Source of the DNA: Variovorax ginsengisoli
Lineage (GTDB): Bacteria; Pseudomonadota; Gammaproteobacteria; Burkholderiales; Burkholderiaceae_C
Direction of reading: 5' to 3'
Assembly: GCF_030486595.1 (NCBI RefSeq)
Contig: NZ_JAUJZH010000040.1
Location: 1-64,000 of the forward strand
DNA length: 64,000 nt
Below, piece after piece: positions 1 through 64,000 of the stretch (its first letter is position 1; every line of letters begins with the position of its first letter). Below the pieces are notes generated by a model. It did not search any database and was not told where the DNA came from. It worked only from the letters and a program-made list of their open reading frames with translations. The translations under genes and the position numbers were made by a program.

Positions 1-46
1 CCAAGCGCTCGACAGTCGGCTTATCACCCACGATCAATGTCTTCAT
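1..46 (-). CDS. N-terminus of a protein running off the left edge, possibly DNA topoisomerase III
   Basis: Only the first 15 codons are inside the window. They read MKTLIVGDKPTVERL on the minus strand, preceded by an AAGGAG ribosome site about seven bases before the ATG. The pattern MKTLI-x2-KP-[ST]-V resembles the start of type IA topoisomerase III (TOPRIM) proteins, but 15 residues cannot settle the family. A real gene start is likely; the product name is a guess. Confidence 0.35.
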   Translation of the reverse strand, partial: MKTLIVGDKPTVERL

Positions 47-360
47 CCACGACTCCTTGAAGTTCGTGGGACAACATCATATCTAATCTATTGAACGCAA
101 ATTGGTATGAGACCTGCTCCGAGCAGCCCGGCGTAGAAAGCCCTCGCTGCCTGGCCGCATCGTCCCCTGCGGCCTCCTCGGTTTGTTTCTACGGCCGGAC
201 GATGGCGAGCAATGAGGGTGAGTACGCAGCAGCTGGCCGAATCTTGCCGGCGACATCGCTAAAGGAACTGGAAGATGTGCCGATATAGAAGGAGCACGGC
301 CGGGGGTCGAGGTGGTTGTGCCCATAGAGAAGGCGCATGCGCCGGCAAGGGACAACAGCA
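47..360. other. Intergenic region between divergent genes
   Basis: About 314 bases separate the left-edge minus-strand gene from the HDOD gene. No convincing coding frame is present. A perfect 12-base palindrome, GGCGCATGCGCC, lies at 332-343 just upstream of the HDOD start codon. It could be an operator or chance in GC-rich DNA. Nothing else was recognised. Confidence 0.4.
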
Positions 361-1740
361 ATGTATTTCAACATCTTCCGACGGAAACGGGCTGAACCCG
401 CCGGGCCTCCCGCCGATCAGGCGACAGAGGCGTCGAGCTCGACCGGGCCAGCGCCTGAGGGAGGCTTTTTGACCTGCGCGCTTCAGCTCGACTCGGAAAG
501 ACACATCAAGGGCTGCAAGTTCGAGTGGCGCGCGGAGTCGGATGCTGCGAGCGGTTCCGAAAACTTCAGGACCTTGCTCACCACTCTGGCTTTGAACCTC
601 AGGGGCGCGAAGACGGCTTGGCGGCTGGGCAAGCTGGTGGTCTACATCGATGCCACCGCCGAAGGTCTGGGCTTCAAGGAACTGCAGGCCCTTCCGGCGG
701 ACCGTGTGGTTCTCTGTCTTCGCCTGGCCGAACTGGCCGACATGAAGCTGCGTCCCTCGCTGGAGGCGCTTCGTTCTCAGGGCTTTGGGGTCATGCTGTG
801 CGGTCAGGAGGTCTTGCCCCAAGCTCTCGAAGCGCCAGAACCAGTGCCATCGGAAACGGGGGATGAGCGATCCCGGATATCGGAGGACCAGTATGGCGGC
901 CTGTCCTTCATCACGCACCTGGACGTGCTCGACGGGCGCAAGGACTTGGTCGACGGCGCGCGACACCTTCGAGGGCCGGGAGAGCCGGCCGTTTTGCCAA
1001 TCGCCACCCGGATCGCAAATTGGCCCGAGTTCGACGCATGCGCCTCGCGCAAGCTCGACGCCTTCGTGGGCGGCGATTTGGCCATCGCGGCCGAGTTGGA
1101 GTCGGGCGCCCGCTTGCAACCGGAGTCTGTCCTCATCATCCGCGTCTTGCAGATGCTCCAGCGCAATGAGGACGTCCGTGAAGTCGAGGCTGCGTTGCGG
1201 ATCGATGAAGAGCTGACAGCCCGATTGCTACGCCACATCAACACGCTCGCCAGCAGCCACGACGTGGAGGTGCACTCGCTGCACCACGCGGTCGGTCTGC
1301 TCGGCTACGCGGCGTTGTTCCGGTGGTTGTCGCTGCTGCTGGCGACCAGCACCAAAGCCAGTGGCCTGGCGTACATGACCAAGAAGGCCATCATGCGCGG
1401 GCGTTTTGTCGAATTGATGGGGCAAGGCACGCTTCCGGCGGAAGAGTCGAACAATCTCTTCGTCGCAGGGATGTTCTCGCTGATCGACCGTGTGCTGGGT
1501 ATTCCCATGGAAGAAGTGTTGACCAAGGTGCAACTGCCCGGAGCGGTGCAGGAAGCCATCCGGACGCGTGGCGGCCTGTACGGGCAGTTCGTTGCGCTGG
1601 CCGAGACGTGCGAGATCGACGCCAGTGGGGCCGCAAGTCTGGCGAAGTCGGTCGGACTGAGTGCGGAGAGGGTCAATGCCTCACACCTTGCGGCAATGAC
1701 GTGGGCGATGGACGTAGATTCACGGGAAGCCACCCGCTAG
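361..1740 (+). CDS. HDOD-domain signalling protein with degenerate EAL-like N-terminus (YuxH/CdgJ type)
   Basis: The product is about 459 residues, starting MYFNIFRRKR at the ATG at 361; an ATG eight codons upstream is less likely because AAGGGA precedes the chosen one. The first 220 or so residues resemble the EAL-like part of YuxH-family proteins but lack an intact E-x-L phosphodiesterase signature, so c-di-GMP hydrolysis is not expected. From roughly residue 235 to 440 there is an HDOD region, seen in a helix-rich segment around 'LLRHINTLASS' and 'HAVGLLGYAALFRWLSLLL'. HDOD proteins act as non-catalytic scaffolds in signalling and motility control. The partner cannot be told from the neighbours. 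Confidence 0.8.
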   Translation: MYFNIFRRKRAEPAGPPADQATEASSSTGPAPEGGFLTCALQLDSERHIKGCKFEWRAESDAASGSENFRTLLTTLALNLRGAKTAWRLGKLVVYIDATAEGLGFKELQALPADRVVLCLRLAELADMKLRPSLEALRSQGFGVMLCGQEVLPQALEAPEPVPSETGDERSRISEDQYGGLSFITHLDVLDGRKDLVDGARHLRGPGEPAVLPIATRIANWPEFDACASRKLDAFVGGDLAIAAELESGARLQPESVLIIRVLQMLQRNEDVREVEAALRIDEELTARLLRHINTLASSHDVEVHSLHHAVGLLGYAALFRWLSLLLATSTKASGLAYMTKKAIMRGRFVELMGQGTLPAEESNNLFVAGMFSLIDRVLGIPMEEVLTKVQLPGAVQEAIRTRGGLYGQFVALAETCEIDASGAASLAKSVGLSAERVNASHLAAMTWAMDVDSREATR

Positions 1741-1892
1741 ACAGGAGCTTCCCATCGCCCGAGCACAGCCCCCGCAACTGCGCGAGACGGTGGTGGCCGT
1801 AGGGGTCAGTGCCGACGCCGTCCGGCAACATCTGGGAAAGCCGCAGAAGTAGGTGCCCAGGCAGGGCGCTTCAGCCGACCGTGGACTTGCCC

Positions 1893-2249
1893 CTATCGCG
1901 CCGAAGTCTGTTTGCAGTCCGCGGCCGACCCCCTGCAGTCGTCCTGACGCGAGCGTGCCGAGGGATCGAGGCCGGGCTTCGCTCGATCGCCCGGACGTCG
2001 ATCCGCCGGGGGGCGCTCGGCCAGGCCCGGATCGATCTGACGCGGGGCAGGCTCCGCCATCTTGGGGTCGCCCGACGGCGGGGGCCTCACGACCATCGCC
2101 GGGTCGGCGCCCGACCGCTGGCTTTCCGACCCTGGCCGTGCGGACGGCTTGGGAAGTGGCTGCGCGGCCACGAGACTGATCGACAACGCCATTGCCGCCA
2201 CGCCAAGCAGGACGCAGGCGCGTGAACATGCGAAATCGCTCCTTTCCAC
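1893..2249 (-). CDS. Small proline-rich exported protein, hypothetical
   Basis: This frame encodes a signal peptide (VLLGVAAMALSISLVAA, probable cleavage before QPLPK) followed by a proline-, arginine- and aspartate-rich tail of about 85 residues with no known domain. The frame opens with GTG at 2249. A much stronger ribosome site (AAAGGAG) sits before an ATG at 2227-2229 that is in a different frame and would give MFTR followed by nonsense. This suggests a two-base loss in the CGCGC run after that ATG, or a GTG start. The function is unknown. Confidence 0.45.
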   Translation of the reverse strand: MERSDFACSRACVLLGVAAMALSISLVAAQPLPKPSARPGSESQRSGADPAMVVRPPPSGDPKMAEPAPRQIDPGLAERPPADRRPGDRAKPGLDPSARSRQDDCRGSAADCKQTSAR

Positions 2250-2319
2250 CTGACAGCGTCAGCCGCGCTGTGAGTCGCGTTCGGCCGCACCACCCCGCAC
2301 AGCGCCCAGTCGCCTTCGG

Positions 2320-2727
2320 TCAACGCGCCCGGCGGGTGAATAGCACGAGCGCTGCGGACAGCACGGCGCCCCCGATGGCCGCCATCTTGACGGCGCGGAC
2401 CGGGTTTTCATGGATGTATTCGGCAGCGCTCGACTTGGTGGTCTCGAACTGCGTCTTGACAGCCTGCAACTTGCGGCCGGCCGCATCAACCGCATCGTGG
2501 GCGTAGGCCTTCGTCGCATTGACAGCTTGCACGCCGGCGCGCTGGACCTGCTCGGCGGCCTTCGCGACGGACTGGCGGGTTTGGCCGGCCACATCGGAAA
2601 CGGCCTCCTTGACCGCCTGTCCTGCCTCGGCCGCCGATGGCTTGAATCCGGCGACCATGGGGGATGCGGAAGCTGTGATCCCGCTCGTGGTGCTCGGGGT
2701 TTCCGAGAAAGTTGCTTCGTCGCTCAT
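2320..2727 (-). CDS. ElaB/YqjD/DUF883-like membrane-anchored protein
   Basis: The product is 135 residues, starting MSDEATFSET, with GGAGG five bases before the ATG. It has a disordered N-terminus and a long amphipathic helix rich in A, K, Q and V (about residues 35-100). A conserved-looking 'AAEYIHENPVRAVKMAAIGG' segment leads into one C-terminal transmembrane helix ending in a basic FTRRAR tail. That arrangement is typical of the YqjD/ElaB/DUF883 family, which in E. coli are tail-anchored inner-membrane proteins that bind ribosomes in stationary phase. Whether this protein binds ribosomes is inference. Confidence 0.75.
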   Translation of the reverse strand: MSDEATFSETPSTTSGITASASPMVAGFKPSAAEAGQAVKEAVSDVAGQTRQSVAKAAEQVQRAGVQAVNATKAYAHDAVDAAGRKLQAVKTQFETTKSSAAEYIHENPVRAVKMAAIGGAVLSAALVLFTRRAR

Positions 2728-2848
2728 GATGACCTCCAAAAACTGCTCTGCTGGACAGCTCATCTTGGGTGTTTCCGGACTCGACCATGTCTGAACGCAT
2801 CCCCTCTTGCTGTAGGCCCGGACGCGCGCCTTTGAGTTCTCGTGCGGC

Positions 2849-3870
2849 CTATGCGCAGGTGTATGAGGACGCTGCCTGGGGATTCCCTCCGATGAAGGTC
2901 GCTTTTGCAGGATAGAGGCGCAGCGGCCGGGTCGACGTCGGCGCCGAGGGCGTGGCAGGAGCGCTGACATCGATGCGATCCGGAGAGTTGCCATTCTCGA
3001 CCCAGTCCGTGAGTGCGCCGTAGAGCTTCGCACCGCTCCCCGTAGCGTTGACGAAGGATGTCGTCGCCATGGTCGGATCCTGCAGTTCCAGCGCGACCAT
3101 GTCGGCGGCGATCGTGAACGGCGTCGGCCCGCCGAGGCGCCGAGGGCGGTTCCACGTGTGAGGCCGTACCACCGCTGCTTGCCCGTCGACTCGAGGCCGA
3201 AGCCGTTGTCGGTGCCCGGCGCGGGGACGGAACCGTCCGCGGACTGGCCATACCAGATCTTGTTCATGGCCTGCGCCTGCAGCTGCGTCACGCAGCTGGT
3301 GTCCGGTGCCGTGCCGCCGGCGGACGCACAAAGAACGGCGGGATCGAGCGTAGGATCGTAGTGGCACTGTGCCGGGTCGGGGATGTAGCCCAGGTGCACG
3401 CCTCCGACCACGTCGCAGGCGTTGATGGCGGCGTTCCCCATCGACGCCGCCTGCGCAGTGGTGAGTGGCACACCACCGAGATCTCGCCTCTGCGGATAGA
3501 GCTCGGCGGTAATGAACTTGCTCCAGTTCACGACCGGTGCGCCCGCCAGGATGCCGTCGAAATCCGCCGGGTTGGCTTGCGCTTCCATGTGACCTTGGCG
3601 GCCGCCGGTCGAGAAGCCGTTTCAGTAGGCATGGCGTGCTGGCGATCCTTAATAGGCTTGAGTGAGAGGCTTCGTCTTGACTGCCATCTCGTGAATGCCG
3701 CGTTGCGCAAAGTCCTTCCACAAGACCGTGTTGATGATGCCGTCCGGATTCATCGCGAACGAGCCGCCATTCGCGGTATTCGCATGGCCCGTATCGGTGC
3801 TGGCTGAGACTGCCCCCTCGACCATGGCCGTCGAAGCCGGAGAGCCGCCGTGTGCTGGTGCGCGAGTTCA
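2849..3870 (-). pseudogene. Tannase/feruloyl esterase family remnant with nonsense codons and a frameshift
   Basis: The minus strand can be read as a tannase-family esterase (aromatic ester hydrolysis, normally secreted, usually 500 residues or more). From about 3830 the frame reads TDTGH, FAQRGIHEM and KTKPLTQAY, then a TAA at 3649-3651, GSPARHAY, a TGA at 3622-3624, then NGFSTGGRQGH with the nucleophile-serine motif. Downstream it keeps 'DFDGILAGAPVVNWSK' and cysteine-bearing segments, then shifts frame near 3130 and ends with 'FIGGNPQAASSYTCA'. The N-terminal third is missing. Two nonsense codons (apparently TAC to TAA and TGG to TGA), a frameshift and the truncation mark real decay. Confidence 0.75.
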
Positions 3871-3903
3871 TGCACTGAGACCGAGGCCTCTTTGGGTCGG
3901 CGT

Positions 3904-6672
3904 TCAGCCGATCAACCTCAAGCCCGGCGGCAAGGCTTCGCCGAACACGCCGCGTTCACCGGCTTCGTCGAGCGGAACGACCTCGCGCACTCGGGCGATC
4001 CACGGCGCCGGAGCCCGATGGGCCTCGAGCCGGGCGATGACTCGTTCGCGCGCTTCGAGCGACAGGTCGCGAGCACGATCACCGCTCAGACGGGCCAGGT
4101 TGGCAGCGGCGGCGGCGGCGCCTTCGACTCTTCTCCAGTCCAGCGCGAGCAGGGCGTCGAGCCAGGCGACGGCGGCGGCGGCCGGCACCACGCCATGGGC
4201 GCTGCCGTACAGAGGGGCGCGCGCACCGATACGGCCGATGGCCCACAGCGTCCAGGTGTCGCGGGCCTGAGGATCGCCTGCGGCGCCCGGTCGCTGCAGG
4301 CGCTCGACCAGCCAGTCGCCGATCTCAACCTTGTGATCGGCCGGGATGCGTTCGAGCGAAGCGCCCATACGCACCATGTCGTCCCAGCCCCCCTTGACGA
4401 GCCGCGGTGGTCTTGCGTGGATGCCCGCCTCTTCGCCACGCAGGTTGATCGCGAAATCCTCGAGCAGCCGCGCCTGGGCTGCGTCGTCCAACCCGCCGGC
4501 AACGCGGCGCCACAGCGTCCACCATTCGGCATCGACTTGGCGATCGCGGCTGTGCTGCACGCCCTGCTCGAAAATCGACCACAACTGTTCGATGCGCCAG
4601 CCGTCGAGCGCGTCGCCGAATCCCGGCCGCAGGCACCAGCCGGCCAGGCTCAGCCACAGACGTTCGTGGTCGGCCGATCGGTGGCGGCCACGCGCGCGTT
4701 GCCATAGCGCGTCGAACAGCGGACGCAGCAGCGCGGTCGGCCAGCGCTCGCGGCTGCCGAGCAGGGCTTCGAGTTGCGTGCGCAACTGCTTGACGGCCTT
4801 GGGTCCGACCTCGCGGTCGCGGGCGCCGAAGACGCGCTCGATGCATTCGAGCGCCTCCCCAAAGCGCGCTGGCAGTCCGGCCCCGGCGGATGCCGGGGCA
4901 GTCGAATCGGTGCGCAGCTGGAACTCGAGCTTCCAGCGCTGCATCGGGTCGCTGGCGGAGATGCAGTGCACCTCGAGCGTCCCAACCTCGGTCAGCATCG
5001 TCACCAGCTGTACGGGAATGTGGCGTCGCGCGGTGCCGCCATCGGCCCGCACCACGGTGGCAACCGGCGGCAGCGGCTGCACATCGCGCTCGCGGAGATC
5101 AACCAGTTCGCCGGCCAGCGGCGTGGGCTGGCCCGCGCCACCGGCCGTGGTCGAAACGAGGCGGAAGCGTACCGGTTCGCCGACGCGCAGCTCGAAGTTC
5201 CGGCCTTCGAGGCGAATCTCGCGGCCTTCTTCGCTGCCATGCGGCAGCACGCAGACGGCTCGCCCCTTGCCGTCGTCGATCGGCAGAAAGTAGCTGCGCG
5301 CCGAACCGCCGCCGATCTTCGGCGCCAAGCCGCGCCGCGCCAGCGCGTAGGCAACCGCGCCGCGCGCGATCGCGACGTCCGGGTCGGCGTTGTGCAGCGT
5401 CTGCAGCGGCGCGCCGCGCCACGCGCCGAGCGTCGCGTGAAGACGCGCGGCAATCGCATCGGCACGGAACACGCCGCCGTTGAGCAGCAGCGCGTCGGGC
5501 AAGCCGGCCGACGCGTGCTGTTGCAGGAAGCCGGCGATATGGCGCGTCACGGCCGGATCGCTGGCGTAGGGCAGGCCGAACGCGACCAGGCCGCTGGCGC
5601 GCTCGCGCCGCGGCAGTTCGGTCGCCGCCACCTGCGGAAAGAAGCCATCGACCACGATGCGCTCGACCTCTTCGCGGCTCAGCGTCACCGAGCGTGCGCC
5701 GCCGACCAGGCGCGAACCCGCGCCGAGCAATGTGAGCTGCGCGCTGGCCGGCGCGTCGGCGGCAAGGAGCCGTTCCTTGGCGGCGCGACAGCGCTCGACC
5801 AGCTGAGACAGCTGGCCGGCCGACACGCGTGCCGCGGTCTGGCCCGCCGCCGTGTCGAGTCTGGCTTCAACCAGATGCGCGAGGGCCAGGTCCATGTTGT
5901 CGCCACCGAGCATCAGGTGGCGGCCGACCGCAATGCGCTCGAGCCGTGGCTCGCCCCCATCCCAGTCGACGCGCACCAGGCTCAGGTCGGTGGTGCCGCC
6001 GCCGACATCGCACACCAGCACCAGCCGAGTGCGCTCCAGCGCCTTGCCGAGCGCGTCGCGGTGGCGGAACAGCCAGTCGTACAGCGCCGCCTGGGGTTCT
6101 TCGAGCAGGCGCAGCAGCGGCAGGCCGGCGTCGCGTGCCGCTTCGACGGTCAGGGCGCGCGCCGCGTCGTCGAACGAGGCCGGCACCGTCAGCACCAGCT
6201 CCTGGTGCTCGAGCAAGGCCGTCGGATAGCGATGGTTCCAGGCCGCGCGCAGGTGCGCGAGGTAGCTCGCGCTGGCCTCCACCGGGGAGACCTTCGACAC
6301 ATCGGCCGCTGCGCCCCAGGGCAGGATGGGCGCCAGCCGGTCGACTGCGGCATGTGACAGCCAGCTCTTCGCGCTGACCACCAGCCGCCCGGGCACCTGG
6401 GCACCGAGTTGACGCGCCAGGCTGCCGATCACGGCCGCGTTGCCGGCGGCGTCCGGCGCCCAAGGCAGCGCCAAGTCACCCAGCGCCAGTTCGCCCGGCG
6501 CCGGGTGGTAGCGCATCGAGGGCAGCAGCGGCCGCGCCGCCACCTCGCCGGGCGCGACCAGCTGTTCGATGTCGAACAAGCGGATGGCGTCCACGCGGCC
6601 TTGCGCTGGCGCGCAGGCGACGACGGTGTGCGTGGTACCGAGGTCGATGCCGACCGTCCAGGCGGCGCTCAT
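3904..6672 (-). CDS. Hsp70-family (DnaK-like) protein with long C-terminal extension
   Basis: The product is about 922 residues, starting MSAAWTVGIDLGTTHT. The Hsp70 ATPase domain fills roughly residues 1-480. Phosphate loops are IDLGTTHT near the start and DVGGGTTDLS near 215, and the adenosine-side motif LLNGGVFRADAIA lies near 400. In place of a canonical substrate-binding domain it carries a divergent beta region (about 480-600) and a long helical C-terminus with repeated W-x-L-W patterns, as in the DUF3731-type Hsp70 relatives. It is the last of three same-strand genes (DUF2760, Hsp70, long Hsp70) and starts 25 bases after the shorter Hsp70 gene. The client is unknown; no J-protein or GrpE lies nearby. 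Confidence 0.85.
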   Translation of the reverse strand: MSAAWTVGIDLGTTHTVVACAPAQGRVDAIRLFDIEQLVAPGEVAARPLLPSMRYHPAPGELALGDLALPWAPDAAGNAAVIGSLARQLGAQVPGRLVVSAKSWLSHAAVDRLAPILPWGAAADVSKVSPVEASASYLAHLRAAWNHRYPTALLEHQELVLTVPASFDDAARALTVEAARDAGLPLLRLLEEPQAALYDWLFRHRDALGKALERTRLVLVCDVGGGTTDLSLVRVDWDGGEPRLERIAVGRHLMLGGDNMDLALAHLVEARLDTAAGQTAARVSAGQLSQLVERCRAAKERLLAADAPASAQLTLLGAGSRLVGGARSVTLSREEVERIVVDGFFPQVAATELPRRERASGLVAFGLPYASDPAVTRHIAGFLQQHASAGLPDALLLNGGVFRADAIAARLHATLGAWRGAPLQTLHNADPDVAIARGAVAYALARRGLAPKIGGGSARSYFLPIDDGKGRAVCVLPHGSEEGREIRLEGRNFELRVGEPVRFRLVSTTAGGAGQPTPLAGELVDLRERDVQPLPPVATVVRADGGTARRHIPVQLVTMLTEVGTLEVHCISASDPMQRWKLEFQLRTDSTAPASAGAGLPARFGEALECIERVFGARDREVGPKAVKQLRTQLEALLGSRERWPTALLRPLFDALWQRARGRHRSADHERLWLSLAGWCLRPGFGDALDGWRIEQLWSIFEQGVQHSRDRQVDAEWWTLWRRVAGGLDDAAQARLLEDFAINLRGEEAGIHARPPRLVKGGWDDMVRMGASLERIPADHKVEIGDWLVERLQRPGAAGDPQARDTWTLWAIGRIGARAPLYGSAHGVVPAAAAVAWLDALLALDWRRVEGAAAAAANLARLSGDRARDLSLEARERVIARLEAHRAPAPWIARVREVVPLDEAGERGVFGEALPPGLRLIG

Positions 6673-6697
6673 GAGAAGACCAACCGGCGGCGGCCCG

Positions 6698-8572
6698 CTA
6701 CGCGTCCTGCCGGCGCTCGCCGCGCACATCGAATTCGATCTTCCAGCGTTCGTCGCCACTGCGCGGCACCGCTTCGAGTTCGAGCGTGCCGGCTTCCGTC
6801 ACGCGGGCGTGCAGCCGCACGGGCACCACCTCGCCGGGGCTGCGGCCTTCGGGCGACAGCGTGGCCGAGAGGGGGGCGAGCTCCTGCAGTTCCTCGGGCG
6901 CCCAGGCGCCGATCAGCGTGCCGACCACGTCCTGGCGTCGCACCGATGAGGCGTAGAAGCGGAAGTGCACCGGCTCACCGATCACCAGCCCGAGTTCGAG
7001 CCCGGGCAGCTCGGCCTCGGTGCCTTCTTCCATGCCGAACGGTGCCACGCACAGCGCCTCCACCGGCGGTTCGATCCCGGGCACCGCGGGCATCGACGAT
7101 TCGACCCCGACGTAGTACGCGAATGCGGTGCCTCCGCGGATGCGCACACCGTGGCCGTGCCGCACATAGCCGTAGTAGGCGGCGCCGCGCGCCACCGCCA
7201 GGTCGAGGTCAGCGCCGGCCAGGAGCCGCGCCGGCGCGGCCCCCTCGGCGGCAAGCCACCCGTTGACGGTCGCCAGCGTGCGATCGGCCAGCAGCGCCGA
7301 CTTGAAGACGCCGCCGTTGAACAGCACCGCGGTTGGATGCAGGAAGCTGGCGCCTTCCGCGCCCTTGCCGATGCGGTCGTCGAAGCCCTCCAGTTCGGCC
7401 ACCGCGCCGAGCTGCCGGCCGAGGAACGCCGCCAGGTGACGCGTGACGGCCGCATCCTGTGCATACGGAAGACCGAGCTGCGCCAGGCCGGCGCGCAAGC
7501 GACTCATCGGCCGTGCCGAAGCCTCGACCTGCGGGAAGAAGCCGTCGACGATCGTCATGCCCACTTCGTCGGCCGTCAGCTCGGTACGGATCGAGCCGCC
7601 GATCAACTTGCTGCCGCGGCTGGGCACGACGATGGGTTGCGCGGCGGTGTCGGCCGGCCCGTCGGCAGCGCCGAGCAGGTCTTCCTTCGCGCTGCGGCAG
7701 GCATAGGTCAGCGCGCGCAGCTGCCACGCATCGAGAGTGGTGCCGGCAGCGGCCAGCTTGCGGGCGACGCCATGCGCCAGCGCCAGGTCCATGTTGTCGC
7801 CGCCGAGCAGGATGTGCTCGCCGACCGCGACTCGGTGCAATTCGAGGTTGCCGTCGCGTTCGAGCACGGCGATCAGCGAGAAGTCGCTGGTGCCGCCGCC
7901 GACGTCGATCACCAAGATGATGTCGCCCGGCTGCACCTGCTTGCGCCAGGCGCCGCCGCTGGCCTCGATCCAACTGTACAGCGCGGATTGCGGCTCTTCG
8001 AGCAGCGTCAGCGAACTGCAGCCCGCGGTCTTGGCGGCTTCGACCGTCAGCTCCCGCGCGGCGGGGTCGAACGACGCCGGGATCGTCACCGTCACATCCT
8101 GCTGCGCGAACGGCGCCTCGGGGTGCGCGTGGTCCCAGGCGTTGCGCACATGTTCCAGGTAATGCGTCGAGGCGTCGAGCGGCGACACCCGAGCCACCTC
8201 GGGCGGCGCGTCGTGCGGCAGGATCGAGGCGCGCCGGTCGACGCCAGGGTGGCAAAGCCAGCTCTTGGCGCTCGACACCAGCCGGATCGGCGTCGTCGCG
8301 CCGCGGCTGCGTGCCAGTTCGCCGACCACCTGCCGGCCGTCGGACGGCCAGGGCAACATCAGCTCACCGGCCGCCATTTCATCGGCATGCGGCAGGTACA
8401 GGAACGACGGCAACAACGACATCGATTCGACCGCACCGAGCGCGGTGAGCTGCGGAATCGGCAGCGTGCCGTGAACGGTGGCCTCGCCGTCGCTGCCGGC
8501 AATGTCGACGTAGGCCAGTGCACTGTGCGTGGTCCCGAGGTCGATGCCGATCGCAAAGCGCGGCCCGGTCAC
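6698..8572 (-). CDS. Hsp70-family (DnaK-like) ATPase, shorter paralogue
   Basis: The product is 624 residues with a GTG start, reading MTGPRFAIGIDLGTTHSALA. It carries all Hsp70 ATPase landmarks: IDLGTTHS, VTIPASFD, VIDVGGGTSDFS and VLFNGGVFKS. A beta-rich segment (about 510-620) follows, and the long lid of DnaK is absent. The start overlaps the stop of the upstream DUF2760 gene by four bases (GTGA), so translation is probably coupled. It resembles the larger downstream paralogue across the ATPase domain, including shared 'SAKSWL' and 'LLEEPQ' segments, so the pair probably arose by duplication and may act together. Confidence 0.87.
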   Translation of the reverse strand: MTGPRFAIGIDLGTTHSALAYVDIAGSDGEATVHGTLPIPQLTALGAVESMSLLPSFLYLPHADEMAAGELMLPWPSDGRQVVGELARSRGATTPIRLVSSAKSWLCHPGVDRRASILPHDAPPEVARVSPLDASTHYLEHVRNAWDHAHPEAPFAQQDVTVTIPASFDPAARELTVEAAKTAGCSSLTLLEEPQSALYSWIEASGGAWRKQVQPGDIILVIDVGGGTSDFSLIAVLERDGNLELHRVAVGEHILLGGDNMDLALAHGVARKLAAAGTTLDAWQLRALTYACRSAKEDLLGAADGPADTAAQPIVVPSRGSKLIGGSIRTELTADEVGMTIVDGFFPQVEASARPMSRLRAGLAQLGLPYAQDAAVTRHLAAFLGRQLGAVAELEGFDDRIGKGAEGASFLHPTAVLFNGGVFKSALLADRTLATVNGWLAAEGAAPARLLAGADLDLAVARGAAYYGYVRHGHGVRIRGGTAFAYYVGVESSMPAVPGIEPPVEALCVAPFGMEEGTEAELPGLELGLVIGEPVHFRFYASSVRRQDVVGTLIGAWAPEELQELAPLSATLSPEGRSPGEVVPVRLHARVTEAGTLELEAVPRSGDERWKIEFDVRGERRQDA

Positions 8573-9153
8573 AGCTCGACCTCCGCCGGCGCCACCACGC
8601 GCGCGTCGTGTCGCTCGGCCAGCTTGGGCAAGCGCACCTCGGTGACGCGCCAGCCGCGATGCCTCAGGCTGCCGGCAAAGGGCGGTTGACCGACCACGTT
8701 GCCAGTTACCCGGACCGCCGCGGCGTCGAAGCCCGCCTGCAACGTGACGCGGCTGCCTTCGGCCTCGTCGCGCACCGGCACGAGGCTGAAATGCTCGCGC
8801 AGCACCTTGGCGCAGCCTTCGTGCACCAAGCGTGCCGCCGCGCCGATCTGGGCGTCGGCATAGCCGCTGAGATCCTCGCCAACGAAATCGATCAACCGCG
8901 CCTCGCGCTGCAGCAGCGCGAGCAGCTGCAGCGCGGCGTCGGGGCTCAGTTCCTTCAGCACCGACGATGGGGGCGCCGTTGCAGCCGTTGGCGAAGCCGG
9001 AGTCGGTACAGCAGCGCCATCGCGCAGCGCGGCATACCGCGCAGCCAGATCTGCATTCGCCAACAAACCGAACAAGGCGCCGAATGCCAGTGGAATGCGG
9101 CGAAGCAGGGAGGGCTTGACACCGTCGGACGATGGGGGTTGCGTGCGGTTCAT
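8569..9153 (-). CDS. DUF2760 protein, first gene of an Hsp70 triad
   Basis: The product is 194 residues. The ATG at 9153 (MNRTQPPSSD) is chosen because GGAG lies six bases upstream; a TTG four codons earlier is in frame. The N-terminus has a hydrophobic stretch (IPLAFGALFGLLANADLA) that could anchor it. A low-complexity linker is followed by the DUF2760 core 'LLQREARLIDFVGEDLSGY', which continues to 'GWRVTEVRLPKL'. DUF2760 genes are commonly found beside two Hsp70-like genes, as here, so it may be a dedicated cofactor or client adaptor. No biochemical role is established. Confidence 0.8.
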   Translation of the reverse strand: MNRTQPPSSDGVKPSLLRRIPLAFGALFGLLANADLAARYAALRDGAAVPTPASPTAATAPPSSVLKELSPDAALQLLALLQREARLIDFVGEDLSGYADAQIGAAARLVHEGCAKVLREHFSLVPVRDEAEGSRVTLQAGFDAAAVRVTGNVVGQPPFAGSLRHRGWRVTEVRLPKLAERHDARVVAPAEVEL

Positions 9154-9327
9154 TGATTGCTCCAAATCGGCCGATCGGGCAGCTGCAGCCGCGATCGCCG
9201 GTTGTCAGGGCCCGGGCTTGCTGACGAGGTCAGGGCCGGGAATCGGATGTCGCCATGGACACATGGTGCAGCGCAGCATTGTAGGTGGGCGAAAGAAGCG
9301 AGTCGCCACTCTGGGCCGGGCCACGTC

Positions 9328-9343
9328 AACGGCTCAAGCCGTT
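9328..9343. promoter_or_regulatory. 16-base dyad between the DUF2760 and cyclase genes
   Basis: AACGGCT-CA-AGCCGTT is a perfect 7+7 inverted repeat in the 277-base gap downstream of the cyclase gene and upstream of the DUF2760 gene. The two-base centre is too short for a good hairpin loop, so a protein-binding site for the Hsp70 operon is more likely than a terminator. The function is inferred from position only. Confidence 0.3.
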
Positions 9344-9430
9344 CTGTCCAGGCTGGGCGCGTTCTCGAGCAGCGGAACGATTTCAGGCTCGGGATTGCGG
9401 CAGGAGGTCCGAACCGAACGCCTCCAACGA

Positions 9431-12400
9431 TTATGTCAGCGCCAGGTCGATGCCCGCGAGAGCCCAGCCATTGCCTGCCGCGATAGCCGTTGCGCGAACC
9501 GCTCGCAGCCGAGCCGTGGCCGCTGCGTCATTGCCCGCCGCCGCCGCCGCGGCGATCGCACGCGCTCGCTCGACCATCAACTCGACCCAGGGCAGATGCT
9601 CGACCTGGAACATCCGCTCCAGCAAGGCCGCATGGTGCAGTGCGCACGACCAGTCGCGCGCTGCGAGGCAGGCCTCCATGGCGTCGCGGTAGAACCAGAG
9701 GTAGTTGTGGGCGAGCCCAGTGTTTTTCAGCAAGGCTTCGCCTGCGGCCAGGTGCGCGGCCCGCTCTTCGGCTGAATCTGCCACCCGTCCCAGCCGCCCC
9801 TCGAGCGCGGCGCCGATGAATCCGAGGCCGGTCTGCCGTGCCAGCGCGAGTGCCTGGTCCAGATCGTCGCGCGCCCGTGCGCGATCTCCCTGTCGCAGCT
9901 TGTGCTCGGCGGAGAAGTACAGCACGGTCGCCTCATAGCGCCGTGAACCGGCCAGCCGCGCGAGCACAAGCGCCTTGTCGCCTGACGCGCGGGCTTCCTC
10001 GAAGCGGCCAGCTTCGGTGAGCACCTGGGTCAGCGTGGCCTGTGCGAAGACCCGCACGGGCACGACGCCTAAGCGTTGCGCGTCCTCGCAGACCGAATGG
10101 GCCTCGGCGATGGCCGTGTCCAGTTGGTTGGCGTACCACAGACAGTGCCCAATCATGCAGCGGTTGGGCCCGGCGATGCGGATCTGCCCCTCGCACAGCG
10201 CGACGCAGCGTCTGAAGTAATCGAGCGCACTGGCCATGAAGCCTTGAGCGTAGCGGGCGTCACCGAGGCCGCTCAGCGCCCGCGCTCGGCTCTCCGCGTC
10301 GCCACATTGCTCGGCAGCCTCCAGCGCAAGCACATGTTGCGCGTCGCACTCGGAAATTCGGCCCTGAGAAAAATAGAGATTGCCCCGCGTGTGATGAATG
10401 CGCGAACGCTCGATAGCCAGTTCGAGCCGTTCGGCGATCGGCTGGGCCTCGCCGAGAGCTTGCATCGCCGCCTCGAACTCGCCCGTCACGCGATAACCCG
10501 CGGCGATGCCCATCCATCCGCGGCAGCGTCGCAAGTCATCGCCGGCCAGTTCGCGCGCACGCTGGAATGCGGCAATCGACTCGGTCGAGCGTCCAATCTC
10601 GCGCAACGTCTCGCCGCACAGCAACGCGAGTTCGCAGCCCGCGTCGGCATCGCTTCGCGCAGGGTCGGCTGCCAGCGTGCCGCCGCGTTCTGCCAGGCGC
10701 AGGGCGCTTTCGAAGCGCAACCGCCCGGCCTCCTGGGTCGCCGCACGCAAGTAGGCCGCCGCGGCCGCCGCGTCGTCGGCGCGGTCGAGATGCTCGGCCT
10801 GCAGCACCGGATCGTCGTCGCCGAACCATCGCGCGGCGGCCTGGTGCAATTCGCGTCGCCGACTCTTCAGCGTCGACGCGTAGACGGCCTCCTGGATCAG
10901 TGCGTGCGCGAACAGAAAATCCGGGCCGTCGGGCCGCACGATGTCGGCGGCCACCAGGACGTCGCAGCTTGCATCCGGCGCGCCTGCGACACCGCGCAGG
11001 TTGACGAGCGAGAAGCGCTTGCCGATCACCGCGGCGGCCTGGAGGGCAGCGCGATCGGGCGCGGCGAGGCGGTCCATGCGCTCTAGCACCAGACTCTGAA
11101 TGGTCGGCGGCACGGCTGGCACGAGCCCAGGTGTCTCGCCGGCGCGCGCGGTTCGCAGCAGTTGTTCGAGGAACAGCGGATTGCCTTCCGCACGTTCGAT
11201 GCACATCAGCGCAAATCGGCTCGACGCCTCCACCAGCCCGCCGGCCAGCAGGCGAGCTTCCTGCGGCCGCAGGGGTGCGAGATCGATGGTCATGAAGGCG
11301 CTGCCGTGGATCGATGCCCGCCACGCTTTGTCGAGCGGATCGCCCTCGATGCGCGAGGTCAGCAGCAGGACGAGCGGCGCCCGGGCGGCCGCCCGGGCGG
11401 CCGCCGCGACCAGCCGCAGCAACTCCGACGAGGCCCAGTGGAGGTCCTCGATCAACACCAGTTGCGAACGCGCCGCGGCGGCCCGTTGCAACAGGGAACC
11501 CAGCGCCTCGCTCGCGCGCCGCAGCCGGGTGTCGTTGTCCATCGCCTCGAAAATCGCCTCCAGCGACTTCGGCTGCGGCAGGTCGAGCCACTCGTTGACG
11601 AACAGCATTTCGTCGTCAGTCACAAGGCCATTTGCGGCGGCAGCCAGCACCGCCGCGCGGCGCTGGCCCTCGTCGTCGCGCGCGTTCACCTGCAACACCG
11701 TCTTCAGCAGCGTCGAAATGGCGTCCTGCCCCTTGCCGACGCCGAAATCCAGCACCTGCCCCGAGGGCGTGTCGAATCCCTGATCGCGCGCGCGCGCCTG
11801 GAACTCTTCCACCAGCCTGGATTTGCCGATACCTGCGTCGCCGCGGACCAGCACTGTCACTCCGACGCCAGTCTCGCGAACGGCGTTGAGCGCACCGACC
11901 AGTTGCCCGAGTTCAGCTTGCCGGCCAACGAAGGGCATGCGTTCGCCGCGGGCCAGGCGAAAGCCGAGCACACGCCAGATCTCCACCGGCGCGGCGAAGC
12001 CCTTGACAATTTGGTTGCCGGCCGATTGCACCTCGATGCTGGCCGCGACTTCGCGGTACAGCGCGTCGGAGATCAGCGTCTCGCCCGCCACGGCCAGCGC
12101 ATCGAGCCGGGCGGCCAGATTGACCGGATCGCCTGTGACCGAGTACTTGGCCTTGCCACCGCCGCTGATCACCGCGGCCACCACCTCGCCCTTGGTGATG
12201 CCGATGTGCAGCCGCAGCGGGGCGCCGTGGCAGTCTGGAACGCCGGCGGCCGCGCTGTGCATAGCGAGCGCGGCATGCAGCGCTCGCTGCGCATCGTTGC
12301 CATGGGCCACCGGCGCGCCGAAGACCGCCATGACGGCATCGCCGGCCCGGTCGATCACGCGGCCGCCATGGGATTCGACGACCTTGTCCATCGCGTCGAA

Positions 12401-12862
12401 AAAACGCCCAAGCATCTCCTGGATCTGCTCCGGGTCGCTGCTGGCACACAGCGCGGTGTAGCCAGTGATGTCGGCGAACAGCACAGCCGCCTGTCGCCGG
12501 TCCGCGGTCGTCGTGGCTGCTGTTGCCGGCCGACGCTCGTCCTGCGCGGGCTTGTGCGTCGCCTCTGGCATGGAAGGTGCAGGCGCCGCGACTCGGGCCG
12601 GCGTGCCGCATTGGCTGCAGAACTTCGCCTGTGCCGCAAGTTCATGGCCGCAGTTGGCGCACGGGCGTGGCAGCGCAGCGCCGCATTCTTCGCAGAACTT
12701 TGCATCCAGCGCACTGGGATGGCGACACTGTGGGCACCGCATGTCCCGAGTTTCATCGCTGGCGCGCGCCGTGTCGAGGGCTGGAAGGGCATAACTGCTG
12801 CGGCTCGGTTGCATGCTCGCGGAAAACGAATCGCCTTCAGTCTGGATGACGTTGGCCAGCAT
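9431..12862 (-). CDS. Class III adenylate/guanylate cyclase with zinc ribbons, AAA ATPase and TPR tail
   Basis: The product is up to 1143 residues. In order it has two zinc ribbons (CPQC...CEEC and CANC...CSQC, about residues 43-86), a class III cyclase domain (about 122-300), an AAA ATPase with Walker A GDAGIGKS (about 345) and a long helical TPR-like C-terminus. In the cyclase domain the metal aspartates are in VLFADITGYT and DRAGDAV, and the transition-state Asn and Arg are in VNLAARL. Intact metal and transition-state residues imply an active cyclase. Proteins of this build are MalT/STAND-like signal integrators. The start is uncertain: methionines at 12814 and 12742 also precede the zinc ribbons. 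No neighbour reveals its input. Confidence 0.85.
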   Translation of the reverse strand: MLANVIQTEGDSFSASMQPSRSSYALPALDTARASDETRDMRCPQCRHPSALDAKFCEECGAALPRPCANCGHELAAQAKFCSQCGTPARVAAPAPSMPEATHKPAQDERRPATAATTTADRRQAAVLFADITGYTALCASSDPEQIQEMLGRFFDAMDKVVESHGGRVIDRAGDAVMAVFGAPVAHGNDAQRALHAALAMHSAAAGVPDCHGAPLRLHIGITKGEVVAAVISGGGKAKYSVTGDPVNLAARLDALAVAGETLISDALYREVAASIEVQSAGNQIVKGFAAPVEIWRVLGFRLARGERMPFVGRQAELGQLVGALNAVRETGVGVTVLVRGDAGIGKSRLVEEFQARARDQGFDTPSGQVLDFGVGKGQDAISTLLKTVLQVNARDDEGQRRAAVLAAAANGLVTDDEMLFVNEWLDLPQPKSLEAIFEAMDNDTRLRRASEALGSLLQRAAAARSQLVLIEDLHWASSELLRLVAAAARAAARAPLVLLLTSRIEGDPLDKAWRASIHGSAFMTIDLAPLRPQEARLLAGGLVEASSRFALMCIERAEGNPLFLEQLLRTARAGETPGLVPAVPPTIQSLVLERMDRLAAPDRAALQAAAVIGKRFSLVNLRGVAGAPDASCDVLVAADIVRPDGPDFLFAHALIQEAVYASTLKSRRRELHQAAARWFGDDDPVLQAEHLDRADDAAAAAAYLRAATQEAGRLRFESALRLAERGGTLAADPARSDADAGCELALLCGETLREIGRSTESIAAFQRARELAGDDLRRCRGWMGIAAGYRVTGEFEAAMQALGEAQPIAERLELAIERSRIHHTRGNLYFSQGRISECDAQHVLALEAAEQCGDAESRARALSGLGDARYAQGFMASALDYFRRCVALCEGQIRIAGPNRCMIGHCLWYANQLDTAIAEAHSVCEDAQRLGVVPVRVFAQATLTQVLTEAGRFEEARASGDKALVLARLAGSRRYEATVLYFSAEHKLRQGDRARARDDLDQALALARQTGLGFIGAALEGRLGRVADSAEERAAHLAAGEALLKNTGLAHNYLWFYRDAMEACLAARDWSCALHHAALLERMFQVEHLPWVELMVERARAIAAAAAAGNDAAATARLRAVRATAIAAGNGWALAGIDLALT

Positions 12863-12890
12863 GCCCCGGCTGACCCGGCCTCGAGTGCAC

Positions 12891-14282
12891 CTACATCACT
12901 GTGGCATGGGGGTGTCGTGGATGCGCCAGTGTGTCAGCGATCAGGCGCAGAGCGTGATCGCACTCCTCGCGCGACATCGGGCCGCCGAGGCAGATCCGCA
13001 CCGCCTCGGGGGGTGAGCCGTCGGTCGAGAACGCCGCGCTGGCAACGACGCCGACGTTCTGCGAACGCAGGTAGGAGGCGAACTCCACCGTGCTCCAGGC
13101 CGAGGTCAACGGCAGCCACAGGTGAAAGCCCTCGCTCTGCGCGGCGACGTTGTGCGCCCCAAGGTGTCGAGCCGCCAGCGCCTGGCGAACCGTCGATTCG
13201 TTGCGGATCGCCTGCAGCATGGCGTCGGCGGTGCCGTCTTCCACCCACAGCGTGGCCAGTGCGTTGGTGATCGGCGAGGCCATCACGGTGGTCGCGCGCA
13301 GGGCGCCCGCCAGCCGCTGCGACTGCCGCGCCCCGGGCGTGCGCACGTAGGCATTGCGCAGCCCCGCGCCCAGCGTTTTCGAGAAGCCGGTGATGTAGTA
13401 GGTGAGCTCGGGCGCCATCGTGGCGATCGCGGGCGGTACCTGGCGCGGCAGCAGCGCGTAGGCGTCGTCCTCGATGATCGGGATGGCATAGCGCAGCGCG
13501 ATGTCGGCCAGCGCCTCTCGCCGGGCGCGAGAGATGGTGGCGGTGGTCGGGTTGTTCAGCGTCGGGTTGCAGTAGAGCGCCTTGGGCTTGAGGGTCTTGC
13601 ACGCGTGCTCGAATGATTCGCCCATCGGCCCTTCCTCGTCGAGCGGCAGCGCATGCAGCTGGATGCCCAACTGCGTCGCGATCGCCTTGACACCCGGGTA
13701 GGTCAGCGCTTCGACGCAGATCAGCTCGCCGGGGCGCGCCAACTGCGAGAACAGCGCGGTCAGCACGCTGTGGATGCCCGGGCAAACCAGCATCTGGTCG
13801 AGCCGGCAATCGGGCACCCGCGGGCGGATCCATTGCATGCCGGCCTCGCGGTCGCGCGTCGAGCCGCCGAAGTCCTGGTAGCGCAGCAGGTCGTACAGGC
13901 CAGCCTCCGCCATCACACGGCTGGCCGACATGCTCATGCGTTCGATCAGCGCCGCATCCTGCGGCTCGGGCGGCAGGTTCATCGTCATCTCGGCGCCGCC
14001 GCCACCGCGCAGCGGGAGGCTCGGGCTGACGCCGCGGATGAAGGTGCCGCTGCCCGAGCGCGAGTCGATCAGCCCGCGCTTGCGGGCCTCGGCATAGCCG
14101 CGCGCCACGGTCGTGTAGTTGAGCCGCAGTTCAGCCGCCAGGTCGCGAAGCGTCGGCAACTGGTCTCGCGCGCTCAGGCGCCCGGTCCGGATGTCCTCGG
14201 CGATCAGGTCCGCAAGCAGCAGATAGGCCGGCTTCGGGCTGGCCTCCAGGCGCTTCTGCCAATGCTGGGTGAGTTTGGTCAT
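12891..14282 (-). CDS. MocR-type GntR regulator with aminotransferase domain
   Basis: The product is about 463 residues. The N-terminal winged helix includes 'LPTLRDLAAELRLNYTTVAR', followed by a fold-type I aminotransferase domain (about 110-460) with the PLP lysine in ITGFSKTLGAGLR. MocR proteins sense PLP-linked amino compounds and usually control divergently transcribed genes, here the Nit1C cluster. An alternative ATG at 14312 has a slightly better ribosome site. I prefer 14282 because the upstream codons overlap a 13-base repeat (ATTGATTGCATCG at 14302-14314, again at 14402-14414) that looks regulatory. The effector is unknown. Confidence 0.85.
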   Translation of the reverse strand: MTKLTQHWQKRLEASPKPAYLLLADLIAEDIRTGRLSARDQLPTLRDLAAELRLNYTTVARGYAEARKRGLIDSRSGSGTFIRGVSPSLPLRGGGGAEMTMNLPPEPQDAALIERMSMSASRVMAEAGLYDLLRYQDFGGSTRDREAGMQWIRPRVPDCRLDQMLVCPGIHSVLTALFSQLARPGELICVEALTYPGVKAIATQLGIQLHALPLDEEGPMGESFEHACKTLKPKALYCNPTLNNPTTATISRARREALADIALRYAIPIIEDDAYALLPRQVPPAIATMAPELTYYITGFSKTLGAGLRNAYVRTPGARQSQRLAGALRATTVMASPITNALATLWVEDGTADAMLQAIRNESTVRQALAARHLGAHNVAAQSEGFHLWLPLTSAWSTVEFASYLRSQNVGVVASAAFSTDGSPPEAVRICLGGPMSREECDHALRLIADTLAHPRHPHATVM

Positions 14283-14362
14283 GGCGGAGTTGATCGCATG
14301 GATTGATTGCATCGGTACCTGTAGATGAACGCATGAAGCGTGCCGGCCCTACGGGTGATGGA

Positions 14363-14379
14363 TGCATGGATCACGTGCA
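14363..14379. promoter_or_regulatory. TGCA-N9-TGCA dyad, possible enhancer site 1
   Basis: TGCATGGATCACGTGCA lies inside a wider inverted repeat GGATGCA...TGCATCC (14360-14382). Its 17-base length and TGCA ends match the frame of NtrC sites (TGCACCA-N3-TGGTGCA), but the inner bases match poorly. It sits about 180 bases upstream of the sigma-54-like promoter, a usual enhancer distance. Confidence 0.35.
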
Positions 14380-14418
14380 TCCACCGACCTTGATCGGGTG
14401 CATTGATTGCATCGAAAG

Positions 14419-14435
14419 TGCATCAATTGAGTGCA
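14419..14435. promoter_or_regulatory. TGCA-N9-TGCA dyad, possible NtrC-like enhancer site 2
   Basis: TGCATCAATTGAGTGCA agrees with the NtrC reference sequence TGCACCATTTTGGTGCA at 13 of 17 positions by hand alignment. It lies 56 bases from the other dyad and about 120 bases upstream of the sigma-54-like promoter. It could instead be bound by the divergent MocR regulator. Confidence 0.4.
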
Positions 14436-14556
14436 ATGAGCGGTGCTACCGGCGTCTTGAGGGCGCCCGCCGGAGGGCTTTGATTATTTTTCTGGCCCTG
14501 CATCGGGCGCGGCGCTTGATTGATCGCGCATTGATCGCACGAGGGGCCGCCGGCAA

Positions 14557-14571
14557 TGGCACAGCGCATGC
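14557..14571 (+). promoter_or_regulatory. Sigma-54-like -24/-12 promoter for the Nit1C cluster
   Basis: TGGCACAGCGCATGC has GG and GC exactly ten bases apart and agrees well with the RpoN consensus TGGCAC-N5-TTGC. A start site near 14583 would leave a leader of about 40 bases before the ATG at 14623. The match is by eye. The biological fit is good because genes of this cluster respond to nitrogen starvation in other bacteria. Confidence 0.45.
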
Positions 14572-14622
14572 GAATGAAGAGGGCGCGCAACACCTTTCAT
14601 TCATCCTCATCTCGGAGCAAAC

Positions 14623-15105
14623 ATGCCCAAAGTCACCAAAGCAGCCAACGTCACCGGCGACGTCCTCGTCGACTACGAAGAAAAGGTCTTCGAAGACGTC
14701 AAAGCCGAACCGGGCGAGAAGGCCCTGGTCACGTTCCACACGGTCGCCTTCGAGGGCTCGATCGGCTTCGTCAACCTGCTGCAGGCCACCCGCCTGAAGC
14801 GCAAGGGTTACGAGACCTCGGTGCTGCTCTACGGGCCCGGCGTGACACTGGGCGTGCAGCGCGGCTTTCCGACGCTCGGCGACGAGGCCTTTCCTGGCCA
14901 CCAGAACTTCAACAAGCAGATCACCAAGTTCATGGAAGAGGGCGGCAAGGTCTATGCCTGCCGCTTCGCGCTGCAGGCCCTGTACGGCCACGGCGAAGGC
15001 GCGCTGATCCCCGGCATCGTGCCGATCAACCCGCTCGACGTGCTGGACATCGTGCTGCTGCACAAGAAGGCCGGCGCGGTGATCCTCGACACCTGGACGC
15101 TGTGA
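14623..15105 (+). CDS. MSMEG_0572/Sll0783-family nitrogen-starvation response protein
   Basis: The product is 160 residues, starting [20 protein letters not shown], with GGAG ten bases upstream. It matches the MSMEG_0572/Sll0783 family, a small cytosolic protein always found as part of Nit1C clusters; the DsrE-like pattern '[20 protein letters not shown]' is visible. In cyanobacteria Sll0783 is strongly induced by nitrogen starvation. Its biochemical activity is not established. It is the first gene of an eight-gene plus-strand run and is followed after 14 bases by the nitrilase. In Pseudomonas cyanide-assimilation clusters the equivalent position is called nitB. Confidence 0.9.
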
Positions 15106-15119
15106 CGGCGGCGGCTGCC

Positions 15120-16178
15120 ATGACATCACAACGCATCGTCCGCGCCGCGGCGGTCCAGATCGCCCCGGACTTCGACGACCCCGGCGGCACGCTGGCCAAG
15201 GTCTGCGCGGCGATCGACGAGGCCGCGGACAAGGGCGCGCAGATCGTGGTCTTCCCCGAGACCTTCGTGCCCTACTACCCCTACTTTTCCTTCGTGTTGC
15301 CTCCGGTACTCCAGGGCCCGCCGCACCTGCGGCTGATGGAACGCGCGGTGGTGGTGCCGGGGCCGGTGACGGCCGCCGTGGCCGAGCGGGCACGCTCGCG
15401 CGGGATCGTGGTGGTGCTCGGCGTCAACGAGCGCGACCATGGCAGTCTCTACAACACGCAGCTGGTGTTCGATGCCGATGGCGCGCTGGTGCTCAAGCGC
15501 CGCAAGATCACGCCGACCTATCATGAACGCATGATCTGGGGCCAAGGCGATGCAGCCGGCCTGAAAGTGGTCGACACGGCGGTCGGCCGGGTCGGCGCGC
15601 TGGCCTGCTGGGAGCACTACAACCCGCTGGCGCGCTATAGCCTGATGGCCCAGCACGAAGAAATCCATTGCGCCCAGTTCCCGGGCTCGCTGGTGGGCCC
15701 CATCTTCGCCGAGCAGATGGAAGTCACGATCCGCCACCACGCGCTGGAGTCGGGCTGCTTCGTGATCAACGCCACCGGCTGGCTGACCGATGCGCAGATC
15801 GCCGCCATCACGCCCGATGCCGGCCTGCAGAAGGCGTTGCGCGGCGGCTGCCACACGGCGATCGTCTCGCCCGAGGGCAAGCACCTGGCGCCACCGCTGA
15901 CCGAGGGAGAGGGCATGCTGATCGCCGACCTCGACATGGCGCTGATCAGCAAGCGCAAACGGATGATGGATTCGGTCGGCCACTACGCGCGGCCCGAATT
16001 GCTGAGCCTGGCCGTCAATGGCCGTCCCGCGGCGACCACCTTCGCGATGCCCGCGTCCGCCACCGATTCTTCAACCCTCTCCAACGGGAGCCTCCATGAC
16101 CACGACCGCCAATCCAGCCTCGCCATCGAGCCGGCAACTGATGACCGAGTTGCAGTCCTTCGGGTTGCGGCTGGATGA
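15120..16178 (+). CDS. Nit1-type nitrilase of the Nit1C cluster
   Basis: The product is 352 residues. The catalytic triad is E47 in [14 protein letters not shown]129 in [12 protein letters not shown] and C163 in [10 protein letters not shown], followed by the usual tryptophan. It hydrolyses a C-N triple bond to an acid and ammonia. In Nit1C clusters this enzyme is tied to growth on cyanide as nitrogen source, although the true substrate may be a cyanide-derived organic nitrile. The ATG at 15120 is the first credible start. The last 80 or so bases overlap the next gene's start at 16096, so the C-terminal tail past about residue 325 may be variable. Confidence 0.92.
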
Positions 16179-17211
16179 CCCGAGCGCCGGGGCGGCGAGC
16201 CGCCGCGGCGGTGCCGGACCCTCGGACCACAAGGCCGTGACGGTCGACGGCCACACGATCATGGTGCCGGTCCATACTTCGAGCGCCTGGCACTCGCCCT
16301 TCACGGCGCAGGCGCCCGACGCACAGGGCCGCAGCACGCTCACGCGTGGCAGCATCCCGATCGCCAGCATCAGCTTTCCGAAGCAGCCGCGCTTCTACGC
16401 GATGCAGACCTTCGATGGCGTGCCGTACTCGCACATCGCGACCCTGCACGGCAGCGACGTGCTGGCCACCACGGTGCTGCAGACCTGCATCCGCTACGAG
16501 AGCCGGCGCAAGAGCTGCAAGTTCTGTGCGATCGGCCAGTCGCTGGCGGCCGGCCGGACCGTGGCGCGCAAGACGCCCGAGCAGCTCGCAGAGGTGGCCC
16601 GTGCTGCCGTGCTGCTCGACGACGTGAAGCACATGGTATTGACCACCGGCACGCCGAACGCTACCGATCGCGGCGCGCAGATCCTGTGCGAGAGCGCCTT
16701 CGCGATCAAGGCGGCGGTCGATCTGCCGATCCAGGGCCAGTGCGAGCCGCCCGACGACGACCGCTGGTTTCGACGCATGCAGGCATCCGGCATCGATACG
16801 CTCGGCATGCACCTCGAAGTGGTCACGCCAGAGGTGCGCGAACGCATCATGCCCGGCAAGGCGAGCGTGCCGGTGTCGCGCTACATGACGGCCTTCGAGG
16901 CGGCGGTCGGCGTCTTCGGCCGGGGCCAGGTCAGCACCTACGTCCTGGCTGGGCTCGGCGACACGCGCGAAGCCATCCTGGAGATGTGCGCGCACCTGCT
17001 GTCGCTCGGCGTCTATCCCTTCGTGGTGCCCTTCGTGCCGATCAGCGGAACGCCGCTCGAAGACCATCCGGCGCCGACGCCGGCGTTCATGAAGTCGATT
17101 CTCGAGCCGCTCGGGCGGATGGTGACGGCAGCCAACCTGCGCTCGAGCGACATCAAGGCGGGTTGCGGCAAGTGCGGCGCCTGCTCGTCCTTGTCGGTCT
17201 ACGAAAGCTGA
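16096..17211 (+). CDS. MSMEG_0568-family radical SAM protein
   Basis: The product is 371 residues, with GGGAG seven bases before the ATG at 16096. The cluster cysteines are C131, C141 and C144 in '[15 protein letters not shown]', a CX9CX2C spacing instead of the usual CX3CX2C. A second cysteine group, C357, C360 and C363 (GCGKCGAC), sits at the extreme C-terminus and could bind an auxiliary iron-sulfur cluster. A central '[19 protein letters not shown]' resembles the biotin-synthase-like barrel. The reaction is unknown, but the gene is an invariant Nit1C member and corresponds to nitD in the cyanide-assimilation nomenclature. It overlaps the nitrilase gene by 83 bases. Confidence 0.9.
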
Positions 17212-17213
17212 CC

Positions 17214-17774
17214 ATGGGCTGCATCGTCGATGACCGGCTCGAGCCGGCAGCGCAGTACCAGCCAATCGAGTTCCTGGTGCGCGAAGCCGTGCAGCACTGG
17301 GAGCGGGAACAGGCGCATGCGCTGCGCCGCGCCGTGTTCTGCATCGAACAGGGCATCTTCGTCGGCGACGATCGCGACGCCATCGACGATCGCGCGCAAC
17401 TGCTGGTCGCGATGTCATGCATCGGCGGCATGCCCGACCGAGTGGTCGGCACGGTGCGCATCCACGAGAGCGCGCCGCAGGTCTGGTGGGGTTCGCGGCT
17501 GGCGGTGCATCCGGCCTTCAGGAGCCAGGGCCACCTGGGCGCAACGCTGATTCGCCTGGCGGTGTGCCGCGCGCATGCCCAAGGCTGCATCGACTTTCAC
17601 GCCCACGTGCAGTCGCAGAACGTGCCCCTGTTCCAGAAGCTGCACTGGACGCTCGAAGGCGAGCTCGTCGTGCATGGGCGGCCGCATGCCGAGATGCGGG
17701 CCGGGCTCGACTTCTACCCGCCTTGCCATGACCCGGTGAGCGGCTTCGTTTCGCGCGCGCGGAGTGCCTCATGA
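17214..17774 (+). CDS. MSMEG_0567/Sll0786-family GNAT acetyltransferase
   Basis: The product is 186 residues, starting two bases after the radical SAM stop. The GNAT fold is visible: an N-terminal 'AVFCIEQGIFVGDDRDAID' acceptor region and the acetyl-CoA loop around 'WWGSRLAVHPAFRSQGHLG' (R/Q-x-x-G-x-G/A type). It probably N-acylates a small molecule made by the cluster; the acceptor is unknown. Its stop overlaps the start of the next gene by four bases (ATGA), indicating coupled translation. Confidence 0.88.
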   Translation: MGCIVDDRLEPAAQYQPIEFLVREAVQHWEREQAHALRRAVFCIEQGIFVGDDRDAIDDRAQLLVAMSCIGGMPDRVVGTVRIHESAPQVWWGSRLAVHPAFRSQGHLGATLIRLAVCRAHAQGCIDFHAHVQSQNVPLFQKLHWTLEGELVVHGRPHAEMRAGLDFYPPCHDPVSGFVSRARSAS

Positions 17775-18769
17775 GCCTTTCAGAACTCAGCGCCGCGCTG
17801 CGGGCCAGTCGCGGCTTTGCGCACAAGCGCGACATCAGCGATGTTGTCTCGGCGCTGGGCCGAGCGCTGCCCAACGGCAGCGCCGACCTCGGCCAGGCGG
17901 TACCGGTCGGCGACGACTGCGCGGCCCTGCCCGACGGCCAGGGCGGCTATCTGCTGTTCGCGATCGAGGGCCTGGTCGAGGACTTCATCGTCCGCATGCC
18001 GTGGTTCGCCGGCTACTGCGGCGTGATGGTCAACGTCAGCGACATCTACGCGATGGGCGGCCGGCCCGTGGCCGTGGTCAACGCCTTGTGGAGCGCGGGC
18101 ATGGACCCGGCCGACCAGATGCTCAAGGGCATGGCGGCCGCGGCCAGCCGCTACGGCGTGCCGATCGTCGGCGGCCACAGCAACAACCGCAGCGAGCGGC
18201 CGCAATTGGCGGTCTCGATCCTGGGTCGCGCCAAGCGCCTGCTGACCAGCTTCGATGCCCGACCGGGCGACAGCCTGCTGATGGCGATCGACCTGCGCGG
18301 CGCCTACGAGGAACCGTTTCCGTACTGGAACGCCTCCACCTCTGCGCCGCCGGATCGCCTGTGCGGCGATCTCGAACTGCTGCCGCAGCTGGCCGAAGAC
18401 GGCCTCTGCGATGCGGCCAAGGACATCAGCATGGCCGGCGCGGTCGGCACCGCGTTGATGTTGCTCGAATGCTCCGGTGTCGGCGCGACGATCGACGTCG
18501 ACGCCATCCCGAGGCCGAACGGCGCGCCCTTGCCGCGTTGGCTCGGCGCCTTCCCGAGCTTCGGTTTCGTCTTGAGCGTGCGGCCGTCGCACGCGGCCGA
18601 AGTGAAGCGGCGATTTACCGCGCGCGACATTGACTGCGCAGTGGTGGGGCAGGTCGACGACACGCGCCAGCTGGTACTCCGCCGGGACAGCGATCACGAA
18701 CTGCTCTGGGACCTGAACGACGATGTCTTCATCCGCGAGGCTGCCGTTGCGCAGGGCTTGCATGCATGA
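17771..18769 (+). CDS. Sll0787-family AIR-synthase-like (PurM-fold) protein
   Basis: The product is 332 residues. AIR-synthase/ThiL-type features are the N-terminal acidic metal/ATP site AVPVGDDCAALPDGQGG, 'GVMVNVSDIYAMGGRPVAVV' and the glycine-rich 'VPIVGGHSNNR', with 'AKDISMAGAVGTALMLLECS' later. PurM-fold enzymes use ATP to activate a carbonyl or carboxyl oxygen. In Nit1C clusters the substrate is unknown, but the pairing with GNAT, radical SAM and nitrilase genes suggests assembly or breakdown of a nitrogenous metabolite. Confidence 0.88.
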   Translation: MSLSELSAALRASRGFAHKRDISDVVSALGRALPNGSADLGQAVPVGDDCAALPDGQGGYLLFAIEGLVEDFIVRMPWFAGYCGVMVNVSDIYAMGGRPVAVVNALWSAGMDPADQMLKGMAAAASRYGVPIVGGHSNNRSERPQLAVSILGRAKRLLTSFDARPGDSLLMAIDLRGAYEEPFPYWNASTSAPPDRLCGDLELLPQLAEDGLCDAAKDISMAGAVGTALMLLECSGVGATIDVDAIPRPNGAPLPRWLGAFPSFGFVLSVRPSHAAEVKRRFTARDIDCAVVGQVDDTRQLVLRRDSDHELLWDLNDDVFIREAAVAQGLHA

Positions 18770-19948
18770 CATGCCGGCTCGGGGCCCGCTCAGGATCGGG
18801 CTGCTGACGCACTCGGTCAATCCGCGCGGCGGTGTCGTCCATACGCTCGAACTGGCCCATGCGCTGCATGACGCCGGGCACGTCGTGACCGTGATGGCGC
18901 CGGCGGTGGAGGGGCAGCGCTTCTTCCGGCCGGTGCGTTGCGCGACGCAACTGGTGCCCGTGGGAGCTGTGCCGACCGACATGGTCGAGATGGTCGCCAC
19001 CCGCATCGAGGCCTTCAAGCGCCACCTGGCGCCGCAGTTCGAGCGTACGCGCTTCGACGTGCTGCATGCCCACGATCCGATCGGGGGCAACGCGCTGGCC
19101 GACCTCGAGGACGCCGGCCTCATCGATGGCTTCGTGCGCACGGTGCATCACCTGGAAGTCTTCGCCTCGGCGCAGCTCATGGCCTGGCAGTCGCGCGGCT
19201 TCCGGCGCGCCAGCCAGGTGTTCTGCGCCAGCCGGATGTGGCGGGACATCCTGGCGCACCAGCATGGCGTCAGCGCGTCCGAGATCAGCAATGGTGTCGA
19301 TCGAGCGCGCTTCAGCGCCGTCGGGCAGCCGTCGGACGCTGCGCTCGGACAGCGGCTCGGCATTCGCCGCGACGCTCCGGTCGTACTGGCGGTGGGCGGC
19401 ATCGAGGAGCGCAAGAACACGCTGCGGCTGCTGCAGGCTTTCGTGACGCTGCGCGGGCAGAGGCCTGATGCCCAACTGGTCGTGGCTGGCGGTGCGAGCC
19501 TGCTGGACCATGCGTGCTACACGCTCGACTTCAAGGCGCTGGCACGGGCGAGCGGCCTGGGCATCGGCCCGGGCCAGCCATCGTGCTCACCGGACCGCTG
19601 GCCGACGACGACATGCCTGGCCTCTACCGGCAGGCCGACGTGGTGGCGATGCCGTCGCTGGTCGAGGGCTTCGGGCTGGTGGTGCTCGAGGCGCTGGCCA
19701 GCGGCGTGCCGGTGGTGGTGTCGCGCATCGCGCCGTTCACCGAATACCTCGGGGACGAGGACTGCGAGTGGGCGGACCCCTGCGATCCGGCGGCGATTGC
19801 GCTCGCGCTGGGCCGTGCGGTCGATACCCGCGACCGCGACCGGATCGCGCGCTCGGCCGAGCGCCTGGGCCGGCAGTTCAGCTGGACTGCGAGCGCACGG
19901 CGGCACGCGCTGCTCTATCGCCAGGGCTTGCACGCCTCCCATTCCTAG
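18762..19948 (+). pseudogene. MSMEG_0565-family glycosyltransferase, frameshifted
   Basis: A GT4-type glycosyltransferase of about 395 residues is split by one frameshift. The N-terminal half reads 'RIGLLTHSVNPRGGVVHTLE' and 'VVLAVGGIEERKNTLRLLQA' as far as about 19570. The rest (GPAIVLTGPLADDDMPGLYR, SLVEGFGLVVLEALASGVPV) is in the -1 frame. The break lies in the GC-run GCCCGGGCCAGCC and equals one missing base. Everything else, including the E-x7-E-like donor motif EGFGLVVLE, is intact. This could be a sequencing error or a fresh mutation. The gene overlaps the end of the AIR-synthase-like gene. Such a glycosyltransferase is a common but not universal Nit1C member. Confidence 0.75.
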
Positions 19949-19972
19949 ATCGCAACCCGTACGGAGAACCCC

Positions 19973-20257
19973 ATGCCCGTCATGCACTTCAGCATTCGAT
20001 GGCCCGACCAGCGCGAGACGCGCTGCTACTCGCCGTCCCTCGTGGTCCAGGACTATCTGACCCCGGGCCAGAGCTATGCGCTGGAAGAATTTCTGCAGCG
20101 CACCCGCGAAGCGCTCGGCATCGCCTCCGAGCGGGTCCGCGCCAAGTTCGGCTTTGCCTGCTCTCAGGCGATGGACCAGCTGGCCGAAATCGAACGGATC
20201 GCTGGCCAGTTCGCCGATCGGCCCGACGCCGAGGTCACGGTCGTGGCCTTCGAATGA
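19973..20257 (+). CDS. MSMEG_0570-family nitrogen-starvation response protein
   Basis: The product is 94 residues, starting MPVMHFSIRWPDQRETRCYS, with GGAG seven bases before the ATG. It is a short acidic cytosolic protein of the MSMEG_0570 family found only in Nit1C-type clusters. Patterns such as 'RWPD...CYSPS' and 'FGFACSQAMDQL' are visible, with two cysteines (C18, C60). No enzymatic motif is recognised. It may be a carrier or accessory subunit for the flavoprotein encoded 33 bases downstream. Confidence 0.88.
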   Translation: MPVMHFSIRWPDQRETRCYSPSLVVQDYLTPGQSYALEEFLQRTREALGIASERVRAKFGFACSQAMDQLAEIERIAGQFADRPDAEVTVVAFE

Positions 20258-20290
20258 ACACTCCCACTGCTTCACATCCGAAAGAACATC

Positions 20291-21574
20291 ATGTCTCCCA
20301 AGACCACCCACTACAGCGTCATCATCGTCGGGGGCGGCCAATCCGGCTTGTCGATGAGCCATTTCCTGCAACAGCGCGGCATCGACCACCTGGTGATCGA
20401 GAAGCGCACGCTGGTCCATAGCTGGCGCAGCCAGCGCTGGGATTCGTTTTGCCTGGTCACGCCCAACTGGCAATGCAACTTGCCGGGCTGGTCCTACCAG
20501 GGCGACGATCCGCACGGCTTCATGGTCAAGGACCAGATCAACGACTGGCTCGCGGGCTTCGTCGAGCAGGTGCAGCCGCCGGCGATCGAAGGCGTGACCG
20601 TCGAAAAGGTGTCGCGGGCGGGCGACGCCGACCAGTTCACCGTGCAGACCAGCGCCGGCAGCTTCACCGCCGGTCAGGTGGTCGTGGCTTCGGGCGGCTA
20701 CCACAAGCCTGTGGTGCCGCGGATGGCTGAGAAGCTGCCGATGGACATCGTGCAATACCACTCGGCCCAGTATCGAAACCCTGCGCAGTTGCCCGAGGGC
20801 GCGGTGCTGGTGGTCGGCTGCGGTCAGTCGGGCGCGCAGATCGCCGAAGACCTGCATCTGGCGGGGCGCAAGGTCTACCTCGCGACCGGCAACGCGCCGC
20901 GCTGTGCCCGCTTCTATCGCGGCAAGGATGTGGTCGACTGGCTGGCGGAGATGAACTATTACGACATGCCCGTGACCCAGCATCCGCTGCGCGAAGGGGT
21001 GCGCGACAACACCAACCACTACGTCACTGGCCGCGACGGCGGCCGCGATATCGACCTGCGGCGCTTTGCCCTGGAAGGCATGGAACTCTACGGCCTGATG
21101 ACCGGCCTCGACGGCGACGAGCTCGAGTTCCAGCCGAACTTGCGCGAGAACCTCGACCATGCGGACCGCATCTTCAACGGCATCAATGCGTCGATCGACA
21201 AGTTCATCGCCAGCCGCGGCATCGACGCTCCGCCGGGGGAGCCGTATGTGCCGGTCTGGCAACCCGACCGGGAGCGCACCAGGTTGGGCCTTCGCGCCTC
21301 GGGCATCACCAGCGTGGTTTGGTGCATCGGCTTCCTGCCCGATTTCGGCTGGGTCGATGCGCCGGTGTTCAACGGGCGCGGCGAGCCGGTGCATCTGCGC
21401 GGCGTGACCGGGCAGCCGGGGCTCTATTTCCTCGGGTTGCCGTGGTTGCATACCTGGGGCTCGGGCCGGTTCTCCGGCGTGGCGCGGGATGCGGAGTTTC
21501 TGGCCGAGGCCATCGCCTCGGCGGGCGCCATCGTGCCACCAGTCGAGCGGGCGCGCCAGGCGCACGCGGCCTAG
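20291..21574 (+). CDS. MSMEG_0569-family flavin-dependent oxidoreductase
   Basis: The product is 427 residues. The N-terminal FAD Rossmann motif [13 protein letters not shown] and the second nucleotide motif [15 protein letters not shown] (about residue 175) define a group B flavin monooxygenase-like fold. '[17 protein letters not shown]' is typical of the FMO/YUC-like branch. It would oxidise a small substrate using FAD and NAD(P)H. In Nit1C cyanide assimilation this gene (nitH position) is part of the required set, so oxygenation of the cyanide-derived compound is a reasonable idea. A large hairpin begins at the stop codon. Confidence 0.9.
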
Positions 21575-21619
21575 ACATGATGGTCGCCGCCTGTCTACTG
21601 GGCGGCGCCCATCATGTCT
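21573..21619 (+). terminator. Large hairpin at the end of the Nit1C cluster
   Basis: AGACATGATGG (21573-21583) pairs perfectly with CCATCATGTCT (21609-21619). After one mismatch an inner CGCCGCC/GGCGGCG stem continues to a nine-base loop. The stem includes the last base pairs of the stop codon. There is no run of T after it, so it is either a strong transcript-end stabiliser or a terminator without a U-tract. Intact Nit1C genes lie on one side and decayed DNA on the other. Confidence 0.6.
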
Positions 21620-23016
21620 GCTGTGCAGCGTCTGCGGCCTGCACGGGCAGCTCAATCCGCTGCCCGGTAAGCGCGATGCCAACTTCCTGCTGGAGCCAGC
21701 GACGGCGGCGCCCGGTGCATGTTCAAGCTCTCGCACCCGATCGAGGCGCCGCTGGTGGCCGACTTCCGGACTCAGGCGCTCCTGCATGTCGCCCGCTCCG
21801 ACCCCAGCCTGCCGGTGCAGCGCTTGCTGCCCGATCTGCACGGCGTGGCTTCGGTGCAGATTCAGGACGCCGAGGACCGCACGCGCGTGGCCCGCGTGTT
21901 CAGCTACCTCGAAGGCATGCCCACGCCGCAGGCGCCACGCTCGGCCGCCCAGCGCAGCATCGTGGCCAGCATGCTGGCGCGGCTCGACCGGGCCCTGGCC
22001 CACCTGAGTCACCCGGCCGGCGAGGGCGAATTGCCCTGGGACATCCAGCGCGCCGAGCGCGTGCGCCACAACGACTTCAACCTGTACAACCTGCTGGTCG
22101 ATCCCGATGAACCGGCGCGCGTTTCCGGCATCCTTGACTTTGGCGACATGGCGCATGCGCCACTGGTGAACGACTTGGCAGTGGCCGCGTCGTACCACAT
22201 CGATGAGAAGGGCGACGCGCTGACCACCATTGCTCGCTTCGCGGCAGACTGCCACTCCGTCCTGCCACTGACCGAGGGCGAGACCTTCGTGCTACTGGAC
22301 CTCGTGCGCGCCCGCCCGACAACACGGCCTACCTCATCTGCAACAACGCCAGACACCGTGTTCTCCAGCGACGACGTGCTCACCGCGCCAGCCTGCTTTC
22401 TGCGCGCGGCGTTGGATGCCATCCACGCAGCTGGCGGCGTGTTAATCGCCGACGAAGTGCAGCCCGGATTTGGCCGAACGGGCGGGGCTTCTGGGGCTCC
22501 ATGCGCCGGCGTGGTGCCTGACGTGATGACCATGGGCAAACCCATGCGCAACGTCCACCCGGTGGCCGGCCTGGCAGTGCGGCCCGAGGTGATGAGGCCT
22601 TCGGCCAAGCCAGCCGCTACTTCAACACCTTCGGCAGCAACCCGGTCTCGATGGCCGCGGCCGCCGCCGTGCTGGATGTGCTCGAGCAGCAGCAACCGCA
22701 GCGCAACGCGTTGGAGGTCGGCAACTACCGGCGCGATCGCCTGGCCGCGCTGGGGCAGCGACACGCCCTTGTGGGCGAGGTTCGCGGTGCCGGCCTGTTC
22801 ATCGACCTGGAACTGGTGGCCGACCGCGCCACGCGCGTACCAGCCACGGCGTAGGCGGCGAAGGTCGTCAACGGCCTGCGCCTGCGCAAGGTGCTGCTGA
22901 GCGCCACCGGCCCCCAGGCCAATGTGCTGAAGATCCGCCCACCGCTGGTGTTCCAGCGCGAGCATGCGGAACTGCCGGTGGAGCGTCTGGACGAACTGCT
23001 GGCCGCCGTTGGCTGA
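21620..23016 (+). pseudogene. Remnant of a phosphotransferase-class III aminotransferase fusion
   Basis: Pieces of a bifunctional protein remain in order. 'GLHGQLNPLPGKRDANFLLE' is the N-terminus of an APH-family kinase. 'VRHNDFNLYNLLVDPD' and 'GILDFGDMAHAPLVNDLAVA' are the kinase catalytic and metal loops. 'AGGVLIADEVQPGFGRTG' and the PLP-lysine segment MGKPMRNVHPVAGLA belong to a class III aminotransferase. 'RYFNTFGSNPVSMAAAAAVL' and a C-terminal segment ending LLAAVG follow. Frames change near 21720 and 22600, a TAG lies at 22852-22854, and the end of the kinase plus the start of the aminotransferase are deleted. Intact relatives include AGXT2L-like kinase-lyase fusions. It cannot be functional. 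Confidence 0.75.
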
Positions 23017-23041
23017 TCGGTGACGCGATCTCGAACATGCG

Positions 23042-23460
23042 CACGTGGTCGAGCGTTTCACGGCCGCCGGGGTCCCCCGCGGACCCGACCTCGGGCTGGC
23101 GGCGGATCTACAGGTCATCGGGCTGATGAAGCCTTCGTGCGGCAGCGGCGTATACGCGGAACTGATCGTCAGGACTCGCGCGACGAAGGTCGGATCGTTC
23201 GGAATCCAATTGCCCATGATGATCCGGCCGCCGTGCCTGGCGACACGCTCGAACGCCCGGCCACGTCGAACGGCTTGGACGCCGTCGCGCGCATCGCCGG
23301 CCGCGGCAATCAGGTTGCGGGCAAGGTCGAAGAAGGCACGTCAGCTCCAAGCTTCGCTTCCGGCAACGTTGTCATGCGTCGTCGCCGCGGCCCACATCGA
23401 GCACCTTCATGCCGGGCTCGATGCCTGGCCGCGCGAGTTCTTCACCGCTGTCCCGCATGA
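23042..23460 (-). pseudogene. SAM-dependent methyltransferase remnant with an inverted C-terminal piece
   Basis: On the minus strand from 23460 the sequence reads 'GIEPGMKVLDVGRGD' (SAM-binding motif I), then ALPEAKLGADV, KPFDVAG, 'VARHGGRIIMGNWIPNDPTF' and 'ISSAYTPLPHEGFISPMT' in several frames, ending near 23120. The piece expected next, HVVERFTAAGVPR, is present on the opposite strand at about 23042-23085. The gene therefore has frameshifts plus a local inversion with a breakpoint near 23100. It is dead. Confidence 0.6.
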
Positions 23461-23597
23461 AAGCCGCGCTATCTGTGCGAAGCCGCCCCTTTCCCCTAAA
23501 GCCTGATTCGGATTTGTTTCGTCGTTTTCACAAAGCAAGGTGATCGACTCTTCATCAGAGCCCGTCGGCAAGCGCATCGTGACGACGATGGCCCTGT

Positions 23598-24019
23598 TCA
23601 CTCGACCTTGAAGTCGATGACGTACTGGCCCGGACCGGTCGGCCCCGCGGTATAGGTGAATGGCTTTCCTGCCAGCGCCGAGCACTATGACCACCAAAGC
23701 CCCTGGTTTCCGCACGACGGCTTGGCCGGAGAGCCCTATGCCGGCGATCTTGTCCCATCCATAAATGAAGCTTCCCGTCAGGATGCCCCATCCAATGGGC
23801 TCCTGAGGGCGAGCAGGGCGACAACATTCTGGAACGTTGCGAGTGGTCCATCGGTCTCTTCCTTGGTGGTGGACGCTGTGGGATCGGGCGCAACGGCAGC
23901 GCCTTGGCGCGCTGGCCCACAAACGAGGGTTAGGATGGACGTCGGGCCGCGATTCGGTCCCGAAGGAACGTCGAATAGACGCCGAAACATCGCCGAAAGT
24001 CGGAAACCGGCCTGGCACA
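23598..24019 (-). pseudogene. Unidentified coding remnant
   Basis: On the minus strand a plausible C-terminus 'YTAGPTGPGQYVIDFKVE' ends at a TGA (23598-23600). It is preceded by SCGNQGLWWS, a TAG, and other frames containing 'WGILTGSFIYGWDKIAGIG'. The composition looks protein-like, but no frame is open and I do not recognise the family. It fits the decayed character of this zone. The extent is approximate. Confidence 0.25.
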
Positions 24020-25717
24020 ATGGCGAGCGGCTGCGAGATCAACGCCTTCGATCGTTCTCAACTCGACTTGCGTCGCGGAACGCTTCGGTCGGCCGATGTC
24101 GAGACTCCACTGCGGCCGAAGACCTACGCGTTGCTGTGCTACTTGCTGGCACATGTCGGTCGGCTTGTTTCGAAAGACGAGCTGCTGGAATAGGCATGGA
24201 CGGGCACGGTGGTCACCGAAGACTCGGTGGTCCAGTGCGTAGGCGAATTGCGAGCGGCGCTTGGCGCGCGCGGGCCGGTGCTGGTCAAGACCATACCGCG
24301 GCGCGGCTACCTGCTCGACGTGGTGGTTTCGTCGAGTGCGCTGGCGTCCAGGCCGGATTCGAGCGATGCGGCTGCGGCAAGCGTCGCAAATGCCCGTTCG
24401 CCAGGAGGCGGGGTGCAAAAGCGGCTGGTGCTCGCCTTGCTGATCGCTCTCTCTGGTTGGAGTGGGAGTTACGTGGTGGCTGCAACAGGGCCACCCGAAC
24501 ATTGATCGAGCCATCGCGGCCACCCGTGTCATCGCCTCCTGCCCTTCAGCGATCTGAGCGAGCCGGTGTCACCGGCGTTTGCCGAGGCGGTCGTCGAAGA
24601 CCTGACGGTCGCAGTCGCGCAGCATTCGGAGACGCTCGTCATTTCCACCGGCTCAACAGCCGGATTCGGCGATGCCAAGGTCGATGCGTCAAGGGCGCAG
24701 AAGGCCTTGGGCGCCACACACGTGCTGACCGGCAGCGTACTGCGGGACGGAGAGTCGGTGCTGATCCGCGCCCATTTGCGCAACGCCATGGAGTCCACGT
24801 TCCTGTGGAGCGAACGCTTCGAATACACCGGTGTGGCGCACTGGGACTGGCAACGCGACATCACGCAGCGTGTGGCCAACGCGTTGGACACCCGGCTTCG
24901 GGACGCACACGTTCCGCACGCAGCGGATGCCGGCTACGCCATGGGCGCCATCGAGGCAACGCAGAAGGGCGACTTTATGCTTCGGCACGCCAAGGTGCGT
25001 GAGGATATGCACCGCGCGAGGCGCTTGTTCGCGACGGCGCTGTTGGCCGATCCGGACTCAGTCGTCGCGCTCGACGGGTTGGCCTTTACGCACATCGCAG
25101 AGGTGTCGCACCGCTGGAGCACGAAGCGCGACTCACACATCGAGACTGCCTCGAAGCTGCTTGACCGCTCGCTGGTACTCGCGCCCAACTATGCGATGAC
25201 GCACTACGGCCGCAGCCAGATCCTGTACGTGCGGGGTCGCATCGACGAGGCTGCTCAGGCCTGCGAGCAGGCCCTCGCGCTGTGGCCGAACCACATCTAC
25301 GCGCTGCAGCGACTGGGCTTCTACCGCCTGCAGCAAGGTCGGCCGACGGAATTGGTCGAGCGGGTCCGGCTTGCCTTGCGCTTGAATCCGCTTGACAGCC
25401 AGTGGGCTTCGCAAGGGCACGTCTTTCTCGGGATGGCGCAGTTTCATCTGCGACGCGACGAAGAAGCCTACGCGGAGATGCGCAAAGCCGCGGCGGCCAA
25501 TCCAAGCAATGGCTTTCCCTGGCAGTGGATCGCGGTCATCGATGCCTTGCATGGCCGCGACGAGTCGGCGCGGTCCAACCTCGCGTCGTTCCAGAAGCTC
25601 ATTCCGAATCAGACCGTGAGTGGCCTGAGGGCGACCGAAAGCTCCAGGAGCCCTGAATTCTGGGCTGAGCGCGAGCGTTTTTACGAGGGTCTGAGCAAGG
25701 CCGGCCTGGCGCTATGA
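24020..25717 (+). pseudogene. CadC-like winged-helix/TPR regulator, broken
   Basis: The frame starts MASGCEINAFDRSQLDLRRG, an OmpR/CadC-type winged helix (LRPKTYALLCYLLAHVGRLV; later VVQCVGELRAALGA and TIPRRGYLLDV). A TAG at 24191-24193 interrupts DELLE-AWTG, where an intact copy would probably have CAG. A transmembrane helix follows at about 24420-24480. A local pair of frameshifts around 24490-24540 breaks the linker before the LPFSDLSEPVSPAFAEAVVE region. The remaining 380 residues are TPR repeats in the original frame. Intact relatives are membrane-bound one-component regulators. The C-terminal part is open but lacks an obvious own start site. Confidence 0.65.
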
Positions 25718-26334
25718 CGTCTGATGGCTTGGCATTTCCGCGCCGACACGGCGTGCTTGAGCGCCCGGGATGCGGACGTCAGCTTCATTGGGTCAAACCC
25801 TTCGACAGAGTGTCAGCGTTGGGGCCCGGAGCACCTGTGCGGCAACCAGGAGAGCGGCCATTCAATCGGTCCCAAATCCAAGGCGTGACATCGGCCGCTC
25901 AACGGGCCAGCGGCGGGCAACGTCTGCATCACTGCTGGAAGCGGCCTTCGAATCAGAGGTCTACGCGCCTCCAGACGACTGCGAACGGCATCGCAGCGTG
26001 AGTTCGCCCGGCAGCGGGGAAGAACAGCAACCGCTTCTATGAGGGCTGGAATGTCAAGGCCCTTCATGGCGGTCGATCGTCAAGACTGAGCGATCGAAGG
26101 TCGGGAACCGATGGAAGTCCGAGTCCGTGCCCGGACGAGCTTCTATCCGTGCGGGTCCGTGAACCCTGCACCTCATGCTGCATGCGCGCCAGACGCGCTG
26201 GCAGGTTCCCGCTTTGCGAGGCGCCCCATCTGCAGCACCGGTCACAATAGAGATGTGACCCTGTGGTTGCACGGGCGCTTCGACATTCGATCATGAAGTT
26301 CATCTGGATCAACAAGTGACTCGGCGCCGGGGCA
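25718..26334. other. Non-coding stretch before the IS110 transposase
   Basis: These 617 bases contain no frame with recognisable protein similarity and no RNA gene that I can see. The part nearest 26335 should include the right end of the IS110 element. A short CTATGAGGG word near 26039 also occurs in the transposase leader (27525-27533 on the other strand), which may be chance. Confidence 0.4.
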
Positions 26335-27471
26335 TCAGGTTTGGACGACCTTCATTTGCGCACCGGCCGGTATCTCGCCGTCTTGCAGGAAGCGCCACAG
26401 GGCAATGGCCAGACGCCTTGCCAGGGCCACGATACCCACCCGTCGCATGCGTGCACCTTCGCCCGCGAAGCGCTTGTTGAACCAGCGGGCGATCGCACTG
26501 CCTGGCTGCAAGCGCAACCAGCCCCACGCCAGTTCCACCAGCAGAGTTCGGGCCCTTCGGTTGCCAGCCTTGCTGATGCCCTGTTCGACCTGGCTGTCGC
26601 CACTGGCATACGGTGTGGGTGCCAGGCCCAGGCAGTTGGCGAGTTCCCGCCGGTTGGCGAACCGACGCCAGCCAAATATCTCGTGCACGAGCACCCAGGC
26701 TCCCGTCTCACCGATCCCGCATAGGCGCATCAACTGCGCGACCATCGGCTTTTCTCCCTGTTGAAGCGCGATGCGGCGTGCAGCCTCGATCTGGCGAACT
26801 TGCTCCTTGACGAGTTGCAGCCGCGCGAGTTCACGCTCGATTTCCGCGCACAGCTTTCTGCCCAACTGTTCACCGTGCTGTGCCCACCAAGTGGACCAGT
26901 CGCGGCCGCCGATGTGCACGCGTGGGCGCAGGTTGTGCAGCACCAGTAGCGAACCGATTCGGTTGGTGTGCGAGGTGCGCTCGTGGATCAGCCGTTCGAG
27001 TTCACGAGGTTCACGGCGTTCGTCCTCGTCGCTCTTGCTGGGCTCGCGCAACACCGACCACACTCGCTCCCCGCGGTGGTGACGCACCAGCATCGTCTGC
27101 AGCTTGTCGGCATCGAGCCGATCGGTCTTGGCGCGTCGGGCTCGCCGGTTGACCTCGATACTCGCGGCGTCAACCACGATGTTGTCTACACCCAGTTCGC
27201 TGAGCCAGCGATGCAGCCACCAGCCGTCGCGGCCGGCTTCGTAGCACGTGTGCACTTGAGCGCACGCGGGCGTCTTGAATCGCTTGCCGGCTCGCACGAT
27301 GCAGTCGGTCACGGCAACTTGGTCGCCCGCAGAGATCGTGAATCGACTCACCGTATTGCGACCGTCGCCGACACTCAGCTTCCACTGCTTGTCGCCCAGT
27401 TCAAAGCTCATGTACAGGTCTTCGGGCTTGGCCTTCTCCTGGCACCGTGGCGCTGTTCCAGTTGTAGTCAT
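26335..27471 (-). CDS. IS110-family transposase
   Basis: The product is 378 residues with an excellent ribosome site (AAGGAG, seven bases before the ATG). The N-terminal RuvC-like DEDD domain shows 'FELGDKQWKLSVGD', 'CYEAGRDGWWLHRWL', 'NIVVDAASIEVNRRARRAKT' and DRLDADKLQ. The C-terminal transposase_20 domain shows LMRLCGIGETGAWVL, 'FANRRELANCLGLAPTPYAS' and 'GISKAGNRRARTLLVELAW', with the catalytic-serine region in SGDSQ or GISKAG. It is full length and should be active. IS110 recombinases are guided by an element-encoded bridge RNA. Confidence 0.92.
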   Translation of the reverse strand: MTTTGTAPRCQEKAKPEDLYMSFELGDKQWKLSVGDGRNTVSRFTISAGDQVAVTDCIVRAGKRFKTPACAQVHTCYEAGRDGWWLHRWLSELGVDNIVVDAASIEVNRRARRAKTDRLDADKLQTMLVRHHRGERVWSVLREPSKSDEDERREPRELERLIHERTSHTNRIGSLLVLHNLRPRVHIGGRDWSTWWAQHGEQLGRKLCAEIERELARLQLVKEQVRQIEAARRIALQQGEKPMVAQLMRLCGIGETGAWVLVHEIFGWRRFANRRELANCLGLAPTPYASGDSQVEQGISKAGNRRARTLLVELAWGWLRLQPGSAIARWFNKRFAGEGARMRRVGIVALARRLAIALWRFLQDGEIPAGAQMKVVQT

Positions 27472-27600
27472 TTCGATGCTCCTTTAAGAGAACTGGAGCC
27501 GCTGTTTTACGCTTTCCTTCAGCCCCTCATAGCATCTGCACAGCAGCCACACGACGGGCGCAGGTAGAGGGGCCCAAGCCGTCTTGTGACTCAACCCGAC
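27472..27600 (-). ncRNA. Candidate IS110 bridge-RNA leader
   Basis: The non-coding segment upstream of the transposase contains a perfect seven-base stem, GCCCCTC (27522-27528) with GAGGGGC (27567-27573), enclosing a GC-rich loop with further self-complementarity (GCTGCTGTGC). IS110-group elements encode their bridge RNA in this position between the left end and the transposase gene. The fold and limits are not verified and no guide match to flanks could be tested. Confidence 0.28.
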
Positions 27601-27683
27601 GCGCGACTGCACTGCACTCGACACCTGTCACACGCAATTGGACCGCTGGTGAACGTTGCCATCACACCGCCGCAAAAGGTTTC

Positions 27684-28586
27684 CTACTTTGCTGTCATCG
27701 AACGTAGTGCCTCAAGAAGTTTTACCGCGGGACCGGGCAGCATACCTGCCCTACGTCTGAAGGCGGTGAGCGTCCGGCGGTCGGAAGCACCCGGTATATC
27801 CAGGGCGTCGATCAGTCCAGCCTTCCGCTCGGCGTCATACATCGGCTCAGGCATCCAGCCAAGGAAGCCTGAGCGGCCGATCAAGCTTTTGAGCGCGGTG
27901 ACGGAACGCGTCTCGACTACGACGTTTGGCAGTGCCAGGTTCTGTCGGGAAAACACTTTCTTCATGTGCTCAAAAGGTCCAGTTCCCTTTGGAAGGATGG
28001 CCCATCGCTCAGACAGCGTGTCTGAAAGTTTCAGCTTCGGTTCCTTTCGCAATGGATGGCGTCGACCCGCGACGACGTAGCTTGTGTCTTCCCACCGGCA
28101 ATCCTTGACCGCTACGATCTCATCGGTGTCCTCGATGTCGACACCGAGCGCAAGATCGATTTCGTGTGAAACAAGCGCATTCGCAAGGCGATCCCACACG
28201 CCTTCAATGATCTGAACCTGCAGGTTCGGCCATTTTTCGCAGGTAGCGCCGATCGCCAATGGAAGGACCAAGCACGCGATGCTACCGACGGCGCCGACAC
28301 GAATGGTGCCCTTTGCCAAGCCCAGCATTGCCTTGATGTCCTCGTTTGCGTGCTCCGATTCGCGCTGCAAAAGGACCGCGTGCGGTTGCAGCGCGCGCCC
28401 CACCTCCGTCAGCTCCATTCCTTTCGAGTGACGCTCAAACAACGGCGCGCCCGCCTGTTCCTCCAACCTGCGAATCGTGCGGCTCAAGGCAGGTTGCGTC
28501 ACGTTCAATGCAGCGGCTGCTCGGCCAAGACTTCCGGACGAGACGATGGCATTGAAAGCGATGAGATGTTGAAGATCGAAAGTCAT
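27684..28586 (-). CDS. LysR-family regulator of the aromatic cluster
   Basis: The product is 300 residues, starting MTFDLQHLIAFNAIVSSGSL. The N-terminal winged helix is clear (LGRAAAALNVTQPALSRTIR), followed by a type 2 periplasmic-binding-like effector domain from about residue 90. It is divergent from the benzoylformate decarboxylase gene. A perfect dyad with a T-N11-A core overlaps its own start codon, which suggests autorepression and control of the divergent genes. A possible inducer is mandelate, benzoylformate or the hydroxylated analogue. An upstream ATG at 28646 would place the dyad inside the gene and is less likely. Confidence 0.88.
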   Translation of the reverse strand: MTFDLQHLIAFNAIVSSGSLGRAAAALNVTQPALSRTIRRLEEQAGAPLFERHSKGMELTEVGRALQPHAVLLQRESEHANEDIKAMLGLAKGTIRVGAVGSIACLVLPLAIGATCEKWPNLQVQIIEGVWDRLANALVSHEIDLALGVDIEDTDEIVAVKDCRWEDTSYVVAGRRHPLRKEPKLKLSDTLSERWAILPKGTGPFEHMKKVFSRQNLALPNVVVETRSVTALKSLIGRSGFLGWMPEPMYDAERKAGLIDALDIPGASDRRTLTAFRRRAGMLPGPAVKLLEALRSMTAK

Positions 28587-28605
28587 ACGTAACAGTAATG
28601 ACTTT
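28579..28605. promoter_or_regulatory. LysR-type operator between regulator and mdlC
   Basis: AAAGTCAT (28579-28586) and ATGACTTT (28598-28605) form a perfect eight-base inverted repeat with an 11-base spacer, giving the T-N11-A core of LysR boxes. It covers the regulator's start codon and lies about 107 bases before mdlC. Confidence 0.55.
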
Positions 28606-28711
28606 TGCTCGAAAAGGCAATTTTCAAGGAGGCCGCGAGATTCCACACTTCAGGCATCGAGACAAGCGTTGGGACGTTCCCCAGCGCACAGCCAGAAAGT
28701 GAGAGCGCGAA

Positions 28712-30331
28712 ATGACCGGACCAGGACCGCACGCCGTCGCCGAGACGGCCCAGCAACCCACCAGCATTACCGTTCGCGACGCAGTGTTCGATCTCATGCG
28801 CCGCTTCGGCATGACCTCCGTGTTCGCGAATCCGGGGTCGACCGAACTGCCAATGTTTCGGGACTTTCCCAGCGACTTTCGCTATGTACTTGGGTTGCAG
28901 GAGGCCAGCGTCGTCGGCATGGCCGATGGCTACGCTCAAGCAACCCGCAATGCTTCCTTCGTGAACTTGCATTCGGCCGCGGGTGTCGGCAATGCAATGG
29001 GCAATATCTTCACGGCGCACAAGAATCGCACGCCGATGGTCATCACGGCCGGTCAGCAGGCGCGCTCGATCCTCCCGTTCAATCCGTACCTTTCCTCCGC
29101 GCAGGCTACAGAACTGCCGAGGCCCTACGTGAAATGGAGCATCGAGCCAGCGCGTGCCGAAGACGTCCCGTTGGCGATTGCTCGGGCGTACTACATTGCG
29201 ATGATGCCGCCGTGCGGCCCGGTGCTGGTTTCGGTGCCCGTCGACGATTGGGACCGGGCGGCTGAATTGGTGCCGGCGCGAGTTGTCAGTACCGAATTGC
29301 GTCCTCAGCCTGCCGTCCTTGCGCAGATCGCTGATGCAATAGGCGCAAGCGATCGACCTGCAATCGTTGTGGGCGCCGCGATCGACCGCGACAACGCGTG
29401 GGACGAGGTCGTCGCGCTAGCTGAAGCACACAATGCCCGCGTGTGGGTTGCACCGATGTCGGGCCGTTGCAGTTTCCCGGAAGACCACAGGTTGTTTGCC
29501 GGGTTCCTGCCTGCAATGCGGGAACGGATCGTCGAACTGTTGGGCGGTCATGACCTGATCCTGGCCGTTGGTGCGCCTGCGTTCGCGTACCACATCGAGG
29601 GTGCGGGCCCGCACATTCCCGCTGGCGCGACTTTGTGCCAGCTGACCGAAGACCCGGACACCGCAGCCTGGGCGCCAGTCGGCATATCGGCCGTCGGAAG
29701 TATCCGTCTGGGTGTCCTCGATCTGCTGGCGCGCCCGCCGCAAAAAGATCGTCCCATTCCACCCGCGAAAAGCGCAGTACCGAGAGCAGCGCCTTCGTCG
29801 CTGATGTCCGTTGCATACGTGCTGCAGACGCTTGCGCAAGCAAAGGAACCCGATGACATCGTGGTCGAAGAAGCACCCAGCGCCCGTGCGGTGATGCAGT
29901 CCTACCTACCCATTACGCGCAGCGAAACCTTCTACACGATGGACAGTGGCGGCCTCGGATACGGCATGCCTGCGGCTGTCGGCGTCGCACTTGGCAAACC
30001 GGAAAGCCGCGTCATTTGCCTGATCGGCGATGGGTCGAGCATGTACTCCATACAGGCGCTTTGGAGTGCAGCCCAGAGCAAACTGCCGATCACATTCGTG
30101 ATCCTGAACAACCGGCGCTACGCAGCGCTACAAGAGTTCGCGCCGGTATTCGGGTTCTCTTCCACCGATGTTGTCCAGGGGACCGAATTGCCCGACATCG
30201 ACTTCCAGTCGCTGGCAAAGGGAATGGGTTGCGCCGCTTCCCGCGTCACCGCTCCCGGCGAACTGCGCGAGGTGCTTGATCGCGCCCTGGCCAGCAACGC
30301 CCCCTGCGTCGTGGAGGTTCGCGTCGCCTGA
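28712..30331 (+). CDS. mdlC: Benzoylformate decarboxylase (ThDP-dependent)
   Basis: The product is 539 residues. It decarboxylates benzoylformate or its 4-hydroxy form to the aryl aldehyde. Key residues of the family are present: the ThDP-activating glutamate E64 (GLQEAS), S43 in NPGSTELPMF, H87 in NLHSAAGVGNAMG and the second histidine in APAFAYHIEG. The ThDP/Mg motif is GDGSSMYSIQALWSAAQ...NNRRY. The length matches Pseudomonas MdlC (about 528). It opens an operon-like run with the aldehyde dehydrogenase 70 bases downstream and sits under the divergent LysR regulator. Confidence 0.9.
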   Translation: MTGPGPHAVAETAQQPTSITVRDAVFDLMRRFGMTSVFANPGSTELPMFRDFPSDFRYVLGLQEASVVGMADGYAQATRNASFVNLHSAAGVGNAMGNIFTAHKNRTPMVITAGQQARSILPFNPYLSSAQATELPRPYVKWSIEPARAEDVPLAIARAYYIAMMPPCGPVLVSVPVDDWDRAAELVPARVVSTELRPQPAVLAQIADAIGASDRPAIVVGAAIDRDNAWDEVVALAEAHNARVWVAPMSGRCSFPEDHRLFAGFLPAMRERIVELLGGHDLILAVGAPAFAYHIEGAGPHIPAGATLCQLTEDPDTAAWAPVGISAVGSIRLGVLDLLARPPQKDRPIPPAKSAVPRAAPSSLMSVAYVLQTLAQAKEPDDIVVEEAPSARAVMQSYLPITRSETFYTMDSGGLGYGMPAAVGVALGKPESRVICLIGDGSSMYSIQALWSAAQSKLPITFVILNNRRYAALQEFAPVFGFSSTDVVQGTELPDIDFQSLAKGMGCAASRVTAPGELREVLDRALASNAPCVVEVRVA

Positions 30332-30400
30332 CTGCTCCCACCTCTCGATTTCACGCCTATCCGATTCCCACATTCAAATCACCAGCCGGAGACAGAAGCC

Positions 30401-31849
30401 ATGAAGATTTCGATGTTGATCAACGGCGAGCCAACCCAAGCTCGCAACGGCGCCACCTTCGAGCGACGCAATCCGCTCGACGGCAGTGTCGCCACTATCG
30501 CACCCGCAGCCACCGCGGAAGACGCTGTCGCTGCCGTTGAGGCCGCCGCCACGGCTTTCAAGGCCTGGTCGCGCACCGGCCCGAGCGAACGCCGCGCGCT
30601 GCTGATGAAGGCCTCACAGGCGCTGGAAGCCAAGGCCGAGGCATTTGCAGCAGCCGTCGCTTCCGAGACGGGTGCCTCAGCGATCTGGGCGGGCTTCAAC
30701 GTTCACCTTGCGGCTGGCATGTTGCTCGAGGCCGCGTCGCTGACAACTCAGATCAGTGGCGAAATCATCCCCTCGGACGTTCCGGGCAGCCTCGCGATGG
30801 GCGTGCGTCAGCCTGCGGGCGTCGTCCTGGGCATTGCCCCCTGGAATGCGCCTGTGATCCTTGCGGTGCGCGCCATTGCAACACCTCTGGCTTGCGGGAA
30901 CACCGTGGTGCTGAAAGGAAGTGAAATCTGTCCGGCCACCCACGGCCTGATCATCGAAGCGTTGCAGGAAGCTGGTCTGCCCAAGGGCGTCGTGAACTTT
31001 GTTACCAATGCGCCGGCGGACGCAGCTGCCGTGGTCGAAGCGATGATTGCGCATCCAGCCGTGCGGCGCGTCAACTTCACCGGGTCGACCCACGTCGGGA
31101 AGCTCATTGCCGCGACCTGTGCCAAGCACCTGAAGCCAGTGGTGCTTGAGCTCGGTGGCAAGGCACCATTGGTCATCCTGGACGATGCTGATGTCGACGC
31201 AGCCGTCAATGCGGCCGTCTTCGGTGCATTCGCCAATTCGGGCCAGATCTGCATGTCAACCGAGCGCATCGTCGTCGACAAGAGCATTGCTGACGAATTC
31301 GTTGCGAAGCTCGGCGCGCGCGCATCGAGTCTGCCGCTCGGTGACCCGCGCCTCGGCCCGGTGGTCCTCGGCTCCGTAGTGGACATGAGCACGGCGAAAC
31401 GCTGCAACGATCTGATCGACGATGCGATCGCCAAGGGCGCGACGCTCGTGACGGGCGGGAAGGCGAACGACACGCTGATGCCAGCGACACTGCTCGACCA
31501 TGTCACCGCCGACATGCGCATCTTCCGAGAGGAAGCGTTTGGCCCGGTGAAAGGCATCGTGCGCGTCAGTGGCGTCGACGAGGCGGTGGCTTGCGCCAAC
31601 GACAACGAGTACGGCCTGGCAGCCGCTGTTTTTGGCCGTGACATTGCGCGGGCCATCCAGGTGGCCGGACGCATCGAGTCCGGGATTTGCCATGTAAACG
31701 GCCCGACGGTGCACGACGAAGCGCAGATGCCGTTCGGCGGCGTCAAGGGAAGTGGGATCGGGCACTTCGGCGGCAAGGCTGGCGTGGACGCATTCACCGA
31801 ACTGCGCTGGATGACTGTGCAGACAACACCGCGTCACTATCCCTTCTAA
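30401..31849 (+). CDS. Aryl-aldehyde dehydrogenase (benzaldehyde/vanillin/salicylaldehyde type)
   Basis: The product is 482 residues of the NAD(P)-dependent aldehyde dehydrogenase family. The coenzyme region is GIAPWNAPVILAVRAIATPLA and the glycine motif is FTGSTHVGK. The general-base glutamate is in LELGGKAPLVIL and the catalytic cysteine in ANSGQICMSTERI. The 'CHVNGPTVHDEAQMPFGGVK' segment is typical of the vanillin/salicylaldehyde/benzaldehyde branch. It would oxidise the aldehyde made by MdlC to benzoate or 4-hydroxybenzoate. Confidence 0.88.
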   Translation: MKISMLINGEPTQARNGATFERRNPLDGSVATIAPAATAEDAVAAVEAAATAFKAWSRTGPSERRALLMKASQALEAKAEAFAAAVASETGASAIWAGFNVHLAAGMLLEAASLTTQISGEIIPSDVPGSLAMGVRQPAGVVLGIAPWNAPVILAVRAIATPLACGNTVVLKGSEICPATHGLIIEALQEAGLPKGVVNFVTNAPADAAAVVEAMIAHPAVRRVNFTGSTHVGKLIAATCAKHLKPVVLELGGKAPLVILDDADVDAAVNAAVFGAFANSGQICMSTERIVVDKSIADEFVAKLGARASSLPLGDPRLGPVVLGSVVDMSTAKRCNDLIDDAIAKGATLVTGGKANDTLMPATLLDHVTADMRIFREEAFGPVKGIVRVSGVDEAVACANDNEYGLAAAVFGRDIARAIQVAGRIESGICHVNGPTVHDEAQMPFGGVKGSGIGHFGGKAGVDAFTELRWMTVQTTPRHYPF

Positions 31850-31933
31850 CAACTCGGTGCTTTCTGGCGCACACCGACCGCGTCATTGCGGTCGGATTGG
31901 ACCGGTGCGTCCTCAAATTCCAAGGAGACAACA

Positions 31934-32941
31934 ATGCGCTTGATTCACTCTCGTGCACCGGCGACGGGCCCCCGCGGCCGGAACGCCAGTGTTGTGTTGG
32001 CTGCCATCATTGCGTTGGCTTTGCCCACCGCAGCCTTCTCCCAAGCATGGCCCGCGAAGCCTGTGAAGGTGGTGGTCAACTTCCCTCCCGGCGGTGCCGC
32101 AGACCAGATTGCACGATCCCTGGCGCAGCCGCTGCAGGAAGCGCTAGGCCAGCCGGTGGTCGTCGAGAACAAGAGCGGTGCCGGCGGCAATATTGGCGGC
32201 GAAGCTGTGGCAAAAGCGGCGCCCGATGGCTACACCCTGTTGATGAGCTCTGGCGGCATGGTGTCCGTCAATCCGCACATCTATCCCAAGATGCCGTTCG
32301 ATCCCGCCAAGGATCTGGTGCCAGTGGCCTCGGCGGCGCGCGTGCTGGTTTTCCTGGTGACGCAGCCTGCCTTCCCTGCCAAAGACGCCAAGGGCTTCCT
32401 GGCTCATCTCAAGGCAAACCCGGGCAAGCTTTCGTTTGGCTCGCCAGGCAATGGCAGCTCGCCTCACCTCGCAGCCGAGATGATGAAGTCGCAAGCCGGC
32501 GTTTTTGCAACGCATGTGCCATACCGGGGCGCCGCACCTGCTCTGACGGACTTGTTGGCTGGCCAGCTGGACTTCCTGTTCGACCCGGGTGTTGCGATAC
32601 CGCACATCAAGGCGGGCAAGGTCAAGGTTCTTGCCGTCGGCAGCCTCAGGCGATCTCCGCTGTTTCCCGACGTGCCGACGCTGGACGAGGCAGGGCTCAA
32701 AGGCTTCGATGCGGATACTGTGTTTGGCTTCTACGCACCCGCAGGTACGCCAACTCAAGTCATCGCTCGATTGAATCTCGAGATCAACAAGGCCCTCGCG
32801 CTGCCCGGCCCACGCGAGCGCATTGCAGCCCTCGGCGGCGAAGCTGCACCTATGACGCCGGAACAGTTCCGAGACAAGGCGCTCGAGGACGGAAAGCGAT
32901 TTGGCAAGGTCATTCGCGAGCAAAAGATCGTCGGGGACTGA
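31934..32941 (+). CDS. Bug-family tricarboxylate-type substrate-binding protein
   Basis: The product is 335 residues; AAGGAGAC precedes the ATG at 31934. A signal peptide (VVLAAIIALALPTAAFSQA) is followed by the Bug/TctC fold with 'VKVVVNFPPGGAADQIARSL', GQPVVVENKSGAGGN and 'FGSPGNGSSPHLAAEMM'. It is a periplasmic receptor for a carboxylate. No TctA/TctB membrane genes lie in the window, so it is an orphan receptor, common in beta-proteobacteria. Position suggests an aromatic acid such as mandelate or benzoylformate. Confidence 0.88.
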   Translation: MRLIHSRAPATGPRGRNASVVLAAIIALALPTAAFSQAWPAKPVKVVVNFPPGGAADQIARSLAQPLQEALGQPVVVENKSGAGGNIGGEAVAKAAPDGYTLLMSSGGMVSVNPHIYPKMPFDPAKDLVPVASAARVLVFLVTQPAFPAKDAKGFLAHLKANPGKLSFGSPGNGSSPHLAAEMMKSQAGVFATHVPYRGAAPALTDLLAGQLDFLFDPGVAIPHIKAGKVKVLAVGSLRRSPLFPDVPTLDEAGLKGFDADTVFGFYAPAGTPTQVIARLNLEINKALALPGPRERIAALGGEAAPMTPEQFRDKALEDGKRFGKVIREQKIVGD

Positions 32942-34197
<1,256 letters not shown>

Positions 34198-34358
34198 GTC
34201 CATGCAGAACCGCCCGTGCAGAGGCGGACTGCGTCCAAAGCCATGCTCGGGTGGCATGACTATCTCTCATTAAAGCAATTTCCAGATAGTGCTCCAACTT
34301 TGACACTGCATTACCGAAGCGCGAGGCGACGCCGAAGCGCTCAACCAGGAGACAAGAC

Positions 34359-34463
34359 ATGATTAAACGAACCCCGTTGACGGCTGTCGCGCAATCCTTG
34401 CGCTCGCACCGCCCCCCTCAGCGTTCGATGCAAGCTACCTGTGACTCCGGAGCATGCGCATGA
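34359..34463 (+). CDS. 34-residue small open frame coupled to the MFS gene
   Basis: ATG at 34359 is preceded by CCAGGAGACAAGAC, a strong ribosome site. The peptide begins MIKRTPLTAVAQSLRSHRPP and ends CDSGACA, with a TGA at 34461-34463 that overlaps the transporter's ATG at 34460 (ATGA). The overlap suggests a leader peptide for translational coupling. It could also be the stump of a deleted Bug-type signal peptide. No homology is recognised. Confidence 0.4.
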   Translation: MIKRTPLTAVAQSLRSHRPPQRSMQATCDSGACA

Positions 34464-35842
34464 CCGCCCAAGCAATCCCCTTCAGGGGCAATGCCGACAT
34501 CGGTCGTTTGCTCGACGATGGCGCCTACACAACCATGCAAAAGGTAGTGGTCTTTCTGGCAGCCATGTCCATCGTGATGGACGGCTTCGATGGCCAACTC
34601 ATCGGCTTCGCGATTCCGCTCATGATCAAGGAATGGGGCATCACCCGCAGCGCCTTCGCACCGGCGGTGGCCGCGGGCCTGATTGGCATGGGGATTGGCA
34701 GCGCTTGCGCGGGTCTCTTCGCTGACCGCTTCGGCCGTCGGATGGCAGTCATTGCAAGTGTTCTTGTGTTTGGTTCAGTCACTTGTGCCATCGGTTTCGC
34801 ACCGGACGTCCTGACTGTCGCCGCACTCCGGTTTGTTGCCGGTCTAGGCATCGGGGGTGCGCTGCCGAGTTCGACTACGGTCACGGCGGAGTTCACCCCG
34901 GCGCGACGCAGAACACTGGCGGTCACGGCAACGATCGTCTGCGTACCGCTCGGCGGCATGCTCGCTGGATTGTTCGCTGCGGAAATCCTTCCGGCCTTCG
35001 GCTGGCGCGGCCTGTTCATGATCGGTGGAAGCTTTCCGATTGCTCTGGCCGTCATTCTTCTGTTCACGCTGCCTGAGTCGCCCCGCTTTCTCGCACGCCA
35101 TCCGGCGCGCTGGAGTGAGTTGGGCAAGCTGCTGGGCCGCATGAATCGTCCGATGGCTGCCGACGTGACCTACAGCGACGCTGCAGAACAGGTCGTCGAG
35201 AAACGCGCTGGTTTCGGTGCGCTCTTCTCAGGTGGCTTGGCAGGTGACACGCTGGCGACCTGGGCGGCCTTCTTCATGTGTCTTACCGCCGTCTACAGCG
35301 CCTTCAGCTGGTTGCCGACCATGCTCGCTTCCGAAGGCCTGTCGATGGCTGTTGCGGGCTCGGGCTTGACTGCCTACAACCTCGGAGGCGTCGTTGGCGC
35401 CTTGGTTTGCGCCGTTGCGATCACCCGTTTCGGTTCACGTTGGCCATTGGTCCTGTGCTGCGCGGGTGCGGCAGCAAGTGCGTTCGCCTTGCAAACCTTG
35501 AATGTGGGACGCGATACGAACCTGCTGATCTTCGGCTTCGGTGTGCATGGCATGTTCGTGAATGCGGTGCAGTCCACAATGTATGCGCTGTGCGCCTTCA
35601 TGTACCCCACGAGTGTCAGGGCGACCGGGACGGCTTCCGCCCTTGCCTTCGGACGGCTGGGCGCCATCCTCAGTGCCTTTGCAGGCGCTGCGGTGATCAC
35701 GGCGGGCGGCGCTACGGCCTATCTGACGCTGCTTGGTTCGGCGATGGTCTTCGCGATGGTTGCCCTCCTGGCCGTCAGGCGCCACATCCCGAAGCGCGCG
35801 GTACTGCTGCGCCCGAGCCAAGCGGCGACGGCCACGAACTAA
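34460..35842 (+). CDS. MFS transporter, aromatic acid:H+ symporter (AAHS) type
   Basis: The product is 460 residues with about 12 transmembrane helices. The AAHS signature DGFDGQLIGFAIP is in helix 1, the MFS loop GLFADRFGRRMAV lies between helices 2 and 3, and 'PESPRFLARHP' follows helix 6. AAHS members (PcaK, BenK) import benzoate, 4-hydroxybenzoate, protocatechuate and mandelate-like acids. GGAG seven bases before 34460 favours that ATG over the one at 34454. Its place after pobA fits uptake of a hydroxylated aromatic acid. Confidence 0.88.
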   Translation: MTAQAIPFRGNADIGRLLDDGAYTTMQKVVVFLAAMSIVMDGFDGQLIGFAIPLMIKEWGITRSAFAPAVAAGLIGMGIGSACAGLFADRFGRRMAVIASVLVFGSVTCAIGFAPDVLTVAALRFVAGLGIGGALPSSTTVTAEFTPARRRTLAVTATIVCVPLGGMLAGLFAAEILPAFGWRGLFMIGGSFPIALAVILLFTLPESPRFLARHPARWSELGKLLGRMNRPMAADVTYSDAAEQVVEKRAGFGALFSGGLAGDTLATWAAFFMCLTAVYSAFSWLPTMLASEGLSMAVAGSGLTAYNLGGVVGALVCAVAITRFGSRWPLVLCCAGAAASAFALQTLNVGRDTNLLIFGFGVHGMFVNAVQSTMYALCAFMYPTSVRATGTASALAFGRLGAILSAFAGAAVITAGGATAYLTLLGSAMVFAMVALLAVRRHIPKRAVLLRPSQAATATN

Positions 35843-35897
35843 CCGCCAGGCCTGTTCACGCCTATCTCATCGTGCAACTCAGCAATCGAAACAGATC

Positions 35898-36821
35898 ATG
35901 AGAATCTCTATCGTCGGTGCGGGAGCTATGGGCTCCATGTTCGGGGGCCTGCTGGCCGAATGCGACAACGACATCACGCTGATCGACGTCAACGATGCGC
36001 ACGTTAGCGCAATCCACGCTGACGGCCTACGCCTGACTACCGATAGCGGCGATCGGCATATCAAGGCGCTCAAGATTTGCCGGCCGGAAGAGGCCACTGA
36101 CATCCCAGAGCTACTCGTCGTGTTCACCAAGACGCTACACACGCACGCCGCACTCTCGGGTGTGAAACATCTGATCGGACCTGATGTGCATTTGGTGAGC
36201 TTGCAGAACGGCTTGGGCAATGTTGAGGCGATCTCCGAATTCGTTGATACGGAGCGCGTTCTCATCGGTGTGACCACGTGGCCGGCCGACTTGGTTGGAC
36301 CGGGTCACGTGCATTCTCACGGCAAAGGCGTCGTGCGGCTCATGGCAGCCGATGGGATCGCTCGACCGATAGTCACATTGGTTTCCGAAACGCTCTCACG
36401 TGCTGGCCTAGAGTGCACGTCGGATGCCACTGTGTGGGCTGCAATCTGGGAGAAGGTTGCGTTCAACGCTGCACTCAACAGCATCTGCGCTGTTTCCGGA
36501 TGCACCGTTGATCAGCTCGGTTTGGTATCTGACGGTCGCCGCCTTGCAGACGAGGTCGTCTCGGAGGTGCTTTCGGTCGCACAACGCCTTGGCATTAACG
36601 TGAATCCTGACATGTGCAAGACCAACGTCGCAGGCGCCATCGCACAGCACAAAGGACACAAGCCCTCGATGCTGCAGGATATTGTTGCGGGACGTCGCAC
36701 CGAGATCGAGGCCATCAATGGTGCTGTGGTCGCTGCGGCCAGGCGCCTCGAGATGAAGCTACCCACTACCGAGACGCTGTTGTCGCTCGTGCGCCTTGCG
36801 GAAGCTCGTGCTTTCGCCTGA
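35898..36821 (+). CDS. Ketopantoate-reductase-family dehydrogenase, possible D-mandelate dehydrogenase
   Basis: The product is 307 residues. The Rossmann motif is GAGAMGSMFGGLLAE. Family active-site positions are visible: N in VSLQNGLGN, K in WEKVAFNAALNSICA, and the S and E in PSMLQDIVAGRRTEIEAING. The family contains PanE but also NAD-dependent D-2-hydroxyacid enzymes, including bacterial D-mandelate dehydrogenases. In this operon, beside mdlC and an FMN-type 2-hydroxyacid dehydrogenase, oxidation of D-(4-hydroxy)mandelate to the keto acid is more plausible than pantothenate synthesis. The specific substrate is inference. Confidence 0.75.
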   Translation: MRISIVGAGAMGSMFGGLLAECDNDITLIDVNDAHVSAIHADGLRLTTDSGDRHIKALKICRPEEATDIPELLVVFTKTLHTHAALSGVKHLIGPDVHLVSLQNGLGNVEAISEFVDTERVLIGVTTWPADLVGPGHVHSHGKGVVRLMAADGIARPIVTLVSETLSRAGLECTSDATVWAAIWEKVAFNAALNSICAVSGCTVDQLGLVSDGRRLADEVVSEVLSVAQRLGINVNPDMCKTNVAGAIAQHKGHKPSMLQDIVAGRRTEIEAINGAVVAAARRLEMKLPTTETLLSLVRLAEARAFA

Positions 36822-36866
36822 CATGACGCGTTTGGTCCGATACCTCAATCCACTAGGGGACAAATC

Positions 36867-37841
36867 ATGAAACTCTCGAAGATCTTTGCCATCGCGTGCA
36901 CGTGCCTGTCGGTCGCCGTGACCGCCGCCAGCGCCTCCGATGCGTATCCGACCAAGCCCATCCGATGGGTAGTTGCATACTCGGCCGGGGGCGGTTCCGA
37001 CGCACTGGCACGCGCGGTCGGCGCTCAGCTCTCCACACAGCTCGGCCAATCGGTCCTGATAGACAACCGGCCTGGCGGCGCAACCGTGATTGGGGCCGAC
37101 GCGGTGGCCAAGTCGGCAGGAGACGGCTACACCGTCCTCACGGCAGACAATGGCACTCTGATATTCAACACGGCGCTTTTCAAGAAGCTGCCCTACGACC
37201 CGAACAAGGACTTCGCACCTGTCGGGCTGATGGCCAAGTTTCCTCTCGTGCTGGCAGTCAACCCCAGTTCGGGGTATGGAAGCGCGAAGGAACTCATCGA
37301 AGCCATGCGAAAGCAACCCGGCAAGCTCAGCTATGCGACGCCGGGCGTCGGCAGTCCTCACCATCTGGCAATGGAGATGCTCAAGGAGCGCGCCAAGGTC
37401 GACGCCGCGCACGTCGCGTACAAGGGTGCAGCCCCGGCCATTCAGGACGTGGTGGGCGGTCAACTCCCGATCATGGTGGTCGACACGGCGGCGGGCATGC
37501 AGATGATGAAGGCCGGCAAGCTCAAGCCGCTGGCGACCTTCTCGAAGACCCGGCTGCCGTCGATGCCGGATGTTCCGACCCTGATGGAACTTGGCTACAC
37601 CGACATCGAAGCCGCTGCCTGGCAAGGCCTGGTCGTGCCGGCATCCACGTCCAAGGACGTGATTGCAAAGTTGAGTACCGAACTGCAAAAGGCCATCGCA
37701 TCTCCGGCCATCCAGACGCAGTTCGCAACCATGGGCCTCGAAGCTACGCCGAGCGACGCCGCCGGAATGGCCAGGCATTGGAGCGATGAATCGAAGTACT
37801 GGCCCAAGCTCATTCGTGACCGGCAGATTACACTCGACTGA
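36867..37841 (+). CDS. Second Bug-family substrate-binding protein
   Basis: The product is 324 residues with a signal peptide (IFAIACTCLSVAVTAASA) and the Bug fold (IRWVVAYSAGGGSDALARAV, GQSVLIDNRPGGATVIGA, YATPGVGSPHHLAMEML). It is only moderately similar to the first receptor in the cluster, so the two probably bind different acids. GGGGAC lies upstream of the ATG at 36867. No TctAB partner is in the window. Confidence 0.87.
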   Translation: MKLSKIFAIACTCLSVAVTAASASDAYPTKPIRWVVAYSAGGGSDALARAVGAQLSTQLGQSVLIDNRPGGATVIGADAVAKSAGDGYTVLTADNGTLIFNTALFKKLPYDPNKDFAPVGLMAKFPLVLAVNPSSGYGSAKELIEAMRKQPGKLSYATPGVGSPHHLAMEMLKERAKVDAAHVAYKGAAPAIQDVVGGQLPIMVVDTAAGMQMMKAGKLKPLATFSKTRLPSMPDVPTLMELGYTDIEAAAWQGLVVPASTSKDVIAKLSTELQKAIASPAIQTQFATMGLEATPSDAAGMARHWSDESKYWPKLIRDRQITLD

Positions 37842-37862
37842 TCCAAACATGGCCTTGGGATT

Positions 37863-39020
37863 GTGATCGACACCATGCGCATCAACACGGAAGACTTTCG
37901 CCGCCAGGCGCGGAAAAGCCTTCCGCGCTTTGTCTTCGACTACATCGAAGGAGCGGCCGACGACGGCCATTGTCTTCGTCGCAATCTGAGCGATCTGGCG
38001 GCCGTCGAACTTACGCCACGCATTTTGCGTGACACCACAGCAGTCGACACATCGATCGAGGTATTCGGCCGGAAGTGGGCGCTGCCCTTCGGCATTGCTC
38101 CGACCGGGTTGAATGGCCTCGTTCGGCCTAGGGGCGACGGACTGCTTGCGACCGCTGCGGCGCGCAACGGCATTTTATTCGCGCTGTCTACTGCGTCGAA
38201 CATGCGGCTGGAAGACGTGCGTGCCGGAGCTCCAGATGGCATGCATTGGATGCAGCTCTACGTGATGCACAGGGACATGGCGGGACAAATCGTCGAGCGC
38301 GCGGCGCGCTCGGGCTATGAAGCGCTGGTGTTGACGGTCGACGTCCCGGTCAGTGGCAATCGGGAACCAGACTTGCGCAACGGTTTTCGCATGCCTTTCA
38401 AGCCGACCGCCAAGCTGGCCTGGGACGTGGTGACGCACCCGAGGTGGTCGATGCGCATGCTGCCTAATGGCGCGCCAGATTTCGCCAACTTGACAACGGC
38501 AGGCGGCGACGCGGGTTCGGCCAATGTGCAGGCCGCGCTTCTTGCCCGGGCGATGGATCGCTCAGTCGTCTGGGACACGCTCGCGTGGTTGCGCGGGCTG
38601 TGGAGAGGCCCACTGTTGCTGAAAGGAGTCCTCCACCCCGACGACGCTCGATTGGCTTTGGACCATGGCGTCGACGGCTTGATCGTTTCCAATCACGGGG
38701 GGCGCCAGAATGACGCTTCGCCGTCGGCGATTTCAGCGTTGCCACGGGTGGTCGCGGCGATCGACGGTCGGATTCCTGTGTTCATGGACGGCGGGATCCG
38801 GCGCGGCGGCGACATTGCCAAAGCCCTGGCGCTAGGTGCGAGTGCGGCCTTCCTGGGTCGTCCTGCGCTCTACGGCTTGGCAACCGACGGGGCTGAAGGT
38901 GCCGAGGCGGTGATCAAGCTGCTTGCAGCTGAACTGCTGCGCACCATGACCCTCCTCGGGGCGACGTCAGTGTCCGCTTTGCCCGGCGCGCTCGAGGGCG
39001 CAAGCGGCAACTTCACCTAG
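37863..39020 (+). CDS. FMN-dependent alpha-hydroxyacid dehydrogenase, probable L-mandelate dehydrogenase
   Basis: The product is 385 residues from GTG at 37863 (an ATG at 37875 is equally possible). It has the TIM-barrel features of the lactate/mandelate/glycolate oxidase family: 'LPRFVFDYIEGAADD', APTGLNGLVRPRGDG, the 'MQLYVMHR' and 'LVLTVDVPVSGNREPDLRNG' segments and the active-site SNHGGRQNDASPS with His and Arg. 'FMDGGIRRGGDIAKALALGA' is the phosphate-binding end. The segment around 190-230 is consistent with a membrane-associated MdlB-type enzyme. It would make benzoylformate from L-mandelate. It ends four bases before the convergent AraC gene. Confidence 0.85.
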   Translation: MIDTMRINTEDFRRQARKSLPRFVFDYIEGAADDGHCLRRNLSDLAAVELTPRILRDTTAVDTSIEVFGRKWALPFGIAPTGLNGLVRPRGDGLLATAAARNGILFALSTASNMRLEDVRAGAPDGMHWMQLYVMHRDMAGQIVERAARSGYEALVLTVDVPVSGNREPDLRNGFRMPFKPTAKLAWDVVTHPRWSMRMLPNGAPDFANLTTAGGDAGSANVQAALLARAMDRSVVWDTLAWLRGLWRGPLLLKGVLHPDDARLALDHGVDGLIVSNHGGRQNDASPSAISALPRVVAAIDGRIPVFMDGGIRRGGDIAKALALGASAAFLGRPALYGLATDGAEGAEAVIKLLAAELLRTMTLLGATSVSALPGALEGASGNFT

Positions 39021-39024
39021 GCTG

Positions 39025-40020
39025 TCATTCCAGCGGACCGCGCCCCCCTGCGACGCGATAGGCACGCGGCGACATCTCAAACCTTTGACGAAATGCGCGG
39101 CTGAAGTGGCTCAGGTCGTTGAAGCCATGGGCCATCGCGACCGCTGAGATCCCGAGCGATTGGCGCGCCGGATCGCGCAAATCGCTTGCCGCACGTTCCA
39201 GGCGCCGGCGCCAGATGTAGCGCGCGAGGGACGTATTCTCGGCTTCGAACAACTTGTTGATATATCGCGGCGACAGATTGAGCGCGGCACTGACCATGGT
39301 CGCGTCTAGGTCCCAAGCGTCGAGGTTGCGTTCCAGGAAGTCCTTCACCCGGACAAGTGCCACTGCGCGGTATTCGGAGAGTGGCAACGGCGAGTTGAGG
39401 GTTGCCTCGTCGAGCGCCGACGCGAGAAGCTCCGTGAAATTGCGCGCAACTTTCTCGGACGCAACAGCGTCGAGGGACGGCAGTTGCTGATTCAAGCCGA
39501 CGAGGTAGCCGAAAAGGATCGGGCACATCTGGCCCGCTTCCGTCAGGCTGCGTGCCGTGATGCGATGAACACCCGCAGAACGGTGAGACAACGAGGCGAG
39601 TGGGACTTTGACGGTGATCAGCTTGAATGCGTCGTCAAAACGCAAGTAATAGGGTCGCTGGGCGTCGCATACCGCACCGTCGCCCGGCTTCAACACCACA
39701 GAGCGGCCGTCTTGCTCGGCCAGTGCTACGCCGGCAAGGATGAAGTTGAAAATCAGGGATTCGTCACCTGAGCGCGAGATCCCCGCAGGCAACCGCGCGA
39801 CGCGGTGAGGCGACGCTTCGATGCGCGCAACGCTGAGCGCACTGAGGCGAGTCCCGCTGACAGAAGCTTCAAACGGATTCTTGCCGTCAGGTCGGCATTC
39901 GAGGTCGACGAGAGCCTTGCACACCACCTCCTGCCAGAACTCGAACTTGTCGGTTTGGTTCAGACCGGCAGTGGAAGCGTCGATGACTCGTGGGGAGGGT
40001 TCTGCAGTAAGGGGTTGCAT
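39025..40020 (-). CDS. AraC-family regulator with AraC_binding_2-type sensor domain
   Basis: The product is 331 residues from the ATG at 40020; a further upstream start at 40065 is possible. The N-terminal cupin-like sensor (DKFEFWQEVVCKALVDLECR, LKPGDGAVCDAQRPYYLRFD) resembles FeaR/NitR-type regulators. The C-terminal double helix-turn-helix is typical (SAALNLSPRYINKLFEAENT, AHGFNDLSHFSRAFRQRFEM). It is divergent from the ABC transporter-nitrilase operon, an arrangement also known for nitrilase genes controlled by AraC-type NitR in Rhodococcus. A nitrile or aryl acid is a likely inducer. Confidence 0.87.
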   Translation of the reverse strand: MQPLTAEPSPRVIDASTAGLNQTDKFEFWQEVVCKALVDLECRPDGKNPFEASVSGTRLSALSVARIEASPHRVARLPAGISRSGDESLIFNFILAGVALAEQDGRSVVLKPGDGAVCDAQRPYYLRFDDAFKLITVKVPLASLSHRSAGVHRITARSLTEAGQMCPILFGYLVGLNQQLPSLDAVASEKVARNFTELLASALDEATLNSPLPLSEYRAVALVRVKDFLERNLDAWDLDATMVSAALNLSPRYINKLFEAENTSLARYIWRRRLERAASDLRDPARQSLGISAVAMAHGFNDLSHFSRAFRQRFEMSPRAYRVAGGRGPLE

Positions 40021-40114
40021 TGCGCACGACCAGGACTTGGCTCGCACATTGATGGTGCTGAGCAAGACCGAAACGGATCAAAACCAGAAGCTCTAGTGAT
40101 TTTCGACCATTCGA

Positions 40115-40144
40115 TGCAAGGTTGATGCCAAACAAACCCTTGCA
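40115..40144. promoter_or_regulatory. Dyad in the araC-ABC transporter gap
   Basis: TGCAAGG (40115-40121) and CCTTGCA (40138-40144) form a perfect inverted repeat with a 16-base spacer in the 270-base divergent gap. It may be the AraC-type operator or an RNA hairpin in the transporter leader. Confidence 0.3.
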
Positions 40145-40290
40145 TTTGTCGCTGACGGCACGGTTGGAACGGTCGGTCTAGGGCCGTTTGAGACAAGTTT
40201 CCAGGCTGATGCAACAAAGTTTTTTGGCCCTCAAAGGCCGACCATTGCTCTCAGGGCCTTGTGAAGGCCTCTACTTCAAAGGAGAGCACT

Positions 40291-41604
40291 GTGACCACTG
40301 CAAACGACACCCAAACTGCCACCGTCGCGGGGCTTTCATCGAGTCGCCGGGACCTCCTGCGTGGCGCCGCCGCGCTGACGGCAGTCGCCGCCCTGGGTCA
40401 GGCCAGCCTGGCATGGGCGGCCGACAAGGACACGATCAAGATCGGCTACATCAGCCCCAAGACGGGACCGTTCTCGCCCTTTGCGGAAGCCGACGATTTC
40501 ATACTCGACCAGGTCCGCAAGACCTTGTCCGATGGGCTTGTCGTCGGCGGCAAAAAATACAAGGTCGAAATCCTTGCGCGAGACGACCAAAGCAGCCCCG
40601 ATCGCCAATCGAACCTGGCCGCCGAACTCATCAACAAGGAAAACATCGATCTGATGCTGGCGCAGGTGGCGATCGGTCCAAACGCTTCCCAGCAGTGTGA
40701 ACTCAACGGCGTGCCATGCCTTTCAACGGTCGGTCCTTGGCAAGCATGGATGTTTCCTCTGAAGGGCGATCCATCCAAGGGCTTCAAGAGCGCTTTCCAT
40801 TTCTTCTGGGGTCTGGAAGACATCGCCGACGTCTATCTCGACATCTGGCAAGGTGTGCCGTCGAACAAGGTGATCGGATCGGCATTCAGCAACGATGTGC
40901 CGGGGAACGCGATGGGCGACATGAAGCTTGGCATGCCAGCCGCTTTCACCAAGGCCGGATACAAGATCGTCGACATTGGACGATTCCCGGTCGGTGCTGA
41001 TGACTTCTCGTCGTACATCCAGGCCTTCAAGAAGGAAAATGTTGAGATCGTGACGGGCCTTTTCAATCCTCCTGAATGGGCTTCGTTCGTCAAGCAATCT
41101 GCACAGATGGGCTTCAAGCCGAAGGCGGCCACGGTGGCGAAAGCGCTGCTGTTTCCCGGCGGGGTTGCCGCCCTCGGCCCGCGCGCCGATGGCATGTCAA
41201 CGGAGATTTGGTGGACGCCCGCCTATCCGTTCAAGTCGAGCCTGACCGGCCAGACCGCAAAGCAGTTCGCCGACGCGTATACAGCCGCCACCAAGCGCGA
41301 GTGGACGCAACCCTTGGGTGTCGTGCACGCCCTGTTCGAAACAGGCATTCAGGCCCTCAAGGCGAGCGGTGATCCCAAGGATCCCGTCAAGGTCGCCAAC
41401 GCGCTGCGCGTGATGAAGCACGACACGATCATAGGCAAGCTCGACTTCACCTCCAGCGGCATCAAGAACGTGTCGAAGATGCGCGTGGTCGGCGGTCAAT
41501 GGCGCATTCTCAACGGTGGAAAGCCAGAGCTCTTCATCACCAACAACAAGACGGCGCCCGAGATCCCGGTTCAGCGCAAGTTCGAACTGCTGGCTATCGC
41601 CTGA
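40291..41604 (+). CDS. ABC transporter substrate-binding protein (branched-chain/aromatic type), Tat-exported
   Basis: The product is 437 residues. GTG at 40291 is chosen because AAAGGAGA lies seven bases upstream; an earlier GTG at 40261 lacks one. A twin-arginine signal (SSRRDLLRGAAALTAVAALG) is cleaved near AWAAD. The mature type I binding fold shows 'IKIGYISPKTGPFSPFAEAD', 'RDDQSSPDRQSNLAAELINK' and 'GFKPKAATVAKALLFPGGVA'. Members with this build often bind aromatic compounds or amides. It is the first gene of a five-gene transporter set ending in the nitrilase. Confidence 0.9.
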   Translation: MTTANDTQTATVAGLSSSRRDLLRGAAALTAVAALGQASLAWAADKDTIKIGYISPKTGPFSPFAEADDFILDQVRKTLSDGLVVGGKKYKVEILARDDQSSPDRQSNLAAELINKENIDLMLAQVAIGPNASQQCELNGVPCLSTVGPWQAWMFPLKGDPSKGFKSAFHFFWGLEDIADVYLDIWQGVPSNKVIGSAFSNDVPGNAMGDMKLGMPAAFTKAGYKIVDIGRFPVGADDFSSYIQAFKKENVEIVTGLFNPPEWASFVKQSAQMGFKPKAATVAKALLFPGGVAALGPRADGMSTEIWWTPAYPFKSSLTGQTAKQFADAYTAATKREWTQPLGVVHALFETGIQALKASGDPKDPVKVANALRVMKHDTIIGKLDFTSSGIKNVSKMRVVGGQWRILNGGKPELFITNNKTAPEIPVQRKFELLAIA

Positions 41605-41615
41605 CGGGCAACACC

Positions 41616-42359
41616 ATGTTGCTCGAACTGCGTGACACCAGCAAACGCTACGGCGACATGGTGGTGATTCCCAAACTCTCGCTGTCTGTGGAGGACGGTG
41701 AATTCATCGGCGTCATCGGCCCGAACGGCGCCGGAAAAAGCACGATGTTCGGGCTGATCTCCGGCAGCACTGCGTGCGACAGCGGAAGCGTATTCCTGGA
41801 CGGCAAGGACATCACCAGTTTCGATGCCGCCGAGCGCTGCAAGGCCGGCATCGGGCGCACCTTCCAGATCCCGCAACCCTTCGAAGGCATGACGGCCTTT
41901 GAGAACGCGCTGGTCGCCGCCACGTTCGGCAATGGGCGGCACGGGCATGCGGCGCAGGCCGCCGCCGTCGACGCTATAGAGGGCTGCGGACTTGAAGCTG
42001 TGGCCGACAAACTCGCGGGAACCTTGACGCTTCTGCAGCGCAAACGGCTCGAACTGGCGAGAGCGCTTGCCACGCGTCCGCGCTTGTTGCTCCTCGACGA
42101 AGTTGCCGGGGGGCTGACGGATGACGAGATGCAGCAGTTGCTGCAGTTGATCGTGACGATTCATCAAGGCGGCGTGACCATTCTGTGGATCGAGCATTTA
42201 GTTCACGCCCTCGTATCAGCCGCTGATCGGCTCGTCGTTCTTGCAAGCGGCGCCGTGATCTGCGATGGCGATCCGAAAACGGTGATGGCCGACCAGATGG
42301 TGCGCGACACCTATCTGGGATCGGACATTGAGGAGGAACTCGACCATGCTGCGCACTGA
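41616..42359 (+). CDS. LivG-type ABC transporter ATP-binding protein
   Basis: The product is 247 residues. Walker A is GPNGAGKST, the Q-loop region is GIGRTFQIPQPFEGMT and Walker B is LLLLDEVAGGL, followed by the switch histidine region ILWIEHL. The signature is degenerate (LTLLQRKRLELARAL), as is common in LivG. It starts 11 bases after the binding-protein gene, and its end overlaps the next ATP-binding gene by 14 bases. Confidence 0.9.
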   Translation: MLLELRDTSKRYGDMVVIPKLSLSVEDGEFIGVIGPNGAGKSTMFGLISGSTACDSGSVFLDGKDITSFDAAERCKAGIGRTFQIPQPFEGMTAFENALVAATFGNGRHGHAAQAAAVDAIEGCGLEAVADKLAGTLTLLQRKRLELARALATRPRLLLLDEVAGGLTDDEMQQLLQLIVTIHQGGVTILWIEHLVHALVSAADRLVVLASGAVICDGDPKTVMADQMVRDTYLGSDIEEELDHAAH

Positions 42360-43038
42360 CCGACTCGACGCCTATTACGGATTGTTCCAGGCGCTGTTCA
42401 GTTTCAGCTTCCAGGTGTTTCCCGGCGAAACGGTGGCGTTGATCGGCTCGAACGGTGCCGGCAAGTCCACCTTGCTGCGTTCGATCGTCGGCTCGGTGCG
42501 AACCCGTCGCGACGGCGTCGTGCTCGACGACCAGCCCGTCGGCGGCGAGTCCGAGCGCAAGCAACTTAGCCGCGGCATCGCGCTGGTACCCGAAGGGCGT
42601 CGACTCTTCGCGAGCCTGACCGTGCTGGAGAATCTGCAACTCGCGGCGCGCAACGGCCGAGCCGGTGCCTGGACGATCGACCGCCTGATGCGCGAGTTCC
42701 CGGTGATGCAAGCCTTCCAGCATCGGCCGGCGACAGCCTTGTCCGGTGGCCAGCAGCAGCTGGTCGCGCTGTCGCGCGCACTGGTCTGCAATCCGGCGTA
42801 CCTGCTGTGCGACGAGATCTCGCTGGGGCTTTCACCCGTGGCGGTCAACGAGGTCTACGACCTGCTGGGGCGGGCCCGCAACGACGGGTTGGCCGTGGTG
42901 CTGGTCGAGCAGAACGTCAAGCGCGCCCTGGCGGAATCCGATCGCTACTACTGCATACAAAAGGGCAAGGTTGTGCTGGAGGGCGCATCGGAATCGGCCG
43001 ACCACGCGCAAGTGGCGCAAGCCTACTTCGGGATCTGA
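42346..43038 (+). CDS. LivF-type ABC transporter ATP-binding protein
   Basis: The product is 230 residues, starting MLRTDRLDAYYGLFQ, with GAGGAGG upstream inside the previous gene. Walker A is GSNGAGKSTLL, the signature is ALSGGQQQLVALSRALV and Walker B is YLLCDEISLGLSP, followed by VVLVEQN. The position of the usual EP (glutamate) after Walker B is EI. It pairs with the LivG-type subunit. Confidence 0.9.
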   Translation: MLRTDRLDAYYGLFQALFSFSFQVFPGETVALIGSNGAGKSTLLRSIVGSVRTRRDGVVLDDQPVGGESERKQLSRGIALVPEGRRLFASLTVLENLQLAARNGRAGAWTIDRLMREFPVMQAFQHRPATALSGGQQQLVALSRALVCNPAYLLCDEISLGLSPVAVNEVYDLLGRARNDGLAVVLVEQNVKRALAESDRYYCIQKGKVVLEGASESADHAQVAQAYFGI

Positions 43039-43039
43039 A

Positions 43040-43906
43040 ATGACAACATTCATTGAAACGCTGCTCGGTGGACTGATGCTGGGTGCGCTGTATGCCCTTT
43101 TCGGGCTCGGCCTGAGCCTGAGCCTGGGCGTGATGAAGATGATCAACATCGCGCATGGCGACCTGATCGTTCTTGGTGCCTACCTGTGCGCAACCGTGAT
43201 GCAGCTGGCTGGCATCGGACCTTTCGTGTCACTTGTCGCGGTGGTGCCGATCATGTTCTTCATCGGCTACGTCCTGCAACGCGTGCTGCTCAATCGGGTG
43301 GTCGGCAAGGGCACGCTGTCGCCGTTGCTGCTCACCTTCGGCCTTTCGATCGTCCTGCAGAACGTGCTGCAGGAAACGTTCACCGCCGACACCCGAAGCC
43401 TGCAGGCTGGTGACCTGTCGGTTCGCGGCTTCGACATCGCGGGCGTGTCGGTCGGGCTGCTGCCTCTGGTCTCGACGCTGATCAGCGTGCTGATCTTCGC
43501 GGGAACCAGTTGGCTGATCGGCCATTCGCACCTCGGCCGCCAGACGCGGGCCGTGGCGGACGATCCCGGCACGGCGCGCCTGGTGGGGGTGGACGATCGG
43601 AACTTCTTCGCGCTCGTTACCGGATTCATCCTGGCCGTGATCGCGCTCGCCGCCGTCATGTACGGGATCCGCACGCCTTTCTCTCCCACCGCGGGCCCGG
43701 AGCGCCTGCTGTACTCGTTCGAGGCGGTGGTCCTCGGTGGGCTCGGCAACATCTGGGGCACCTTCATCGGCGGCCTTATCATCGGTGTCGCGCAACTGTT
43801 CGGCGCCAAGGTCTCTTCGGGGTTGGGTCCCTTCTTCGGCCATCTGGTCTTCTTGGTCGCGCTGCTGGCACGGCCCCAGGGCTTGCTCGGAAAGGCGCAG
43901 CGATGA
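43040..43906 (+). CDS. LivH-type ABC transporter permease
   Basis: The product is 288 residues with about eight transmembrane helices. '[20 protein letters not shown]' followed by '[16 protein letters not shown]' is the standard LivH start, and '[20 protein letters not shown]' the standard EAA-like loop. It begins one base after the LivF-type stop and overlaps the next permease gene by four bases (ATGA). Confidence 0.9.
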
Positions 43907-44910
43907 ACGCCGGCACCACCTTGCAGCCCCCCGTTGCCATGCGCGCAAGAACCGGAAGTGCGTCGATTGCGATCGCATTGCTCGTGCTGTGCGTGTTCTT
44001 CGCAGCCGCGCCTTGGTTCACCAGCTTTGCGACGCAGCGCCTGATGGTGGAAGTCTTCACCGTCTTCGCCATCGCCCTGGCGTGGAACCTGCTGGCCGGC
44101 TACGGCGGGCTCGTGGTCGTCGGCCACCAGATGTTCGTTGGCGTGGGTGCGTATGCGCTGTTCGCGCTTTCGAACAAGCTGCAACTCAATCCATGGCTGA
44201 TGTTGCCGCTCGCGGCGGTCGCCGCCGGGCTCTTCGCGATCGTGAGCGCCTATCCGATGTTCCGGCTCAGCGGCGCTCATTTTGCGGTCGGCACCTGGGT
44301 GCTGGCCGAAATGCTGAGGATCCTGACGCTGAATGGCGAATGGCTCGGCGCGGGCGGCGGCATGCCGCTGGAAGCATTGGGCAGCTTCGATCGCTGGACA
44401 CGCAACGCCGGTGTCTACTGGGCCGCGCTCGTTGTCGGCGTCGGGACACTGGTGGTCGCGCGCAGCATCCTGCGAGGGCGACTGGGCCTGGCGCTCATGA
44501 GCGTGCGCGACTCGGAAGCAGCTGCTGCGGCCTCCGGGGTGTCAATCCGCAGGGCCAAGCTGGCGCTGTGGGTCATCGCGGGCTCGATCACCGGCGTGGC
44601 AGGCGCAGTGGCCTACATGAACACATTGCAAGTCACGCCCGACGCGACGTTCTCGCTCAACTGGTCGGCGGCAGCGATCTTCATCGCGGTGCTCGGTGGC
44701 ATCGGGACGCTGGAAGGACCGATCCTCGGCACGCTCCTCTACTTCCTCCTGCGCGAGAACTTCGCCTCGTACGGCTCGTGGTATTTCATCGGGCTGGGCT
44801 CTCTCGCGATCCTCACGATGGTCTTCGCTCCTGGTGGCGCCTGGAGTCTCATCGCGCGCAAGTGGCCTGTCGATCCCTTCGGTGTGAGACGCGACATGCC
44901 GCGCAAGTAA
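43903..44910 (+). CDS. LivM-type ABC transporter permease
   Basis: The product is 335 residues with about ten transmembrane helices. LivM hallmarks are '[20 protein letters not shown]', '[20 protein letters not shown]' and '[20 protein letters not shown]', then '[20 protein letters not shown]'. It completes an importer with both Liv permeases and both ATPases. The nitrilase gene follows after 32 bases, which ties the transported compound to nitrile metabolism. Confidence 0.9.
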
Positions 44911-44942
44911 TTCCACTGTTCTTCATCACGCAAGGAAACCCA

Positions 44943-45956
44943 ATGTCTGAAACTGCATTCAAGATCGCTGTCGTGCAGGCTGCCCCTGTCTTCCTAGACG
45001 CCGCCGCTTCCACGGAAAAGGCTATTGGCCTGATCACCGACGCAGGCGCAAATGGGGCCAAGCTGCTGGCTTTTCCCGAGGTGTTCATCCCTGGCTACCC
45101 TTGGTGGCTTTGGCTCGGCACGCCGGCTTGGGGCATGCAGTTTGTCTCGCGCTACCACGCAAACTCATTGCGCGCGGATGGTCCGGAACTAGCGTCCATC
45201 GCGGCGGCTGCCGCTGCGGCGAACATCAATGTGGTGATCGGCTTCTCAGAAATCGATGGTGGATCGCTCTACATCAGCCAGGCCTTGATCAGCGACAAGG
45301 GCGAGATGGTCTTCAAGCGTCGCAAGCTCAAACCGACGCACGTAGAGCGCACACTTTTCGGAGAGGGAGATGGTTCAGATTTTCAGGTGGTCGACACCAG
45401 TGTTGGTCGCCTGGGTGCACTCTGCTGCGCCGAGCACATCCAGCCGCTTTCGAAGTACGCGATGTACTCAATGCACGAACAGGTCCATGTCGCTTCGTGG
45501 CCGTCGTTCACGCTGTACCGTGGCACCGCCTATGCGCTGGGCCACGAAGTGAATCTCTCCGCAAGTCAGATCTATGCGCTGGAAGGCGGCTGCTTCGTCT
45601 TGCATTCGAGTGCCATCACGGGAAAGGACATGTTTGACGTCATGTGCGATACGCCCGAAAAAGCGCTCCTGCTGAATTCCGACGGCGGCAAGCCCGGCGG
45701 TGGCTACTCGATGATTTTTGGCCCCGATGGCCAGCCGTTGGTGGAGCACCTGCCGCAGGATCAGGAAGGCATTCTCTACGCCGACATCGATCTTTCCACC
45801 ATTGCCGTTGCAAAGGCGGCTTACGACCCGTCGGGGCACTATGCGCGTGGCGACGTGGTCAGGTTGATGGTCAATCGCAGCCCGCGCCGCACCAGCATCA
45901 ATTTTGGAGAGGGCTCGACAGAAGGTGCGCAGTGGACGGAGGCGAAAGCTGACTGA
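44943..45956 (+). CDS. Arylacetonitrilase-type nitrilase
   Basis: The product is 337 residues. The catalytic triad is E46 ([15 protein letters not shown]), K128 ([12 protein letters not shown]) and C162. The residue after the catalytic cysteine is alanine (CCAEHIQPL), where most nitrilases, including the one at 15 kb, have tryptophan. Alanine at this place is known from the Pseudomonas fluorescens EBC191 arylacetonitrilase, which hydrolyses mandelonitrile. '[20 protein letters not shown]' is typical of that branch. The operon with an ABC importer and the nearby mandelate genes support (4-hydroxy)mandelonitrile as substrate, giving mandelate and ammonia. Confidence 0.88.
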
Positions 45957-46034
45957 ATCAGATTGAATGATTGCAGTCAGGGCGGAACCTACCGTAGCAG
46001 AGGTGAGGGCGACCGACCGGCGATGGCCGTGCGT

Positions 46035-46126
46035 GCCTGTTCGCCAAACTCACCGATAGCCGCCCTTGGCCAACAGCGTGACCACGCCGAAGGTCAGCTA
46101 ACAAGCGCGGCCGCGAACTGGTGCTC
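46035..46126 (+). repeat. 92-base direct repeat, copy A
   Basis: This segment and 61489-61580 align over 92 bases without gaps and with seven mismatches by hand count, both on the plus strand. It begins GCCTGTTCGCC and ends GAACTGGTGCTC. It lies between the nitrilase and the ICMT-like remnant and carries no credible gene. Confidence 0.8.
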
Positions 46127-46209
46127 ACGTCCCGTTCCGGGCGTTGGCGATGTGGCGCATGAACGTCTGCGATGCAGCGATGAGCTGACTCACGATCAGC
46201 GCACCCCAC

Positions 46210-46640
46210 CTACCCGCGCCATGGGGTGATGCGCGGAAACCATCGCCTCACGTTCGCCCGATAGCGCTTGAACTCGTCGCCGAGCTGCTCGCCCAGCGCA
46301 GGCTCTTCGTAGGCGACAACGAACAAGAAGAATCCGGCCCACACGATCGCGCCGTACGCCAGCACCGTGACGCTCCCGAACAGGAGGCCCTGGCCGGCGA
46401 TCATCGCCGTGCCTGCGATGTACATCGGATTGCGGACGTAACGATAGAGCCCGGTGGCGACGAGGCGCTTGGGAGGCATGACGGGCGTCGGTGTGCCTGG
46501 GCCCTGCAACGCGAAGCGAGCGAACGAATCGAGCAAAATGGGCAACCCGGCGACGATCAGGGCGGCGCCGAGCACGCGCGCGATCGGGAATATCGGAGGG
46601 GCGCGAAGTGCCAGTGCGTGAGGTACCAAGGGCCGCCGCG
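46210..46640 (-). pseudogene. Isoprenylcysteine carboxyl methyltransferase-like protein, truncated and frameshifted
   Basis: The last 130 or so residues form an ICMT/PEMT-like membrane methyltransferase: three hydrophobic segments and the SAM-binding TGLYRYVRNPMYIAGT with the C-terminal 'YEEPALGEQLGDEFKRYRAN'. The preceding residues expected in this family, WYLTHWHFAP, are found in another frame just upstream (about 46610-46640), so one base is missing near 46605. The first N-terminal helix is absent. It may be non-functional, or could start internally as a 139-residue protein. Confidence 0.6.
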
Positions 46641-46762
46641 GATCGCGCGGATTGGGCGAGCGCTGGCTTCGGCGATGTCCTGCGCGATGTCCGAAATCTC
46701 CCTGGCGCGCGCGCTATGCTTTGCGCGGGCCTTCCACTCGCAATCCGACGAGGAGAAACGCA

Positions 46763-47794
46763 ATGAGGTCACGCCGCTTCACGACTCGAAATGGAACGGA
46801 ACTCGCCTTCTCGGCCCTCGGTCTGGGTACGGCACCCCTGGGCGACCTGTACGAACCGCTGGACGAGAAAACCTGCATCGTCACCATCGAACAGGCATAC
46901 GCCAGCGGGGTGCGCGTGTTCGACACCTCGCCGCACTACGGCAACGGTTTGGCCGAAGCGCGCGTGGGTGGAGGCCTGCGCCATCTGCCGCGCCAGGACG
47001 TGATCGTCTCGACCAAGATCGGGCGAGTCATGGATGCCTTTGCCAAGCCACCGCCGAAGAACCCCGAAGTTTTTTCGCCGGGCTTTGCCGGCGGCCATCC
47101 GCATGCGCCGCGCTTTGACTATTCCTACGACGGCACGATGCGTTCGGTCGAACAGTCTTTGCTGCGCACCGGCCTGGATCGCCTGGACATCCTCCTGATC
47201 CACGATTGCGACGTGTGGACGCACGGTCCAGTCGATGCGCCCGTGCGCTTCAAGGAGGTGATGGAGGGCGCCTACAAGGCGCTCGAGAGGTTGCGCAGCG
47301 AGAGGATCGTCGCGGCCATTGGGTTCGGCATCAACGAGTCCGACATCGCGGTGAAGTTCGCGAAGGCCGGCGATTTCGACGTGGCGATACTGGCGGGCCG
47401 CTACTCGCTGCTGATCCAGAACGCGTTGGACGAATTTCTGCCGCTGGCGCTCGAGAAGAACATCGGCGTGATGCTGGCCGGTGTGTTCAATTCCGGCATC
47501 CTCGCAACCGGCGCCGTGCCGGGCGCCAAGTTCGAGTATGGGCCGGCGCCCGAGAACATCATGGAGCGCGTGCGCAAGATCGAGGCGATCTGCGCAGCGC
47601 ATGCCACACCGTTGCGCCGCGCGGCGGTGCAGTTCGCGATGGCGCATCCCGCGGTCGTGACGGTGCTGCTCGGTGGCGTGACGCCACAGGAGGTCCAGGT
47701 CAACTCCACCGATGCCGATCAGCCCGTGCCGGCCGCACTGTGGCGCGACCTTCAGTCCGCCGGCCTGCTGAGTCCGGCCGCACCGATCGGCTGA
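46763..47794 (+). CDS. Aldo/keto reductase (D-threo-aldose 1-dehydrogenase-like)
   Basis: The product is 343 residues, starting MRSRRFTTRNGTELAFSALG, with GAGGAGAAACG before the ATG. AKR features are 'GLGTAPLGDLYEP', the catalytic-Asp/Tyr region 'VRVFDTSPHYGNGLAEARVG', STKIGR with the active-site lysine and the histidine in DILLIHD. The subfamily resembles L-fucose/D-threo-aldose and pyridoxal dehydrogenases, which oxidise free sugars to lactones. It is convergent with the sugar-type ABC transporter, consistent with sugar oxidation. Confidence 0.85.
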   Translation: MRSRRFTTRNGTELAFSALGLGTAPLGDLYEPLDEKTCIVTIEQAYASGVRVFDTSPHYGNGLAEARVGGGLRHLPRQDVIVSTKIGRVMDAFAKPPPKNPEVFSPGFAGGHPHAPRFDYSYDGTMRSVEQSLLRTGLDRLDILLIHDCDVWTHGPVDAPVRFKEVMEGAYKALERLRSERIVAAIGFGINESDIAVKFAKAGDFDVAILAGRYSLLIQNALDEFLPLALEKNIGVMLAGVFNSGILATGAVPGAKFEYGPAPENIMERVRKIEAICAAHATPLRRAAVQFAMAHPAVVTVLLGGVTPQEVQVNSTDADQPVPAALWRDLQSAGLLSPAAPIG

Positions 47795-47826
47795 GCTCCT
47801 TTTGCGGGCGCGCGTGGCCCAACGTG

Positions 47827-48884
47827 TCACTCGTTCGCGCTGCGCGCCCGTAGTCTGTCGAATAGCACCGCCACGATGATGAATCCTCCAACGAAGGTGC
47901 CCTGCCAGAAGGTACTGATGCCCAGAAGGATCAGGCTGTTGCGAATCACCTCGATCAAGGCCGCGCCCACCACGGCGCCGAAAGCCGTGCCGATGCCGCC
48001 CGCCAGGTTGGTTCCGCCGATGACGGACGCCGCGATCACCGACAACTCCATGCCCTGTCCCAGGCTGGTCGTCACAGTGCCGAGCCAGCCGACTTCGAGC
48101 ACGCCCGCAATGCCCGCGCACAGCGCGCAGAACATGTAGACGCTCACCTTCACCAACTTCACCGGCACACCCGTCATCGTCGCCGCACGTTCATTGCCGC
48201 CGATGGCATACAGGTGCCGGCCCCAGCGCGTCCAGCGAAACAGAAAGCTCGCGATCAGGAGCAGAACGATCAGGAAGAGAACCGGGCTCGGCACCCGGAT
48301 GGGGTCGACGAAGGGCAAGGACACGCTGACGAAGCCGCCACCCAGCGCGAGCAGTTTCGGCTGGTCCGGGCCGAACTCGTAGACCATGCGGTTGTTCGAC
48401 AGCACCATCGCGAGGCTGCGCACGATGGAAAGCATGCCCAGCGTGACCACGAACGGCGGCACGCCGATGTAGGCGATCATGAAGCCATTGATCGCACCCG
48501 CCAGCAACGATGCGCCCAGTGCCAGCGGAATCGCCACCCAGATCGATGTGCCCGTGTGCATCGTCATCCCGACCACCATGCCCGACAGCACGAGCACCGC
48601 GCCCACCGACAAGTCGATGCCCCCGGTAACGATGACGGCCGTCATTCCGATCGCAATGATCGCGACGAAGGCGAAGTTGCGAGTGACGTTGAAGAGGTTC
48701 TGCTGCGTCGCAAAGACATCGCTCGCGAAGGTGAGCACCACGAACGCGACAACGGCCGCCACCGAGACCCAGAAGGTCTGCTGGCTGACGAGCCAGCTCA
48801 GCCAGTTGCCATGCACGCGCCGGTCGATGCTGTCCTCGAGACTTGCGGCCATGTCGGACTGCCTTGTCGTTGGGTCGGGTGTGA

Positions 48885-48888
<4 letters not shown>
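47827..48888 (-). CDS. Ribose-type (RbsC/FrcC) ABC transporter permease
   Basis: The product is 353 residues with about nine or ten transmembrane helices. 'GGIDLSVGAVLVLSGMVVGM', 'PPFVVTLGMLSIVRSLAMVL', 'AIGGNERAATMTGVPV' and 'IGGTNLAGGIGTAFGAVVGA' are typical of the sugar permeases of this group. Its start overlaps the stop of the ATPase gene by four bases (ATGA). It is the last gene of the minus-strand binding protein-ATPase-permease operon. Confidence 0.9.
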
Positions 48889-49625
<737 letters not shown>

Positions 49626-49629
49626 GCGA

Positions 49630-50622
49630 TTACTTCGCCGGGCACTTGTCCAGATTGGTCGGCACGCATTCGTCCAGCCCGGTGTAGAGCGGGTCGGCGA
49701 CCTTCTTGCCACCAATGAGGTCGATCAGCACGGCGGGCGCGCGATGCCCCATTTCGAAGGGGCGTTGGCCGATCTGCGCATGGCTGCGGCCATTCTTCAG
49801 CGCGTCGAGCTGCGGCGGCAACGTGTCACCGGCGATGATGATCAGATCCTTTGACTTCAGCTTGGCCATCACCTGGTCCGTCACCTGTGCATACGCGGAC
49901 GGACCGAACTGGGCCCAGCCCCCCACGAGGATGAAGGCATTGAGCTTCGGGTTCTTGGTGAACACGTCCGACATCTGCTGGTTGGCCAGGTCGATCTGGT
50001 CATTGGTGAAGAGCGGACAGCCGTCGATCTCGGTCCAGCCGCCGTCACCCTTCAGCCGGTCGACCCCCTTCTTGCCGGCAATGGTGTCGCGAAAGCCGGC
50101 TGCACGGGCATTGATGTTGTCGGCGGCCACGTTGCCCAGTTGCATGCACACCGTGCCGCCCTTGGGATTGAGTTGCTTGAGGTGCTTGGCCATCAGCACG
50201 CCCATGTCGTAGTTGTTGGTGCCCAGGTAGGTCTTGCGCAGCGACCGGTCGGCCGCGGCAAGATCGGCGTCGATGGTCATGATCGGCATCTTCGGTGCCT
50301 TGGCCTTGAGCATGGTGGCCATGGCCGGCGCGTTGGAGGGCGAAATGGCGATGCCCGCCACGCCCTTGTTGATGAGGTCTTCGACGATCTGCACTTCGCC
50401 GGCCTCGTCCGCGCTCGATGCCGGCCCGGTGTACAGGCAGGTGTATTCGGAGCTTGGGTTTTCCTTGTTCCAGAGCGCGCAGCCATCGCCGAGCACGGTG
50501 AAGAAGGGGTTGTCCAGACCCTTGACCACGACCGCCAGGGTCTTCTTCTGGGCCATCGCCGGTGCGGCGACGAGAAGCGCCGCCAATGCTGCGCCGACAA
50601 ACTTGAGAAGCGACTTGTTCAT
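49630..50622 (-). CDS. Sugar ABC transporter periplasmic binding protein
   Basis: The product is 330 residues; AGGAGACACA precedes the ATG at 50622. A signal peptide (FVGAALAALLVAAPAMAQ) is followed by a type I sugar-binding fold: 'LAVVVKGLDNPFFTVLGDGC', 'DLINKGVAGIAISPSNAPAM' and 'KPAMAQKK'-like joints are absent, but 'TIDADLAAADRSLRKTYLGT' and 'LIIIAGDTLPPQLDAL' are present. Several cysteines (C53, C65) may form a disulfide. The substrate is probably a pentose, hexose or polyol. It is the first gene of the transporter operon. Confidence 0.88.
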   Translation of the reverse strand: MNKSLLKFVGAALAALLVAAPAMAQKKTLAVVVKGLDNPFFTVLGDGCALWNKENPSSEYTCLYTGPASSADEAGEVQIVEDLINKGVAGIAISPSNAPAMATMLKAKAPKMPIMTIDADLAAADRSLRKTYLGTNNYDMGVLMAKHLKQLNPKGGTVCMQLGNVAADNINARAAGFRDTIAGKKGVDRLKGDGGWTEIDGCPLFTNDQIDLANQQMSDVFTKNPKLNAFILVGGWAQFGPSAYAQVTDQVMAKLKSKDLIIIAGDTLPPQLDALKNGRSHAQIGQRPFEMGHRAPAVLIDLIGGKKVADPLYTGLDECVPTNLDKCPAK

Positions 50623-50797
50623 TGTGTCTCCTGGATTATTGGATATGCACAACTGTCGAAATCTCTTGCACCGCCGGCAAGCCGCGGATCTCTCCTGCGG
50701 CTGTTCGTGACCCAAGAGAAATCGGACTATAGGACCGAGGCTGGGCGCTGTCGAGCGTGTAGACCCGAACCGCGAGCAGGTGGCGGGCCTTTTTGGA

Positions 50798-51988
50798 CTA
50801 GCCCGCGCCGCTGGCGGTGACGCGCCAGACGACGTCGCCCACATCGTCAGCCACCAGTAGCGCGCCCTCGGGCCCGATCGCGACGCCGACCGGACGCCCG
50901 TACGACTCGCTTTCGTCGGGCGACAGGAAGCCTCCCAGGATGTCGCGCGGAAGGCCTGCCGGGAGGCCGCCCTCGAACGGCACGAACACGACCCGGTAGC
51001 CGCTGAGCTTGCTTCGGTTCCACGAGCCGTGCTGACCGATCGCCATGCCCGCGGGCCAGCCGGGCAGGGCGCCGGCGGGCAGCCAGCACAGGCTGAGCGA
51101 CGCAGTGTGCCCGCCGAGTGCGGAATCGGGTGTCAGCGCACGCGAGACCGCGGCCCGGTCCTGCGGCACGCGGTCGTCGACCGTGCGGAGCCAGTAGCAG
51201 TACGGCCAGCCGAAAAGCCGCCGTCGCGCACCGAGGTCAGGTAGTCGGGCGGCTTCTCGTCACCGAGGCCGTCGTGCTCGTTGACCACGGTCCACAATTG
51301 ACCGGTGGTCGGTTCCCAAGCGAGGCCGACCGGGTTGCGTAGGCGGCCCGCGTAAGTCCGGCTGCGACCGCTGGCGAGGTCGATCCCGTAGATGCAGGCG
51401 CGCCCGGTTTCGACCGTAGAGCCTGCTGCCGTCGGGGCTCGCGAGCAGGCTACGCGTCCAGTGGCCGCCCGGCTCGAATTCGTTCAGGCGGTGGCCCGGC
51501 GCGTCGATGCGCGTTGTGCCAGGGGTGTACGGGAACGCCACCACACCGTCGGTGTTGCCGACATAGAACACGTCGCCGATCAGCGCCATGCCGAAGGGCT
51601 GACTCAGATTCTCGAGCAGCGCCGAGCGGACCTCGGCGACGCCGTCGCGGTCGGCATCGCGCAGCAGCGTGATGCGATTCGGGCTCGGGCCGATCGCGGC
51701 GGCGCGCCGCATCGTGCTGACCATCGCATATTCGAACACCGATTTGATCGGGCCCGGTTCGAACAGCGCCTCGGCCACCGTCACGTCGCCGTTGGGCAGC
51801 ACGTGGATCCAGTGCGGATGCTGCAGTCCGGTGGCGAAAGCGCTGACCTCGAGACCGGGCGCCGGTGTTGGCTTGCGCCCGTCGGACCAGCCGCACGCAG
51901 CCGGCATCTTCAGTGTCGGGATGCGGCCCTGAGGGCGTGCGTCGGGGATCGTCGGCGCGGCTCCGACAGCCTGCGTCGGTTCGCCGGT
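50798..51988 (-). pseudogene. PQQ-type sorbosone dehydrogenase-like gene, frameshifted
   Basis: The N-terminal part (about 51900-51420) reads 'GLEVSAFATGLQHPHWIHVL', 'PNGDVTVAEALFEPGP' and 'PFGMALIGDVFYVGNTDGVV' as in L-sorbosone dehydrogenase-like beta propellers. Near 51410 the frame is lost; the next pieces (GIDLASGRSRT, NPVGLAWEPTT) occur in another frame. The C-terminal part (50798-51169) resumes with 'SLCWLPAGALPGWPAGMAIG', HGSWNRSKLSGYRVVFVPF and 'GRPVGVAIGPEGALLVADDV'. At least two frameshifts make it inactive as read. The family oxidises sugar aldehydes in the periplasm. Confidence 0.7.
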
Positions 51989-52495
51989 CTACATGCGCCG
52001 CCACTGCAGCGCCGCGTTGCCGGCCAGCACAACCATCTGCGCGAACACGTTCGACATGCTCATCGAGCTTTCTATCGTCGCTGGTCGATATTAAGCCGTG
52101 TCGGCTTCGTACACTCGCCCGCGATGCCGGGTCCTGCGTGGGGTCTGCGCAGAGACTACTACCGGTTCAGACTGGCTGCTGCCGGTCGCTTTTTGCAGCG
52201 GAACGACAGCGGTTACCGAGAGCCGACTTTGGCGATATTCCGGACAAGCGTCGGCTCTACGCCGGAACCTGACTTCGCTCGTCGGTCGGCGACGGGAAGT
52301 GGCAGAAGCGTCGGCCAACGACTGCTCTTCAATCGCGAAAACTGGCGTTCAGGGCCCGGTGCCGTCTTTCGTTTGGGAATCCACAAGGTCCGCTGCAACG
52401 GAAAGCGGGCGTTCGCAAAGCACGCAACGCGCCGCACGGGCTTGGCAGTGAAATGCTCTCTATGGCCAGCGCTGAAGTTAGCGCCGTGAGTGCGA
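51989..52495. other. Gap between the sorbosone-dehydrogenase remnant and the LysR gene
   Basis: The left end carries a 24-residue minus-strand frame (52063 to 51989) starting MSMSNVFAQMVVLAGNAALQ and ending WRRM, which looks like the last helix of a lost membrane protein. The remaining 430 bases have no credible gene. They contain no obvious operator or RNA gene. Confidence 0.4.
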
Positions 52496-53380
52496 TCAGC
52501 TTCTTGCCGCTTCGCCGTGGATCCATTCCAGAAACACCTTGACGGAGGGTCGCTTGGCGTGCCGTGGTGGATACACGGCGAAGTGCGCCTTGACCTTGAC
52601 GGCTTGATCGAGGCCGAACACAGGCTTCAGCTTGCGCTCGGCGATATGCTTGGCGGCGATCGTCGTGCTTTCAAGCGCGACGCCGAGGCCCTGAGTGGCG
52701 GCATCGAGCGACATCTGGGCCCGATCGAAGCGCACGGCGAACCAGTCCGGCGCCCGCTTGTCGCTGAACTGCCCAAACCAGTCCGACCACTGCACCACGC
52801 TGACATTGCTCTGAATCAGCTTCACGGTGGAAAGCTGATCGATGCGTTTCAGGCCGTGCTGCTTGATGAACGCAGGACTGGCGAGCGGCACGATGCGTTC
52901 CTCGAACAAGGGTTCCACCACCAGGTCGGGCCAGTTCGGTATGCCGTAGCGGATGTCGACGTCGGACTGTCCGAGGGCGAAATCGCTGGGCGTGTGCGCA
53001 GCTGACAAGTTGAGCGAGATGTCCGGGAAGGCCTGCGCGAAGCCGCGCAGCCGCGACATCAACCAGAGGCTCGCGATGCTGGGCGCCGAGTGCACATACA
53101 GGCTGTTGCTCACGCCTTGGCGCAAGTCGTCTGTCGCGGATGCGATGGCCAACAGCGCGCCGCCAACTTTCGACAGGTACATGTCCCCCGCAGCGCTCAG
53201 GCGCACGCCGTGCGCGCTGCGCTCGAACAACCTCACGCCGAGATGCGCTTCGAGTCGCGAGACCTGATGGCTGATGGCCGAGGCAGTGAGATTGAGCTCA
53301 GACGCTGCAAGCGCAAAGCTTCGTCGACGCGCTACCGCCTCGAACGCCTGCAGGTTGGTCACGGCGGGCAATGTGGACAT
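52496..53380 (-). CDS. GcvA-type LysR regulator
   Basis: The product is 294 residues, starting MSTLPAVTNLQAFEAVARRR. The helix-turn-helix is clear (FALAASELNLTASAISHQVS) and 'GVRLFERSAHGVRLSAAGDM' follows. The effector domain has the 'DVDIRYGIPNWPDLVVEPLF' and 'GLGVALESTTIAAKHIAERK' patterns of the GcvA group. It is divergent from the SDR-TRAP-transketolase genes, and a dyad with T-N11-A lies just upstream of its start, so it probably controls that operon. Confidence 0.88.
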   Translation of the reverse strand: MSTLPAVTNLQAFEAVARRRSFALAASELNLTASAISHQVSRLEAHLGVRLFERSAHGVRLSAAGDMYLSKVGGALLAIASATDDLRQGVSNSLYVHSAPSIASLWLMSRLRGFAQAFPDISLNLSAAHTPSDFALGQSDVDIRYGIPNWPDLVVEPLFEERIVPLASPAFIKQHGLKRIDQLSTVKLIQSNVSVVQWSDWFGQFSDKRAPDWFAVRFDRAQMSLDAATQGLGVALESTTIAAKHIAERKLKPVFGLDQAVKVKAHFAVYPPRHAKRPSVKVFLEWIHGEAARS

Positions 53381-53398
53381 AGGGTCAACCCGGTCGTT

Positions 53399-53417
53399 AG
53401 ATGAAAGAACGTCATCT
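53399..53417. promoter_or_regulatory. LysR-type operator before the SDR gene
   Basis: AGATGA (53399-53404) and TCATCT (53412-53417) form a perfect six-base inverted repeat with a seven-base spacer, containing T-N11-A (53402 and 53414). It lies 19 bases upstream of the LysR start and about 150 bases before the SDR gene. Confidence 0.5.
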
Positions 53418-53565
53418 TAGGCTGAAAACACTTCGCTTGTCGTCATGCTCGCACCGGAGGACCATTGGCCCCAATGCAACGAGACCACTTCGCTGCAGGC
53501 GGTCACAGACAACAAATTTGCATGTCCGCGCCGCAGCCGTTTCACACCACTCTGGAGACAAATCG

Positions 53566-54315
53566 ATGCTTCTCAAAGACAAAGCTATCGTCATCACCGG
53601 CGGCGCCGGCCTCAACGGTCTCGGATTCGCTACGGCGCGCCTGATGGCTGCCCACGGTGCACGGGTCGCCGTGCTCGACCTGGAGCGCGCCGACCCGGCG
53701 GCGGCGGCCGCGCAACTTGGCCCGGGCCATCTCGGCATCGTGGCCGATGTCACCGACAAGGCTTCATGCGATACCGCTGCCGCAGCGGTGCTCAAGGCAT
53801 TCGGTCGCATCGATGCGCTGGTCAACAACGCGGGCATCACGCAGCCGGTGAAGACGCTCGACATCAGCGGTTCGGACTACGACCGCGTACTCGACGTGAG
53901 CCTGCGCGGCACCTTGTACATGTCGCAGGCCGTCCTGCCGGCCATGCAGGAGCAAGAGAGCGGGTCGATCGTCTGCATCTCGTCGGTTTCCGCGCAGCGC
54001 GGCGGCGGCATTCTGGGCGGTCCGCACTACTCCGCGGCGAAGGCCGGTGTGCTGGGCCTGGCACGCGCGATGGCACGGGAGTTCGGTCCAGTCGGTATCC
54101 GCATCAACAGCATCACGCCCGGCCTGATCGGCACCGACATCATCAAAGGCAAGCTCACCGAAGAGAAGAAGGCCGAGATTGCCGAGACCATCCCGCTCGC
54201 CCGCCTGGGCCGCGCCGAGGACATTGCTGGCGCCTGCGTATTCCTCTCCAGCGACCTGTCGCTGTATTGCACGGGCATCACGCTCGACGTCAACGGCGGC
54301 ATGTTGATCCATTGA
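53566..54315 (+). CDS. Short-chain dehydrogenase/reductase
   Basis: The product is 249 residues with GGAG nine bases before the ATG. The NAD(P) motif is TGGAGLNGLGFAT, followed by the NNAGI motif. The catalytic residues are S in ISSVSAQRGG and YSAAK with Tyr and Lys. DLERADP at the end of the second strand suggests NAD(H) preference. It ends with the usual GADDIAGACVFLSS-like segment (RAEDIAGACVFLSSDLSLYC). It is the first gene of the plus-strand operon and probably oxidises a polyol or sugar acid before the transketolase step. Confidence 0.87.
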   Translation: MLLKDKAIVITGGAGLNGLGFATARLMAAHGARVAVLDLERADPAAAAAQLGPGHLGIVADVTDKASCDTAAAAVLKAFGRIDALVNNAGITQPVKTLDISGSDYDRVLDVSLRGTLYMSQAVLPAMQEQESGSIVCISSVSAQRGGGILGGPHYSAAKAGVLGLARAMAREFGPVGIRINSITPGLIGTDIIKGKLTEEKKAEIAETIPLARLGRAEDIAGACVFLSSDLSLYCTGITLDVNGGMLIH

Positions 54316-54357
54316 GTCATCAGCGACCGCTTTCACTTCTACAACCAGGAGACAGAC

Positions 54358-55389
54358 ATGACCGATCCCAAGCTCGCCCCTACCAAGTTCAACCGTCGGC
54401 AACTGCTGGCCGCAGGTGCAGCACTGCCCCTGTTCTCGATCCTCACGCGCCGTGCGGACGCGGCCGAGTTCGAACTCAAGTACGCCACCGGGCAAGACCC
54501 GACGCACCCCGTCAACGTGCGTGCCAAGGAAGCGCTCGACCGCATCCGCGAAGCCACCTCGGGTCGGGTCAACATCAAGCTGTTTCCGGCCAATCAGTTG
54601 GGCAGCGATACCGACCTGCTGACACAGGTGCGCAATGGTTCGGTCGAGTTCTTCAACCTCTCGTCGTTGATTCTGTCGACCTTCGTGCCAGTGTCGGGCA
54701 TGACCAGCGTTGGCTTTGCCTTCAAGAACTATGACGACGTGTGGAAGGCGATGGATGGCGATCTGGGCAACCATATTCGGGCCGAGATCGCGAAGACGCC
54801 CATCTTCACCGTGTCGAAGATCTGGGACAACGGCTTCCGTCAAATCACCTCTTCCGGAAAAGAGATCAAGACCGCAGCCGACCTGAAGGGCTTCAAGGTG
54901 CGCGTGCCTGCTGCGCCGCCGCTGACCTCCCTCTTCAAGGCGCTGGAGGCCGCCCCGTCGCCCATCAACTTCAACGAGGTCTACACCGCATTGCAGACGA
55001 AGGTGGTGGAAGGCCAGGAGAACCCGCTCGCCATCATCGCAACGGCGCGGCTCTATGAGGTTCAAAAGAGTTGCAGCCTGACCGGCCACGTCTGGGACGG
55101 CTACTGGGTGCTGGGCAACAAGCGCGCATTCGACAAGCTGCCGGTGGACGTGCAACAGGTCATCAAGCGGGAGCTCGACAAGTCCGCGACCGATCAACGG
55201 GTCGACGTTGCCAAGCTCAACACCAGCCTGATGACCGACCTCAAGGCCAAGGGCATCACCTTCCTCGACGTGCAGCAGGAAGACTTCCGCAAGAAGCTGG
55301 CGAGCACGGGCTTCTACGGCGAGTGGAAGTCAAAGTACGGCGCGGCGCCGTGGGAACTCCTCGAAAAGGTCTCCGGCAAGCTCGGTTGA
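54358..55389 (+). CDS. TRAP transporter periplasmic receptor (DctP type)
   Basis: The product is 343 residues. A twin-arginine-like signal (NRRQLLAAGAALPLFSILT) ends near ADAAEF. The DctP fold shows 'YATGQDPTHPVNVRAKEALD', GRVNIKLFPANQLGSDTDL, 'FKVRVPAAPPLTSLFKALEA' with the substrate-carboxylate arginine, and NFNEVYTALQTKVVEGQENP. It would bind an organic acid such as a sugar acid. GGAGAC precedes the ATG. Confidence 0.9.
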   Translation: MTDPKLAPTKFNRRQLLAAGAALPLFSILTRRADAAEFELKYATGQDPTHPVNVRAKEALDRIREATSGRVNIKLFPANQLGSDTDLLTQVRNGSVEFFNLSSLILSTFVPVSGMTSVGFAFKNYDDVWKAMDGDLGNHIRAEIAKTPIFTVSKIWDNGFRQITSSGKEIKTAADLKGFKVRVPAAPPLTSLFKALEAAPSPINFNEVYTALQTKVVEGQENPLAIIATARLYEVQKSCSLTGHVWDGYWVLGNKRAFDKLPVDVQQVIKRELDKSATDQRVDVAKLNTSLMTDLKAKGITFLDVQQEDFRKKLASTGFYGEWKSKYGAAPWELLEKVSGKLG

Positions 55390-55431
55390 CAGGTCGCTGC
55401 CTCGCTCCGGATGTCTCCGGGGCCCGGTGGA

Positions 55432-55447
55432 TCATTCATTCATTCAT
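55432..55447 (+). repeat. Tetranucleotide repeat (TCAT)4 upstream of the TRAP permease gene
   Basis: Four copies of TCAT lie in the 121-base gap between the receptor gene and the permease gene. Short tandem tetranucleotides can vary by slippage. Because it is about 65 bases before the start codon it could affect spacing or leader structure. Four units is few, so the effect is doubtful. Confidence 0.5.
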
Positions 55448-55510
55448 TTTGATCGGTGAGCCGCGCCTTGCTGCGCAGGCCCTCGGCCACCGTTCGCCCG
55501 AAAGAAAGCC

Positions 55511-57391
55511 ATGAACATTAGTAGTGATGAGCTTGAAGCGGCGAGCGCCGTGGCCAGGCGCGAGCCGATTGCCTGGCTGGAGACGCTGAACAAGGCGCTT
55601 GGCACGCTGATCGAAATTCCGGCCGCACTGTTGGTGCTGGCCGAGGTCGTCGTGCTGCTGGCAGGGGTGACGAGCCGCTACGTCTTTCACGAGCCGCTCG
55701 TGTGGTCTGACGAACTGGCATCGATCCTGTTCCTGTGGCTGGCGATGCTGGGGTCGATCGTTGCCTTCCAACGCGGCGAACACATGCGCATGACGGCGAT
55801 CGTCGGCAAGCTCGAACCCCGAAAACGAGCCTTCCTGGATCTGGTCGCCATCGCTGCGGCTATTGCGTTCCTCGCATTCGTGGTTCATCCTGCCTACGAG
55901 TTCGCGCAAGACGAGGTCTTTGTCACGACGCCGGCGATGGGCATCGTGAACTCCTGGCGGGCTTCGGCGTTGCCGATCGGCCTCGGGCTGATGTTGCTGG
56001 TCGGCGTCATCCAGATGTTCCGAATCGCCCGACTGAAGGACGCGCTTCTGGCGTTGGGCCTCGTCGCCCTCGTCATTGGGGCGATGGCGTTGGTAGGCCC
56101 GCTGTTCGCGAAGCTCGGCAACTGGAATCTGTTGCTCTTTTTCGTGGTTGGCGTTGGTGCACTGGTGCTGCTTGGGGTGCCGATCGCGTTCTCGTTCGGA
56201 CTGGCGACCTTCGGCTACATCGCGCTGACCACCACGACGCCGACTGTCGTTGTCGTCGGCCGCATGGACGAGGGCATGAGCCACCTGATCCTGCTTGCCG
56301 TTCCGCTGTTCGTGCTGCTGGGCCTGCTCATCGAAATGACCGGCATTGCCCGCGCCATGGTCAACTTCCTGGCCAACCTGCTGGGGCATGTGCGCGGTGG
56401 GCTGTCCTATGTGCTGATCGGCGCGATGTACCTGGTCTCGGGCATCTCGGGCTCCAAGGCGGCCGACATGGCAGCCGTGGCACCAGCCCTGTTCCCGGAG
56501 ATGCGCAAGCGGGGCGCGAAGCCTGGAGACCTGGTGGCCCTGCTTTCGGCAACGGGCGCGCAGACTGAGACGATCCCGCCGTCGCTGGTGTTGATCACGA
56601 TCGGCTCCGCGACGGGCGTCTCGATTGCAGCCCTGTTCACTGGGGGCCTGCTGCCGGGTGTCGTGGTGGGGGCGACGTTGGCCGCACTCGTGTGGTGGCG
56701 CTATCGGGGCGAGAACCTCAAGGGCGTGCGCAAGGCTTCCGGTCGCGAGATCGCCAAATCTTTCATGATTGCGATCCCGGCACTTGCTCTTCCGGTCGTC
56801 ATCCGCGCAGCGGTGGTCGAGGGCGTCGCCACGGCGACCGAGGTGTCCACAATCGGCATTGTCTACGCGGTGATTGCCGGGCTTCTCGTGTACCGTCAGT
56901 TCGACTGGAAGCGGGTCTATCCGATGCTGGTGAGTACAGCGTCGCTCTCCGGCTCGATCCTGTTCATCATCGGTGCCGCCACTGGCATGGCCTGGGCGCT
57001 GACGCAATCGGGATTCTCGACCGCTCTCGCCGACGCGATGAAAGCCTTGCCGGGCGGCGGGATCACCTTCATGGCGGTGTCGGTGGTGGCTTTCATCATC
57101 CTCGGCTCGGTGCTCGAAGGCATCCCCGCCATCGTGCTGCTTGGACCGCTGCTGTTCCCCATCGCCCGCCAAGTCGGCATCCACGAAGTGCACTACGCGA
57201 TGGTCGTGACCCTTGCGATGGGCATCGGTCTCTTTGCGCCGCCATTCGGCGTCGGCTACTACGCGGCGTGCGCCATCAGCCGGATTCATCCGAACGAGGG
57301 CATGAAGCCTATCGTGGGCTACATGGTCGCCTTGTTCCTCGGAACGGTTCTTGTCGCGGCGATCCCATGGATCTCCATCGGCTTCCTCTGA
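55511..57391 (+). CDS. Fused TRAP transporter permease (DctQ-DctM)
   Basis: The product is 626 residues. Residues 1-175 are the small DctQ subunit (four helices, with VTSRYVFHEPLVWSDELASI and FQRGEHMRMTAIVGKL). The rest is the large DctM subunit (about 12 helices, with VPLFVLLGLLIEMTGIARAM, 'GISGSKAADMAAVAPALFPE' and 'LLSATGAQTETIPPSLVLI'). Fused DctQM proteins are known. It works with the receptor encoded upstream to take up an organic acid using the sodium gradient. Confidence 0.9.
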   Translation: MNISSDELEAASAVARREPIAWLETLNKALGTLIEIPAALLVLAEVVVLLAGVTSRYVFHEPLVWSDELASILFLWLAMLGSIVAFQRGEHMRMTAIVGKLEPRKRAFLDLVAIAAAIAFLAFVVHPAYEFAQDEVFVTTPAMGIVNSWRASALPIGLGLMLLVGVIQMFRIARLKDALLALGLVALVIGAMALVGPLFAKLGNWNLLLFFVVGVGALVLLGVPIAFSFGLATFGYIALTTTTPTVVVVGRMDEGMSHLILLAVPLFVLLGLLIEMTGIARAMVNFLANLLGHVRGGLSYVLIGAMYLVSGISGSKAADMAAVAPALFPEMRKRGAKPGDLVALLSATGAQTETIPPSLVLITIGSATGVSIAALFTGGLLPGVVVGATLAALVWWRYRGENLKGVRKASGREIAKSFMIAIPALALPVVIRAAVVEGVATATEVSTIGIVYAVIAGLLVYRQFDWKRVYPMLVSTASLSGSILFIIGAATGMAWALTQSGFSTALADAMKALPGGGITFMAVSVVAFIILGSVLEGIPAIVLLGPLLFPIARQVGIHEVHYAMVVTLAMGIGLFAPPFGVGYYAACAISRIHPNEGMKPIVGYMVALFLGTVLVAAIPWISIGFL

Positions 57392-57444
57392 CCCCTTCAC
57401 CTCCCCGCTCACCCTCCCAACTCACCTCTAGCAAGGAGATTTTC

Positions 57445-58287
57445 ATGTCTGATTTATCGTCGCTTCAACAAAGCGCCTACCGCATTCGCCGATACGCACT
57501 GCAGATGGGCGAAGTTCAGGGACAGGGCTACATCGGCCAGGCGCTCGGCTGGGCCGACGTCCTGGCGGTCGCCTACAAGCACGCCATGACCTACAAGCCC
57601 GAGGACCCAGAGTGGGAAGGCCGTGACCGCTTCCTGCTCTCGCACGGCCACTACGCGATCGCTGCCTATGCCGCACTCATCGAAGCCGGGATCATCTCCG
57701 AAGAGGAACTCGAAACCTACGGCAGCGACGACAGCCGCCTGCCGATGTCGGGGATGGTCACCTATACGCCCGGCATGGAAATGTCCGGCGGTTCGCTCGG
57801 CCAGGGTCTTCCAATCGCGGTCGGCATGGCGCTCGGTCTGCGCCTGAAGAACAACCCAGCGTTCGTCTACAACTCGATGTCCGACGGCGAGCTGGACGAA
57901 GGCTCGACCTGGGAGGCTGCGATGGGCGCGGCCCACCATCGCCTCACGAACCTGATCTGCCTGATCGACATCAACAACCAGCAGGCCGATGGCCCGTCCG
58001 GAAAGATCATGGGCTTCGAGCCGCTCGCCGACAAATGGGCAGCGTTCGGCTGGCACGTGCAGCGCGTCGATGGCAACGACCTGGCCGCCGTCATGGGTGC
58101 CTTCGATGCGGCCCGTGCGCTCAAGAATGAAAAGCCACGCGTCATCCTCTTCGATACCTTGATGGGCAAGGGCGTGCCCTTCCTCGAGAGCCGCGACAAG
58201 AACCACTTCATCCGCGTAGACCCGCCTGAATGGCAAGAAGCCATCGCCCATACCGACCGCACACAAACCGAAGGAGCCGCATCATGA
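57445..58287 (+). CDS. Transketolase, N-terminal subunit (ThDP-binding)
   Basis: The product is 280 residues with AAGGAG eight bases before the ATG. ThDP-domain features are 'LLSHGHYAIAAYAALIEAG', 'GSLGQGLPIAVGMALGLRLK' and the ThDP/Mg motif SDGELDEGSTWEAAMGAAHH...DINNQQADG. The gene product corresponds to the first half of a transketolase. It overlaps the C-terminal subunit gene by four bases (ATGA). Split transketolases occur in catabolic operons for unusual sugars. Confidence 0.9.
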   Translation: MSDLSSLQQSAYRIRRYALQMGEVQGQGYIGQALGWADVLAVAYKHAMTYKPEDPEWEGRDRFLLSHGHYAIAAYAALIEAGIISEEELETYGSDDSRLPMSGMVTYTPGMEMSGGSLGQGLPIAVGMALGLRLKNNPAFVYNSMSDGELDEGSTWEAAMGAAHHRLTNLICLIDINNQQADGPSGKIMGFEPLADKWAAFGWHVQRVDGNDLAAVMGAFDAARALKNEKPRVILFDTLMGKGVPFLESRDKNHFIRVDPPEWQEAIAHTDRTQTEGAAS

Positions 58288-59282
58288 ATGCCACCATTGA
58301 AAAGAAGCCGCGTCTGAAGACCTCGGCGATGATTGCTTCCATCGCCGGCGAGGGCCAGCGTGTCAAGGCGGCGCCCTTCGGCAAAGCCATGGTCGAGCTG
58401 GGCCGCAATCGCCCGGAGGTCGTCGGCATGACGGCCGACCTCGCCAAATACACCGACCTGCACCTGTTCGCGAACGAGTATCCCGAACGCTTCTTCCAGA
58501 TGGGCATGGCCGAGCAGTTGCTGATGGCGGCCGCCGGCGGCATGGCCAAGGAGGGGTTCATTCCCTTCGCGACGACCTATGCCGTCTTCGGAACGCGCCG
58601 GGCCTTCGACTTCGTGCACCAGGTGATTGCCGAGGAAAACCTCAACGTCAAGATGTGCTGCGCGCTGCCGGGCCTGACCACCGGCTACGGACCGAGCCAC
58701 CAGGCGACCGAGGACCTGGCGTTGATGCGCGGCATTCCCGGCCTGACGATCATCGATCCGTGCGACGCGCTCGATGTCGAACAGGCCGTGCCCCAGATGG
58801 CCGATCACCAGGGCCCCGTCTACATGCGGCTGCCGCGCGGCAACGTGCCGATGGTGCTGGACGAGTACGACTACAAGTTCGAACTCGGCAAGGCCAAGCT
58901 GATCCGCGACGGCAAGAGCGTGCTGGTGATCGCCAGCGGTTTCATGACGATGCGCTCGCTGGAGGTCGCACAACAACTGCAGGCCGACGGCATCGATGTC
59001 GCGGTCCTGCACGTTCCGACCATCAAGCCGCTCGACGAGGCGACGATCCTGGCCGAGGTCCGGCGGATGGGAAGGCTCGTCGTTGTGGCGGAGAACCACT
59101 CGGTGATCGGTGGCCTGGGCGAGGCGGTAGCGACGCTCCTCATGCGCTCGGGCGTCACGACGACGTTCCGCCAGATCGGATTGCCGGATGCGTTCCTGGA
59201 CGCGGGCGCGCTGCCGACTCTGCACGACCGCTACGGCATCTCCACCCAGATGATGGGCCAGCAGATCAAGCGCTGGGTCTAA
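58284..59282 (+). CDS. Transketolase, C-terminal subunit
   Basis: The product is 332 residues with AAGGAGCC before the ATG. It has the pyrimidine-binding domain ('MTADLAKYTDLHLFANEYPE', 'FFQMGMAEQLLMAAAGGMAK' with the conserved glutamate, 'GYGPSHQATEDLALMRGIP') and the C-terminal regulatory domain ('VLVIASGFMTMRSLEVAQQL', 'VVVAENHSVIGGLGEAVATL'). It forms the active enzyme with the subunit encoded upstream and transfers a two-carbon ketol unit from a keto-sugar to an aldehyde. Confidence 0.9.
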   Translation: MNATIEKKPRLKTSAMIASIAGEGQRVKAAPFGKAMVELGRNRPEVVGMTADLAKYTDLHLFANEYPERFFQMGMAEQLLMAAAGGMAKEGFIPFATTYAVFGTRRAFDFVHQVIAEENLNVKMCCALPGLTTGYGPSHQATEDLALMRGIPGLTIIDPCDALDVEQAVPQMADHQGPVYMRLPRGNVPMVLDEYDYKFELGKAKLIRDGKSVLVIASGFMTMRSLEVAQQLQADGIDVAVLHVPTIKPLDEATILAEVRRMGRLVVVAENHSVIGGLGEAVATLLMRSGVTTTFRQIGLPDAFLDAGALPTLHDRYGISTQMMGQQIKRWV

Positions 59283-59333
59283 GGCCTGAACACGCGCCGC
59301 CGCAGCTTCAAGCATCTTCTGGATCCAGACATC

Positions 59334-60224
59334 ATGAGTATCAAGACAAAGGTGGGATTCATCGGTCTCGGCGCCATGGGCCGCGGCGCGGTCAGCAATC
59401 TGCTGGCAAAGGGCTTTGACGTGGTGGGCTGCGATGTGCGCTCCGACGCGCTCGACTGGCTGCGAGCGCAAGGGGGAACGCCTGCATGCTCACTTGCAGA
59501 GCTGGCGGCCCAGGTTCAGATCGTCGTGTGCTTCGTCGTCAACTCGCAGCAGACAGAGGCCGTGCTGTTTGGCGACGACGGACTGGTCGGGGAGCTTGCA
59601 GCGGGTGCCGTCTTCATCGCTTGCAGCACCATGGATCCGTCCTACGTTCGCGCACTCGAAGGGCGACTGGCGAGTCACGAAATCTCGCTGATCGATGCGC
59701 CTGTCACGGGTGGCGCGGTCGGTGCCGAGCGCGGGACGTTGACCATCATGGGTTCGGGGACGCGTGAGGCCTTCGATCTGGCGCTTCCGGTGCTCCGGAC
59801 TTTTGGCTCACGCGTGCACTACCTTGGCCCGGCGGGCTCCGGTGCGCAGATGAAGGTTCTCAACCAACTGCTGTGTGGCGTGCATCTGGCTGCTGCGGGC
59901 GAAGCGCTGGCGCTTGCGAAGCACCAGGGTCTGCCGCTCGATCTGACGCTGGAGATCCTCAGCAGCGGGGCGGCCAGCTCCTGGATGCTCGCCGACCGAG
60001 GGCCGCGGATGGTCGCTGGCCAGTTCGACGACATCTCCTCGGCGGTCGACATCATTGTGAAAGACATGTCGTTGGTGCTGGACGCGACACGCGAGTCGCG
60101 TTTTCCCGCGGCACTCGCGCACGCAGCCCACCTCGCTTTCCTTGGTACCACGGCACGAGGACTGGGTGCAAAGGACGACTCAGCCGTCACGACACACTAC
60201 GAGCTAGCCGCGGGGATGCCATAG
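59334..60224 (+). CDS. 3-hydroxyacid dehydrogenase family enzyme, L-threonate dehydrogenase-like
   Basis: The product is 296 residues. The Rossmann motif is VGFIGLGAMGRGAVSNLL, the substrate motif IDAPVTGGAVGAERGTLTIM and the catalytic lysine lies in GAQMKVLNQLLCGVH. The VNSQQTEAVLFG segment resembles LtnD-type enzymes, which oxidise L-threonate. It fits a pathway for a four-carbon sugar acid or a sugar degraded to one. It follows the transketolase genes after 51 bases. Confidence 0.85.
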   Translation: MSIKTKVGFIGLGAMGRGAVSNLLAKGFDVVGCDVRSDALDWLRAQGGTPACSLAELAAQVQIVVCFVVNSQQTEAVLFGDDGLVGELAAGAVFIACSTMDPSYVRALEGRLASHEISLIDAPVTGGAVGAERGTLTIMGSGTREAFDLALPVLRTFGSRVHYLGPAGSGAQMKVLNQLLCGVHLAAAGEALALAKHQGLPLDLTLEILSSGAASSWMLADRGPRMVAGQFDDISSAVDIIVKDMSLVLDATRESRFPAALAHAAHLAFLGTTARGLGAKDDSAVTTHYELAAGMP

Positions 60225-60359
60225 AAAACGTTGCGCACGAGCTTGCGGATTCGGATACCGTCGGTCCGTCAAGGATCTGCCGGCCACTTGGCACGCTCAG
60301 TGCTTTGAAGAACCTTTGCGCGTCGAAATCCGTCACGACGGACAGGCGACGCTGATTCC

Positions 60360-61313
60360 ATGTTGCAAACACTGGCCATCACAGGCCCCATCTACCTCGT
60401 CATTGCGCTCGGCTTTCTGGCCGGGCGCGCCGGCACCTTCAGCAAGCTAGACATGCGCGTGCTCGGCACTTACGTTGTCAAGTTTGCACTCCCCGCGCTG
60501 GTGTTCACGGCGCTGTCCCAGCGCCGGGTCGACGAGGTCATGAATGGCCGCTACGTGCTCGGCTATGCCGTCGGGTCGCTCGTCGTGATGATGGCTGCCT
60601 TTGGCTGGGCGTGGCGCTGGCAGGGCAAGAGCTTTACGCTGAGTGCGCTGTGCGGGCTCGGCTGCTCAAGTTCGAACAGCGGCTTCATCGGCTACCCTAT
60701 CGCCATACTGGCGGCCGGGCCGTCGTCGGCTGCGGTCGGCCTCGCGATGTGCATGCTGGTCGAGAACTTGCTGATGATTCCGCTCGCACTGGTGATGGCG
60801 GACAGCGGCCATGCGGGCGCGGGCAAGTGGTATCGCATCCTCATGCAGTCGCTCAGCCAGCTGTCGCGAAATCCGGTCATCCTGGCGATCGTGGGCGGCC
60901 TTGCCGTCTCATTGATCGGAATTCCGATCACCGGCGTGCTGGCGCGCACCATCAACATGCTGGCGATGTCCTCGGCAGCAGTGTCCCTTTTCGTCATCGG
61001 GGGCACATTGACCGGATTGAAAACCAAGGGTATGCGGCGGGACGTGACCACCATCGCCCTGGGCAAGCTCTTGCTGCATCCCCTGGCGGTGGGACTGATG
61101 ATGTGGCTGGTGCCGCCGAACGACCCGACATTGCGGGCCGCAGCCGTGGTGTTCGCTGCCACGCCGATGCTCAGCATCTATCCCATCCTGGCCCAGAAGT
61201 ATGGCTTCGAGGAAATGTGTGCGGCAGCGCTGTTGCTGGCAACCGTTTTGTCGTTTTTGACAATCAGCATCGCCTTGTGGGTGCTGGGTCCGGTTCTTGG
61301 ATGGGCAGCGTAG
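60360..61313 (+). CDS. AEC-family transporter
   Basis: The product is 317 residues with ten predicted helices in two five-helix halves. 'GPIYLVIALGFLAGRAGTFS', 'YVVKFALPALVFTALSQR', 'ALCGLGCSSSNSGFIGYPIA' (glycine/serine-rich helix break) and 'FVIGGTLTGLKTKGMRRDVT' are typical. AEC proteins (auxin efflux carrier family) export or import organic anions such as malonate or malate. Here it may move a pathway acid. The start follows the dehydrogenase by 135 bases with no clear operator. Confidence 0.87.
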   Translation: MLQTLAITGPIYLVIALGFLAGRAGTFSKLDMRVLGTYVVKFALPALVFTALSQRRVDEVMNGRYVLGYAVGSLVVMMAAFGWAWRWQGKSFTLSALCGLGCSSSNSGFIGYPIAILAAGPSSAAVGLAMCMLVENLLMIPLALVMADSGHAGAGKWYRILMQSLSQLSRNPVILAIVGGLAVSLIGIPITGVLARTINMLAMSSAAVSLFVIGGTLTGLKTKGMRRDVTTIALGKLLLHPLAVGLMMWLVPPNDPTLRAAAVVFAATPMLSIYPILAQKYGFEEMCAAALLLATVLSFLTISIALWVLGPVLGWAA

Positions 61314-61677
61314 TACAACGGAATTTCGAGGCCTCAGATCTATCGCATGGAGTCTGCGCGGCAGATGGACTCGGCACTGCGCATGAAGAGCACGGCCAGA
61401 TCGTCAGCGAGCGCAAGTCTATGTCGGCTTGCAGGGCTTGACTTGCCCTTCGCTTCGCGCAGCCCAAGGACCGGTCATGGCCGGGACTGCCTGTTCGCCA
61501 AACTCGCCGATAGCAGTCCTTGGCCAACAGCGTGGTCACGCCGAAGGTCAGCTATCAGGCGCGGCCGCGAACTGGTGCTCGCGGCCAGAAGCGGCCGCTC
61601 GAGGAAGACCCAGAATTCGCCCGAAAGCAGTCGGTCGGTTGACCGGGCGGGTGCTGCCAACCTGCATGCCTTGGCCG
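61314..61677. other. Gap holding repeat copy B
   Basis: These 364 bases between the AEC transporter and the DUF393 gene (convergent) have no credible protein gene. They contain repeat copy B at 61489-61580, and the stem GGACTGC (61484-61490) with GCAGTCC (61513-61519) at its start. The remainder shows nothing that I recognise. Confidence 0.5.
61489..61580 (+). repeat. 92-base direct repeat, copy B
   Basis: This is the second copy of the repeat at 46035-46126, same strand, about 92 percent identical by hand count (85 of 92). The two copies flank the whole 15-kb sugar module. Here the start of the repeat can form a stem (GGACTGC with GCAGTCC) that is less perfect in copy A. Confidence 0.8.
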
Positions 61678-62067
61678 TCAGTCCAAGAAGCGTTCGGCGT
61701 AGTCGAGAGGTGGCATCGCGCATGTTTCGGTGCGGCCGAACAACCAATATCGGTTTCGCGCGACCCACCGATAGAGCGTGTCGCGCAACGGCGCCGGCAC
61801 CAGCCAGGCTCCCCAGGCGAGCCGCCATGGCCATCCCAGCGCATGGAGAACGCGCAGGATGGCGGATGTGTGCTGCCACGTGCGTTCCCGGTCAACCACG
61901 AGCAGCGTTTGCAAGCCATCTACTTTCAAACCCGCCTCGGCGAGCAAGCCCTTTCCGGTTGCGCCTTGGATTGAAGCGAACCGAACGATTCCCTTTCGGT
62001 CGTGTCGCAGTAGAAACTGCACCCAACCGTTGCAGAGCAGGCATTGAGCATCGAAGACAACAATCAC
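61678..62067 (-). CDS. DCC/DUF393-family thiol-disulfide oxidoreductase-like protein
   Basis: The product is 129 residues. The family name-giving D-x2-C-x2-C motif is present as DAQCLLC (residues 6-12), followed by 'RFASIQGATGKGLLAEAG' and 'SAILRVLHALGWPWRLAWGA'. DUF393 proteins have a thioredoxin-like fold and an uncertain role in redox chemistry. It is the last gene of a three-gene operon; its start overlaps the DUF4166 gene by four bases. Confidence 0.88.
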   Translation of the reverse strand: MIVVFDAQCLLCNGWVQFLLRHDRKGIVRFASIQGATGKGLLAEAGLKVDGLQTLLVVDRERTWQHTSAILRVLHALGWPWRLAWGAWLVPAPLRDTLYRWVARNRYWLFGRTETCAMPPLDYAERFLD

Positions 62068-62609
62068 ACTGGTTCCTTCTCGCTGATGGTCAAGTGTCCG
62101 CGATAGCTTGCCACAGTGCCAATCGCAGGCAGCGAGGCTTGAACTCGAAAGTGAAGCCGGTCACTTTGCCCCGTCTCCTCCGCAACGACCCTCGGGAGTA
62201 GCCAGTGCGGGCATCGCACTCCAAGAAAGTGCAGTCCAATCAGCCGCATCTCAAGCTGGCCTCCTGCCTCGCAGAGGCTAAAGGTCAACCGGGCGGCGCC
62301 GAGGTGTTCGACGACCTGACGAGCATCGAGGCGCATGCGGGAGGTCATCTTCTGGCCCGGGAAATGACGGGTCCATGTCTCGGCCTCTGGGGCCGCCTGG
62401 AGCTCGAATCGGATGGGGCCGCTTGTCGCCCGACGAGGTGTTCCAAGGCAAAGCGCAAGGAGCCTCGCCGCGAGCGTTGAAGGTGCATCGGTGTCGACCC
62501 AGCCGTGAAGCTCATGCCGGCCGACCAATGTGTGAAAGCGCTGCACGGCGAGCGGAAGACTGTTGAAACTCTCTCCCAGAGCCTGCTCGTACATCGACGC
62601 GGCTTTCAT
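62064..62609 (-). CDS. DUF4166 protein
   Basis: The product is 181 residues, starting MKAASMYEQALGESFNSLPL. It has the DUF4166 pattern: 'LPLAVQRFHTLVGRHELHGW', a WTRHFPGQKMTSRM motif and 'GLHFLGVRCPHWLLPRVVAE'. The function is unknown. It overlaps both neighbours by four bases (ATGA at each end), so the three genes are translated as a unit. DUF4166 domains are often fused or adjacent to saccharopine-dehydrogenase-like proteins, as here. Confidence 0.85.
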   Translation of the reverse strand: MKAASMYEQALGESFNSLPLAVQRFHTLVGRHELHGWVDTDAPSTLAARLLALCLGTPRRATSGPIRFELQAAPEAETWTRHFPGQKMTSRMRLDARQVVEHLGAARLTFSLCEAGGQLEMRLIGLHFLGVRCPHWLLPRVVAEETGQSDRLHFRVQASLPAIGTVASYRGHLTISEKEPV

Positions 62610-63733
62610 GTGGCTACCTCTGCCATGTGGATGTTCAGGCCTCGCGCTTCTTCATCAAAGTCTTCGAGCGACAGGCTGCCCACACAGGGCATCGCACCAG
62701 CGGGTAGTCCGTCGCCTGAAGCGAGCTTTCGAACCAATGCGGCTGCAGCCAACGTCGGAACGTAAGGCCCGTCGCCATGCGTCGCGACCAGGCTCCAGGT
62801 GCGCGACGTCTCGACGTTGTTGTTCCGAAGCCCAGAGACCGAAACGTGCATGGCTCCCGCATCGGACCCCCAGCCCTTGAAGATGTTTGCAACATTTTTG
62901 AGCCAGTGTGCGTGCGTAGACCAGTCGCGGACGAGGCCATGGCGAGCGGCCCACGCCATGGCGTTCATCCCCCTGTGCAAGAACGAGAGCTCGAGGCCGG
63001 CTCCAAACTGTACGTTTGGCGCGCCGGGATACCGAAGTGGCAGCAACGCGAGGTCCGGGACATCGCATGATGACAGCCAGCGACTTCCGACCGGCGCTGG
63101 GTAACGGTGGTGACGAGACCCGCTCCATCCAATCGTTTGAGTCGGGCCTTGGGCGGGTATCGCCTTTCCGCAGTAGCTGAGGATGGCCTTCACGGTCGAC
63201 AGACCTCGCTCGGTCCTATTGCCTGGACTGATGCCGATATCGATGTTGCGAACGGTCGACATGCCTTGAGCGAGGTGGTCCACGGCCGCGCTGGATAAGG
63301 CTGGGACCGAGCTTGCCCCGCTACTGACGAAAACGCCGGCTGCCTTGGCGTTTGAGTCGAGCTCCCGGATTCCTACCACGAACGCGCGCGCATCAGCCAG
63401 GTCGATGTAGTTCGCGCCGACCGATATACATGTTCGCGCGACCCGGTAATCCTGGCCTTGGAATGGCCCGGAAGCGAGAACGACGGTGGTGGGGGAAAGG
63501 GGCTTGAGCTGCCGAGGCAAGTCCGCGGACATCGCGTCCACGACGGCGGCGCCGAGGCGCGCCTTCGACTGCGGACGCAATTCCTCAACCAAAGCCTGAG
63601 CATCCTGAAGGGAGCGACCAGCGACAACTACGTGAGCGTTCGGCTGCGACGTCAGGCGTTCTACCAGTCGACGCCCGAAAAAGCCGTACCCGCCAATGAC
63701 AACCACGCGGTGTTCAGTGAGTGCTCGGCTCAT
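62606..63733 (-). CDS. Saccharopine dehydrogenase-like NAD(P)-binding protein
   Basis: The product is 375 residues, starting MSRALTEHRVVVIGGYGFFG. The N-terminal Rossmann motif is VIGGYGFFGRRLVERL, and the conserved 'CISVGANYIDLADARAFVVG' follows, as in the saccharopine dehydrogenase-like superfamily. The C-terminal part has no lysine-pathway signature, so lysine degradation is not indicated. It heads the operon with DUF4166 and DUF393 and may act on a lipid or polyketide-like substrate, which is a guess. Confidence 0.82.
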   Translation of the reverse strand: MSRALTEHRVVVIGGYGFFGRRLVERLTSQPNAHVVVAGRSLQDAQALVEELRPQSKARLGAAVVDAMSADLPRQLKPLSPTTVVLASGPFQGQDYRVARTCISVGANYIDLADARAFVVGIRELDSNAKAAGVFVSSGASSVPALSSAAVDHLAQGMSTVRNIDIGISPGNRTERGLSTVKAILSYCGKAIPAQGPTQTIGWSGSRHHRYPAPVGSRWLSSCDVPDLALLPLRYPGAPNVQFGAGLELSFLHRGMNAMAWAARHGLVRDWSTHAHWLKNVANIFKGWGSDAGAMHVSVSGLRNNNVETSRTWSLVATHGDGPYVPTLAAAALVRKLASGDGLPAGAMPCVGSLSLEDFDEEARGLNIHMAEVAT

Positions 63734-63894
63734 CGATAGATTTAAGCTTGGGGTGAATGAGCATACATGAGCTTGGCAGGACTTACCGGTTGCTTGGGCC
63801 GGGTCGGTCGCGTTCCTGCCAACAGGCAAATCGGGCCAACAGTTGCCGCTCGCCGTCGTTTAAGCTCCGCCGACCTGCTTCTTGAGTTTCCGCC

Positions 63895-64000
63895 ATGCTC
63901 CAAATGCGTCCCGGCTGTGAGTGTTGTGACCGCGACTTGCCGCCCGATTCATCCGATGCTCGAATCTGCACCTTCGAGTGCACGTTCTGCAGCGAATGCG
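63895..64000 (+). CDS. DUF1272 protein, N-terminus only (runs off the right edge)
   Basis: The frame starts MLQMRPGCECCDRDLPPDSS and continues with 'ARICTFECTFCSEC' to the window end. The CxCC and CxxCxxC pattern and the DLPPDS motif are typical of DUF1272, a zinc-ribbon-like family of about 60-80 residues. The function is unknown. The gene is divergent from the saccharopine-dehydrogenase-like operon. Confidence 0.85.
   Translation, partial: MLQMRPGCECCDRDLPPDSSDARICTFECTFCSEC

Follow-up and report, generated by a model that had tools for sequence, protein, structure and literature searches.

The mandelate pathway of Pseudomonas putida is encoded by mdlABCD. Mandelate-pathway genes reportedly lie near the nitrilase that Kiziak described from P. 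fluorescens EBC191 in 2005, and Zhu is said to have described the mandelonitrile hydrolase bll6402 of Bradyrhizobium japonicum USDA110 in 2007, a gene that we take to sit among mandelate-type genes. According to the portions of the two sources available, the EBC191 arylacetonitrilase is thought to act on plant mandelonitrile (PMC8955678), and bll6402 was found by genome mining (PMC3599355). A 64,000-nucleotide stretch of Variovorax ginsengisoli DNA (the window) has the EBC191-type layout, with a nitrilase gene beside genes for hydroxyacid dehydrogenases and benzoylformate decarboxylase (BFD), a layout seen in nine clusters. The available portion of PMC8955678 mentions neither a hydroxybenzoate hydroxylase nor a Liv importer for EBC191, and the two dehydrogenases here are of different families. 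With bll6402 the window's nitrilase shares the mandelonitrile-hydrolase type, a likeness by description (PMC3599355, available portion). Compared with the P. putida pathway, the (S)-mandelate dehydrogenase, BFD and aldehyde dehydrogenase steps are in common, whereas the window has a PanE-family dehydrogenase, no racemase, and in addition pobA, transporters and a nitrilase. Thus, nitrilase-mandelate clusters are already known from EBC191, and what is new here is the addition of pobA, the Liv importer and the two dehydrogenases. We consider it probable that the locus is an exchangeable block of two units that degrades an aromatic cyanohydrin or hydroxyacid, most likely 4-hydroxymandelonitrile/4-hydroxymandelate.

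Families were assigned by gene calling and profile searches of the predicted proteins. The left edge of the conserved block is a LysR regulator gene (27684..28646, - strand), divergent from the BFD gene across a 65 bp gap, and this regulator would likely control the hydroxyacid unit. All other genes of the block lie on the + strand, apart from an AraC/FeaR-like regulator gene (39025..40020, - strand); both regulators had been omitted from a preliminary description of this DNA. The BFD (28712..30331) scores 855.5 bits with NF005485 (equivalog cut-off 493), has 4q9d as its best PDB chain (457 bits; 1bfd, 421 bits) and keeps the NPGS, LQEA and NLHSAAG motifs and the YH pair of 1bfd. The aromatic aldehyde dehydrogenase (ALDH, 30401..31849) is, as judged by alignment scores, nearest to vanillin and salicylaldehyde dehydrogenases (9ihb, 635 bits; 6qhn, 627 bits), and 4-hydroxybenzaldehyde dehydrogenase chains score far below vanillin dehydrogenase (9jw2, 346 bits; benzaldehyde dehydrogenase 3r64, 308 bits). 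Downstream follow a Bug/TctC receptor (31886..32941, PF03401) that is variable among relatives, pobA in two parts (see below), and a transporter gene (34454..35842) whose best family is the AAHS-type aromatic acid MFS model TIGR00895, so that its earlier AAHS label holds as best family but at 295 bits stays below the cut-off of 418.55. A second Bug/TctC receptor gene (36867..37841, PF03401) separates the two dehydrogenase genes.

The preliminary description was right that these two 2-hydroxyacid dehydrogenases differ, one belonging to the FMN-dependent and the other to the ketopantoate-reductase (PanE/ApbA) family. The nearest single-domain full-length PDB match of the FMN enzyme (37863..39020) is (S)-mandelate dehydrogenase (6bfg, 322 bits over 7-373; 1huv, 280 bits), with PTGLNG, HPRWS and HGGRQ in common, of which we take PTGLNG and HGGRQ to be (S)-mandelate dehydrogenase motifs; its best NCBIfam model is the L-lactate dehydrogenase NF008398, at 329 bits below the cut-off of 376. 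The PanE-family enzyme (about 35898..36821, in a frame open from 35733) exceeds the TIGR00745 cut-off (241 versus 141 bits) and matches 8wl1 (181 bits), 2ew2 (151 bits) and 3wfi (134 bits) better than the E. coli-type PanE 1ks9 (46 bits), all four being labelled 2-dehydropantoate 2-reductase. It is probably of the D-2-hydroxyacid (D-mandelate) type, the D-mandelate assignment depending on 3wfi being a D-mandelate dehydrogenase. The FMN enzyme would oxidise the (S)-2-hydroxyacid and the PanE-family enzyme the (R) form, so that a racemase would be unneeded where both are present, and in profile searches racemase was the best family of no gene in the block. This scheme is not universal, as the PanE-family gene is missing from the Ramlibacter cluster. 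BFD would then decarboxylate the 2-oxoacid and ALDH oxidise the resulting aldehyde. Together the two dehydrogenases probably cover both mandelate enantiomers, and their sequences may be useful for chiral hydroxymandelate chemistry.

The second predicted transcription unit, for the nitrile, comprises the AraC/FeaR-like regulator (NF007243, 144 bits versus a cut-off of 199), which is divergent from the Liv operon and a likely regulator of it, the importer LivKGFHM and the nitrilase. The importer genes (40291-44910) form a full set of binding protein (LivK-type, 40291..41604, PF13458), two ATPases (LivG-type, 41616..42359; LivF-type, 42346..43038) and two permeases (LivH-type, 43040..43906; LivM-type, 43903..44910), the last four by profile match. 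LivK has weak PDB sequence matches (6 at E <= 0.001), some of which are presumably aromatic-acid binders, and its predicted structure model (pLDDT 38.8) is too low in confidence for use; the importer would likely take up the aromatic cyanohydrin or the acid derived from it. The nitrilase (44943..45956) is 60.5% identical to NitA of 6zby (182/301 columns), the numbering of which agrees with that of the EBC191 residues named in the available portion of PMC6930498, both catalytic residues and residues whose change alters mandelonitrile conversion. The catalytic E48, K130 and C164 and the second glutamate E137 are kept, as are five of the six residues affecting mandelonitrile conversion (C163, A165, W188, N206 and H296), T110 being replaced by Ser. 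On these residues we place it in the EBC191-type arylacetonitrilase/mandelonitrile-hydrolase subgroup, and it would convert the cyanohydrin into the 2-hydroxyacid and ammonia. Gene calling and profiles thus confirmed the nitrilase, BFD, ALDH, both dehydrogenases, the Liv importer and both Bug receptors of the preliminary description.

Of 101 same-genus genomes, 8 carry the block, as does Ramlibacter, giving nine clusters (the window's included) in which the gene order recurs and the pobA, Bug and PanE genes vary. In the genus the nitrilase ortholog lies beside this BFD type in 8/8 genomes that carry it (Fisher p 6e-9, relatedness uncorrected) and was found nowhere else, and the order proposed earlier, from nitrile through 2-hydroxyacid, 2-oxoacid and aldehyde to acid, agrees with this and with the enzyme families. 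In an order-wide sample of 399 genomes, a nitrilase ortholog at E <= 1e-150 was present only in the window's own genome. Each unit has its own regulator, and they may instead be separate, with the nitrilase and Liv importer serving arylacetonitriles (for example 4-hydroxyphenylacetonitrile or indoleacetonitrile) and the other unit serving free (hydroxy)mandelate. In the stretches compared, the hydroxyacid unit of G090 and G094 includes whole pobA and the PanE-family enzyme, but the FMN dehydrogenase and the Liv-nitrilase (Liv-Nit) genes are both missing; L002, L006 and L013 have BFD, ALDH and FMN dehydrogenase without Liv-Nit. Other arylacetonitrilases favour phenylacetonitrile (Nit09). We nevertheless regard such a separation as quite improbable, given the strict pairing of nitrilase and BFD in the genus, the FMN dehydrogenase in all 9 Liv-Nit clusters, and the hydrolysis of mandelonitrile by EBC191-type nitrilases as given in the available portions of the sources. 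Moreover, a divergent cluster in G018 joins nitrilase (61%) and BFD (46%) again, together with AraC, AAHS, ALDH and FMN dehydrogenase (47%) genes.

The preliminary description had claimed a complete route to protocatechuate. The pobA reading frame is broken near codon 208, leaving two ORFs in different frames that overlap by 4 bp (33008..33643, profile positions 1-209; 33640..34197, positions 211-391) and match TIGR02360 with 267 and 257 bits against a cut-off of 538.7. Each part is below cut-off, and the route is not complete within the window, which as sequenced should not carry that annotation. By comparison, pobA is a single 396-aa ORF in 9/9 related clusters that have it, TIGR02360 gives one full-length match above cut-off in 6/6 other same-genus nitrilase clusters with pobA, and ten checked positions with presumed roles are all kept (10/10) in the nine whole relatives. 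We considered a functional split PobA made by translational coupling at the 4 bp overlap, and judge it unlikely because all nine relatives have a single ORF and conserved positions 201 and 212 flank the break.

It is quite possible, though short of probable, that the break arose in sequencing or assembly and that pobA is whole in the organism, which would be compatible with our main reading or with either alternative to it. Each part is conserved from end to end, the assembly is a draft of 86 contigs, and MSMEG_0565, a conserved gene on the same contig, is broken alike (profile 1-257, then 255-372). On the other side, a second, canonical pobA is present elsewhere in the source genome, as it is in all 8 same-genus nitrilase-cluster genomes, and such a whole paralog would relax selection; also, no pobA lies in the block of the two closest Liv-Nit relatives, G088 (Variovorax YR216) and Ramlibacter L003. 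Relatives with whole pobA would convert 4-hydroxybenzoate to protocatechuate, and in the window strain the canonical pobA would have to supply this last step unless the frame break is an assembly error. LigA-type genes lie elsewhere in the source genome. Ring cleavage by protocatechuate 3,4-dioxygenase was also considered and set aside, as 2/3 PF00775 matches best fit catechol/chlorocatechol dioxygenase models, below cut-off.

The ring is not fixed by sequence, since BFD and mandelate dehydrogenases usually take both substituted and unsubstituted substrates. Most likely 4-hydroxymandelonitrile/4-hydroxymandelate is the natural substrate and unsubstituted mandelonitrile a probable second one. 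The earlier proposal of a 4-hydroxylated substrate gains support from the recurrence of pobA, which adjoins this BFD type in 10/13 genomes (whole in the nine others) and 0/15 examined more distant BFDs (17 listed), and from an ALDH resembling hydroxy-benzaldehyde dehydrogenases. Its second argument, the absence of benzoate genes from the window, says little, because canonical pobA, boxB and LigA-type genes are found elsewhere in the genome. All 8 nitrilase-cluster genomes carry boxB, so that the pathway could end in benzoate, and we rejected its exclusion; a BenA profile search of the source genome gave no match reaching cut-off. The block might thus serve unsubstituted mandelonitrile/mandelate of the prunasin/amygdalin type, with benzoate entering the Box pathway and PobA a passenger being lost: pobA is broken here and missing from 2/9 nitrilase clusters and from the divergent G018 cluster, which keeps an unsubstituted substrate possible, and the EBC191 precedent, in the available portion of its source, is unsubstituted mandelate. 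We hold this to be unlikely in view of the nine whole pobA copies adjoining the same BFD, the nearest relatives of the ALDH, and the two window pobA pieces, which still look constrained (dN/dS 0.03-0.08 versus 9 relatives, dS often near 1). Should the substrate indeed be 4-hydroxylated, the block would represent a defined set of bacterial genes by which the aglycone of dhurrin, the sorghum cyanogenic glucoside, is consumed; no such set was described among the open-access matches listed (titles and abstract openings, with most subscription journals outside that coverage). More generally, aromatic cyanohydrins of the type produced by cyanide-releasing plants are probably converted by the block into ordinary nutrients, a hypothesis that can be tested in rhizosphere bacteria of such plants.

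The block has probably passed between strains and is likely mobile. G+C content is a weak sign of transfer, as the segment at 52-64 kb has a value almost as low. A plasmid origin was not upheld by tblastn of the nitrilase against PLSDB (29 records, best 62.5% identity), and mandelate genes were absent from the annotation, which is incomplete in PLSDB, of three of the 29 regions (H1-H3).

Finally, a separate unit on the + strand 6 kb upstream of the block (14623..21574, MSMEG_0572 to MSMEG_0569) has the genes of the Nit1C system, as given in the available portion of PMC11049912, and is probably for cyanide assimilation. One may speculate, and we find it rather unlikely, that the region as a whole is for cyanogen utilisation, the block degrading both enantiomers of the 4-hydroxylated cyanohydrin of dhurrin/taxiphyllin-type glucosides without racemase, Nit1C salvaging HCN from cyanohydrin decay, and the block having ended up close to Nit1C on more than one occasion within the genus; carbon and nitrogen of the plant poison would then both be recovered. 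Nit1C is not significantly enriched in nitrilase-cluster genomes (6/8 versus 43/93, p 0.12). It lies within 48 kb of the block in G080 and G082, arranged differently. As first called in the window, 7/8 Nit1C genes exceed their NCBIfam cut-offs, and the longer piece of the eighth, the frame-broken MSMEG_0565, passes as well (331 versus 260 bits).

Gene calling and NCBIfam/Pfam scans bore out, apart from PobA, the families that the preliminary description had named at 28712-45956 as a route from aryl cyanohydrins to protocatechuate (nitrilase, two 2-hydroxyacid dehydrogenases, benzoylformate decarboxylase [BFD], aldehyde dehydrogenase [ALDH] and importers). They form a block of two units framed by two regulators, with gaps within units that are mostly short (maximum 256 bp, from pobA to the MFS gene): a hydroxyacid unit headed by a LysR regulator (27684-28646, minus strand) divergent from the BFD gene, and a nitrile unit in which an AraC/FeaR-like regulator (39025-40020, minus strand) is divergent from the Liv importer operon that accompanies the nitrilase (together Liv-Nit). 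Passages of PMC8955678 describe a nitrilase near mandelate-pathway genes in P. fluorescens EBC191, with plant mandelonitrile as its suggested role, and passages of PMC3599355 cite the genome-mining discovery of a B. japonicum mandelonitrile hydrolase. A nitrilase with nearby mandelate-pathway genes is thus an already published arrangement, of which the block is a variant.

The window nitrilase is 60.5% identical to NitA (6zby; 182/301 columns). All four catalytic residues are retained, as are five of the six other residues discussed for EBC191, the exception being T110, which is Ser. Mandelonitrile hydrolases in table rows of PMC3599355 share 56-60% identity with bll6402. For the FMN enzyme, the best single-domain full-length match is the (S)-mandelate dehydrogenase chain 6bfg (322 bits), with which it has PTGLNG, HPRWS and HGGRQ in common; totals are higher for 7f22 and 7f20, tandem lactate oxidases whose scores are summed over four stretches, and its top NCBIfam model, L-lactate dehydrogenase (329 bits, below the cut-off of 376), counts against (S)-mandelate dehydrogenase. 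The PanE-family enzyme scored 134-181 bits against 8wl1, 2ew2 and 3wfi and 46 against 1ks9, all labelled 2-dehydropantoate 2-reductase, although we take 3wfi to be a D-mandelate dehydrogenase. The ALDH is closer to the dehydrogenases for vanillin (635 bits) and salicylaldehyde (627) than to 4-hydroxybenzaldehyde (346) or benzaldehyde dehydrogenase chains (308).

The PobA of the preliminary description is not one ORF in the window: ORF 33008-33643 matches profile positions 1-209, and ORF 33640-34197, which overlaps it by 4 bp in a different frame, matches positions 211-391. Among the eight same-genus genomes with the nitrilase cluster, the pobA of the block is a full-length, over-cut-off, single match in all six others that carry it, the window has two sub-cut-off pieces, and the block of Variovorax YR216 is without pobA. 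The gene is one 396-aa ORF in all nine relatives at the loci examined, and all nine conserve ten checked positions that presumably contact the substrate or FAD. When each window piece was compared separately with nine relatives, dN/dS was 0.05-0.08 for the first and 0.03-0.05 for the second (dS often near 1), and the break is therefore either recent or an error of the draft assembly. An assembly error gains in probability from a second conserved gene on the contig, the MSMEG_0565 glycosyltransferase gene (18723-19948), which is likewise in two frames (profile 1-257, then 255-372), possibly through assembly indels. A whole block-type PobA, from the Variovorax locus L005, best matched, at 589 bits, a 4-hydroxybenzoate 3-monooxygenase that carries the label NAD(P)H, with classical enzymes at ~470.

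Going further than the genes present, their order and their conserved residues, we infer a pathway in which a cyanohydrin would enter by import or diffusion and be converted by the nitrilase to a 2-hydroxyacid and ammonia, the 2-hydroxyacid would be oxidised by two dehydrogenases that are unrelated and probably prefer opposite enantiomers, and decarboxylation and then aldehyde oxidation would follow, with ring hydroxylation to protocatechuate as a last step only in versions with a working pobA. A substrate with a hydroxylated ring appears favoured, given that pobA is linked to the block and that the ALDH has the relatives listed above; the clusters that lack pobA and the broken window copy speak against it. 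A further argument for it, the lack of benzoate-degrading genes in the window, is no evidence, since boxB lies elsewhere in this genome (890 bits, cut-off 499) and canonical pobA and boxB occur in 8/8 nitrilase-cluster genomes. The window's genome also carries a canonical pobA on another contig (681 bits, cut-off 538.7) and LigA over cut-off at three places, and BenA did not reach the cut-off there; with pobA and boxB elsewhere, consumption of 4-hydroxybenzoate and of benzoate would both be feasible. Contig G000:C22 has a second PobA-like monooxygenase at ~100.4-102.7 kb (loci L049, L063 and L122; 440 bits, under the cut-off), with a LigA-type match ~0.9 kb away.

With the FMN dehydrogenase as query, a single scan of named genomes gave 17 loci, six of which have the block through to the nitrilase (L001 from YR216, L003 from Ramlibacter, and L004, L005, L007 and L008 from other Variovorax); L002, L006 and L013 have LysR, BFD, ALDH, MFS and FMN dehydrogenase genes, but Liv-Nit is absent from the stretch compared. 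A nitrilase ortholog (at least 88% identity) was found in 8/101 same-genus genomes, the window's included, and in Ramlibacter, and an order-wide sample of 399 genomes held no nitrilase match at E <= 1e-150 besides the window's own genome. The same block ends in the nitrilase in 9/9 clusters, with pobA in seven (absent from YR216 and Ramlibacter) and the PanE-family gene in eight (absent from Ramlibacter). BFD at 81% identity or more occurs in 13/101 genomes, among them all eight nitrilase genomes (Fisher p 6e-9, uncorrected for relatedness), and pobA adjoins it in 10 of these 13, compared with none of the 15 lower-identity BFD loci examined (of 17 listed). Two genomes, G090 and G094, have BFD, ALDH, whole pobA, the PanE-family enzyme and the second Bug receptor without FMN dehydrogenase or Liv-Nit in the stretch compared, and in G004 (locus L100, ~8.0 kb) the FMN dehydrogenase match is truncated (residues 4-168) and Liv-Nit is missing, a pattern that resembles deletion of the nitrile side. 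Genome G018 holds an independent-looking version of the nitrilase and mandelate-gene combination at locus L134 (G018:C72:283001-302900, 7.6-19.2 kb), where one 12-kb span has nitrilase (61%), AraC (32%), MFS (67%), BFD (46%; one of the two low-identity BFDs outside the 15 examined for pobA adjacency), ALDH (38%), FMN dehydrogenase (47%) and LysR (65%), and no pobA, PanE or Liv genes within the 12 kb. Nitrilase and mandelate genes thus come together again in divergent form, and the scheme does not require pobA.

Comparison of the window with 15 loci by identity per 1-kb bin revealed that it matches G090 at 85-92% over the stretch that starts with the LysR gene and closes with the second Bug receptor, where the match stops; the one exception is the bin of the first Bug receptor (31886-32941), which G090 lacks. 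For the part that runs from the FMN dehydrogenase through the nitrilase, identity is 82-86% to YR216 and 78-85% to Ramlibacter, and zero bins at 18-27 kb and 46-56 kb matched the flanks available for the 15 loci. Since the halves match different relatives and the flanks are unmatched, the block seems to occupy varied genomic places, with exchangeable halves, and we infer its transfer between strains. Composition alone is a weak sign of transfer, because the G+C content of 52-64 kb (0.629) is close to that of the block (0.618; 0.691 at 4-22 kb). An IS110-family transposase gene (26335-27411) lies directly beyond the left edge of the block.

Upstream, 6.1 kb from the LysR gene, is a Nit1C cluster (MSMEG_0565-0572; 14623-21574) of the cyanide-assimilation type with a MocR-type regulator (12891-14312, minus strand); passages of PMC11049912 report that Nit1C in Pseudomonas is essential for cyanide assimilation via cyanohydrin hydrolysis. 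By TIGR04048, Nit1C occurs in 6/8 nitrilase-cluster genomes and 49/101 of the genus, an excess that is not significant (p 0.12). The block and Nit1C nitrilases lie within 48 kb in three of these six (window, 29 kb; G080, 19 kb; G082, 47 kb) and on separate contigs in the other three; the binomial value for this proximity is 5e-5, with a distance chosen post hoc and shared hot spots outside the model. The arrangement differs among the three genomes, and genes called at 21.7-27.4 kb of the window had zero matches of at least 45% identity between the clusters in G080 and G082; the G080 interval contains one Bug receptor, 47% like the first Bug receptor of the block. A nitrilase of Rhizobium sp. 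RCAM05350 with 57% identity to that of the window has Nit1C-type genes ~4.5 kb away. Next to the window's Nit1C cluster, ORF 21719-22900 has short overlapping matches to phosphotransferase and class-III aminotransferase and looks like the remnant of a larger gene. Beyond the block, a LysR-type protein (52496-53230) lacks the DNA-binding N-terminus as called, its match to the GcvA model beginning at position 52, perhaps owing to a wrong start or a break.
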